Part shown: positions 1 to 64,000 of the stretch, piece by piece
Layout of the letters: each line of letters opens with the position of its first letter
Numbering within the stretch: position 1 is the stretch's first letter
NCBI GenBank assembly: GCA_026545225.1
Contig: CM048846.1
Span: 38,761,501 to 38,825,500, forward strand
Direction: 5' to 3'
From: Cornus controversa
Taxonomy: Eukaryota > Streptophyta > Magnoliopsida > Cornales > Cornaceae
Length of the DNA stretch: 64,000 nt
Made by a program: the position numbers and the translations under genes
Notes under the pieces: generated by a model
The model's database searches: none
What the model saw: the letters and a program-made list of their open reading frames with translations, nothing else
Told to the model about the DNA's origin: nothing

Positions 1-700
1 TCACTTTTTTAGGCATATATTTTCTCACCTTTCACACATTTAAAGTACTTTTCACACATTTAAAGTTTTTTCACACATTTAAAGAACTTTTACACATACG
101 TAAAACAAAAACTTTTTTATGTTCTTTATATCCATTTTTTTTTTGGAACTTTTAGACTTATTTGAAGGACGTATTTGCACAAAAAAAATCATAAAAATTT
201 ATATTTACATTTTTTAGTCTCATTTTTCCTTATTTCTACACTTTTAAAATAATTTTCACACATTTAAAGTACTTTTTCACACATTTAACGTACTTTTCGA
301 CACACTTAAAACAAATACTATTTTACGTTTTTTCTGTCCAGTTTTTGTAAGAATTCTTAGCCTTATTTGAAGGATGTACTTGAACAAAAGAATCATAATA
401 ATATGTATTCACATTTTTAACCACATTTTTTCCCACTTTTCTCTCATTTAAAGTACTTTTACACACACTTAAAACTAATACTTTTTTGTATCTGTTTCTC
501 CAAATTTTTTAACTTTTTGCCTTATTTGAAAGATGTATTATCACAAAATAATCATAAAAATAAATATTCACGTTTTTAAGGTCATTTTTTCTCACCTTGC
601 ACACATTTAAAGTATTTTTCACACATTTAAAGTACTTTTACACATACTTAAAACAAATACTTTTTTAGGTTCTTTCTATCCAAATTTTTTTAGAACTCTT
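1..700. repeat. Satellite array, A/B/C monomers (left edge)
   Basis: The window opens inside the array. Four TTTAAA or TTTAAA-like cores lie at 39, 59, 78 and 99, which shows the 20-bp sub-repeat clearly. The conserved tag TTATTTGA starts at 158, 363, 522 and 705, giving monomers of 205, 159 and 183 bp. Monomers follow in the order C, A, B, C. Bases are skewed: in 1-60 I count about 27 T, 16 A, 14 C and 3 G, so the + strand is pyrimidine-rich and G-poor. There is no gene. Short open frames here arise from the low-complexity T-rich repeat. Confidence 0.9.
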
Positions 701-2960
701 AGACTTATTTGAAAGATGTATTTGCACACAAAAAATCATAAAACTTTATATTCACATTTTTTAGTCTCATTTTTTCTCACTTTTCACACATTTAAAGTAC
801 TTTTCCACACACTTAAAACGAATCATTTTTTTTGTTTTTTCTTTCCAATATTTTTAGCAACTCTTAGCCTTATTTGAAGAATGTATTTGCACAAAAAAAT
901 CATAAAAATTTATATTCACAATTCTTAGTCTCATTTTTCCTCGCTTTTCACACTTTCAATGTAATTGACCGCACATTTAAAGTATTTTTTCACACATTTA
1001 AAATAAATATTTTTTATGTTCTTTCTCTCCAATCTCTTTTAGAACTATTAGATTTATTTGAAAGATGTATTTACACAAAAAAAATCATACAAATTTATAT
1101 TAACATTTTTTAGTCTCATTTTTCCTCACTTTCCACACATTTAAATTATTTTTCCACAAACTTAAACTAAATAATATTTTATGTTTTTTCTATCCAATTT
1201 TTTTAGCAACTTTTAACCTTATTTGAAAGATTTATTTTCACAAAAAAAATCTTAAAAATTAATATGCACATTTTTTAGGCTCATTTTTTCTCTCTTTCCA
1301 CACTTTTAAAATATTTTCCACACGTTTGAAGTACTTTTAATACATTTAAAGTACTTGTACACACACTTAAAATAATTTCTTTTTTATGTTTTTTCAATAC
1401 AATTTTTTTTGAAACTCTTAGACTTATTTGAAGGTTGTATTTGCACAAAAAAAATTCATAAAATTTTATATTTACATTTTTTAGTCTCATTTTTCCTCAC
1501 ATTTAAAGTACTTTTCCAGACAATTAAAACAAATGCTTTTTTATGTTATTTCTATCCAATTTTTTTTAGCAACTCTTAGCCTTATTTGAAGGATGTATTT
1601 GCACAAAAAAAAATCATAAAATTTATATTCACAAATTTTAGTCTCATTTTTCCTCACTTTACGTACTTTTAAAATACTTTCCACACATTTAAAGTGCTTT
1701 TTCGCACACTTAAAATAAATATCTTTTTATGTTATTTCTATCCAATTTTTTTTAGGAACTCTTAACCTTATTTGAAGGATGTATTTGTACAAAAAAATCA
1801 TAAAAATATATATTCAAATTTTTTAATCTCATTTTTTTCCACTTTTAACTCATTTAAAGTACTTTTCCACACACTAAAAAAAAATATTTTCTTATGTTTT
1901 TTCTTTCTTATTTTTTATCAACTTTTAGACTCATTTGAAATCTGTATTTGCACAAGAAAATTATAAAAAATTATATTCACATTTTTTTGACTCATTTATT
2001 CTCATTTTTCACACATTTAAAATACTTTCTCACACTTAAAACAAACACTTTTTTATGTTTTTTTTGTCCAATTTTTTTATAAACTCTTAGCCTTATTTGG
2101 AGGATGCATTTGCACAAAATAATCATAAAATATATAGTCAAATTTTTTTAATCACATTTTTTTGCTCTTTTCACTCATTTAAAGTACTTTTCCACTCACT
2201 TAAAACAAATACTTTTTAATGTTTTTTTTTTCTTATTTTTTTAGCAACTTTTAGCCTCATTTGAAATATTTATTTGCACAAAAAATTGTAAAAGTTTATA
2301 TTCACATTTTTTAGACTCATTTATTCTCAATTTTCACACTTTTAAAGAACATTTAACACATGTAAAGTACTTTTGCACATTTAAAACAAATACTTTATTA
2401 TTATTTCTTCTTTCTAATTTTCTTTCCAACTTTTGGCCTTATTTCAAGGATGTATTTTCACAAAAAAAATTCATAAAAATTAATATTCACATTTTTTAGG
2501 CTCATTTTTTCTCACCTTCCACACTTTTAAAGTACGTTCCACACATTCAAAGTAATTTTTCAAACTTTTAAAGTACATTTTCACACACTTAAAATAAATA
2601 TTTTTTATGATTTTTCTTTCCAAGTTTTTCGGCAACTCTTAGGCATATTTGAAAAATATTTTTGCACAAAACAGTAATAAAAATTTATATTCACAATATT
2701 TAGTCTCATTTTCACTCACTTTTCACGCATTTAGAAGACTGTGCACAGATTTGAAGTATTTTTCTACACACTGAAAACAAGTACTTTTTCATGTTCTTTC
2801 TGTCCAATTTTTTTTTGGAACTCTTAGACTTATTTGAAAGATGTATTTGCAAGAAAAGAATTATGAAAATTGATAATTATATTTTTAATCTCATTTTTCC
2901 TCACTTTCCACACAATTAAAATACTTTTCCACATACTTAAAACAAATATTTTTCTATGTT
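701..2960. repeat. Satellite block rich in E and F monomers, copy i
   Basis: Tags continue at 870, 1054, 1219, 1424, 1582 and 1768 (spacings 165, 184, 165, 205, 158, 186). The block holds an F monomer with the rare word ACCGCACATTTAAAG near 965. E monomers with a TTAGACTCATTTATTCTC motif follow around 1990 and 2310, and a variant with CAAGAAAAGAATTATGAAAA lies at 2850. The same succession returns at 45.5-52.4 kb (interrupted by the LTR insertion) and 55.1-58.6 kb. Positions 2271-2310 are a paralogous empty version of the LTR insertion site (TAAAAGTTTATATTC). Confidence 0.85.
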
Positions 2961-5900
2961 TTTCTATCCAATTTTTTTGGAACTCTTAGACTTATTTGAA
3001 AGATGACTTTGCATAAAAAATCATAAAAATTTATATTCACATTTTTCAGTCTCATTTTTCCTTACTTTCTACACTTTTAAAATAATTTTCACACATTTAA
3101 AATACTTTTTCACACATTTAAAGTACTTTTCGACACATTTAAAACAAATACCATTTTAAATTTTTTCTATCCAATTTTTGTAAGAATTCTTAGCCTTATT
3201 TGAAGGATGTACTTCAACAAAAAAATCATAGTAATATATATTCACATTTTTAATCACATTTTTCCCACTTTTCACTCATTTAAAGTACTTTAACACACAC
3301 TTAAAACATATATTTTTCTATGTTTTTTCTATCCAATTTTTTTGGAACTCTTAGACTTATTTGAAAGATGAATTTGCATAAAAAAATCATAAAAATTTAT
3401 ATTCTCATTTTTCAGTCTCATTTTTCCTTACTTTCTACACTTTTAAAATAATTTTCACACATTTAAAATATTTTTTCACACATTTAAAGTATATTTTTCG
3501 ACACACTTAAAACAAATACTATTTTAAATTTTTTCTATCCAATTTTTGTAAGAATTCTTAGCCTTATTTGAAGGATGTACTTGAACAAAAAAATCATAAT
3601 AATATATATTCACATTTTTAATCACATTTTTCCCGCTTTTCACTCATTTAAAGTACTTTTACACACACTTTAAAAATAAAACTTTTTAATGTTTTTTTTT
3701 TCAATTTTATTAACTTTTAGCCTTATTTGAAGGATGTATTATCACAAAAAATCATAAAAATTAATATTCACAATTTTAGGCTCATATTTTCTCACCTTTC
3801 ACACATTTAAAGTATTTTTCACACATTTAAAGCTTTTCAGACATTTAAATTACTTTTACACATACTTAAAATAAATACTTTTTTATGTTTTTTTTTCTAA
3901 ATTTTTTAACATTTAGCCTTATTTGAAGGATGTATTATTAAAAAAAAAATCATAAAAAATAATATTCACTTTTTTAGGCTTATATTTTCTCACATTTCAC
4001 ACATTTAAAGTACTTTTCACACATTTAAAGAACTTTTACACATACGTAAAACAAATACTTTTTTAAGTTCTTTCTATCCAATTTTTTTTGCAACTTTTAG
4101 ACTTATTTGAAAGATTTATTTGCACAAAAAGAATCATAAAAATTTATATTCACATTTTTTTATCTCATTTTTTCTCACTTTTCACACATTTAAAGTAATT
4201 TTCCACACACATAAAACAAATAATTTTTTATGTTTTTTCTAACCAATTTTTTTAGAACCTCTTAGCCTTATTTGAAAAATGTATTTGCACAAAAAAATCA
4301 TAAAAATTTATATTCACAATTAGTCTCATTTTTCCTCACTTTCCACACTTTTAAAATATTTTCACACACATTTACAGCGCTTTTCGACAAACTTAAAACA
4401 AATACTTTTTTATTTTCTTTCTATCCAATTTTTTTTCGAACTCTACCTATTTGAAGGACGCATTTGCACAAACAAAATCATAAAAATTTATATTCACATT
4501 TTTTAGTCTCATTTTTCCTTACTTTCTACACTTTTAAAATAATTTTCACACATTTAAAGTACATTTCCACACATTTAAAGTACTTTTCGACACACTTAAA
4601 ATAAATACTATTTAATGTTTTTTCTGTCCAATTTTGTAAGAATTCTTAGCCTTATTTGAAGGATGTACTTGAACAAAAAAATCATAATAATATATATTCA
4701 CATTTTTAATCATATTTTTCCCACTTTTAACTCATTTAAAGTACTTTTACACACACATAAAACAAAATCTTTTTTATGTTTTTTTTTTGCAAATTTTTTA
4801 ACTTTTAGCCTTATTTGAAGGATGTATTATCACAAAAAAATAATAAAAATTAATATTCACTTTTTTAGGCTTATATTTTATCACCTTTCACACATTTAAA
4901 GTACTTTTCACATATTAAAAGTTTTTTCACACATTTAAAGAACTTTTACACAAACGTAAAACAAATATTTTTTTATGTTCTTTCTATCCAATTTTTTTTG
5001 GAACTTTTAGACTTATTTAGTGGACGTATTTTCACAAAAAAATCATAAAAATATATTTTCAAATTTTTTAATCTCATTTTTTTCCACTTTTAACTCATTT
5101 AAATTACTTTTCTACACACTTAAAAAAATTATTTTCTTATATTTTTTCTTTCTTATTTTTTATTAAGTTTTAGCCTCATTTGAAAGATGTATTTGCACAA
5201 GAAAATTATAAAAAATTATATTCACATTTTTTAGACTCATTTACTCTCATTTTCCACACATTTAAAATACTTTCTCACACTTAAAACAAAAACTTTTTAA
5301 TGTGTTTTTTTTCAAATTTATTTACTTTTAGCCTTTTTTGAAGTATGTATTATCACAAAAAAATCATAAAAATTAATATTCACTATTTTAGGCTCATATT
5401 TTCTCACCTTTCACACATTTAAAGTATTTTCCACACATTTAAAGTTTTTTGACACATTTAAAGTACTTTTACACATACTTAAAACAAATACTTTTTTACT
5501 TTTTTTTTTTCTAAATTTTTTAACTTTTAGCCTTATTTGAAGGATGTATTATCACAAAAAAAAATCATAAAAATTAATATTCACTTTTTTAGGCTTATAT
5601 TTTCTCAACATTCACACACGTAAAGTACTTTTCACACATTTAAAGAACTTTTACACGTACGTAAAACAAATACTTTTTTATGTTCTTTCCATCCAATTTT
5701 TTTTTGAACTTTTAGACTTATTTGAAGGACGTATTTGCACAAATAAAATCATAAAAATTTATATTCACATTTCTTAGTCTCATTTTTCTTTACTTTCTAC
5801 ACTTTTAAAATAATTTTCACACATTTAAAGTATTTTTCGACCCACTTAAAACAAATACTATTTTACGTTTTTTCTGTCCAATTTTTGTAAGAATTCTTAG

Positions 5901-7300
5901 CTTCATTTGAAGAATGTATTTGAACAAAAAAATTATAATAATATATATTCACATTTTTAATCAGATTTTTTCCACTTTTCACTCATTTAAAGTACTTTTA
6001 TGCACACTTAAACCAAAAACTTTTTAACATTTTTTTTTCCAAATTTATTAACTTTTTGCCTTACTTGAAGAATGTATTCTCACAAAAAAATCATAAAAAT
6101 TAATATTCACTACTTTAGTCTCATATTTTCTCACCTTTCACAAGTTTAAAGTATTTTTCACACATTTAAAGTTTTTTCAAAAATTTAAAGTACTTTTACA
6201 CATACTTAAAACAAATACTTTTTTATGTTTTTTTTTCTAAATTTTTTAACTTTTAGCCTTATTTGAAGGATGTATTATCACAAAAAATATCATAAAAATT
6301 AATATTCACTTTTTTAGGCTTATATTTCCTCAACTTTCACACATTTAAAGTAGTTTTCACACATTTAAAGTTTTTTCACACATTTAAAGAACTTTTACAC
6401 ATACGTAAAACAAATACTTTTTTATGTTCTTTCCATCCAATTTTTTTTTGAACTTTTAGACTTATTTGAAGGACGTATTTTCACAAATAAAATCATAAAA
6501 GTTTATATTCACATTTCTTAGTCTCATTTTTCCTTACTTTCTAGACTTGTAAAATAATTTTTACACATTTAAAATACTTTTTCACACATTTAAAGTACTT
6601 TTTGACGCACTTAAAACAAATACTATTTAATGTTTTTTCTGTCCAATTTTTGTAAGAATTCTTAGCCTTATTTGAAGGATGTACTTGAACAAAAATATCA
6701 TAATAATATATATTCACATTTTTAATAACATTTTTTCCACTTTTCACTCTTTTAAAGTACTTTCACACACACTTAAAACAAAAACTTTTTAATATTTTAT
6801 TCCAAATTTATTAACTTTTAGCCTTATTTGAAGGATGTATTATCACAAAAAAATCATAAAAATTAATATTCACTTTTTTAGCCTTATACTTTCTCACCTT
6901 TCACACATTTAAAGTTTTTTCACACATTTAAAAAACTTTTACACATACGTAAAACAAATACTTTTTTATGTTTTTTTTTCTAAATTTTTTAACTTTTAGC
7001 CCTATTTGAAAGATGTATTATCACAAAAAAAATCATAAAATTAATATTCACTTTTTTAGGCTTATATTTTCTCACCTTTCACACATTTAAATTACTTTTC
7101 ACACATTTAAAGAACTTTTACCCAAACATAAAACAAATACTTTTTTATGTTCTTTCTAGCCAATTTTTTTTGGAACTTTTAGATTTATTTGCACACAAAA
7201 ATTCATAAAAATTTATATTCACATTTTTTGATCTAATTTTTTCTCACTTTTCACACATTTAAAGTAATTTTCCACACACTTAAAACAAATAATTTTTTAA
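2961..7300. repeat. Satellite block, alternating A-B-C monomers
   Basis: This is a run of A (TTAGACTTATTTGAAGGACG), B (AAGAATTCTTAGCC, then GATGTACTTGAAC and CACTCATTTAAAG) and C monomers (AAATTTATTAACTTTTAGCC, then GATGTATTATCAC, ending ACATACGTAAAAC). One D-type monomer starts near 4240 (AGAACCTCTTAGCC, with TTTACAGCG at about 4370). E-like pieces lie near 5030-5290. C monomers here carry one to three sub-repeats. No gene is seen. Confidence 0.85.
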
Positions 7301-8930
7301 GTTCTTATTAACCAATTTTTTTGGAACCTCTAAGCCTGATTTGAAAAATGTATTTGCACAAACAAATCATAAAAATTTATATTCACAATTGTTAGTCTCA
7401 TTTTCCCTCACTTTCCAATCTTTTAAAATATTTTCACAGATATTTATAGCGATTTTCGACACACTTAAAAGAAATACATTTTTATGTTCTTTCTATCCAG
7501 TTTTTTTTTAAACTCTTAGACTTGTTAGAAGGACGCATTTGCACAAAAAAAATCAAAAAATTTATATTCACATTTTTTAGTCTCATTTTTCCTTACTTTC
7601 TACACTTTTAAAATAATTTTCACACATTTAAAGTACATTTTCACACATTTAAAATACTTTTCGACACACTTAAAACAAATACTATTTAATGTTTTCTCTA
7701 TCCAATTTTCTAAGAATTCTTACCCTTACTTGAAGGATGTACTTGACCAAAAAAATCATAATAATAAATACACATTTTTAATCACATTTTTCCTAGTTTC
7801 ACTCATTTAAAGTACTTTTGCACACACTTAAAACAAGCAAAAATTTATGTTTTTTTTCCAAAATTGTTAACTTTTAGCCTTATTTGAAGGATGTATTATC
7901 GCAAAAAAATAATAAAAATTAATATTCACTTTTTTAGGCTTATATTTTATCACCTTTCACGCATTTAAAGTTTTTTCACACATTTAAAGAACTTTTACAC
8001 ATACGTAAAACAAATACTTTTTTTTGTTCTTTCTATCCAATTTTTTTTGGAACTTTTAGACTTATTTGAAGGACGTATTTGCACAAAAAGATTATAAAAA
8101 ATTATATTCACACTTTTTTAGACTCATTTATTCTCATTTTTCACACATTTAAAATCCTTTCTCACATAAAACAAAAAAAATTTACTTTTTTTTTTCAAAT
8201 TTATTAACTTTTAGCCTTATTTGAAGGATTTACTATCACAAAAAAATCATAAAAATTAATATTCACTATTTTAGGCTCATATTTTCTCACCTTTCACACA
8301 TTTAAAGTACTTTTCACACATTTAAAGTTTTTTCACACATTTAAAAAAATTTTACACATACGTAAAACAAATACTTTTTTATGTTCATTCCATCCAATTT
8401 ATTTTTGGAACTTTTAGACTTATTTGAAGGACGTATTTGCACAAATAAAATCATAAAACTTTATATTCACATTTCTTAGTCTCATTTTTCCTTACTCTCT
8501 ACACTTTTAAAATAATTTTCACACATTTAAAACAAAAACTTTTTAATATTTTTTTTTCCAAATTTATTAACTTTTAGCCTTATTAGAAAGTTGTATTATC
8601 ACAAAAAAATCATAAAAATTAATATTCACTTTTTTAGGCTTATATTTTCTCATCTTTCACACATTTAAAGTTTTTTCACACATTTAAAGAACTTTTACCC
8701 ATACGTAAAACAAATACTTTGTTATGTTTTTTTTTATAAATTTTTTAACTTTTAGCCTTATTTGAATGATGTATTATCACAAAAAATATCATAAAAATTA
8801 ATATTCAATTTTTCAGGCTTATATTTTCTCAACTTGCACACATTTAAAATACTTTTCGCACATTTAATTTTTTTCACACATTGAAAGAACTTCTACACAT
8901 ACGTAAAACAAACACTTTTTTATGTTCTTT

Positions 8931-9126
8931 CCATCCAATTTTTTTTTGAACTTTTAGACTTATTTGAAGGTCGTATTTGAACAAATAAAATCATAAAAAT
9001 TTATATTCACATTTCTTAGTCTCATTTTTTCCTACTTTCTACACTTTTAAAATAATTTTCACACATTTAAAATACTTTTTCACACATTTAAAGTACTTTT
9101 CGATACACTTAAAACAAATACTATTT
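8931..9126. repeat. Representative A monomer (196 bp)
   Basis: Counted from one TATG(TT) to the next. Marks: TTAGACTTATTTGAAGGTCG (usually GGACG), CAAATAAAATCATAAAAATT, TTCTTAGTCTC, TTTCTACACTTTTAAAATAA, then two sub-repeats and TTTTCGATACACTTAAAAC (usually CGACAC). Confidence 0.8.
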
Positions 9127-9285
9127 TATGTTTTTTCTAACCAATTTTTGAAAGAATTCTTAGCCTTATTTGAAGGATGTACTTGAACAAAAAAATAATA
9201 ATAATATATTCAAATTTTTAATCACATTTTTCCCAGTTTTCACTCATTTAAACTACTTTTACACACACTTAAAAAAAAAACTTTT
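9127..9285. repeat. Representative B monomer (159 bp)
   Basis: Marks: AAGAATTCTTAGCC, GATGTACTTGAAC, AATAATAATATATTCA, TTTAATCACATTTTTCCC, and one TTCACTCATTTAAA sub-repeat with CTCA rather than CACA. It is the shortest common type and carries only one full sub-repeat. Confidence 0.8.
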
Positions 9286-9463
9286 TAATATTTTTTTTTC
9301 AAATTTATTAACTTTTAGCCATATTTGAAGGATGTATTATCACAAAAAAATCATAAAACTTAATATTCACTTTTTTAGGTTTATATTTTCTCACCTTTCA
9401 CACATTTAAAGTTTTTTCACATATTTAAAACACTTCTACACATACGTAAAACAAATACTTTTT
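9286..9463. repeat. Representative C monomer (178 bp)
   Basis: Marks: AAATTTATTAACTTTTAGCC, GATGTATTATCAC, TTAATATTCAC or TTAATATTCACT, TTTTTTAGG, and the ending ACATACGTAAAAC. It holds one to four sub-repeats in different copies, which is the main source of length variation. Confidence 0.8.
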
Positions 9464-9807
9464 TATTTATTTTTTCTAAATTTTTTAACTTTTAGCCTTA
9501 TTTGAAAGATGTATTATCACAAAAAAATTCATAAAAATTAATATTCACTTTTTTAGGCTTATATTTTCTCACCTTTCACACATTTAAATTACTTTTCACA
9601 CATTTAAAGAACTTTTACACAAACGTAAAACAAATACTTTTTTATGTTCTTTCTATCCAATTTTTTTTTTAACTTTTAGACTTATTTGAATGATTTATTT
9701 GCACAAAAAGATTCATAAAAATTTATACTCACATTTTTTGATCTAATTTTTTCTCACTTTTAACATATTTAAAGTAATTTTCCACACACTTAAAACAAAT
9801 AATTTTT

Positions 9808-9992
9808 TATATTTTTTCTAACCAATTTTATTGGAACCTCTAAACCTGATTTGAAAAATGTATTTGCACAAACAAATCATAAAAATTTATATTCACAATT
9901 CTTAGTCTCATTTTTCCTCACTTTCCAATCTTTTAAAATATTTTCACAAATATTTACAGCGATTTTCGACACACTTAAAAGAAATACTTTTT
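9808..9992. repeat. Representative D monomer (185 bp)
   Basis: Marks: CTAACCAATTTTATTGGAACC, AACCTGATTTGAAAAATG, CACAATTCTTAGTCTC, and ATATTTACAGCGATTTTCGAC in place of one sub-repeat. D monomers are the best landmark of higher-order periodicity from 7 to 33 kb. Confidence 0.8.
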
Positions 9993-12900
9993 TATGTTCT
10001 TTCTATCCAGTTTTTTTTTGAACTCTTAGACTTGTTAGAAGGACGCATTGGCACAAAAAAATCATAAAAATTTATATTTACATTTTTTAGTATTATTTTT
10101 CCTTACTTTCTACACTTTTAAAATAATTTTCACACATTTAAAATACTTTTTCACACATTTAAAGTACTTTTCGTCACACTTCAAACAAATAATATTTAAT
10201 GTTTTCTCTATCCAATTTTGTAAAAATTCTTACCCCTATTTGAAGGATGTACTTGAACAAAAAAATCATGATTATAAATATTCACATATTTAATCACATT
10301 TTTTTCAGTTTTCACTCATTTAAAGTACTTTTACACACATAAAACAAATATTTTTTAATATTTTTTTTCTAAATTTATTAACTTTTAGCCTTATTTGAAG
10401 GATGTATTATCACAAAAAAAATCATAAAAATTAATATTCACTTTTTTAGGCTTATATTTTCTCACCTTTCACACATTTAAAGTTTTTTCACACATTGAAA
10501 ACACTTTTACACATACGTAAAACAAATACTTTTTATTGTTTTTTTATCTAAATTTTTTAACTTTTAGCATTATTTGAAAGCTGTATTATCACAAAAAAAA
10601 TCATAAAAATAAATATTCACTTTTTTAGGCTTATATTTTCTCTCCTTTCACACATTTAAATTACTTTTCACACATTTAAAGAATTTTTACACAAACGTAA
10701 AACAAATACTTTTTTATATTCTTTCTATCCAATTTTTTTTTTTAACTTTTAGACTTATTTGAATGATTTATTTGCACAAAAAAATTCATAAAAATTTATA
10801 TTCACATTTTTTGATCTAATTTTTTCTCACTTTTCACACATTTAAAATAATTTTCCACACACTTAAAACAAATAATTTTTTATGTTTTTTCTAACCAATT
10901 TTTTTGGAACCTCTAAGCCTGATTTGAAAAATGTATTTGCACAAACAAATCATAAAAATTTATATTCACAATTCTTAGTCTCATTTTTCCTCACTTTCCA
11001 ATTTTTTAAAATATTTTCACAAATATTTACAGCGATTTTCGACACGCTTAAAAGAAATACTTTTTTATGTTCTTTCTATCCAGTTTTTTTTTAAACTCTT
11101 AGACTTGTTATAAGGACGCATTTTCACAAAAAAAAATCATAAAAATTTATATTCAAATTTTTTAGTCTCATTTTTTCTTATTTTCTACACTTTTAAAATA
11201 ATTTTCACACATTTAAAGTACTTTTCGACACACTTAAAACGAATACTATTTAATGTTTTCTCTATCCAATTTTGTAAAAATTCTTACCCCTATTTGAAGG
11301 ATATACTTGAACAAAAAAATCATAATATTAAATATTCTCATATTTAATCACATTTTTTCCATTTTTCACTCATTTAAAGTACTTTTAAACACACAAAAAA
11401 CAAAAACTTTTTGATTTTTTTTTTCCAAATTTATTAACTTTTAGCCTTATTTGAAGGATGTATTATCACAAAAAAACCATAAAAATTAATATTCATTTTT
11501 TTAGGCTTATATTTTCTCACCTTTCACACATTTAAAGTTTTTTCACACATTTAAAGAACTTTTACACATACATAAAACAAATACTTTTTTACATTTTTTT
11601 TTCTAAATTTTTTAAGTTTTAGCCTTCTTTGAAGGATGTATTAAACAAAAAAAATCATAAAAATTAATATTCACTTTTTTAAGCTTATATTTTCTCAACT
11701 TTCACACATTTAAAGTACTTTTCTCACATTTAAAGTTTTTTCACATATTTAAAGAACTATTACAACTACGTAAAACAAATATATTTTTATGTTTTTTTTC
11801 CTAAATTTTTTAACTTTTAGCCCTATTTGAAAGATGTATTATCACACAAAAAATGACAAAAATTAATATTCACTTTTTTAGGCTTATATTTTCTCACCTT
11901 TCACACATTTAAATTACTTTTCACACATTTAAAGAACTTTTACACAAACCTAAAACAAATACATTTTTATGTTCTTTCTATCCAATTTTTTTTGAACTTT
12001 TAGACTTATTTGAAAGATTTATTTGCACAAAAAAATCATAAAAATTTATATTCACATTGTTTGATCTAATTTTTTCTCACTTTTCACACATTTAAAGTAA
12101 TTTTCCACACACTTAAAACAAATAATTTTTTATGTTTTTTCTAACCAATTTTTTTGGAACCTCTAAGCCTGAGTTGAAAAAAGTATTTGCACAAACAAAT
12201 CATAAAAATTTATATTCACAATTGTTAGTCTCATTTTTCCTCACTTTCCAATCTTTTAAAATATTTTCACAAATATTTACAGCGATTTTTGACACACTTA
12301 AAAGAAATACTTTTTTATGTTCTTTTTATCCAGTTTTTTTTTAAAACTCTTAGACTTGTAAGAAGGACGCATTTGCACAAAAAAAAATCATAAAAATTTA
12401 TAGTCACATTTTTTAGTCCCATTTTTCATTACTTTCTACACTTTTAAAATAATTTTCACACATTTAAAGTACATTTCCACACATTGAAAGTACTTTTCAA
12501 CACACTTAAAACAAATACTATTTAATGTTTTCTCTATCCAATTTTGTAAGAATTCTTACCCCTATATGAAGGATGTACTTGAACAAAAAAATCATAATAT
12601 TAAATATTCGCATATTTAATCACATTTTTTCCATTTTTCGCTCATTTAAAGTACTTTTACACACACATAAAACAAAAAAATTTTAATATTTTTTTTCCAA
12701 ATTTATTAACTTTAAGCCTTATTTGAAAGATGTATTATCACAAAAAAATCATAAAAATTAATATTTACTTTTTTAGGCTTATATTTTCTCACCTTTCACA
12801 CATTTAAAGTTGTTTTACACATTGAAAAAACTTTTACACATACGTAAAACAAATAGTTTTTTATGTTTTTTTTCTCAATTTTTTAACTTTTAGCCTTATT

Positions 12901-13950
12901 TGAAAGATGTATTATCACAAAAAAATAATAAAAATTCATATTCACTTTTTTAGGCTTATATTTTCTCACCTTTCACACATTTAAATTACTTTTCACATAT
13001 TTAAATAACTTTTACACAAACGTAAAATAAATACTTTTTTATGTTCTTTCTAGCCAATTTTTTTTGGAACTTTTAGACTTATTTGAAAGATTTATTTGCT
13101 CAAAAAAATTCATAAAAATTTATATTCACATTTTTTGATCTAATTTTTTCTCACTTTTCACACATTTAAAATAATTTTCCACACACTTAAAACAAGTAAT
13201 TTTTTATTCTTTTATTAACCAATATTTATGGAACCTCTAAGCCTGATTTGAAAATTGTATTTGCACAAACAAATCATAAAAATTTATATTCACAATTCTT
13301 AGTCTCATTTTTCCTCACTTTCCAATCTTTTAAAAAAATTTCACAGATATTTACAGTGACTTTCGACACGCTTAAAAGAAATACTTTTTATGTTGTTTCT
13401 TTCCAATATTTTTTCAAACTCTTAGACTTGTTAGAAGGACGCATTTGCACAAAAAAAATCAAAAAAATTTATATTCACATTTTTTAGTCTCATTTTTCCT
13501 TACTTTCTACACTTTTAAAATAATTTTCACACATTTGAAGTACATTTTCACACATTTAAAATACTTTTCGACACACTTAAAACAAATACTATTTAATGTT
13601 TTCTCTATCCAATTTTGTAAGATTTTCTTACCCTTATTTGAAGGATGTACTTGAACAAAAAAATCATAATAATAAATACACATTTTTAATCACATTTTTC
13701 CCAGCTTTCACTCATTTAAAGTACTTTTACACACACTTAAAACAAGCAAAAATTTATGTCTTTTTTTCAAAATTGTTAACTTTTAGCCTTATTTGAAGGT
13801 TGTACTATCACAAAAAAATAATAAAAATAAATATTCACTTTTTTAGGCTTGTATTTTCTCACCTTTCACACATTTAAAGTCCTTTTCACACATTTAAAGA
13901 ACTTTTACACATACGTAAAATAAATACTTTTTTTTGTTCTTTCTATCCAA

Positions 13951-16900
13951 TTTTTTTTGGAACTTTTAGACTTATTTGAAGGACGTATTTGCACAAAAAA
14001 ATCATAAAAATATATATTCAAAATTTTTAATCTCATTTTTCCCACTTTTAACTCATTTAAAGTACTTTTCCACACACTTGAAAAAAATATTTTCTTATCT
14101 TTTTTCTTTCTTATTTTTTTATCAACTTTTAGCCTCATTTGAAAGATTTATTTGCACAAGAAAATTATAAAAAATTATATTCACATTTTTTATACTCATT
14201 TTCCACACATTTAAAATACTTTCTCACACTTAAAACAAAAACTTTTTAATGTTTTTTTTTTCAATTTTATTAACTTTTAGCCTTACTTGAAGGATGTACT
14301 ATCACAAAAAAATCAAAAAAATTAATATTCACTATTTTTGGCTCATATTTTTGCAATTTTCACACATTTAAAGTATTTTCACACATTTAAAAAACTTTTA
14401 CACATACTTAAAATAAATACTTTTTTATGTTTTTTTTTCTAAATCTCCTAACTTTTAGCGTCATTTGAAAGATGTATTATCACAAAAAAAAATCATAAAA
14501 ATTAATATTCACCTTTTTAGGATTATATTTTCTCAACTTGCACACATTTAAAGTACTTTTTACACATTTAAAGTTTTTTCACACATTTAAAAAACTTTTA
14601 CACATACGTAAAACAAATACTTTTTTATGTTCTTTCCATCCCATTTTTTTTGGAACTTTTAGACTTATTTGAAGAACGTATTTGCACAAATAAAATCATA
14701 AAAATTTATATACACATTTCTTAGTCTCATTTTTCCTTACATTCTACACTTTTAATATAATTTTCAAACATTTAAAGTACATTTTCACACATTTAAAGTA
14801 CTTTTCAACACACTTAAAACAAATACTATTTAATGTTTTCTCTATCCAATTTTGTAAGAATTCTTACCCCTATTTGAAGGATGTACTTGAAAAAAAAATC
14901 ATAATAATAAATATTCACATATTTAATCACATTTTTTCAAATTTTCACTCAATTAAAATACTTTTACACACATTTAAAACAAAAACTTTTTAATATTTTT
15001 TTTCCAAATTTATTAACTTTTAGCCTTATTTGAAGGATGTATTATCACAAAAATATTATAAAAGTTAATATTCACTTTTTTAGGCTTATATTTTCTCACC
15101 TTTCACACATTTAAAGTTTTTTCAGACATTTAAAGAACTTTTACACATACGTAACACAAATACTTTTTTAGGTTTTTTTTTCTAAATTTTTTAACTTTTA
15201 GCCTTATTTGAAGGATGTATTAGAACAAAAAAAATCATAAAAATTAATATTCACTTTTTTAGGCTTATATTTTCTCAACTTTCACACATTTAAAGTACTT
15301 TTCACACATTTAAAGTTTTTCCACATATTTAAAGAACTTTTACACATACGTAAAACAAATATTTTTTTATGTTTTTTTTTCTAAATTTTTTGACTTTTAG
15401 CCTTATTTGAAAGATGTATTATCACAAAAAAAATCATAAAAATTAATATTCACTTTTTTAGGCTTATATTTTCTCCCCTTTCACACATTTAAAGAACTTT
15501 TACACAAACGTAAAACAGATACTTTTTTATGTTCTTTGTAGCCAATTTTTTTTGGAACTTTTAGACTTATTTGAAAGATTTATTTGCACAAAAAAATTCA
15601 TAAAAATTTATATTCACATTTTTTGATCTAATTTTTTCTCACTTTTCACACATTTAAAATAATTTTTCACACACGTAAAACAAGTATTTTTTTATATTTT
15701 TACTAACCAATTTTTTTGGAACCTCTAAACCTGATTTTAAAAATATCTTTGCACAAATAAATCATAAAAATTTATATTCACAATTCTTAGTCTCATTTTT
15801 CCTCACTTTCCAATCTTTTAAAATATTTTCACGGATATTTACAGCGATTTTTGACACACTTAAAAGAAATACTTTTTAATGTTCTTTCTATCCATTTTTT
15901 TTTTAAACTCTTAGACTATTTAGAAGGACACATTTGCACAAAAAAAATCAAAAAAATTTATATTCACTTTTTTTAGTCTCATTTTTCCTTACTTTCTACA
16001 CTTTTAAAATAATTTTCACACATTTGAAGTACATTTTCACACATTTAAAATACTTTTCGACACACTTAAAACAAATACTATTTAATGTTTTCTCTATCCA
16101 ATTTTGTAAGATTTTCTTACCCTTATTTGAAGGATGTACTTGAACAAAAAAATCATAATAATAATACACATTTTTAATCACATTTTTTCCAGTTTTCACT
16201 CATTTAAAGTACTTTTACACACACTTAAAACAAGCAAAAAATTATGCTTTTTTTTTCAAAATTGTTAACGTTTAGCCTTAGTTGAATGATGTATTATCAC
16301 AAAAAAAATCATAAAAATTAATATTCACTTTTTTAGGCTTAAATTTTCTCACCTTTCACACTTTTAAATTACTTTTCACACATTTAAAAAACTTTTACAC
16401 AAACGTAAAATAAATACTTTTTTAAGTTCTTTCTAGCCAATTTTTTTTTGAACTTTTAGACTTATTTGAAAGATTTATTTGCAAAAAAAAATTCATAAAA
16501 ATTTATATTCACATTTTTTGATCTAATTTTTTCACTTTTCACACATATAAAATAATTTTTCACACACTTAAAAGAAATAATATTTTATGTTTTTTCTAAC
16601 CAATTTTTTAGGCAATTTTGGTAAGAATTCTTAGCCTTATTTGATGGATGCACTTGAACAAAAAATCATAATAATAAATATTCACTTTGTTAATCACATT
16701 TTTCACACTTTTCACTCATTTAAAGTACTTTTACACACACTTAAAACAAAAACTTTTTAGTATTTTTTTTTCAAATTTATTAACTTTTAGCCTTATTTGA
16801 AGGATGTATTAGAATAAAAAAAATCAAAAAAATTAATATTCACTTTTTTAGGCTTATATTTTCTCAACTTTCACACATTTAAAGTACTTTTCACACATTT

Positions 16901-19400
16901 AAAGTTTTTCCACATATTTAAAGAACTTTTACACATACGAAAAACAAATACTTTTTTATGTTTTTTTTTCTAAATTTTTTAACCTTTAGCCTTATTTGAA
17001 AGATGTATTATCACAAAAAAAATCATAAAAATTAATATTCACTTTTTTAGGCTTATATTTTCTCTCCTTTCACACATTTAAAGAACTTTTACACAAACGT
17101 AAAATAGATACTTTTTTATGTTCTTTCTAGCCAATTTTTTTTTGAACTTTTAGACTTATTTGAAAGATTTATTTACACAAAAAAATTCATAAAAATTTAT
17201 ATTCACATTTTTTGATCTAATTTTTTCTCACTTTTCACACATTTAAAGTAATTTTTCACACTTAAAACAAATAATTTTTTATGTTTTTTCTAACCAATTT
17301 TTTTGGAACTTCTAAGCCTGAGTTGAAAAATGTATTTGCACAAACAAATCATAAAAATTTATATTCACAATTCTTAGTCTCATCTTTCCTCACTTTCCAA
17401 TCTTTTAAAATATTTTCACAAATATTTACAGCGATTTTTGACACACTTAAAAGAAATACTTTTTTATGTTCTTCCTATCCAGTTTTTTTTAAAACTCTTA
17501 GACTTGTTAGAAGGACGCATTTGCACAAATAAAATCATAAAAATTTATATTCACATTTCTTAGTCTCATTTTTCTTTACTTTGTACACTTTTAAAATAAT
17601 TTTCACACATTTAAAATACTTTTTCACACATTTAAAGTACTTTTCGACACACTTAAAACAAATACTATTTTATGTTTTTTCTGTTTAATCTTTCTAAGAA
17701 TTATTAGCCTTATTTCAGGAATGTACTTGAACAAAAAAATCATAAGAATATATATTCACTTTTTTAGGCTTATATTTTCTCAACTTCCACACATTTAAAG
17801 TTTTTTCACACATTTAAAAAACTTTTACACATACGTAAAATAAATACTTTTTTATATTTTTTTTTCTAAATTTTATAACTTTTAGCCATATTTGGAAGAT
17901 GTATTATCACAAAAAAAATCATAAAAATCAATATTCACTTTTTTAGGCTTATATTTTCTCACCTTTCACACATTTAAAGTACCTTTCACACATTTAAAGA
18001 ACTTTTACATCAACGTAAAACAACTAATTTTTTATTTCTTTCTATCCAATTTTTTTTGGAACTTTTAAACTTATTTGAAAGATTTATTTGCACAAACAAA
18101 TTCATAAAAATTTATATTTACATTTTTTGATCTAATTTTTTCTCACTTTTCACACATTTAAAGTAATTTTTCACACACTTTAAAACAAATAATTTTTTAT
18201 GTTTTTTCTAACCAATTTGTTTGGAACTTCTAAGCCTGATTTCAAAAATGTATTTGCACAAAAAAAACATAAAAATTTAGATTCACAATTCTTAGTCTCA
18301 TTTTTCCTCACTTTCCACACTTTTAAAGTATTTTCACACACATTTACAGCGCTTTTCGACACACTTAAAACAAATGCTATTTAATGTTTTCTTTGTCCAA
18401 TTTTTGTAAGAATTCTTAGCCATATTTGAAGGATGTACTTGAACAAAAAAATCATAATAATATACATTCACATTTTTAATCATATTTTTCCCAGTTTTCA
18501 CTCATTTAAAGTATTTTTACACACACTTAAAACAAAAAAAAATTATATTTTTTTTCCAAAATTGTTAACTTTTAGCCTTATTCGAGTAATGTATTATCAC
18601 AAAAAAATCATAAAAATTAATATTCACTTTTTTAGTCTTATATTTTCTCACTTTTGACACATGTAAAGTACTTTTCACACATTTAAAGTTTTTTCACACA
18701 TTTAAAGAACTTTTATACATACGTAAAAGAAATACTTTTTTATATTCTTTCTATCCAATTTTTTTTGGAACTTTTAGACTTATTTGAAGGATTTATTTGC
18801 ACAAAAAAATCATAAAAATATATATTCAAAATTTTTAATCTTATTTTTCCTCATTTTTAACTCATTTAAAGTACTTTTTCCACACACTTAAAAAAAATAT
18901 TTTCCTATGTTTTTTCTTTCTTATTTTTTTATCAACTTTTAGCCTCATTTGAAAGATGTATTTGCACAAAAAATTATAAAAAATTATATTCACATTTTTT
19001 AGACTCATTTATTCACTTTTTCCACACACTTAAAATACTTTCTCACACTTAAAACAAAAAGTTTTTAATTTTTTTTTTCCAAATTTATTAACGTTTAACC
19101 TTATTTGAAGGATGTATTATCACAAAAAAAATCATAAAAATTAATATTAACTATTTTAGGCTAATATTTTCTCACCTTTCACACTTTAAAAATATTTTTC
19201 ACATATTTAAAGTACTTTTACACAAACTTAAAACGGATACTTTATTTATGCTTTTTTTTCTAAATTTTTTAACTTTTAGCCATATTTGAAGGATGTATTA
19301 TCACAAAAAAAATCATAAAAATTAATATTCACTTTTATAGGCTTATATTTTCTCAACTTTCACACATTTATAGAACTTTTACACATACGTAAAACAAATA
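13951..19400. repeat. Satellite segment of about 5.45 kb, copy 1
   Basis: Anchor words in this segment recur at a nearly constant distance in the next one. CACACACTTG at 14071 matches CACACGCTTG at 19545 (5474). AAATCTCCTA at 14441 matches 19916 (5475). CCATCCC at 14636 matches 20111 (5475). TAGAAC at 15221 matches 20676 (5455). The D monomer at 15720 matches 21173 (5453), and that at 17307 matches 22770 (5463). CTTCCTATCC at 17471 matches 22902 (5431). CAAATGCTAT at 18371 matches 23782 (5411). The two copies are therefore adjacent, in tandem. Confidence 0.8.
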
Positions 19401-22400
19401 CTTTTTTATGTTCTCTCCATCCACTTTTTTTTTAAACTTTTAGACTTATTTGAAGGACGTATTTGCACAAAAAAATCATAAAAATATATATTCAAATTTT
19501 TTAATCTCATTTTTCCCACTTTTAACTCATTTAAAGTATTTTTCCACACGCTTGAAAAAAAATATTTTCTTATCTTTTTTCTTTCTTATTTTTTATCAAC
19601 TTTTAGCCTCATTTGAAAGATTTATTTGCACAAGAAAATTATAAAAAGTTATATTCACACAATTAAAAAAATACTTTCTCACACTTAAAAAAAAACTTTT
19701 TAATGTTTTTTTTTTCAATTTTATTAACTTTTAGCCTTATTTGAGGGATGTACTATCACAAAAAAATCATAAAAATTAATATTGATTATTTTAGGCTCAT
19801 ATTTTCTCACCTTTCACGCATTTAAAGTATTTCTCACACATTTAAAATTTTTTCACACGTTTAAAAAACTTTTACACAAACTTAAAATAAATACTTTTTT
19901 TATGTTTTTTTTTCTAAATCTCCTAACTTTTAGCGTCATTTGAAAGATGTATTATCACAAAAAAAAATCATAAAAATTAATATTCACTTTTTTAGGATTA
20001 TTTTTTCTCAACTTTCACACAATTAAAGTACTTTTCACACATTTAAAGTTTTTTCACACATTTAAAAAACTTTTACACATACGTAAAACAAATACTTTTT
20101 TATGTTTTTTCCATCCCATTTTTTTGGAACTTTTAGACTCATTTGAAGGACATATTTGCACAAATAAAATCATAAAAATTTATATACACATTTCTTAGTC
20201 TCATTTTTCCTTACTTTCTACACTTTTAAAATAATTTTCACACATTTAAAGTACTTTTCGACACACTTAGAACAAATACTATTTAATGTTTTCTCTATCC
20301 AATTTTGTAAGAATTCTTACCCCTATTTGAAGGATGTACTTGAACAGAAAAATCATAATAATAAATATTCACATATTTAATCACATTTTTTCTAATTTTC
20401 ACACATTTAAAGTTCTTTTACACACACTTAAAACAAAAAATTTTTAATATTTTTTTTTCCAAATTTATTAACTTTTAGCCTTATTTGAAGGATGTATTAT
20501 CATAAAATAATCATAAAAAATAATATTCACTTTTTTAGGCTTATATTTTCTCACCTTTCACACATTTAAAGTTTTTTCACACATTTAAAGAACTTTTACA
20601 CATACGTAAAACAAGTACTTTTTTACGTTTTTTTTTCTAAATTTTTTAAGTTTTAGCCTTATTTGAAGGATGTATTAGAACAAAAAAAATCATAAAAATT
20701 CATATTCACTTTTTTAGGCTTATATTTTCTCAACTTTAACACATTTAAAGTACTTTTCACACATTTAAAGTTTTTCCACATATTTAAAGAACTTTTACAA
20801 ATACGTTAAACAAATACTTTTTTATGTTTTTTTTTCTAAATTTTTTAACTTTTAACCTTATTTGAAAGATGTATTATCACAAAAAAAATCACAAAAATTA
20901 ATATTTACTTTTCTAGGCTTATATTTTATCACCTTTCACACATTTAAAGAACTTTTACACAAACGTAAAACAAATACATTTTTATGTTCTTTCTAGCCAA
21001 TTTTTTTTTGAACTTTTAGACTTAGTTGAAAGATTTAATTACACAAAAAAATTCATAAAAATTTATATTCACATTTTTTGATCTAATTTTTTCTCACTTT
21101 TCACACATTTAAAATAATTTTCCACACTTAAAAAAAGTAATTTTTTATGTTTTTTCTAACCAATTTTTTTGGAACCTTTAAGCCTGAGTTGAAAAATGTA
21201 TTTGCACAAACAAATCATAAAAATTTATAGTCACATTTTTTAGTCTCATTTTTCCTTACTTTCTACACTTTTAAAATAATTTTTACACGTTTAAAGTACA
21301 TTTTCACACATTTAAAGTACTTTTCGACACACTTAAAACAAATACTATTTAGTGTTTTCTCTATCCAATTTTGTAAGAATTCTTACCCCTAATATGAAGG
21401 ATGTACTTGAACAAAAAAATCATAATAATAAAAATTCTCATATTTAATCACATTTTTTCCATTTTTCACTCATTTAAAGTACTTTTACACACACTTAAAA
21501 CAAAAACTTTTTAATATTTTTTTTTCCAAATTTATTAACTTTTAGCCTTATTTGAAAGATGTATTATCACAAAAAAAATCATAAAAATTATTATTCACTT
21601 TTTTAGGTTTATATTTTCTCACCATTCACACATTTAAAATTTTTTCACCCATTTAAAAACTTTTACACATACGTAAAACAAATAGCTTTTTTTATGTTTT
21701 TTTTTCTAAATTTTTTAACTTTTAGCCTTATTTGAAAGATGTCTTGTCACAAAAAAATCCTAAAAATTAATACACTTTTTTAGGCTTATATTTTCTCACC
21801 TTTCACACATTTAAATTACTTTTCACACATTTAAAGAACTTTTACACAAACGTAAAATAAATACTTTTTTATGTTCTTTCTAGCCAATTTTTTTTGGAAC
21901 TTTTAGACTTACCTGAAAGATTTATTTGCTCAAAAAAATTCATAAAAATTTATATTCACATTTTTTGATCTAATTTTTTCTCACTTTTCACACATTTAAA
22001 ATAATTTTTCACAAACTTAAAACAAGTAATTTTTTATGTTTTTATTAACCAACTTTTTTGGAACCTCTAAGCCTGATTTGAAAATTGTATTTGCACAAAG
22101 AAACCATAAAATTTTATATTCACAATTCTTAGTCTCATTTTTCCTCACTTTCCAATCTTTTAAAATATTTTCACAGATATTTACAGCGATAAAAATATAT
22201 TTTCACATATAAAATAATTTTTCACACACTTAAAAGAAATAATATTTTATGTTTTTTCTAACCAATTTTTTGGCAATTTTGGTAAGAATTCTTAGCCTTA
22301 TTTGAAATATGTACTTGATCAAAAAAATCATAATAATATATATTCACTTTTTTAATCACATTTTTCACACTTTTCACTCATTTAAAGTACTTTTACACAC

Positions 22401-24850
22401 ACTTAAAAAAAAAACTTTTTAATATTTTTTTCCAAATTTATTAACTTTTAGCCTTATTTGAAGGATGTATTAGAACAGGAAAAATCATAAAAATTAATAT
22501 TCACTTTTTTAGGCTTATATTTTCTGCCCTTTCACACATTTAAAGAACTTTTACACAAACGTAAAACAGAAACTTTTTTATGTTCTTTCTAGCCAATTTT
22601 TTTTTTGAACTTTTAGACTTATTTGAAAGATTTATTTACACAAAAAAATTCATAAAAATTTATATTCACCTTTTTTGATCTAATTTTTTCTCACTTTTCA
22701 CACATTTAAAATAATTTTCCACACTTAAAAAAAATAATTTTTTATGTTTTTTCTAACCAATTTTTTTGGAACCTTTAAGCCTGAGTTGAAAAATGTATTT
22801 GCACAAACAAATCATAAAAATTTATATTCACAATTCTTAGTCTCATCTTTTCTCACTTTCCAATCTTTTAAAATATTTTAAAAGAAATACTTTTTTATGT
22901 TCTTCCTATCCAGTTTTTTTTAAAACTCTTAGACTTGTTAGAAGGACGCATTTGCACAAATAAAATCATAAAAATTTATATTCACATTTCTTATCTCATT
23001 TTTCTTTACTTTCTACACTTTTAAAATAATTTTCACACATTTAAAATACTTTTTCACACATTTAAAGTACTTTTCGACACACTTAAAACAAATACTCTTT
23101 TATGTTTTTTCTGTTTAATCTTTCTAAGAATTATTAGCCTTATTTCAAGAATGTACTTGAACAAAAAAATCATAAGAATATATATATTCACCTTTTTAGG
23201 CTTATATTTTCTCAACTTCCACACATTTAAAAAACTTTTACACATACGTAAAACAAATACTTTTTTATATTTTTTTTCTAAATTTTATAACTTTTAGGCT
23301 TATTTGGAAGATGTATTATCACAAAAAAAATCATAAAAATCAATATTCACTTTTTTAGGCTTATATTTTCTCACCTTTCACACATTTAAAGTACCTTTCA
23401 CACATTTAAAGAACTTTTACACTAACGTAAAACAACTAATTTTTTATTTCTTTCTATCCAATTTTTTTTGGAACTTTTAAACTTATTTGAAAGATTTATT
23501 TGCACAAACAATTTCATAAAAATTTATATTCACATTTTTTTATCTAATTTTTTTTCACTTTTCACACATTTAAAGTCGTTTTTCACAAACTTAAAACAAA
23601 TAATTTTTTATGTTTTTTCTAACCAATTTTTTTGGAACCTCTAAGCCTAATTTGAAAAATGTATTTGCACAAAAAAATCATAAAAACTTATATTCACAAT
23701 TCTTAGTCTCATTTTTCCTCACTTTCCACACTTTTAAAGTATTTTCACACACATTTACAACGCTTTTCGACACACTTAAAACAAATGCTATTTAATGTTT
23801 TCATTGTCCAATTTTTGTAAGAATTCTTAGCCATATTTGAAGGATGTACTTGAACAAAAAAATCATAATAATATACATTCACATTTTTAATCACATTTTT
23901 CCCAGTTTTCACTCATTTAAAGTACTTTTACACACACTTAAAACAAAAAAAAAATTATGTTTTTTTTCCAAAATTGTTAACTTTTAGCCTTATTCTAATA
24001 ATGTATTATCACAAAAAAATCATAAAAATTAATATTCACATTTTTAGGCTTATATTTTCTCACTTTTGACACATTTAAAGTACTTTTCACACATTTAAAG
24101 AACTTTTATACATATGTAAAAGAAATACTTTTTTTTATTCTTTCTATCCAATTTTTTTTGGAACTTTTAGACTTATTTGAAGGATTTATTTGCACAAAAA
24201 AATCATAAAAATATATATTCAAATTTTTTAATCTTATTTTTCCTCACTTTTAACTCATTTAAAGTACTTTTCCACACACTTAAAAAATATTTTCCTATGT
24301 TTTTTCTTTCTTATTTTTTTATCAACTTTTAGCCTCATTTGAAAGATGTATTTGCACAAAAAATTATAAAAAAATATATTCACATTTTTTAGACTCATTT
24401 ATTCACTTTTTCCACACATTTAAAATACTTTCTCACAATTAAAACAAAAACTTTTTAATTTTTTTTTTCAAATTTATTAACTTTTAGCCTTATTTGAAGG
24501 ATGTATTATCACAAAAAAATCATAAAAATTAATATTAACTATTTTAGGCTCATATTTTCTCACCTCTCACACTCTAAAAATAGTTTTCACACATTTAATG
24601 TTTTTTCACACATTTAAAGTATTTTTACACGAACTTAAAACAAATACTTTTTATGTTTTTTTTCCTAAATTTTTTAACTTTTAGCCTTATTTGAAGGATG
24701 TATTATCACAAAAAAAAAATCATAAAAATTAATATTCACTTTTTTATGCTTATATTTTCTCAACTTTCACACATTTAAAGTACTTTTCACACTTTTAAAG
24801 TTTTTTCACACATTTATAGAACTTTTACACATACGTAAAACAAATACTTT
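19401..24850. repeat. Satellite segment of about 5.45 kb, copy 2 (mosaic)
   Basis: This is the tandem partner of 13951-19400, by the anchors listed there. It is mosaic. About 21.2-22.19 kb instead matches 12.38-13.36 kb at offset 8827-8830 (TAGTCACATT at 21228 against 12401; GCTCAAAAAA at 21928 against 13098). The patch ends at an abrupt junction at 22190/22191, after TTACAGCGAT. Between about 22.47 and 22.56 kb one monomer present in copy 1 is absent, shown by the offset returning from 5661 to 5463. Confidence 0.75.
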
Positions 24851-27800
24851 TTTATGTTCTTTCCATCCAATTTTTTTTGAAACTTTTAGACTTATTTGGA
24901 GGACGTATTTGCACAAATATAATCATAAAAATTTATATTAACATTTCTTAGTCTCATTTTTCTTTACTTTCTACACTTTTAAAATAATTTTTACACATTT
25001 AAAATACTTTTTCACACATTTAAAGTACTTTTTGACGCACTAAAAACAAATACTATTTTAAGTTTTCTCGGTCCAATTTTTGTAAGAATTCTTAGCCTTA
25101 TTTGAAGGATGTACTTGAACAAAAAAATCATAATAATATACATTCACATTTTTAATCACATTTTTCCCACTTTTCACTCATTTAAACTACTTTTACGCAC
25201 ACTTAAAACAAAAACTTTTTAATAATTTTTTTCCAAATTTATTAACTTTTAGCCTTATTTGAAGGATGTATTATCACAAAAAAATCATAAAAATTAATAT
25301 TCACTTTTTTAGTCTTATATTTTCTCACCTTTCACACATTTAAAGTTTTTTCACACTTTTAAAGAACTTTTACACGTACGTAAAACAAATACTTTTTTAT
25401 GTTTTTTTTTCTAAATTTTTTAACTTTTATCCTTATTTGAAGGATGTATTCTCACAAAAAAAATCATAAAAATTAATATTCACTTTTTTAGGCTTATATT
25501 TTCTCAACTTTCACACATTTAAAGTACTTTTCACACATTTAAATTTTTTTCACACATTTAAAGAACCTTTACACATACGTAAAAGAAATCATTTTTTATG
25601 TTCTTTCCATCCAATTTTTTTTTGAACTTTTAGACTTATTTGCAGGACTTTGCACAAATAAAATCATAAAAATTTTTATTCACAGTTCTTTTCACACATT
25701 TAAAATACATTTTCACACATTTTAAGTACTTTTCGACACACTTAAAACAAATACTATTTTATGTTTTTTCTGTCCTATTTTTGTAAGAATTATTAGCCAT
25801 ATTTGAAAAATGTTCTTGAACAAAAAAATCATAATAATATATACACTTTTTTAGGCTTATATTTTCTCACCTTTCACACATTTAAAGTTTTTCACACATT
25901 TACAAAAATTTTCCACATACATAAAACAAATACTTTTTTATGTTTTTTTTTCTAAATTTTCTAACTTTTAGCCTTATTTGAAGGATGTATTATGACAAAA
26001 AAAATCAAAAAAATTAATATTCACTTTTTTAGGCTTATATTTTCCCAACTTTCACACATTTAAAGTACTTTTCACACATTTAAAGGAGTTTTACACATAC
26101 GTAAAACAAATACTTTTTTATGTTCTTTCCATCCAATATTTTTTTTGAACTTTTAGACTTATTTGAAAGACGTATTTGCACAATTAAAATCATAAAAATT
26201 TATATTCACATTTATTAGTCTCATTTTTCCTTACTTTGTACACTTTTAAAATAATTTTCACACATTTAAAATACTTTTTCACACATTTAAAGTACTTTTC
26301 GACACACTTAAAACAAATACTATTTTACGTTTTTTCTACCCTATTTTTGTAAGAATTATTAGCCTTATTTGAAAATTGTTCTTGAACAAAAAAATCATAA
26401 TAATATATACACTTTTTTAGGCTTATATTTTCTCACCTTTCACACATTTAAAGTTTTTTCACACATTTAAAAAACTTTTCCACATACGTAAAACAAATAC
26501 TTTTTTATGTTTTTTTTTCTAAATTTTTTAACTTTTAACCTTATTTGAAAGATGTATTATCACAAAAAAATTAATATTCACTTTTTTAGACTTATATATT
26601 CTCACCTTTCACACATTTAAAGAACTTTTACACAAACGTAAAACAAATACATTTTTTGTTCTTTCTATCCAATTTTTTTTGGAACTTTTAGACTTATTGG
26701 AAAGATTTATTTGCACAAAAAAATTCATATTCACATTTTTTGATCTAATTTTTTCTCACTTTTCACACATTTAAAATAATTTTCAACACACTTAAAATAA
26801 ATAATTTTTTATGTTTTTTCTAACCAATTTTTTTGGAACCTCTAAGCCTGATTTGAAAAATGTATTTGTACAAAAAAATCATAAAGATTTGTATTCACAA
26901 TTCTTTGTCTCATTTTTCCTCACTTTCCACACTTTTAAAGTATTTTCACACACATTTACAGCGTTTTTGTACTGACTTAAAACAAATACTTTTTATGTTC
27001 TTTCTATCCAATTTTTTTTTAAACTCTTAGACTTGTTAGAAGGACGCATTTGCACAAAAAAAAATCATAAAAATTTATATTCACATTTTTTAGTCTCATT
27101 TTTCCTTAATTTATACACTTTTAAAATAATTTTCACACATTTAAAATACTTTTTCACACATTTAAAGTACTTTTCGACGCACTTAAAACAAATTCAATTT
27201 TATGTTTTTTTCTGTCCAATTTTTGTGAGAATCCTTAGCCTTATTTGAAGGATGTATTTGAACAAAAAAATCATAATAATATATATTCACATTTTTAATC
27301 ACAGTTTTCCCACTTTTCACACATTTAAAGAACTTTTACACACACTTAAAACAAGAACTTTTTAATATATTTTTTTTCAAATTTATTAACTTTTAGCCTT
27401 ATTTGAAGGATGTATTATCCCAAAAAAATCATAAAAACTAATTTTCACTTTTTTAGGCTTATATTTTCTAACCTTTCACACATTTAAAGAACTTTTACAC
27501 ATACGTAAAATAAATACTTTTTTATGTTTTTTTTTTCTAAACTTTTTAACTTTTAGCCTTATTTGAAGGATGTATTATAACAAAAAAAAATCATAAAAAT
27601 TAATATTCACTTTTTTAGGCTTATATTTTCTCAACTTTCACACATCTAAAGTACTTTTCACACATTTAAAGTTTTTTCACGCGTTTAAAGAACTTTTACA
27701 CATACGTAAAGCAAATACTTTTTTATGTTCTTTCCATCCAATTTTTTTTGAACTTTTAGACTTATTTGAATGACGTATTTGCACAAAAAAAATCATAAAA

Positions 27801-30800
27801 ATTTATATTCACATTTCTTAGTCTCATTTTTCCTTACTTTCTACACTTTTAAAATAGTTTTCACACATTTAAAATAATTTTTCACACATTTCAAGTACTT
27901 TTTGACACACTTAAAACAAATACTATTTTATATTTTTTCTGTCCAATTTTTGTAAGAATTATTAGCCTTATTTTAAAAATGTTCTTAACAAAAAAATCAT
28001 AATAATATATATTCACTTTTTTAGGCTTATATTTTCTCACCTTTTACACATTTAAAGTTTTTCACACATTTAAAAAACTTTTACACATACGTAAAACAAA
28101 TACTTTTTTATGTTTTTTTTTTCAAATTTTTTAACTTTTAGCCTTATTTGAAAGATGTATTATCATTCACTTTTTTAGACTTATATTTTCTCACCTTTCA
28201 CACATTTAAAGTACTTTTCACACATTTAAAAAAAGTTTACACAAACGTAAAACAAATACATTTTTTGTTCTTTCTAGCCAATTTTTTTTGGAACTTTTAG
28301 ACTTATTGGAAAGATTTATTTGCACAAAAAAATTCATATTCACATTTGTTGATCTAATTTTTTCTCACTTTTCACACATTTAAAGTAATTTTCAACACAC
28401 TTAAAATAAATAATTTTTTATGTTTTTTCTAACCAATTTTTTGCAACCTCTAAGCCTGATTTGAAAAATGTATTTGCACAAAAAAATCATAAAGATTTGT
28501 GTTCACAACTCTTTGTCTCATTTTTTCTCACTTTCCACACTTTTAAAGTATTTTCACACACATTTACAGCGCTTTTCGACACACTTAAAACAAATACTTT
28601 TTATGTTTTTTCTATCCAATTTTTTTTTAAACTCTTCGACTTGTTAGAAAGACGCTTTTGTACAAAAAAAATAATAATAATTTATATTCACATTTCTTAG
28701 TCTCATTTTCCCTTACTTTTTACACTTTTAAAATAATTTTCACACATTTAAAATACTTTTGCACACATTTAAAGTACTTTTCGACGCACTTAAAACAAAT
28801 ATTATTTTATGTTTTTTCTGTCCAATTTTTGTAAGAATTCTTAGCCTTATTTCAAGAATGTACTTGAACAAAAAAATCATAATAATAAATATTCATATTT
28901 TTAATCACATTTTTCCCACTTTTGTCTCATTTAAAGTACTTTTACAAACACTTAAAACAAAAAAATTTTAATATTTTTTTTCCAAATTTATTAACTTTTA
29001 GCCTTATTTGAAGGATATATTAGCACAAAAAAATCATAAAAATTAATATTCACTTTTTTAGGCTTATATTTTCTCACCTTTCACACATTTAAAAAAAATT
29101 TACATATACGTAAAACAAATACTTTTTTATGTTTTTTTTCTAAATTTTTTAACTTTTAGCCTTATTTCAAAGATGTATTATCACAAAAAAAATCATAAAA
29201 ATTAATATTCACTTTTTTAGGCCAATATTTTCTCAACTTTCACACATTTAAAGTACTTTTCACACATTTAAAGTATTTTCACACATTTAAAGAAGTTTTA
29301 CACATACGTAAAACAAATACTTTTTTATGTTCTTTTCATCCAATTTTTTTTCTGAACTTTTAGACTTATTTGAAGGACGTCTTTGCACAAATAAAATCAT
29401 AAAAATTAATATTCACATTTCTTAGTCTCATTTTTCCTTACTTTCTACACTTTTAAAATAATTTTCACACATTTAAAATACTTTTTCACACATTTAAAGT
29501 AATTTTCAATACACTTAAAACAAATATATTTTATGTTTTCTCTGTCCAATCTTTGTAGTAATTATTAGCCTTATTTGAAGAATGTACTTGAACAAAAAAA
29601 TCATAATAATATATATTCACTTTTTTAGGCTTATATTTTTTCTCACCTTTCACACATTTAAAGTTTTTTCACACATTTAAAAAACTTTTACACATACGTA
29701 AAATAAATACTTTTTTATGTTTTTTTTTCTGAATTTTATAACTTTTAGTCTTATTTGAAAAATGTATGATCACAAAAAAAATCATAAAAATCAATATTCA
29801 CTTTTTTAGGCTTATATTCAAAATTTATATTCACAATTCTTAGTATCATTTTTCCTCACTTTCCACACTTTTAAATTATTTTCACACACATTTACAGCGC
29901 TTTCCAACACACTTAAAACAAATACTTTTTTATGTTCTTTCTATCCAATTTTTTTTGAAACTCTTAGACTTGTTAAAAGGACGCATTTGCAGAAAAAAAA
30001 TCATAAATATTTAGATTCACATTTCTTAGTCTCATTTTTCCTTACTTTCTACACTTTTAAAATAATTTTTCACAGATTTAAAGTACTTTTCGATGCACTT
30101 AAAACAAATACTATTTTATGTTTTTTCTGTCCGATTTTTGTAAGAATTCTTAGCCTTATTTGAAGGATGTACTTGAACAAAAAAATCATAATAATATATA
30201 TTCACATTTTTAATCACATTTTCCCACTTTTCACTCATTTAAAGTACTTTTACACACACTTAAAACAAAAACTTTTTAATATTTCTTTTGCAAATTTATT
30301 ATCTTTTTGCCTTATTTGAAGATTGTATTATCACAAAAAATAATATTCACCTTTTTAGGCTAATATTTTATTACCTTTCACACATTTAAAGTACTTGTCA
30401 CACATTTAATGAACTTTTATAGAAACGTAAAACAAATACTTTTTTTGTTCTTTCTATCCAATTTTTTTTGGAACTTTTAAACTTATTTGAAAGATTTATT
30501 TGCACAAACGAATTCATAAAAATTTATATTCCATTTTTTGATCTAATTTTTTCTCACTTTTCACACATTTAAAGTAATTTTCAACACACTTAAAACAAAT
30601 AATTTTTTATGATTTTTCTAACCAATTTTTTTGAAACCTCTAAGCCTGATTTGAAAAATGTATTTGCACAAAAAAATCACCAAAATTTATATTCACAATT
30701 CTTAGTTTCATTTTTCCTCACTTTCCACACTTTTAAAGTATTTTCACACACATTTATAGCGCTTTTCGACACACTTAAAACAAATATTTTTTTATGTTCT

Positions 30801-33800
30801 TTCTATCCAACTTTTTTTGAAACTCTTAGACTTGTTGAAAGGACGCATTTGCAGAAAAAAAATCATAAATATTTAGATTCACATTTCTTAGTCTCATTTT
30901 CCTTTACTTTCTATACTTTTAAAATAATTTTCACACATTTAAAATACTTTTTCACACATTTAAAGTACTTTTCGACGCACTTAAAACAAATACTATTTTA
31001 TGTTTTTCAATCCAATTTTTGTAAGGATTCCTAGCCTTATTTGAAGGATGTACTTGAACAAAAAAATCATAATAATATATATTCACATTTTTAATCACAT
31101 TTTTCTCACTTTTGACTCATTTAAAGTACTTTTACACACACTTAAAACAAAAACTTTTTAATATTTTTTTTCCAAATTTATTAACTTTTAGCCTTATTTG
31201 AAGGATGTATTAGGACAAAAAAATCATAAAAATTAATATTCACTTTTTTAGGCTTATATTTTCTCACGTTTCACACATTTAAAGTCTTTTCACACATTTA
31301 AAATTTTTTTACACATACGTAAAACAAATACTTTTTTATGTTTTTTTTCTAAATTTTTTAACTTTTAGCCTTATTTGAAAGATGTATTATCACAAAAAAA
31401 ATCATAAAAATTAATATTCACTTTTTTAGGCTAATATTTTCTCACCTTTCACACATTTAAAGTACTTTTCACATATTTAAAGAACTTTTACACAAACGTA
31501 AAGCAAATACTTTTTTCGTCTTTCTATCAAAATTTTTTTGAAACTTTTAGACTCATTTGAATGATTTAGTTGCACAAAAAAATTCATAAAAATTTATATT
31601 CACATTTTTTTATCTAATTTTTTTCACTTTTCACACATATAAAATAATTTCCACACACTTAAAACAAATAATATTTTATGTTTTTTCTAACCAATTTTTT
31701 TGACAATTTTTGTAAGAATTCTTAGCCTTATTTGAAGGATGTACTTGAACAAAAAAGTCATAATAATATATATTCACTTTTTTAATCACATTTTTCACAC
31801 TTTTCACTCATTTAAAGTACTTTTACACACACTTAAAACAAAAAAATTTTAATATTTTTTTTCCAAATTTATTAACTTTTAGCCATATTTGAAGGATGTA
31901 TTATCACAAAAAAATCATAAAAATTAATATTCACTTTTTTAGGCTTATATTTTCTCACCTTTCACACATTTAAAGTTTTTTCACACAATTAAAAAACTTT
32001 TACACATACGTAAAATAAATACTTTTTTATGTTTTTTTTCTAAATTTTTTAACTTTTAGCCTTATTTGAAGGTTGTATTATCACCAAAAAAATTATAAAA
32101 ATTAATATTCATTTTTTTCGGCTTATATTTTCTCAACTTTCATACACTTAAACTACTTTTCACACATTTAAAGTGTTTTCCCACATTTAAAGAACTTTTA
32201 CACATACGTAAAACAAATACTTTTTTTTGTTCTTTCCATCCAATTTTTTTTGAACTTTTAGACTTATTTGAAGGATGTATTTGCACAAATAAAATCATAA
32301 AAATTTATATTCACATTTCTTAGTCTCATTTTTCTTTACTTTCTACATTTTTAAAATAATTTTCACACATTTAAAATATTTTTTCACACATTTAAAGTAC
32401 TTTTCGACACACTTAAAACAAATACTATTTTATGGTTTTTCTGTTTAATCTTTCTAAGAATTATTAGCCTTATTTGAAGGATGTATTATCACAAAAAAAT
32501 CATAAGAATATATATTCACTTTTTTAGGCTTATATTTTCTCAACTTTCACACATTTAAAGTACTTTTCACACATTTAAAGTTTTTTCACACATTTAAAGA
32601 ACTTTTACACATACGTAAAAGAAATCATTTTTTATGTTCTTTCAATCCAATTTTTTTTTTGAACTTTTAGACTTATTTGAAGGACATCTTTGCACAAATA
32701 AAATCATAAAAATTTATATTCACATTTCTTAGTGTCATTTTTCTTTTCTTTCTACACTTTTAAAATAATTTTAACACATTTAAAATATTTTTTCTCACAT
32801 TTAAAGTACTTTTCGACACACTTAAAACAAATACTATTTTATGGTTTTTCTGTTTAACCTTTCTAAGAATTATTACCTTATTTGAAGGACGTATTATCAC
32901 AAAAAAATCATAAGAATATATATTCACTTTTTTTGGCTTATAATTTCTCAACTTCCACACATTTAAAGTTTTTTCACACATTTAAAAAAAATTTACACAT
33001 ACGTAAAACAAATACTTTTTTATATTTTTTTTTTCTAAATTTTAAAACTTTTAGCCTTATTTGAATGATGTATTATCACAAAAAAAATCATAAAAATCAA
33101 TATTCACTTTTTTAGGCTTATATTTTCTCACCTTTCACACATTTAAAGAACTTTTACACTAACGTAAAACAACTATATTTTTTGTTCTTTCTATCCAATT
33201 TTTTTTGGAACTTTTAAACTTATTTGAAAGATTTATTTGCACAAAAAAATTTATAAAAATTTATATTGACATTTTTTGATCTAATTTTTTCTCACTTTTC
33301 ACACATTTAAAGTAATTTTCCACACACTTAAAAGAAATAATTTTTTATATTTTTTCTAACCAATTTTTTTGGAACCTCTAAGCCTGATTTGAAAAATGTA
33401 TTTGCACAAAAAAATCATAAAAATTTATATTCACAATTCTTAGTCTCATTTTTCCTTACTTTCCACACTTTTAAAGTATTTTCACACACACTTACAGCAC
33501 TTTTCAACACACTTAAAACAAATACTATTTAATATTTTCTCTGTCCAATTTTTGTAAGAATTCTTAGACTCATTTGAAGGATGCACTTGAACAAAAAAAT
33601 CATAATAATATACATTCACATTTTTCCCAGTTTTCACTCATTTAAAGTACTTTTACACACAATTAAAACAAAAAAAGAATTATACTTTTTTTCCAAAATT
33701 GTTAACTTTTAGCCTTATTCGAATAATGTATTATTACAAAAAACTCATAAAAATTAATATTCACTTTTTTAGGCTTATATTTTCTCACTTTTGACACATT

Positions 33801-35400
33801 TAAAGTATTTTCACACACATTTACAGCGCTTTTCGACACACTTAAAACAAATAATTTTTTATGTTCTTTCTATCCAATTTTTTTTTAAACTCTTAGACTT
33901 GATAGAAGGACGCCTTCGTACCAAAAAAATAATAATAATTTATATTCACATTTCTTAGTCTCATTTTCCCTTACTTTCTACACTTTTAAAATAATTTTCA
34001 CACATTTAAAATACTTTTTCACACATTTAAATTACTTTTCGACGCACTTAAAACAAATACTATTTTATATTTTTTCAGTCCAATTTTTGTAAGAATTCCT
34101 AGCCTTATTTGAAAGATGTACTTGAACAAAAAAATCATAATAATATATATTCACATTTTTAATCACATTTTTCCCACTTTTGACTCATTTAAAGTACTTT
34201 TACACACACTTAAAACAAAAACTTTTTAATATTTTATTTCCAAATTTATTAACTTTTAGCCTTATTTGAAGAATGTATTAGCACAAAAAAATCATAAAAA
34301 TTAATATTCACTTTTTTAGGTTATATTTTCTCACGTTTCACACATTTAAAGTTTTTTCACACATTTAAAAATTTTTTACACATACGTAAAAAAAATACTT
34401 TTTTATGTTTTTTTTTTCTAAATTTTTTAACTTTTAGCCTTATTTGAAGTTTGTATTATCCCAAAAAAAATCATAAATATTACTATTCACTTTTTTAGGC
34501 TTATATTTTCTCAACTCTAAAGTTTTTTTCACACATTTAAAGAACTTTTACACATACGTAAAACAAATACTTTTTTATGTTCTTTCCATCCAACTTTTTT
34601 TTTGAACTTTTAGACTTATTTGAAGGACGTCTTTGCACAAATAAAATAATAAAAATTTATATTTACTTTCTTAGGCTTATAGTTTCTCACCTTATTTAAA
34701 GTTTTTCACACATTTAAAGAACTTTTACACATACGTAAAACAAATACTTTTTTATGTTTTTTTTTTCCAAATTTATTAACTTTTAGCCTTATTTGAAGGA
34801 TGTATTATCACAAAAAAATCATAAAAATTAATATTAACTATTTTAGGCACATATTTTCTCACCTTTCACACTTTCAAAATAATTTTCACACATTTAAAAT
34901 TTTTTCACACATTTAAAGTACTTTTACACAAACTTAAAACAAATAGTTTTTTAGGTTTTTTTTCTAAATTTTTTAACTTTTAGCCTTATTTGAAGAATGT
35001 ATTATCACAAAAAAAATCATAAAAATTAATATTCACTTTTTTAGGCTTATATTTTCTCAACTTTCACACATTTAAATTACTTTTCACACACTTAAAGTTT
35101 TTTCACACATTTAAAGAACTTTTACGCTTACGTAAAATAAATTCTTTTTTATGTTCTTTCCATCCAAGTTTTTTTGAAACTTTTAGACTTATTTGAAGGA
35201 CGTATTTGCACAAATATAATAATAAAAATTTATATTCACATTTCTTAGTCTCATTTTCCAAAATTTCTACACTTTTAAAATAATTTTCACACATTTAAAA
35301 TACTTTTTCACACATATAAGGTACTTTTTGACGCACTTAAAACAAATACTATTTAAGGGTTTCCCTGCCCAATTTTTGTAACAATTCTTAGCCTTATTTA
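24851..35400. repeat. Satellite block, mixed A/B/C/D with local duplications
   Basis: D monomers occur at 26837, 28445, 30635 and 33373 (spacings 1608, 2190, 2738). There is a repeat of about 566 bp (TGTTCTTG at 25811 and 26377), one of about 1.6 kb (TTCATATT at 26724 and 28333), and a tandem duplication of about 409 bp (CTGTTTAA at 32441 and 32850). Several fused monomers occur, for example near 29817 and 33800. The rest is ordinary A-B-C succession. No gene is seen. Confidence 0.8.
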
Positions 35401-38400
35401 AGGATGTACTTGAACAAAAAAATCATAACAATATACATTAACATTTTCAATCACATATTTCCCAGTTTTCACTCATTTAAAGTACTTTTACACATATTTA
35501 AAAGAAAAAAAATAATTTTTTTTCCAAAATTGTTAACTTTTAGCCTTATTCGAAGAATTTATTATCACAAAAAAATCATAAAAATTAATATTCATTTTTT
35601 TGGCTTATATTTTCTCACTTTTGACACATTTAAAGTACTTTCCACACATTTAAAGTTTTTTAACACATTTAAAGAACTTTTATACATACGTAAAAGAAAT
35701 ACTTTTTTATGTTCTTTCTATCCAATTTTTTTTGGAACTTTTATACTTATTTGAAAGATTTATTTGCACAAAAAAATCATAAAAATATATATTCAAATTT
35801 TTTAATCTCATTTTTTCCCACTTTTAACTCATTTAAAGTACTTTTCCACACACTTAAAAAAAATATTTTCTTATGCTTTTCTTTCTTATTTTTTTATCAA
35901 CTTTTAGCCTCATTTAAAGATGTATTTGCACAAAAAATTATAAAAAACTATATTCACATTTTTTAGACTGATTTTTTCACTTTTTCCACACATTTAAAAT
36001 ACATTCTCACACTTAAAACAAAAACTTTTTAATTTTTTTTCCCAAATTTATTAACTTTTAGCCATATTTGAAGGATGTATTATTAGAAAAAAATCATAAA
36101 AATTAGTATTAACTATTTTAGGCTCATATTTTCTCACCTTTCACACTTTAAAAATATTTTTCACACATTTAATATTTTTTTACACATTTAAAGTACATTT
36201 ACACAAACTTAAAACGAATACATTTTTATATTTTTTTTCTAAATTTTTTAACTTTTAGCCTTATTTGAATAATGTATTATCACAAAAAAAATCATAAAAA
36301 TTAATATTCACTTTTTTAGGCTTATATTTTCTCAACTTTCACACATTTAAAATACTTTTCACACATTTAAAGTTTTTTCACACATTTAAAGAACTTTTAC
36401 ACATACGCAAAACAAATTCTTTTTTATGTTCTTTCCATCCAATTTTTTTTGGAACTTTTAGACTTATTTGAAGAATGTATTTGTTCAAATATAATCATAA
36501 AAATTTATATTCACATTTCTTCGTTTCATTTTTCCTTACTTTCTACACTTTTAAAATAATTTTCAAACATTAAAAATACTTTTTCACACATTTAGAGTAC
36601 TTTTGACGCACTTAAAACAAATACTATTTTATGTTTTCTGTATCCAATTTTTGTAAGAATTCTTAGCCTTATTTGAAGGATTTACAAGAACAAAAAAATA
36701 ACAATAATATACATTCACATTTTTAATCACATTTTTCTCACTTTTCACTCATTTAAAGTACTTTTACACACACTTAAAACAAAAACTTTTTAATATTTTT
36801 TTCCAGATTTATTAACTTTTTGCCTTATTTGAAGGATGTTTTATCACAAAAAAATCATAAAAATTAGTATTCACTTTTTTAGGCTTATATTTTCTCACCT
36901 GTCACACATTTAAAGTTTTTACACACATTTAAAGAACTTTTACACATATTTAAAATAAATACTTTTTTATGTTTTTTTTTCTAGATTTTTTTACTTTTAC
37001 CCTTATTTGAAGGATGTATTATCACAAAAAGAATCATAAAAATTAATGTTCACTCTTTTAGGCTTATATTTTCTCAACATTCACGCATTTAAAGTACTTT
37101 TCAGACATTTAAAAATTTTCACACATTTAAACAACTTTTACACATACGTAAAACAAATACTTTTTTATGTTTTTTCCATCCAATTTTTTTTGAACTTTTA
37201 GACTTATTTGAAGGACGTATTTGCACAAATAAAATCATAAAAATTTATATTCACATTTCTTAGTCTCATTTTTCATTACTTTCTACACTTTAAAAAAAAA
37301 ATTCACACATTTAAAATGCTTTTTCACACATTTAAAATACTTTTCGACACACTTAAAACAAATACTATTTTATGTTTTTTCTGTCCAACTTTTGTAAGAA
37401 TTCTTTGCCTTATTTAAAGGATGTACTTGAACAAAAAAATCATAATAATATATATATTCACATTTTTAATCACATTTTTTTCAGTTTTCACTCATTTAAA
37501 GTACTTTTACACACACTTAAAACAACAAAAAAATTATGTTTATTTTCCAAAATTGTTAACTTTTAGCCTTATTCGAAAAATGTATTATCACAAAAAAAAT
37601 CATAAAAATTAATATTCACTTTTTTTGGCTTATATTTTCTCACTTTTGACACATTTAAAGTACTTTCCACACATTTAAAGTTTTTTAACACATTTAAAGA
37701 ACTTTTATACATACGTAAAAGAAATACTTTTTTATGTTCTTTCTATCCAATTTTTTTTGGAACTTTTATACTTATTTGAAAGATTTATTTGCACAAAAAA
37801 ATCATAAAAATATATATTCAAATTTTTTGATCTCATTTTTTCCCACTTTTAACTCATTTAAAGTACTTTTCCACACACTTAAAAAAAATATTTTCTTATG
37901 CTTTTCTTTCTTATTTTTTATCAACTTTTAGCCTCATTTAAAGATGTATTTGCACAAAAAATTATAAAAAACTATATTCACATTTTTTAGAATGATTTTT
38001 TCACTTTTTCCACACATTTAAAATACATTCTCACACTTAAAACAATAACTTTTTAAATTTTTTTCCCAAATTTATTAACTTTTAGCCATATTTTAAGGAT
38101 GTATTATCAGAAAAAAATCATAAAAATTAGTATTAACTATTTTAGGCTCATATTTTCTCACCTTTCACACTTTAAAAATATTTTTCACATATTTAATATT
38201 TTTTTACACATTTAAAGTACTTTTACACAAACTTAAAATGAATACATTTTTATATTTTTTTTCTAAATTTTTTAACTTTTAGCCTTATTTGAATAATGTA
38301 TTATCACAAAAAAAATCATAAAAATTAATATTCACTTTTTTAGGCTTATATTTTCTCAACTTTCACACATTTAAAATACTTTTCACACATTTAAAGTTTT

Positions 38401-41400
38401 TTCACACATTTAAAGAACTTTTACACATACGCAAAACAAATTCTTTTTTATGTTCTTTCCATCCAATTTTTTTTGGAACTTTTAGACTTATTTGAAGAAG
38501 TTATTTGTTCAAATATAATCATAAAAATTTATATTCACATTTCTTCGTTTAATTTTTCCTTACTTTCTACACTTTTAAAATAATTTTCAAAATTTAAAAA
38601 TACTTTTTCACACATTTAGAGTACTTTTTGGCGCACTTAAAACAAATACTATTTTATGTTTTCTGTATCCAATTTTTGTAAGAATTCTTAGCCTTATTTG
38701 AAGGATTTACAAGAACAAAAAAATAATAATAATATATATTCACATTTTTAATCACATTTTTCTCACTTCTCACTCATTTAAAATACTTTTACACACACTT
38801 AAAAGAAAAACTTTTTAATATTTTTTTTCAGATTTATTAACTTTTTGCCTTATTTGAAGGATGTTTTATCACAAAAAAATCATAAAAATTAATATTCACT
38901 TTTTTAGGCTTATATTTTCTCACCTGTCACACATTTAAAGTTTTTTCACACATTTAAAGAACTTTTACACATATTTAAAACAAATACTTTTTTATGTTTT
39001 TTTTTCTAAATTTTTTAATTTTACCCTTATTTGAAGGATGTATTATCACAAAAAGAATCATAAAAATTAATGTTCACTCTTTTAGGCTTATATTTTCTCA
39101 ACATTCACGCATTTAAAGTACTTTTCAGACATTTAAAAATTTTCACACATTTAAACAACTTTTACACATACGTAAAACAAATACTTTTTTATGTTTTTTT
39201 CATCCAATTTTTTTTCAACTTTTAGACTTATTTGAAGGACGTATTTGCACAAATAAAATCATAAAAATTTATATTCACATTTCTTAGTCTCATTTTTCAT
39301 TACTTTTTACACTTTAAAAAAAAATTCACACATTTAAAATGCTTTTTCACACATTTAAAATACTTTTCGACACACTTAAAACAAATACTATTTTATGTTT
39401 TTTCTGTCCAACTTTTGTAAGAATTTTTCGCCTTATTTGAAGGATGTACTTGAACAAAAAAATCATAATAATATATATTCACATTTTTAATCACATTTTT
39501 TTCAGTTTTCACTCATTTAAAGTACTTTTACACACACTTAAAACAAAAAAAAATGTTTATTTTCCAAAATTGTTAACTTTTAGCCTTATTCGAAAAATGT
39601 ATTATCACAAAAAAATCATAAAAATTAATATTCACTTTTTTTGGCTTATATTTTCTTACTTTTGACACATTTAAAGTACTTTTCACACATTTAAAGTTTT
39701 TCACACATTTAAAGAACTTTTATACATACGTAAAAGAAATACTTTTTTATGTTATTTCTATCCAATTTTTTTTGGAACTTTTAGACTTATTTAAAGGATT
39801 TATTTGCACAAAAAATCATAAAAATATATATTCAAATTTTTTAATCTCATTTTTTTTCCCACTTTTAACTCATTTAAAGTACTTTTCCACACACTTAAAA
39901 AAAATATTTTCTTATGTTTTTTCTTTCTTATTTTTATCAACTTTTTGGCTCATTTGAGAAATGTATTTGCAAAAGAAAATTATTAAAAATTATATTCACA
40001 TTTTTTGACTCATTTATTCTCTTTTTCCACACATTTAAAATACTTTCTCACACTTAAAACAAAAACTTTTTATTTTTTTATTTTTCCAAATTTATGAACT
40101 TTTAGCCTTATTTGAAGGATGTATTATCACAAAAAAATCATAAAAATTAATATTAACTATTTTACGCTCAAATTTTCTCACCTTTCACACTTTTAAAGTA
40201 TTTTTCACACATTTGAAGTTTTTTGACACATTTAAAGTACTTTTAAAGTATTATCACAAAAAAATCATAAAAGTATATATTCAAATTTTTTAATCTCATT
40301 TTTTTCCCACTTTTAACTCATTTAAAGTACTTTTCCACACACTTAAAAAAATATTTTCTTATGTTTTTTCTTTCTTATTTTTTATCAACTTTTTGGCTCA
40401 TTTGAAAAATGTATTTGCAAAAGAAAATTATTAAAAATTATATTCACATTTTTTGACTCATTTATTCTCTTTTTCCACACATTTAAAATACTTTCTCACA
40501 CTTAAAACAAAAACTTTTTATTTTTTTTTTCCGAATTTATGAACTTTTAGCCTTATTTGAAGGATGTATTGTCACAAAAAAATCATAAAAATTAATATTA
40601 ACTATTTTACGCTCATATTTTCTCACCTTTCACACTTTTAAAGTATTTTTCACACATTTGAAGTTTTTTGACACATTTAAAGTACTTTTACACAAGATTA
40701 AAAAAAAAGTTTTTTATGTTTTTTTTCTAAATTTTTTAACTTTTACCCTTATTTGAAGAATGTATTATCACAAAAAAAATCATAAAAATTAATATTCACT
40801 TTTTTATGCTTATATTTTCTCAACTTTCACACATTTAAAGTTTTTTCACACATTTAAAGAACTTTTACACATACGTAAAACAAATACCTTTTTATGTTCT
40901 TTCCATTCAATTTTTTTTTGAACTTTTAGACTTATTTGAAGGACCTATTTGCAAAAATAAAATCATAAAAATTTATATTCACATTTCTTAGTCTCATTTT
41001 TCATTACTTTCTACACTTTAAAAAAAAATTTCACACATTTAAAATGCTTTTTCACACATTTAAAATACTTTTCGACACACTTAAAACAAATACTATTTTA
41101 TGTTTTTTCTGTCCAACTTTTGTAAGAATTCTTCGCCTTATTTGAAAGATGTACTTGAACAAAAAAATCATAATAATATATATTCACATTTTTAATCACA
41201 TTTTTTTCAGTTTTCACTCATTTAAAGTACTTTTACACAAACTTAAAACAAAAAAAAAATTATGTTTATTTTCCAAAATTGTTAACTTTTAGCCTTATTC
41301 GAAAAATGTATTATGACAAAAAAATCATAAAAATTAATATTCACTTTTTTTGGCTTATATTTTCTCACTTTTGACACATTTAAAGTAGTTTTCACACATT

Positions 41401-43850
41401 TAAAGTTTTTTCACACATTTAAAGAACTTTTATACATACGTAAAAGAAATACTTTTTTATGTTCTTTCTATCCAATTTTTTTTGGAACTTTTAGACTTAT
41501 TTGAAGGATTTATTTGCACAAAAAAATCATAAAAATATATATTCAAATTTTTTAATCTCATTTTTTTTCCACTTTTAACTCATTTAAAGTACTTTTCCAT
41601 ACATTTAAAAAATATATTTTCTTATGTTTTCTCTTTCTTATTTTTTATCAACTTTTTGCCTCATTTGAAAAATGTATTTGCAAAAGAAAATTTTAAAAAA
41701 TTATATTCACATTTTTTGACTCATTTATTCTCTTTTTCCACACATTTAAAATACTTTCTCACACTTAAAACAAAAACTTTTTAATTTTTTTTTTCCAAAT
41801 TTATGAACTTTTAGCCTTATTTGAAGGATGTATTATCACAAAAAAATCATAAAAATTAATATTAACTATTTTAGGCTCATATTTTCTCACCTTTCACACT
41901 TTTAAAGTATTTTTCACACATTTGAAGTTTTTTGACACATTTAAAGTACTTTTACACAAGATTAAAAAAAATAGTTTTTTATGTTTTTTTTCTAAATTTT
42001 TTAACTTTTACCCTTATTTGAAGAATGTATTATCACAAAAAAAAATCATAAAAATTAATATTCACTTTTTTAGGCTTATATTTCTCAACTTTCACACATT
42101 TAATGTACTTTTCACACATTTAAAGTTTTTCCACACATTTAAAGAACTTTTACACATACGTAAAACAAATTATTTTTTATGTTCTTTCCATCCAATTTTT
42201 TTTTGAACTTTTAGACTTATTTGAAGGACGTATTTGTTCAAATATAATCCTAAAAATTTATATTCACATTTCTTAGTCTCATTTTTTCTTACTTTCTACA
42301 CTTTTAAAATAATTTTCACACATTAAAAATACTTTTTCACACATTTAAAGTACTTTTTGACGCACTTAAAACAAAAACTATTTTATGTTTTCTCTGCCCA
42401 ATTTTTTTAAGAATTCTTAGCCTTATTTGAACGATGTACTTGAAAAAAAAAATCATAATAATATACATTCACATTTTTAATCACATTTTTCCCACTTTTC
42501 ACTCATTGAAAGTACTTTTACACACACTTAAAACAAAAACTTTTTAATATTTTGTTTTCCAAATTTATTAACTTTTAAACTTATTTGAAGGATGTATTAT
42601 TAGAAAAAAATCATAAAAATTAATATTAACTTTTTTTAGGCCTATATTTTCTCACCTTTTACACATTTAAAGAACTTTTATAGATACGTAAAACAAATAC
42701 TTTTTTCTGTTTTTTTTTCTAAAGTTTTTTTACACATTTAAAGAACTTTTATACATACGTAAAACAAATACTTTTTATGTTCTTTCTATCCAATTTTTTA
42801 TGGAAATTTTAGACTTATTTGGAAGACGTATTTGCACAAATAAAATCATAAAAATTTATACAAATACTATTTCATGTTTTTTCTGTCCAACTTTTGTAAG
42901 AATTCTTAGCCTTATTTGAAGGTTGTACTTGAACAAAAAAATCATAATAATATACATACACATTTTTAATCACATTTTTCCCACTTTTTACTCATTTAAA
43001 TTACTTTTACACACACTTAAAACAAAGAATTTTAATGTTTTTGTTTCAAATTTATTAACTTTTAGCTTTATTTGAAGGATGTATTATCACAAAAAAATCA
43101 TAAAAAATAATATTCACTTTTCTAGGCTTATATTTTCTCACATTTCACACATTTAAAGTTTTTTCACACATTTAAAGAACTTTTTCTAATAAGTAAAACA
43201 AATACTTTTTTTTGTTTTTTTTCTAATTTTTTTAACTTTTAGCCTTATTTGAAGATGTATTATATCAAAAAAAATAAAAAAAATTAATATTCACTTTTTT
43301 AGGTTTATATTTTCTCAACTTTCACACATTTAAAGTACTTTTCACACATTTAAAGTTTTTTCACACATTTAAAGAACTTTTACACATACGTAAAACAAAT
43401 ACCTTTTTATGTTCTTTCCATCCAATTTTTTTTTGAACTTTTAGACTTATTTGAAGGACCTATTTGCAAAAATAAAATCATAAAAATTTATATTCACATT
43501 TTTAGTCTCATTTTTCATTACTTTCTACACTTTAAAAAAAAATTTCACACATTTAAAATGCTTTTTCACACATTTAAAATACTTTTCGACACACTTAAAA
43601 CAAATACTATTTTATGTTTTTTCTGTCCAACTTTTGTAAGAATTCTTCGCCTTATTTGAAGGATGTACTTGAACAAAAAAATCATAATAATATATATTCA
43701 CATTTTTAATCACATTTTTTTCAGTTTTCACTCATTTAAAGTACTTTTACACACACTTAAAACAAAAAAAAAATTATGTTTATTTTCCAAAATTGTTAAC
43801 TTTTAGCCTTATTCGAAAAATGTATTATCACAAAAAAATCATAAAAATTA
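35401..43850. repeat. Satellite HOR of about 2.02 kb and its recent duplications
   Basis: TTATGCTTTTCTTTC occurs at 35871 and 37896 (2025). ACATACGCAAAACAAATTC occurs at 36411 and 38425 (2014). CTGTCCAACT occurs at 37381, 39414, 41109 and 43623 (2033, 1695, 2514). The first two copies read as nearly identical over long stretches. A tandem copy of about 446 bp lies at 39.77-40.69 kb. Positions 40.87-41.32 kb recur at 43.39-43.83 kb (offset 2514-2515), sharing the otherwise unseen words GGACCTATTTGCAAAAAT and ACAAATACCTTTTTATG. D monomers are absent between 33.4 and 44.8 kb. Confidence 0.8.
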
Positions 43851-45535
43851 ATATTCACTTTTCTAGGCTTATATTTTCTCACCTTTCACACATTTAATTT
43901 TTTTTTCACACATTTAAAGAACTTTTACTAATACATAAAACAAATACTTTTTTATTTTTTTTTTCTAATTTTTTTAACTTTTAGCCTTATTTGAAGGATG
44001 TATTATCACAAAAAAAGTCAAAAAAATTAATATTCACTTTTCTTAGTCTTATATTTTCTCAACTTTCACACATTTAAAGTACTTTTCTACACTTTTAAAA
44101 AAAAAATCACACATTTAAAATACTTTTTCAGACATTTAAAATACTTTTCGACACACTTAAAACAAATACTATTTTATGTTTTTTTTAGTCCAATTTTTGT
44201 AAGAATTCTAAACCTTATTTGAAGGATGTACTTGAACAAAAAAATCATAATAATATATATTCACATTTTTAATCACATTTTTCCCACTTTTCACTCATTT
44301 AAAGTACTTTTACACACTTAAAACAAAAACTTTTTAATATTTTTTTTCCAAATTTATTAACTTTTAGCCTTATTTGAAGGATGTATTGTTGGAAAAAAAT
44401 CATAAAAATTAATATTCACTTTTTTAGCATTATATTTTCTCACATTTCACACATTTAAAAACATTTACACATATGTAAAATAAATACTTTTTTATGTTTT
44501 TTTTTTCTAAATTTTTTAACTTTTAGCCTTATTTGAAAGATGTATTATCACAAAAAAATCATAAAAATTAATATTCACTTTTTTAGGCTTATATTTTTTC
44601 ACCTTTCACACATTTAAAATACTTTTCACACATTTAAAGAATTTTTATACAAACGTAAAACAAATACTTTTTTTGTTCTTTCTATCCAATTTTTTTTTGA
44701 ACTTTTAGACTTGTTTGAACGATTTATTTGCACAAAAAATTTTATAAAAATTTATATTCACATTTTTTGATTTAATTTTTTTTCACTTTTCACACATTTA
44801 ATGTAATTTTCCACACACTTAAAACAAATAATTTTTTATGTTTTTTCAAACCAATTCTTTTGGAACCTCTAAGCCTGATTTGAAAAATGTATTTGCACAA
44901 AAAAATCATAAAAATTTATATTCACAATTCTTAGTCTCATTTTTCCTCACTTTCCACACTTTTAAAGTATTTTACACACATTTACAGCGCTTTTCGACAC
45001 ACTTAAAACAAATACTTTTTTATGTTCTTTCTATCCAATTTTTTTTTGAAAGTCTTAGACTTGTTAGAAGGACACATTTGCGCAACAAAAATCATAAAAA
45101 TTTATATTCACATTTTTTTGTCTCATTTTTCCTTACTTTCTACACTTTTAAAATAATTTTCACACATTTAAAGTACATTTCCACACATTTAAAGTACTTT
45201 TCGACACACTTAAAACAAATACTATTTAATGTTTTCTCTATCCAATTTTGTAAGAATTCTTACCCTTATTTGAATGATGTACTTGAACAAAAAAATCATA
45301 ATAATAAATATTCACATTTTTAATCTCATTTTTCCCAGTTTTCACTCATTTAAAGTACTTTTACACACACTTAAAACAAAAAACAATTTATGTTTTTTTT
45401 TCCAAAATTGTTAACTTTTAGCCGTATTTGAAGGATGTATTATCACAAAAAAATCATAAAAATTAATATTCACTTTTTTAGGCTTATATTTTCTCACATT
45501 TCACACATTTAAAGTTTTTCACACATTTAAAGAAC
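43851..45535. repeat. Satellite block, C/A/B monomers with one D monomer
   Basis: This is a transition from the 2-kb HOR. A D monomer begins near 44840 (AACCTCTAAGCCTG at 44864) and is followed by A, B and C monomers. Because several successive monomers here have compatible lengths, one frame stays open across 44838-45323. Its predicted peptide is only a repeat translation (KNHKNLYS motifs), not a gene. The block ends at an abrupt join near 45535, where a C-type tail (TTTAAAGAACTTT) runs straight into ATATTCACAAATTTTAG of another monomer type. Confidence 0.8.
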
Positions 45536-48500
45536 TTTATATTCACAAATTTTAGTCTCATTTTTTCTCACTTTATGTACTTTTAAAATACTTTCCACAC
45601 ATTTAAAGTGCTTTTTCGCACAATTAAAACAAATATATTTTTATGTTATTTCTATCCAATTCCTTTTAGGAACTCTTAACCTTATTTGAAGGATGTATTT
45701 GTACAAAAAAATCACAAAAATATATATTCAAAATTTTTAATCTCATTTTTTCCCACTTTTAACTCATTTAAAGTACGTTTCCACACACTTAAAAAAATTA
45801 ATTTTTATGTTTTTTCTTTCTTATTTTTTATCATCTTTTAGCCTCATTTGAAAGATGTATTTGCACAAGAAAATTATAAAAAATTATATTCACATTTTTT
45901 AGACTCATTTATTGTCATTTTCCACAAATTTAAAATATTTTCTCACACTTAAAACAAATACTTTTCTATGTTTTTTTTGTTCAATTTTTTGATGAACTCT
46001 TAGCCTTATTTGAAGGATGTATTTGCACTAAATAATCATAAAAATATATATTCAAATTTTTTAATCACATTTTTTTCACTTTTCACACATTTAAAGTACT
46101 TTTCTACACACTTAAAACAAATACTTTTTAATGTTTTTTTTCTTATTTTTTTAGCAATTTTTAGCCTCATTTGAAATATTTATTTGCACAAAAAATTAGA
46201 AAATTTTATATTCACATTTTTTAGACTCATTTATTCTCAATTTTCACACTTCTAAAAAACCTTTAACACATTTAAAGTACTTTTGCACACTTAAAACAAA
46301 TACTTTATTATACTTTTGCAAGAAAAGAATTATGAAAATTTATAATTACATTTTTAGTCTCATTTTTCCTCACTTTCCACACAATTAAAATACTTTTCCA
46401 CACACTTAAAACAAAAACTTTTCTATGTTTTTTCTATCCAATTTTTTTGGAACTCTTAGACATATTTGAAAGATGAATTTGCACAAAAAAATTATAAAAA
46501 TTTATATTCACATTTTTTAGTCTCATTTTTCCTTACTTTCTACACTTTTAAAATAATTTTCACACATCTAAAGTACTTTTCGACACACTTAAAACAAATA
46601 CTATTTTATGTTTTTTCTGTCCAATTTTTGTAAGAATTTTTAGCCTTATTTGAAGGATATACTTGAACAAAAAAATCGTAATAATATATATTCACATTTT
46701 TTATCACATTTTTCCCACTTTTCACTCATTTAAAGTATTTTTACACACACTTAAAACAACAACTTTTTAATGTTTTTTTTCCAAATTTATTAACTTTTCG
46801 CCTTATTTGAAGGAGGTATTATCACAAAAGAATCATAAAAATTAATATTCACTATTTTAGGTTCATATTTTCTTACATTTCACACATTTAGAGTATTTTT
46901 CACACATTTAAAGTACTTTTACAAATACTTAAAGCAAATACATTTTTATGTTTTTTTTTTCTAAATTTTTTAACTTTTAGCCGTATTTGAAGGATGTATT
47001 ATCACAAAAAAAAATCATAAAAATTTATATTCACAATTTCAGGCTCATATTTTCTCACCTTTCACACAGCTAAAGTATTTTTCACACATTTAAAGTTTTT
47101 TCACACATTCAAAGTACTTTTACACATACTTAAAACAGATACTTCTTTATGTTTTAGTCTCATTTTTCCTTACTTTCTACACTTTTAAAATAATTTTCAC
47201 ACATTTAAAGTACTTTTTCACACATTTAACGTACTTTTCACACTTAAAACGAATACTATTTTATGTTTTTATGTCCAATTTTTGTAAGAATTCTTAGCCT
47301 TATTTGAAGGTTGTACTTGACCAAAAGAATCATGATAATATAAATTCACATTTTTTAATCACATTTTTTCCCACTTTTCACTAATTTAAAGTACTTTTAC
47401 ACACACTTAAGACAAATAATTTTTATATTTGTTTTTCCAAATTTTTTAAGTTTTAGCCTTATTTTAAGGATGTATTATCGCAAAAAAAATTTAAAAATTA
47501 ATATTCACTATTTTAGGCTCATATTTTCTCACCTTTCACACATTTAAAGTACTTTTACACATACTTAAAACAAATACTTTTTTTTATGTTCTTTCTATCC
47601 AATTTTTTTGGAACTCTTAGACCTATTTGAAAGATGTATTTGCGCAAAAAAAATCATAAAAATTTATATTCACATTTTTTGATCTCACTTTTCTCAATTT
47701 TCACACATTTAAAGTAATTTTCCACACATTTAAAACAAATAAGTTTTTATATTTTTTCTAACCAATTTTTTTAGAACCTCTTTTCCTTATTTGAAAAATG
47801 TATTTGCTCAAAAAAATCTTAAAAATTTATGTTCACAATTCTTAGTCTCATTTTTCCTCGCTTTTCACACTCTCAGTGTAATTACCGCATATTTAAAGTA
47901 CTTTTTCACACATTTAAAATAAATTCATTTTATATTTTTTCTCTCCAATCTTTTTTAAAACTCTTAGATTTATTTGAACGATGTATTTGCACAAAAAATA
48001 TCATAAAAATTTATATTCACATTTTTTAGTCTCATTTTTTCTCACTTTCAACACATTTAAATTATTTTTGCACAAACTTAAACTAAATAACATTTTATAT
48101 TTTTTCTATCCAATTTTTTTAGCAACTTTTAACCTTATTTGAAAGATGTATTTTCACAAAAACATCTTAAAAATTAATATACACATTTTCTCTCTCTTTC
48201 CACATTTTTAAAATATTTTTCACACATTTAAAGTACTTTTAGTACATTTAAAGTACTTTTACACACACTTAAAAGAAATAATTTTTTTATGTTTTTTCTA
48301 TACAATTTTTTTTGAAACTCTTAGACTTATTTGAAGGTTGTATTTGCACAAAAAAAAATCATAAAAGCTTATATTTACATTTTTTAGTCTCATTTTTTTC
48401 TCACTTTTCACACATTTAAAATAAATACTTTTTTATGTTATTTCTATCCAATTTTTTTTGGCAACTCTTAGCCTTATTTTAAGGATGTATTTGCACAAAA

Positions 48501-49185
48501 AAAATCATAAAAATTTATATTCACAAATTTTAGTCTCATTTTTCCTCAATTTACGTACTTTTAAAATACTTTCCACACATTTAAAGTGCTTTTTTCGCAC
48601 ACTTAAAACAAATATATTTTTATGTTATTTCTATCCAATTTTTTTAGGAACTCTTAACCTTATTTGAAGGATGTATTTGTACAAAAATTTTCATAAAAAT
48701 ATATATTCAAAATTTTTAATCTCATTTTTTTCCACTTTTAACTCATTTAAAGTACTTTTTCACACACTTAAAAAAACTATGTTTTATGTTTTCTCTTTCT
48801 TATTTTTTATCAACTTTTAGCCTCATTTGAAAGATGTATTTGCACAAGAAAATTATAAAAAATTATATTCACATTTTTTAGACTCATTTTTTCTCATTTT
48901 CCACACATTTAAAATACTTTCTCACACTTAAAACAAATACTTATTTATGTTTTTTTTGTCCAATTTTTTTATGAACTCTTTGCCTTATTTGAAGGATGTA
49001 TTTGCACAAAATAATCATAAAAATATATATTCAAAATTTTTAATCACATTTTTTCCAGTTTTCAGTCATTTAAAGTACTTTTCCACACACTTAAAACAAA
49101 TACTTTTTAATGTTTTTTTTTTCTTATTTTTTTAGCAACTTTTAGCCTCATTTGAAAGATTTATTTGTACAAAAAATATTAAAAG
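45536..49185. repeat. Satellite E/F block, copy ii, left of the LTR insertion
   Basis: This block repeats the E/F succession of 0.7-2.96 kb. The F-type word near 47866-47890 matches that near 950 (offset about 46.9 kb). It also matches 55.1-57.5 kb: AAATTCATTTTATA at about 47921 against 55376, and AGTACTTTTAGTA at 48232 against 55687, both at offset 7455. It includes junctions at about 46310 and 47155 where monomers were joined out of register. It ends with the 5-bp target duplication at the LTR insertion. Confidence 0.85.
49181..49185. repeat. Target-site duplication, left copy (AAAAG)
   Basis: AAAAG directly precedes the TG start of the insertion and is repeated directly after its CA end at 51704-51708. 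Uninterrupted satellite paralogues read TAAAAGTTTATATTC with a single AAAAG (2290-2294 and 57486-57490), so one copy is original and the other was made at insertion. Confidence 0.92.
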
Positions 49186-49200
49186 TGTGACCCGAGAATT

Positions 49201-49226
49201 GTCCCTAGAGGGGGGCGAATAGGGAC
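49201..49226 (+). other. Inverted repeat near the LTR 5' end
   Basis: GTCCCTA at 49201-49207 and TAGGGAC at 49220-49226 form a perfect 7-bp stem around a G-rich 12-base loop that contains six consecutive G. It lies 15 bases inside the LTR. From memory, a very similar CTAGAGGGGGG-GAATAGG string is common near ends of plant LTR elements. That is recall, not a search result. Confidence 0.7.
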
Positions 49227-49696
49227 TTTAAGCAAACAATGAAACTTTTTCGATTTAGAATATTTTGAGAAAAATTAGCTTTAAAGAAAATTTGTCAAAT
49301 ACTTGATGAACTTATGTATTCAACAAGTGGGATTGCAAATGCTCTATCTATTATGGACTTAAATGATCTAGTGGATACAACAAGTGTAAGTGTACATGTA
49401 AGTGCAACATATCATGCTTGTAGTTTATGGATATGTTGATTGTGCATTTGTTAAATACATGGTATGCAAATTGATTGAAAATAGATACTTAAATAACTAC
49501 TCAATCAATTAACAATTTAATTAAATCCACAACTCAACCAATGCACTCCAAGCATTCATCTCATCCTCCTCATATAAATTAAAACATATAAACTCATAGC
49601 ATTGATATATAAAAATATATAATTTAAATATATGAAATGCTATAAAATAAAGGAGTTTAAAGATAGAGAAATGCAAACATAGTACACCATGATTTT

Positions 49697-49730
49697 TACA
49701 TGGTTCGGCCCCTCTTGCCTACGTCCATGC
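49697..49730 (+). other. Motif common in plant LTRs (GGTTCGGCC ... CCTACGTCC)
   Basis: TGGTTCGGCC at 49701-49710 is followed by GCCTACGTCC at 49717-49726. I recall this pair of words as a recurrent conserved block in LTRs of many flowering plants, with unknown function. It supports a plant origin for the window. The identification rests on memory alone. Confidence 0.5.
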
Positions 49731-49810
49731 CTCAAGAGAACTTTTTGAGGTTTCCACTATAGAGCCTTCCTTAATGGTGGAAAGCAAACCGTACAATTGC
49801 CAAGTAAATT

Positions 49811-49948
49811 ACTTGGGCTTCCTTGCTCAATGACCTCTTTGCCAAGCTCATGGCTTGGGCTTCCTTGCTCAATGAACTCCTCACCAAGACTTCTTTGCCA
49901 AGCTCATGACTTGGGCTTCCTTGCCAAGTGCATCACTTGGTCTTCCTC
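49811..49948 (+). repeat. Three imperfect tandem repeats inside the LTR
   Basis: The word CTTGGGCTTCCTTGC starts at 49812, 49854 and 49910. The repeat units are about 42 and 56 bp, and the third is partial. They share GCCAAGCTCATG and CTCAATGA segments. Such short repeat arrays are common in the U3 part of plant LTRs and may carry enhancer sites, though nothing in the sequence proves that role. Confidence 0.85.
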
Positions 49949-50435
49949 TCAAAGGTAGATAAGAATTTGTGGAACAATTACAACAATATTCCTTAATGAA
50001 TAGATATTCCATACATGCTCAAATCCTAGAGTTATATATGAAGATCTCAAATGAAAAGCTCAACTCTAGATATGGAAGATGAATCACAATGAATGATGAG
50101 AAAGATGAGACTCAATAGTGATTCCTACAAGAGATATACTACCAAGTAAAATGCAAATATTTGTATTCAAGAATTTCTCAAGTTTATGCTCATGGGTAGG
50201 TTTCTCTCTAGCTCTCTCCTCCACTCTTCTTTACTCTTGGCTCTACATTGCACTATATCTCTCTCAATTTGTAAAATGCAGCTCAAATGAATTTATAATG
50301 TATTGGAAGAATAGTGGTGGCTACCATTGGATGAATGAAATGAAGATTTTAGCTCTAAGGTAGCATCTACCAATAATATATGATCATGAAGGATTATGGT
50401 AGTCTCTCTTACATATATAATGCATATACAAGGTG

Positions 50436-50443
50436 TATTTATA
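50436..50443 (+). promoter_or_regulatory. Candidate LTR TATA box (TATTTATA)
   Basis: TATTTATA follows GGTG and precedes GTGCAAG. It sits almost exactly in the middle of the LTR, about 1.25 kb from the start. A plausible transcript start would be 25-35 bp downstream, marking the U3/R boundary. A weaker alternative, ATATATAA, lies at 50413-50420. Confidence 0.5.
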
Positions 50444-50530
50444 GTGCAAGAATGAATTATGGCCGTTTGGAAGTGGTTGGGAAACATTAAGTGCAGAAAA
50501 CTAACCGTTGGAGTTGGAATCTCCAGGTTT

Positions 50531-50604
50531 CGATCGACTGATGAATTCATCGGTCGACTGAAAGTGGTGTTTCGGTTGACTGAAGCAATGCTTCGGTCGG
50601 CTGA
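50531..50604 (+). repeat. Four-copy CGGTCGACTGA motif array in the LTR
   Basis: Variants of CGGTCGACTGA start at 50531, 50551, 50573 and 50594 (spacings 20, 22, 21), about two helical turns apart. The first two flank the perfect palindrome GATGAATTCATC at 50540-50551 and form an imperfect larger palindrome. The array lies about 90-160 bp downstream of the TATA candidate, so it could fall in the 5' untranslated leader. Its function is unknown. Confidence 0.8.
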
Positions 50605-50702
50605 AACCTCCCCTATTTTGCACACCCTACTGGAATGAATTTTCAGAATCTATTCTCAGACTCAGCCAGTTTCTCCTACACAGTGCACTAATACACTGCA
50701 CA

Positions 50703-50750
50703 CTTAATTACATTGAAAATATTTACTTTAAGTTATTCAATGTAATTAAG
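50703..50750 (+). other. Perfect 15-bp hairpin in the LTR
   Basis: CTTAATTACATTGAA at 50703-50717 is the exact reverse complement of TTCAATGTAATTAAG at 50736-50750, with an 18-base loop between them. It is the strongest inverted repeat I found in the window. It lies about 260 bp after the TATA candidate and 24 bp before an AATAAA, a position that suggests an RNA structure near the R/U5 3'-end signal. That role is inference. Confidence 0.85.
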
Positions 50751-50773
50751 CAAAGTACCCCCCATTTGGATTC

Positions 50774-50779
50774 AATAAA
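50774..50779 (+). promoter_or_regulatory. Candidate polyadenylation signal (AATAAA) of the LTR
   Basis: AATAAA lies about 330 bp downstream of the TATA candidate and just after the 15-bp hairpin. The spacing fits an R region of roughly 300 bp. Plant signals are loose and the region is A-rich, so chance occurrence is possible. Confidence 0.35.
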
Positions 50780-51703
50780 AATAGTTTCAAAATCAAATTC
50801 TAAGTGAATCAAAATCTGATTTTTCAGTTTTAGTACAAAACGGATTTTCACAGCTTTGACATAAAGATTTATCGTGCAATATGAATGACTAAATTAAGTC
50901 ATTTGGGGCTGAAAAAAATTCATATGATCGTGATAAATCATGGGGTACAATTATCAGGACTTTTTATGTCAAGATTCATTAAAAAACTCATATTTACGTT
51001 TTTGCCCTTAGAATCCAACACTTAGCCAAATTTCTACGCTAAGTAGCCGAAACAGTAACTGTGCATGACACGGCTTTGATATAGTGATTCATTTGAGTTC
51101 AAAGCCTAAGTCAATCTATCTAAGAACCATAAATGATATTTCTAGTTCAAGTATAGGTTCTAGAATTTGTTTACTCAAGAATTGAATTTCTTCAAAACTA
51201 AACATAAGCTTGAATTAACTCAATCTCAACGAAGGCCTCCAAGATGATTCAATGAAGTTCATGGCCTAATTCTAAGTGTCCACTGAACCATGATATGATA
51301 TGAATGATATGCATTGGTCCTAAGGTCCACTAAGTCAATAGATGAGCTTTCAAAAGAAGTTACTTCATAAATAACTTTACATTAAATCTAGCACTCACCC
51401 AAGACTAGCCTACCCAAGTCTTTTGATCTTCAAATCTTTAAGCTTTTGGGTTCCTTCATCATATGGCATGGATTCACTTGAACTTCGCCATTGATCTTGA
51501 TTATTGATCTTTGAGTTCCATAATCATGTGGCTTCATGTATCTTCTTGTAATTTATTTTGAAGTTCAATGCCTTTAAGATACTTGAGATAATATGGTATT
51601 TTATAAACTGCACACTCAAGTAAACTTATTAAATCTACACTACAATAGGTTGTTATCATCAAAATCACCCAAGTAACATAGGGTTGAAACATTGAGGTCA
51701 ACA

Positions 51704-51708
51704 AAAAG
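51704..51708. repeat. Target-site duplication, right copy (AAAAG)
   Basis: AAAAG directly follows the CA end of the LTR and matches 49181-49185. The following TTTATATTCACATTTTTTAG continues the same satellite monomer that was interrupted on the left. Confidence 0.92.
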
Positions 51709-54700
51709 TTTATATTCACATTTTTTAGACTCATTTATTCTCAATTTTCACACTTTTAAAGAACTTTTAACACATTTAAAGTACTTTTGCACACTTAAAA
51801 CAAATACTTTATTATGTTTTTTTTTTCTAATTTTCTTAACAACTTTTAGCCTTGTTTGACTGATGTATTTTCACAAAAAAATTAATATTCACATTTTTCA
51901 GCCTCATTTTTTCTCACCTTCCACTCTTTTAAAGTACGTTCCACACATTCAAAGTAATTTTTAGACATTTAAAGTAATTTTTCACACTTTTAAAGTACAT
52001 TTTCACACACTTAAAATAAATATTTTTTATGATTTTTCTTTCCAAGTTTTTTTGAAACTCTTAGGCATATTTGAAAGATATTTTTGCACAAAACAATAAT
52101 AAAAATTTATATTCACAGTATTTAGTCTCATTTTTACTCACTTTTCACGCATTTAAAAGACTTTGCACACATTTAAAGTATTTTTCTACACACTTCAAAC
52201 AAATACTTTTTTATGTTCTTTCTGTCCAATTTTTTTTTGGAACTCTTAGACTTATTTGAAAGATGTATTTGCAAGAAAAGAATTATGAAAATTTATAATT
52301 ACATTTTTAGTCTCATTTTTCCTCACTTTCCACACAATTAAAATACTTTTCCACACACTTAAAACAAATACTTTTCTATATTTTTTCTATCCAATTTTTT
52401 TGGAACTCTTAGACATATTTGAAAGATGAATTTGCACAAAAAAATTATAAAAATTTGTATTCACATTTTTTAGTCTCATTTTTCCTAACTTTCTACACTT
52501 TTAAAAAAAAATTCACACATTTAAAGTACTTTTTCACACATTTAAAGTACTTTTTCACACATTTAAAGTACTTTTCGACACATATAAAATAAATACTATT
52601 TTATGTTTTTTCTGTCCAATTTTTGTAAGAATTTTTAGCCTTATTTGAAGGATGTACTTGAACAAAAAAGGCATAATAATATATATTCACATTTTTTATC
52701 ACATTTTTCTCACTTTTCACTCATTTAAAGTACTTTTACACACACTTAAAAAATATACTTTTTAATATTTTTTTTCCAAATTTATTAACTTTTAGCCTTA
52801 TTTGAAGGATGTATTATCACAAAAAAATCATAAAAATTAATATTCACTATTTTAGGTTCATATTTTTTCACCTTTTACACATTTAAAGTATTTTTCACAC
52901 ATTTAAAGTACTTTTACACATGCTTAAAACAAATACTTTTTATGTTTTTTTTTTCTAAATTTTTTAACTTTTAGCCTTATTTGAAGGATGTATTATCACA
53001 AAAAGAAATCATAAAAATTTGTATTCACATTTTTTAGTCTCATTTTTCCTTACTTTCTACACTTTAAAAATAATTTTTACACATTTAAAGTACTTTTTCA
53101 CACATTTAACGTACTTTTCAACACACTTAAAATGAACACTATTTTATGTTTTTTCTTTCCAATTTTTGTAAGAATTTTTAGCCTTATTTTGAAGGATGTA
53201 CTTGAACAAAAAAATCATAATAATATATATTCACATTTTTTATCACATTTTTCTCACTTTTCACTCATTTAAAGTACTTTTACACACCATTAAAACAAAA
53301 ATATTTTAATGTTTTTTTTTTCAAATTTATTAACTTTTAGCCTTCTTTGAAAGATGTATTATCACAAAAAAATCATAAAAATTAATATTCACTATTTCAG
53401 GCTCATATTTTCACACATTTAAAGTACTTTTACACATACTTAAAACAAATACTTCTTTATGTTTTTTTTTTCTAAATTTTTTAAATTTTAGCCATATTTG
53501 AAGGATGTATCACAAAAAAAAAAATCATAAAAATTTATATTCACATTTTTTAGTCTCATTTTTCCTTACTTTCTACACTTTTAAAATAATTTTCACACAT
53601 TTAAAGAAATTTTTCACACATTTAACGTACTTTTCGACACTTTTAAAATGAATACTATTTTATGTTTTTTCTGTCCAATCTTTGTAAGAATTTTTAGCCT
53701 TATTTGAAGGATGTACTTGAACAAAAAAATCATAATAATATATATTCACATTTTTTATCACATTTTTCCCACTTTTTACTCATTTGAAGTACTTTTACAC
53801 ACTTAAAACAAAAACTTTTTAATGTTTTTTTTTCCAAATTTATTAACTTTTAGCCTTATTTGAAGGATGTATTATCATAAAAAAATCATAAAAATTAATA
53901 TTCACTATTTCAAGCTCATATTTTCTCACCTTTCACACATTTAAACTATTTTTCACACATTTAATGTGCTTTTACACATACTTAAAACAAATACTTCTTT
54001 ATGTTTTTTTTTCTAAATTTTTTAAATTTTAGCCTTATTTGAAGGATGCATTATCACAAAAAAAAATCATAAAAATTTACATTGACATTTTTTAGTCTCA
54101 TTTTTCCTTACTTTCTACACCTTTAAAATAATTTTCACACATTTAACGTACTTTTCGACACACTTAAAATGAATACTATTTTATGTTTTTTCTATCCAAT
54201 TTTTGAAAGAATTTTTAGCCTTATTTGAAGGATGTACTTGAACAAAAAAATCATAATAATATATATTCACATTTTTTATCACATTTTTCCCACTTTTCAC
54301 TCATTTGAAGTACTTTTACACACACTTAAAACAAAAACTTTTTAATGTTTTTTTTTCCAAATTTATTAACTTTTAGCCTTATTTGAAGGATGTATTATCA
54401 TAAAAAAATCATAAAAATTAATATTCACTATTTCAAGCTCATATTTTCTCACCTTTCACACATTTAAACTATTTTTCACACATTTAAAGTACTTTTACAC
54501 ATACTTAAAACAAATACTTCTTTATGTTTTTTTTTTAATTTTAGCCTTATTTGAAGGATGTATTATCACAAAAAAATCATAAAAATTTATATTCACATTT
54601 TTTAGTCTCATTTTTCCTTACTTTCTACACCTTTAAAATAATTTTCACACATTTAAAGTTCTTTTTCACACATTTAACGTACTTTTCGACACACTTAAAA

Positions 54701-55100
54701 CGAATACTATTTTATGATTTTTCTGTCGAGCTTTTGTAAGAATTCTTAGCCTTATTTGAAGGATGTACTTGACCAAAAGAATCACGATAATATATATTCA
54801 CATTTTTTAATCACATTTTTTTCCACTTTTCACTCATTTAAAGTACTTTTACACACACTTAAAACAAATACTTTTTTATATTTGTTTTTCCAATTTTTTT
54901 AACTTTTAGCCTTATTTGAAGGAATATTATCACAAAAAAATCATAAAAATTAATATTCACTATTTTAGGCTCATATTTTCTCACCTTTCACACATTTAAA
55001 ATATTTTCCACACATTTAAAGTACTTTTACACATACTTAAAACAAATACTTTTTTTATGTTCTTTTTATCCAATTTTTTTTGGAAGTCTTAGACTTATTT
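51709..55100. repeat. Satellite block right of the LTR: end of E/F copy ii, then A/B/C units
   Basis: The first part, to about 52440, completes the interrupted E/F block. CAAGAAAAG at 52272 corresponds to about 2851 and 58382. Then come three closely similar A-B-C runs: the TTTTTAGCC variant of B appears near 52630, 53174 and 53692, and again near 54205, about 0.5-0.55 kb apart. The words TTTAACGTACTTTTC and CAAATACTTCTTTATG are typical of this stretch. No gene is seen. Confidence 0.8.
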
Positions 55101-55199
55101 GAAAGATGTATTTGCACAAAAAATATCATAAAAATTTATATCCACATTTTTTGGTCTCTTTTTTTCTCACTTTTCACACATTTAAAACATATAATTTTT

Positions 55200-55385
55200 T
55201 ATATTTTTTTTTAACAAATTTTTTTAGAAGCTCTTTGCCTTATTTGAAAAATGTATTTACCCAAAAAAAATCATAAAAATTTATATTCACAATTCTTAGT
55301 CTTATTTTTCCTCGCTTTTCACACTTTCGATGTAATTTACCGCACATTTGAAGTACTTTTCCACACATTTAAAATAAATTCATTT
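55200..55385. repeat. Representative F monomer (186 bp)
   Basis: Marks: AGAAGCTCTTTGCC, CACAATTCTTAGTCTTATTT, TCGCTTTTCACACTTTCGAT, and TTTACCGCACATTTGAAGTAC. The ACCGCACA word occurs only in this type and links blocks at about 1, 47.9, 55.3, 56.2, 57.9 and 63.3 kb. Confidence 0.75.
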
Positions 55386-57092
55386 TATATTTTTTCTCTC
55401 CAATCTTTTTTAAAACTCTTACATTTATTTGAACGATGTATTTGCACAAAAAAAATCATACAAATTTATATTCACATTTTTTAGTCTCATTTTACTCCCT
55501 TTCAACACATTTAAATTATTTTCCACAAACTTAAACTAAAAAATATTTTATGTTTTTTCTATCCAATTTTTTTAGCAACTTTTAACCTTATTTGAAAGAT
55601 GTATTTTCACAAAAAAAAATCTTAAAAATTAATATACACATTTTCTCTCTCTTTCCACTTTTTTAAAATATTTTTCACACATTTAAAGTACTTTTAGTAT
55701 ATTTAAAGTACTTTTACACACACTTAAAACAAATACTTTTTTATTTTTTTTCTATACAATTTTTTTTTAAACGCTTAGACTTATTTGAAGGTTGTAATTG
55801 CACAAAAAAAATCATAAAAGCTTATATTTACATTTTTTAGTCTCATTTTTTCTCACTTTTCACACATTTAAAGTACTTTTCAACACAATTAAAACAAATA
55901 CTTTTTTATGTTATTTCTATCCAATTTTTTTTGGCAACTCTTAGCCTTATTTGAAGGATGTATTTGCACAGGAAAAATCATAAAAATTTATATTCACAAA
56001 TTTTAGTCTCATTTTTCCACACTTTACGTTTAAAATATCTTCCACACATTTAAAGTGCTTTTTCGCACATTAGAAACAAATATATTTTTATGTTATTTCT
56101 ATCCAATTTTTTTAGGAACTCTTAGCCTTATTTGAATAATGTATTTGCACAAAAAAATCATAAAAATTTATATTCACAATTCTTAGTCTCATTTTTCCTC
56201 GCTTTTCACAATTTCAATGTAATTTATCGCACATTTAAAATACTTTTCCACACATTTAAAATAAATACTTTTTATGTTCTCTCTCTCCAATCTCTTTTAG
56301 AACTCTTAGATTTATTTGAAGAATGTAATTGCACAAAAAAATCATAAAAATTTATATTCACACTTTCTAGTCTCATTTTTCCTCACTTTTCACACATTTA
56401 AATTATTTTTCCCCAAACTTAAACTAAATAATATTTTATGTTTTTTCTATCCAATTTTTTTAGCGACTTTTAACCTTCTTTGAAAGATGTATTTTCACAA
56501 AAACAATCTTAAAAAATAATATACACATTTTTTAGGCTCATTTAAAGTACTTTTACACACACTTAAAACAAATACTTTTTTTTATGTTTTTTCTATACAA
56601 TTTTTTTGGAAACTCTTAGACTTATTTGAAGGTTGTATTTGCACAAAAAATCATAAAATTTTATATTTACATTTTTTAGTCTCATTTTTCCTCACTTTTC
56701 ACACATTTAAAGTACTTTTCCATACAATTAAAACAAATACTTTTTTATGTTATTTCTATCCAATTTTTTTTGCAACTCTTAGCCATATTTAAAGATTGTA
56801 TTGGTACAAAAAAATCATAAAAATTTATATTCACAAATTTTAGTCTCATTTTTCCTCACTTTACGTACTTTTAAAATACTTTCCACACATTTAAAATGCT
56901 TTTTCTCACACTTAAAACAAATATATTTTTATGTTATTTCTATCCAATTCTTTTTAGAACTCTTAACCTTATTTGAAGGATGTATTTTTACAAAAAAATC
57001 ATAAAAATATGTATTCAAAATTTTTAATCTCATTTTTTTCCACTTTTAACTCATTTAAAGTACTTTTCCACACACTTAAAAAAACTATTTTT

Positions 57093-57252
57093 TATCTTTT
57101 CTCTTTCTTATTTTTTATCAACTTTTAGCCTCAGTTGAAAGATGTATTTGAACAACAAATTATAAAAAATTATATTCACATTTTTTAGACTCATTTTTTC
57201 TCATTTTCCACACATTTAAAATACTTTCTCACACTTAAAACAAATACTTATT
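57093..57252. repeat. Representative E monomer (160 bp)
   Basis: Marks: TCTTATTTTTTATCAAC, TTTTAGCCTCAGTTGAAAG (usually CATTTG), AAATTATAAAAAATTATATTC, and TTAGACTCATTTTTTCTC. It has a single CACACATTTAAAATAC sub-repeat and the ending TCTCACACTTAAAAC. Confidence 0.75.
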
Positions 57253-58560
57253 TATATTTTTTTTGTCCAATTTTTTTATGAACTCTTAGAATTATTTGAA
57301 GGATTTATTTGCACAAAATAATAATAAAAATATATATTCAAAATTTTTAATCACATTTTTTCCACTTTTCAGTCTTTTAAAGTACTTTTCCACACACTTA
57401 AAACAAATACTTTTTAATGTTTTTTTTTCTTATTTTTTTAGCAACTTTTAGCCTCATTTGAAAGATTTATTTGCACAAAAATAATAAAAGTTTATATTCA
57501 CATTTTTTAGACTCATTTATTCTCAATTTTCACACTTTTAAAGAACTTTTAACACATTTAAAGTACTTTTGCACTCTTAAAACAAATACTTTATTATGTT
57601 TTTTTTTTCTAATTTTCTCAACAACTTTTAGCCTTATTTGAATGATGTATTTTCACAAAAAAATCATAAAAATTTATATTCACACTTTTTAGTCTCATTT
57701 TTTCTCACTTTTCACACATTTAAAGTATTTTTCCAAACACTTAAAACAAATAATTTTTAATATTTTTTCTTTCCAATTTTTTTACCAATTCTTAGCCTGA
57801 TTTGAAGAATGTATTTGCACAAAAAAATCATCAAAATTTATATTCACAATTCTTAGTCTCATTTTTCCTCGCATTTCACACTTTCAATTAAATTACCGCA
57901 CATTTAAAGTACTTTACACACTTAAAACAAATACTTTATAATGTCTTTTTCTTTTTGATGTTCTTAACAACTTTTAGCCTTATTTGAAGGATGTATTTTC
58001 ACAAAAAAGTCATAAAAATTACTATTCACATTTTTTAGGCTCATTTTTTCTCACCTTCCACACTTTAAAATACGTTCCAAACATTCAAAGTAATATTTAG
58101 ACATTTAAAGTAATTTTTCACACTTTTAAAGTGCATTTTCTCACACTTAAAATAAATGTTTTTTATGATTTTTCATTCCAAGTTTTTTTGGAACTCTAAG
58201 GCATATTTGAAAGATATTTTTGCACAAAACAATAATAAAAATTTCTATTCATACAATTTAGTCTCATATTTATTCACTTTTCACACATTTAAAAGACTTT
58301 GCACACATTTAAAGTATTTTTATGTTTTTTCTGTCCAATTTTTTTTTTGGAAATGTTAGACTTATTTGAAATATGTATTTGCAAGAAAAGAATTATGAAA
58401 ATTTATAATTACATTTTTAGTCTCATTTTTCCTCACTTTCCACACAATTAAAATACTTTTCCACACACTTAAAATGAATATTTTTCTATATTTTTTCTAT
58501 CCAATCTTTTTGGAACTCTTAGACTTATTTGAAAGATGAATTTGCACAAAAAAATCATAC

Positions 58561-61500
58561 ACTTTTAAAATAATTTTCACACATTTAAAGTACATTTTTC
58601 CACACAGTTAAAACAAATACTATTTTAAGTTTTTTCTGTACAATTTTTGTAAGAATTATTAGCCATATTTGAAGGATGTATTTGAAAAAAAATATCATAA
58701 TAATATATATTCACATTTTTAATCAGATTTTTCCACTTTTCACTCATTTAAAGTACTTTTACACACACCTAGAACAAAAACTTTTTTATGTTTTTTTTTT
58801 TCCAAATTTATTAACTTTTAGCCTTATTTGAAGGACATATTATCACAAAAAAATCATAAAAATAAGTATTCACTTTTTTAGGCTCATATTTTCTCACCTT
58901 TCACACATTTCAAATACTTTTCACATATTTAAATTTTGTTCACACATTTAAAGTACTTTTACACATACTTAAAACAAATACTTTTTTATGTTTTTTTTTT
59001 TCCAAATTTTTAACTTTTAGCCTTATTTGAAGGACGTATTATCACAAGAAAATCATAAAAATTAATATTCACTTTTTTAGGCTCAGATTTTCTCACCTTT
59101 CACACAATCAAAGTAATTTTTACACATTTAAAGTTTTTTCACACATTTAAAGAATTTTAACATACGTAAAACAAATATTATTTTATGTTTTTTCTGTCCA
59201 ATTTTTGTAAGAATTCTTAGCCTTATTTGAATGATGTACATGAAACAAAAATCATAATAATATATATTCTCATTTTTAATCACATTCTTTCCACTTTTCA
59301 CTCATTTAAACTACTTTTGCACAGACTGAAAACAAAAACTTTTTTATGTTTTTTTTCCAAATTTATTAACTTTTAGCGTTATTTGAAGGATGTATTATCA
59401 CAAAAAAATCATAAAAATTAATATTCACTTTTTTAGGCACATATCTTGTCACATTTCACACATTTAAAGTACTTTTCACACATTTAAAGTACTTTTACAC
59501 ATACTTAAAACAAATACTTTTTTATGTTTCTTTTTCCAAATTTTTTAACTTTTGGCCTTATTTGAGGGATGTATTATCACAAGCAAATCATAAAAACTAA
59601 TATTTACTTTTTTAGGCTCATATTTTCTCACCTTTCACACATTTAAAATAATTTTCACACATTCAAAGTTTTTTCACATATTTAAAGAACTTTTACACAT
59701 ACGTAAAACAAATACAATTTTATGATTTTTATGTCCAATTTTTGTAAGAATTCTTAGCCCTATTTGAAGGATGTACTTGAGCAAAAAAATCACATAATAT
59801 ATATTCACATTTTTCCCACTTTTCACTCATTTAAAGTACTTTTACACACACTTGAAACGAATAACTTTCTATATTTTTTCTAACCAATTTTTTAAACAAC
59901 ACTTAGCCGTATTTGAATAATGTGTTTGCACAAACAAAATCATAAAAATTTATTTTCACAATTTCTTAGTCTCATTTTTCCTCACTTTCCACACTTTGAA
60001 AGTATTTTCACACACATTTACAGCGTTTTTCGACACATTTAAAACAAATACCATTTTATGTTTTTTCTGTCTAATTTTTGTAAGAATTCTTAGCCTTATT
60101 TGAACGATGTACTTGAACAAAAAAATTATAATAATATATATTCACATTTTTAATCACATTTTTCCCACTTTTTACTCATTTAAAGTACTTTTACACACAC
60201 TTAAAAGAAAAACTTTTTTATGTTTTTTTTTCCAAATTTATTAACTTCTAGCCTTATCTGAAGGATGTATTATCATAAAAAAAATCATAAAAATTAATAT
60301 TCACTTTTTTAGGCTCAAATTTTCTCACCTTTCACACATTTAAAGTAATTTTCGCACATTTAAAGTTTTTTCACACATTTAAAAACTTTTACACATACGT
60401 AAAATAAATACTATTTTATGTTTTTTCTGTCCAATTTTTGTAAGAATTCTTAGCCTTATTTGAATGATGTACATGAAACAAAAATCATAATAATATATAT
60501 TCTCATTTTTAATCACATATTTTCCACTTTTCACTCATTTAAAATACTTTTGCACACACTTAAAACAAAAACTTTTTTATGTTTTTTTTTCCAAATTTAT
60601 TAACTTTTTGCGTTATTTGAAGGATGTATTATCACAAAAAAATCATAAAAATTAATATTCACTTTTTTAGGCTCATATCTTGTCACATTTCACACATTTC
60701 AAGTACTTTTCATACATTTAAAGTACTTTTACACATACTTAAAACAAATACTTTTTTATATTTTTTTTTTCAAATTTTTTAACTTTTAGCCTTATTTGAG
60801 GGATGTATTATCACAAGCAAATCATAAAAATTAATATTTACTTTTTTAGGCTCATATTTTCTCACCTTTCACACATTTAAAATAATTTTCACACATTTAA
60901 AGTTTTTTCACATATTTAAAGAACTTTTACACATACATAAAACAAATACTATTTTATGATTTTTATGTCCAATTTTTGTAAGAATGCTTAGCCCTATTTG
61001 AAGGATGTACTTGAGCAAAAAAATCATATAATATATATTCACATTTTTCCCACTTTTCACGTATTTAAAGTACTTTTACACACACTTGAAACGAATAACT
61101 TTTTATATTTTTTCTAACCAATTTTTTAAACAACACTTAGCCTTATTTGAATAATGTGTCTGCACAAACAAAATCATAAAAATTTATTTTCACAATTTCT
61201 TAGTCTCATTTTTCCTCACTTTCCACACTTTGAAAGTATTTTCACACTCATTTACAGCGTTTTTCGACACATTTAAAACAAATACTATTTTATGTTTTTT
61301 CTGTCTAATTTTTTTAAGAATTCTTAGCCTTATTTGAACGATGTACTTGAACAAAAAAATTATAATAATATATATTCACATTTTTCCCACTTTTCACTCA
61401 TTTAAAGTACTTTTACACACACTTAAAAGAAAAACTTTTTTATGTTTTTTTTTCCAAATTTTTTAACTTTTAGCCTTATTTTAATGATGTATTATCACAA

Positions 61501-63000
61501 AAAAAATAATAAAAATTAATATTCACTTTTTTAGGCTCATATTTTCTCACCTTTCACACATTTAAAGTAATTTTCGCACATTTAAAGTTTTTTCACACAT
61601 TTAAAAACTTTTACACATACGTAAAACAATACTATTTTATGTTTTTTCTGTCCAATTTTTGTAAGAATTCTTAGCCTTATTTGAATGATGTACATGAAAC
61701 AAAAATCATAATAATATATATTCTCATTTTTAATCACATTTTTTCCACTTTTCACTCATTTAAACTACTTTTGCACCCACTTAAAACAAAAACTTTTTTA
61801 TGTTTTTTTTTCCAAATTTTTTTAACTTTTAGCCTTATTTGAGGGATGTATTATCACAAGCAAATCATAAAAACTAATATTTACTTTTTTAGGCTCATAT
61901 TTTCTCACCTTTCACACATTTAAAATAATTTTCACACATTCAAAGTTTTTTCACATATTTAAAGAACTTTTACACATACGTAAAACAAATACTATTTTAT
62001 GATTTTTATGTCCAATTTTTGTAAGAATTCTTAGCCCTATTTGAAGGATGTACTTGAGCAAAAAAATCATATAATATATATTCACAATTTTCCCACTTTT
62101 CACTCATTTAAAGTACTTTTACACACACTTGAAACAAATAACTTTTTATATTTTTTCTAACCAATTTTTTAAATAACACTTAGCCTTATTTGAGAAATGT
62201 GTTTGCACAAACAAAATCATAAAAATTTATTTTCACAATTTCTTAGTCTCATTTTTCCTCACTTTCCACACTTTGAAAGTATTTTCACACACATTTACAC
62301 CGTTTTTCGACACATTTAAAACAAATACTATTTTATATTTTTTCTGTCTAATTTTTGTAAGAATTCTTAGCCTTATTTGAACGATGTACTTGAACAAAAA
62401 AATTATAATAATATATATTCATATTTTTATTCACATTTTTTCCACTTTTCACTCATTTAAAGTACTTTTACACACACTTAAAAGAAAAACTTTTTTATGT
62501 TTTTTTTTCCAAATTTATTAACTTTTAGCCTTATTTGATGGATGTATTATCACAAAAAAATCATAAAAATTAATATTCACTTTTTTAGGCTCATATTTTC
62601 TCACATTTCACACATTTAAAGTAATTTTCGCACATTTAAAGTTTTTTCACACATTTAAAAACTTTTACACATACGTAAAACAAATACTATTTTATGTTTT
62701 TTCTGTCCAATTTTTGTAAGAATTCTTAGCCTTATTTGAATGATGTACGTGAAACAAAAATCATAATAATATATATTCTCATTTTTAATCACATTTTTTC
62801 CACTTTTCACTAATTTAAAATACTTTTGCACACACTTAAAACAAAAAAATTTTATGTTTTTTTTTTTCCAAATTTATTAACTTTTAGCGTTATTTGAAGG
62901 ATGTATTATCACAAAACAATCATAAAAATTAATATTCACTTTTTTAGGGTCATTTTTTTTCACCTTCACACATTTAAAGTAATTTTCACACATTTAAAGC
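58561..63000. repeat. Satellite HOR of about 1.23 kb, three to four copies
   Basis: GATGTACATGAAAC begins at 59233, 60466, 61687 and (as GATGTACGTG) 62742, giving spacings of 1233, 1221 and 1055. AACAACACTTAG begins at 59895 and 61129, with a one-base variant at 62172 (1234, 1043). The third copy is shorter by one monomer, the one with TTAGCGTTATTTGAAGG found in the other copies. D-like monomers with TTTACAGCG or a variant lie near 60018, 61250 and 62294. The close similarity between copies suggests recent amplification. Confidence 0.85.
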
Positions 63001-64000
63001 ACTTTTACACATACTTAAAACAACAACCTTTTTTATAGTTCTTTCTATCCAATTTTTTTTGAAACTGTTAGACTTATTTGAAAGATGTATTTGCACAAAA
63101 AAAAGCATAAAAATTTATATTCACACTTTTTAGTCTCATTTTTTCTCACTTTTCACACATTTAAAGTACTTTTCCAAACACTTAAAACAAATAATTTTTA
63201 ATGTTTTTTCTTTCCAGTTTTTTTACCAACTCTTAGCCTTTTTTGAAGAATGTATTTGCACAAAAAAATCATCAAAATTTATATTCACAATTCTTAGTCT
63301 CATTTTTCCTCGCATTTCACACTTTCAATGTAATTTACCGCACATTTAAAGTACTTTACACACTTAAAACAAATACTTGATAATGTCTTTTTCTTTTTGA
63401 TGTTCTTAACAACTTGTAGCCTTATTTGAAGGATGTATTTTCACAAAAAAGTCATAAAAATTACTATTCACATTTTTTAGGCTCATTTTTTCTCACATTC
63501 CACACTTTAAAGTACGTTCCAAACATTCAAAGTAATATTTAGACGTTTAAAGTAATTTTTCACACTTTTAAAGTGCATTTTCTCACACTTAAAATAAATG
63601 TTTTTTATGATTTTTTCATTCCGAGTTTTTTTGGAACTCTAAGGCATATTTGAAAGATATTTTTGCACAAAACAATAACAAAAATTTCTATTCATACTAT
63701 TTAGTCTCATATTTATTCACTTTTCACACATTTAAAGTATTTTTCTACACACTTAAAACAGATACTTTTTTATGTTTTTTCTGTCCAATTTTTTTTTTTG
63801 GAACTGTTAGACTTATTTGAAATATGTATTTGCAAGAAAAGGATTATGAAAATTTATAATTACATTTTTAGTCTCATTTTTCCTCACTTTCCACACAATT
63901 AAAATACTTTTCCACACACTTAAAACAAATACTTTTCTATGTTTTTTCTATCCAATCTTTTTGGAACTCTTAGACTTATTTGAAAGATGAATTTGCACAA
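63001..64000. repeat. Satellite, copy of 57.66-58.56 kb (right edge)
   Basis: ATGTCTTTTTC at 63383 matches 57941, and AAAATAAATG at 63591 matches 58149, both at offset exactly 5442. Shared rare words include TTTTTGATGTTCTTAACAAC and GGAACTCTAAGGCATATT. The window ends inside this block, so the array continues beyond it. Confidence 0.88.

What the first reader, a model, noticed from the sequence alone, without database searches (positions are those of the whole stretch)
1..64000. Three-level satellite: 20-bp sub-repeat, 158-205-bp monomer, multi-kilobase HORs
Monomer tags TTATTTGA at 158, 363, 522, 705, 870, 1054, 1219, 1424, 1582 and 1768 give lengths of 205, 159, 183, 165, 184, 165, 205, 158 and 186. 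These fall into classes about 20 bp apart, matching gain or loss of one CACACATTTAAAG sub-repeat. A satellite whose monomer length is quantised by an internal microrepeat, and which also forms several HOR sizes, is not a family I recognise.
Basis: seen in the sequence. Interest (0 to 1): 0.75.

Follow-up and report, generated by a model that had tools for sequence, protein, structure and literature searches.

The report
Satellite array with stepwise monomer lengths
Apart from one inserted mobile element, the window is a long repeated-DNA array whose units come in stepwise lengths because each carries two, three or four copies of a 20-base block; this is a clear example of an ordinary kind of eukaryotic satellite DNA.

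Summary
The window is one head-to-tail, about 22% GC satellite: 344 monomer anchors, all on the + strand. Its one large break is a 2,518-bp solo-LTR-like insert at 49186-51703 with a 5-bp target-site duplication. Monomer lengths are quantised near 159, 182 and 203 bp because a nearly constant core is joined to a sub-repeat block of about 34, 54, 74 or rarely 95 bp. A second, 5-6-bp length difference in the core splits each class.

Length class is largely inherited with monomer type: 56 class changes on a core-only tree, against 155 with shuffled labels. In one family of 101 monomers the commonest unit words form a nested series (GTAC-GTTT-GAAC; GTTT-GAAC or GTAC-GAAC; GAAC), as expected if single units are gained or lost. 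Higher-order repeats are real (blocks 87-97% identical, against a 66% median between monomers) but irregular.

Mechanism (inferred): exchange or slippage at three nested scales in a probably centromeric or pericentromeric satellite. Each ingredient has a published precedent. Its words were not found in the paper library; species unknown, and no plant repeat database could be searched. New member of a known kind.

The parts
1..49185 (+). Satellite array, head to tail, ~22% GC; runs off the left end of the window. The last 5 bases are the left target-site duplication of the insert.
   Evidence: Profile-HMM anchors all on + strand; no inverted self-match at >=88% identity and E<=1e-50; composition
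51704..64000 (+). Continuation of the same array; runs off the right end of the window
   Evidence: the array resumes in phase after the insert
30..97 (+). Example sub-repeat block: 3.5 copies of a 19-20-bp unit TTTCACACATTTAAAGTACT
   Evidence: Tandem Repeats Finder, first row
49186..51703 (.). 2,518-bp insert TGTGA...CAACA, read as a solo LTR; longest internal direct repeat 42 bp; no Pfam match (E<=0.1) in its two listed ORFs of at least 70 aa
49181..49185 (.). Target-site duplication AAAAG, left copy
   Evidence: the related uninterrupted monomer has AAAAG once, at 2290-2294
51704..51708 (.). Target-site duplication AAAAG, right copy
34178..40245 (+). Most regular higher-order stretch: ~2.0-kb block (11 monomers) repeated in tandem
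   Evidence: 13 consecutive monomers at lag 11, mean identity 97.2%; 4,123-bp self-match at 91.2%
58935..61963 (+). Tandem 7-monomer, ~1.23-kb higher-order block
   Evidence: 9 monomers at lag 7, 95.4%; 1,814-bp self-match at 94.5%
871..2992 (+). Copy of a second, different long unit (types L E Q R M G I G U N V O), which recurs with changes at about 47.8-52.4 kb (holding the insert) and 55.2-58.5 kb and in part at 63.2-64 kb
   Evidence: Type string, type positions, 2,098-bp match 209-2295 vs 47149-49186 and 1,205-bp match 1343-2534 vs 56539-57727

Best explanation
This is a segment of a large eukaryotic satellite array, probably centromeric or pericentromeric and probably from a plant. Each monomer is a core of about 125-130 bp plus a block of ~20-bp units (CACACATTTAAAG and its spacer). 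Unequal exchange or replication slippage between the similar units sometimes adds or removes one (inferred from the nested unit words), making length variants in 20-bp steps. A separate 5-6-bp length difference in the core doubles the number of classes. Blocks of several neighbouring monomers of mixed type are then duplicated by longer-range unequal exchange or conversion (the blocks are shown, the process is inferred), so a type's length is copied with it and the array becomes a patchwork of irregular higher-order repeats. An LTR element inserted into one copy and was probably reduced to a solo LTR by recombination. Kinetochore or heterochromatin function is inferred, not shown.
For: Block lengths near 34/54/74/95. 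A family marked by its arm after the tag (signature score >=20 of 25 in 40 of 45 B, 23 of 30 D and 19 of 21 F monomers, and in 0 of 164 of types A, C, E, G, H, I) holds 101 monomers; its commonest unit words are GTAC-GTTT-GAAC (14 of 42 long), GTTT-GAAC (12) and GTAC-GAAC or TTAC-GAAC (6 and 4) of 45 middle, and GAAC (8 of 12 short), a nested series. The first unit of D's consensus begins like B's first and ends like B's second. Length class follows type: core-only clusters explain 0.34, 0.62 and 0.72 of length variance at three cut-offs (clusters of 4 or more), against shuffled maxima of 0.05, 0.09 and 0.15; 56 class changes against a mean of 155.2 in 50 shuffles. Same-ordinal units of different monomers (0.80, 0.85, 0.89 for units 1-3) are at least as alike as different ordinals within one monomer (0.79). 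Order of types: conditional entropy 1.86 bits against 3.12 (sd 0.036) in 500 shuffles. Median monomer identity 66%, best-partner median 94.5%.
Against: No chromosome context: both array ends lie outside the window, no genome is held, nothing tests CENH3 loading. Class changes are still many (at least 56 for 335 monomers on a FastTree of short, probably recombining cores, whose support I did not examine). Even at core identity >=0.97 only 33 of 40 pairs share the class, and the two largest core-only clusters at the tightest cut-off mix classes. The nested words are the commonest, not the majority: 14 of 42, 22 of 45 for the three middle words together, 8 of 12. No B monomer carries the 25-base arm signature exactly, against 11 of 30 D and 7 of 21 F.
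Confidence: 0.72

Rival explanations
1. An actively slipping microrepeat: unit number in each monomer changes fast and independently, as in a minisatellite, and the higher-order repeats came afterwards.
For: Units are 19-21 bp apart and similar; at core identity >=0.90 only 1051 of 1629 pairs share the class, against 0.339 expected at random.
Against: Class follows type; units are not homogenised inside monomers; only 5 of 338 monomers have five units and none more.
Confidence: 0.15
2. Length quanta are selected for nucleosome or helical phasing: about two helical turns per step keep rotational setting while changing linker length.
For: Steps are 20-21 bp; monomer lengths of 157-205 bp are nucleosome-sized; adjacent lengths are weakly anticorrelated (-0.19; lowest of 1000 shuffles -0.15); AT-dinucleotide power at 9.9-10.7 bp is 14.1, above all 12 Markov controls (highest 11.8), though repetition alone can raise it.
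Against: Other periods are as strong or stronger (TT 11.6 bp, AA 39.65, WW 11.6 and 12.9); the 5-6-bp core difference breaks helical phase; the anticorrelation also follows from the type order (long C is followed by short A in 29 of 37 cases).
Confidence: 0.08
3. Non-centromeric heterochromatic satellite (subtelomeric, knob or B-chromosome array) with the same evolutionary mechanics.
For: Nothing in the window shows centromere function; 0 CENP-B-box-like sites with up to 1 mismatch (0.3 expected by chance, and uninformative for plants); the insert is not shown to be a centromeric element.
Against: Nucleosome-sized AT-rich monomers with higher-order repeats are usual at centromeres (established knowledge), but not only there.
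Confidence: 0.3
4. Assembly artefact: collapsed or mis-joined repeat reads produced the irregular block order.
For: Irregular order without one period; such arrays are hard to assemble.
Against: Block copies differ by about 3-13%, enough for long reads to tell apart; the monomer and sub-repeat levels lie well within single long reads. No reads were available to check.
Confidence: 0.05

Closest known systems
Carrot CentDc centromeric satellite
   Same: Nucleosome-sized unit (~159 bp) built of short sub-repeats (four 39-40-bp monomers), described as a higher-order repeat (PMC8259371, passages read)
   Different: The 36-base CentDc probe has no match in the window with up to 3 mismatches and aligns no better than shuffled probes (28 of 60 reach its score); here the short unit is 20 bp and sits beside a long core
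Switchgrass and other grass centromere variants (A, B1, B2, C, D)
   Same: B1 and B2 differ by a 9-bp deletion, and both differ from the maize, witchgrass and foxtail millet variants by a 20-bp insertion; a 1,131-bp higher-order repeat was seen (PMC4053949, passages read)
   Different: There single reads never mixed B1 and B2; here the length classes are mixed within the array; sequences not compared
Arabidopsis CEN178 arrays
   Same: Higher-order repeats taken as pairs of similar multi-monomer blocks rather than one fixed period (definition in PMC10199239, passages read)
   Different: Recalled: CEN178 monomers are nearly uniform in length, without a 20-bp sub-repeat block; not compared here
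Human alpha satellite higher-order repeats
   Same: Diverged monomer types in recurrent order, blocks far more alike than monomers (principle and recalled)
   Different: No regular tandem period here; monomer length is not fixed near 171 bp; no CENP-B-box-like site
Chenopodium CficCl-61-40 and Petunia PSAT6 families
   Same: Short ~40-bp or 38-39-bp units combining into longer monomers, with differing lengths or variable numbers of sub-repeats (PMC6429384; PMC10587573; passages read)
   Different: Unit length; sequences not compared

Membership tests
Satellite DNA (tandem array) | Long head-to-tail array of related monomers on one strand | tested here: met
   344 anchors, all +
Higher-order repeat array | Multi-monomer blocks more alike than their monomers | tested here: met
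   Blocks 87-97% (listed runs, floor 85%, floor 88%) against a 66% monomer median
Higher-order repeat array | One block length repeated regularly over the array (alpha-satellite style) | tested here: not met
   Best-partner lags 31 (33 monomers), 11 (21), 7 (18), 9 and 33 (14 each) and others, none dominant; many block distances
Centromeric satellite | CENH3 or primary-constriction location | not testable with these tools
   Needs ChIP or FISH and a chromosome assembly; no genome held
Carrot CentDc | Sequence similarity to CentDc | tested here: not met
   (only the 36-base probe printed in PMC8259371)
Already published satellite of any species | Sequence identity | tested here: inconclusive
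   No paper text holds the seven 13-16-base words searched; plant repeat databases could not be searched, and supplements were not read
Solo LTR of an LTR retrotransposon (the insert) | TG...CA ends and a 5-bp target-site duplication | tested here: met
   TGTGA...CAACA, AAAAG on both sides, uninterrupted copy
Solo LTR of an LTR retrotransposon (the insert) | No internal region, no second LTR | tested here: met
   Longest direct repeats inside are 36-42 bp; 2 ORFs of 70 aa or more, 0 Pfam matches at E<=0.1
Solo LTR of an LTR retrotransposon (the insert) | A full element elsewhere with this LTR | not testable with these tools
   No plant collection; plasmids gave no match

The most novel reading that the evidence does not exclude
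Unit number is a functional code: monomers with 2, 3 and 4 units recur in a preferred order, so that the array presents a patterned series of linker lengths to (CENH3) nucleosomes, and selection keeps both the 20-bp step and the order.
Probability: 0.06. Interest if true: 0.75.

Novelty: new member of a known kind. Interest (0 to 1): 0.3.

Why it matters
The array records exchange at three nested scales in one stretch: unit, monomer and block. Unit number acts as a second, easily read character beside point changes, so the relative rates of short-range and long-range exchange can be measured in one satellite. That is useful for models of satellite evolution, but it overturns nothing.

Tried and rejected
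Helical phasing: other periods are as strong or stronger than ~10 bp; the WW signal at 9.9-10.7 bp is above 12 Markov controls (14.1 against at most 11.8), a control that does not allow for repetition. Left open as a weak rival. Ancient 82-bp dimer: lag 82 is the strongest lag above 21 in bases 1-48000 and the halves of a consensus monomer align (score 41; shuffle 95th percentile 43.05, with shuffles scanned at fewer phases); of four type consensuses only G beat all 60 shuffles (A 0.13, E 0.13, I 0.22). Not claimed. Carrot CentDc: rejected by sequence. Human-type CENP-B box: 0 sites. Rfam: 0 matches at gathering scores. Constant spacing of adjacent monomer pairs: pair-sum sd 24.8 against 27.6 if independent, a small effect that type order can explain. 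Species identity: viral contigs 0 matches to one 24-mer; genome contigs 1 exact 20-mer in a Crocinitomicaceae MAG, not examined; plasmids no match to the insert (query started 2 bases inside it). (length-word searches) found no papers; one search listed 15, none opened; (LTR-end words) found none. Type labels at cut 0.18 count gaps as mismatches and so are partly circular with length; the core-only tests were made for that reason. Length classes are set by length cut-offs (172, 190, 212), not by counted units; unit counts depend on the mismatch limit (compare). A stricter exact-arm version of the junction test caught only 20 monomers, of lengths 158-184 and none of the long type B; the tolerant version replaced it.
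Full report
OBSERVATION. The ten tag positions in the finding are exact, and TTATTTGA occurs 208 times. A profile HMM built from tag-centred stretches placed 344 monomer anchors over the window, all on the + strand. Distances between successive anchors are multimodal. For lengths between 140 and 215 bp a one-component Gaussian has BIC 2870.9, three components 2624.1 (means 159.2, 181.9 and 203.1) and six components 2598.4. Of 343 spacings, 24 lie under 150 or over 215 bp, one of them the insert.

WHAT SETS THE LENGTH. Each monomer divides into a core and a sub-repeat block (all counts). The part of the core after the tag is almost constant (292 of 335 values are 73-76 bp). The part before it has two modes, 50-51 and 55 bp (49-52 bp in 114, 53-57 in 221, other in 7 of 342). 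The block between is 32-35 bp in 136 of 331, 52-55 in 91, 71-75 in 85, 94-96 in 5 and other in 14. So the step is 20 bp, one sub-repeat. The second core length splits each class: mean lengths with the short and long arm are 156.6 (n=70) and 161.4 (77), 177.9 (31) and 183.6 (63), 197.8 (15) and 203.9 (73). Sub-repeat spacing is 21 bp in 330, 20 in 146 and 19 in 87 of 578.

INHERITED OR ACTIVE. Because whole-monomer clustering counts missing units as differences, I repeated the test with the block left out. Core-only clusters of four or more members explain 0.34, 0.62 and 0.72 of the length variance at three cut-offs, where 500 label shuffles never exceeded 0.05, 0.09 and 0.15. On a FastTree of the cores of 335 monomers the length class changes at least 56 times, against a mean of 155.2 in 50 shuffles. 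In 85 four-unit monomers, units at the same ordinal in different monomers are 0.80, 0.85 and 0.89 identical (ordinals 1-3); different ordinals average 0.79 within one monomer and 0.789 between monomers. Sub-repeats are thus not homogenised inside monomers, and unit number is largely copied along with the monomer. Against this, 56 changes is not few, the two largest core clusters at the tightest cut-off mix classes, and even monomers with cores at least 0.97 identical share the class in only 33 of 40 pairs.

JUNCTIONS. The consensus types B (201 bp), D (178) and F (184) begin with nearly the same 74-75 bases. A 25-base signature of that arm is matched at a score of 20 of 25 or better by 40 of 45 B, 23 of 30 D and 19 of 21 F monomers and by 0 of 164 monomers of six other types; exact matches are 0, 11 and 7. 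Over the window 101 monomers carry it: 42 long, 45 middle, 12 short and 2 longer still, classed by length. Named by the four bases after CACACATTTAAA, the commonest words are GTAC-GTTT-GAAC (14 of 42), GTTT-GAAC (12 of 45), GTAC-GAAC (6 of 45), TTAC-GAAC (4 of 45) and GAAC (8 of 12). This nested series is what loss or gain of single units gives. In consensus, the first unit of D begins like the first of B and ends like its second, as expected from an exchange inside the shared CACACATTTAAA. Direction is not decided, and many monomers carry other words.

HIGHER-ORDER STRUCTURE. The median identity of two monomers is 66%, while the best partner of each has a median of 94.5%. Runs of monomers recur as blocks: 13 monomers at lag 11 (2,023 bp apart, 97.2%), 9 at lag 7 (1,231 bp, 95.4%), 9 at lag 13 (2,325 bp, 92.6%), 7 at lag 31 (5.4 kb, 95.2%) and others (50 of 111 runs were listed). 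Self-BLAST with an 88% floor gives 45 matches of at least 700 bp, up to 4,123 bp, and no inverted match. No lag dominates: the commonest best-partner lag, 31, covers 33 monomers. The order of types is far from random (1.86 bits against 3.12). A second, distinct long unit sits at 0.9-3 kb and returns with changes at about 47.8-52.4 and 55.2-58.5 kb and in part at 63.2-64 kb. 'Several HOR sizes' is correct; 'irregular patchwork' describes it better.

INSERT. 49186-51703 (2,518 bp) begins TGTGA, ends CAACA and is flanked by AAAAG on both sides. The related copy has AAAAG once, at 2290-2294, without insert. The longest direct repeats inside it are 36-42 bp, and its two listed ORFs of 70 aa or more match no Pfam family at E<=0.1. 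I read it as a solo LTR. From memory only, its end CCCTAGAGGGGGGCGAATAGGG resembles Sirevirus-type (Ty1-copia) plant LTRs; a paper search for such words found nothing.

WHAT IT IS. The array is one satellite family grown by exchange at three scales: unit, monomer and block. The nested words and the block identities are shown; the exchange process is inferred. A centromeric or pericentromeric place is the usual one for AT-rich, nucleosome-sized satellites with higher-order repeats (established knowledge), but nothing here tests it. Plant origin is likewise inferred, from composition and the recalled LTR resemblance; no genome is held for the window.

COMPARISON WITH THE KNOWN. Carrot CentDc is a ~159-bp unit of four 39-40-bp sub-repeats (passages read); its probe does not match here. 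[quoted passage not shown] The TRASH paper treats higher-order repeats in Arabidopsis and human as pairs of similar blocks (passages read); that Arabidopsis arrays are irregular patchworks is recalled. Chenopodium and Petunia show sub-repeat-based satellites of differing length or unit number (passages read). Each feature therefore has a precedent. The combination, with three unit numbers interleaved in one array, I did not see described in what ten paper searches returned; these cover open-licence full text only, and I opened passages of five papers.

VERDICT. Real, correctly seen, and ordinary in kind: a new member of a known kind, useful as a record of exchange at different scales. Interest 0.3.

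Noticed in passing
49186-51703: Solo-LTR-like insert with 5-bp target-site duplication AAAAG inside one copy of a long unit; an uninterrupted related copy has its site at 2290-2294.
   Followed up: yes
49797-49962: Four imperfect copies of a 42-base TTGCCAAG...CTTGG...CTTCC motif (starts 26-56 bp apart) inside the insert.
   Followed up: no
1-64000: Strong strand asymmetry over the satellite: C 10122 against G 4212 in the whole window; GC skew -0.37 to -0.48 in 30 of 32 two-kilobase bins, the two exceptions holding the insert.
   Followed up: no
1-48000: Lag 82 is the strongest self-match lag above 21 bp, and the two halves of a consensus monomer align weakly: a possible ancient 82-bp dimer (beyond all shuffles only for type G of four types tested).
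   Followed up: partly
42582-42913, 45425-45683, 46168-46463, 46984-47301: Anchor spacings outside the classes (234, 97, 258, 295, 317 bp): perhaps missed anchors or truncated monomers.
   Followed up: no
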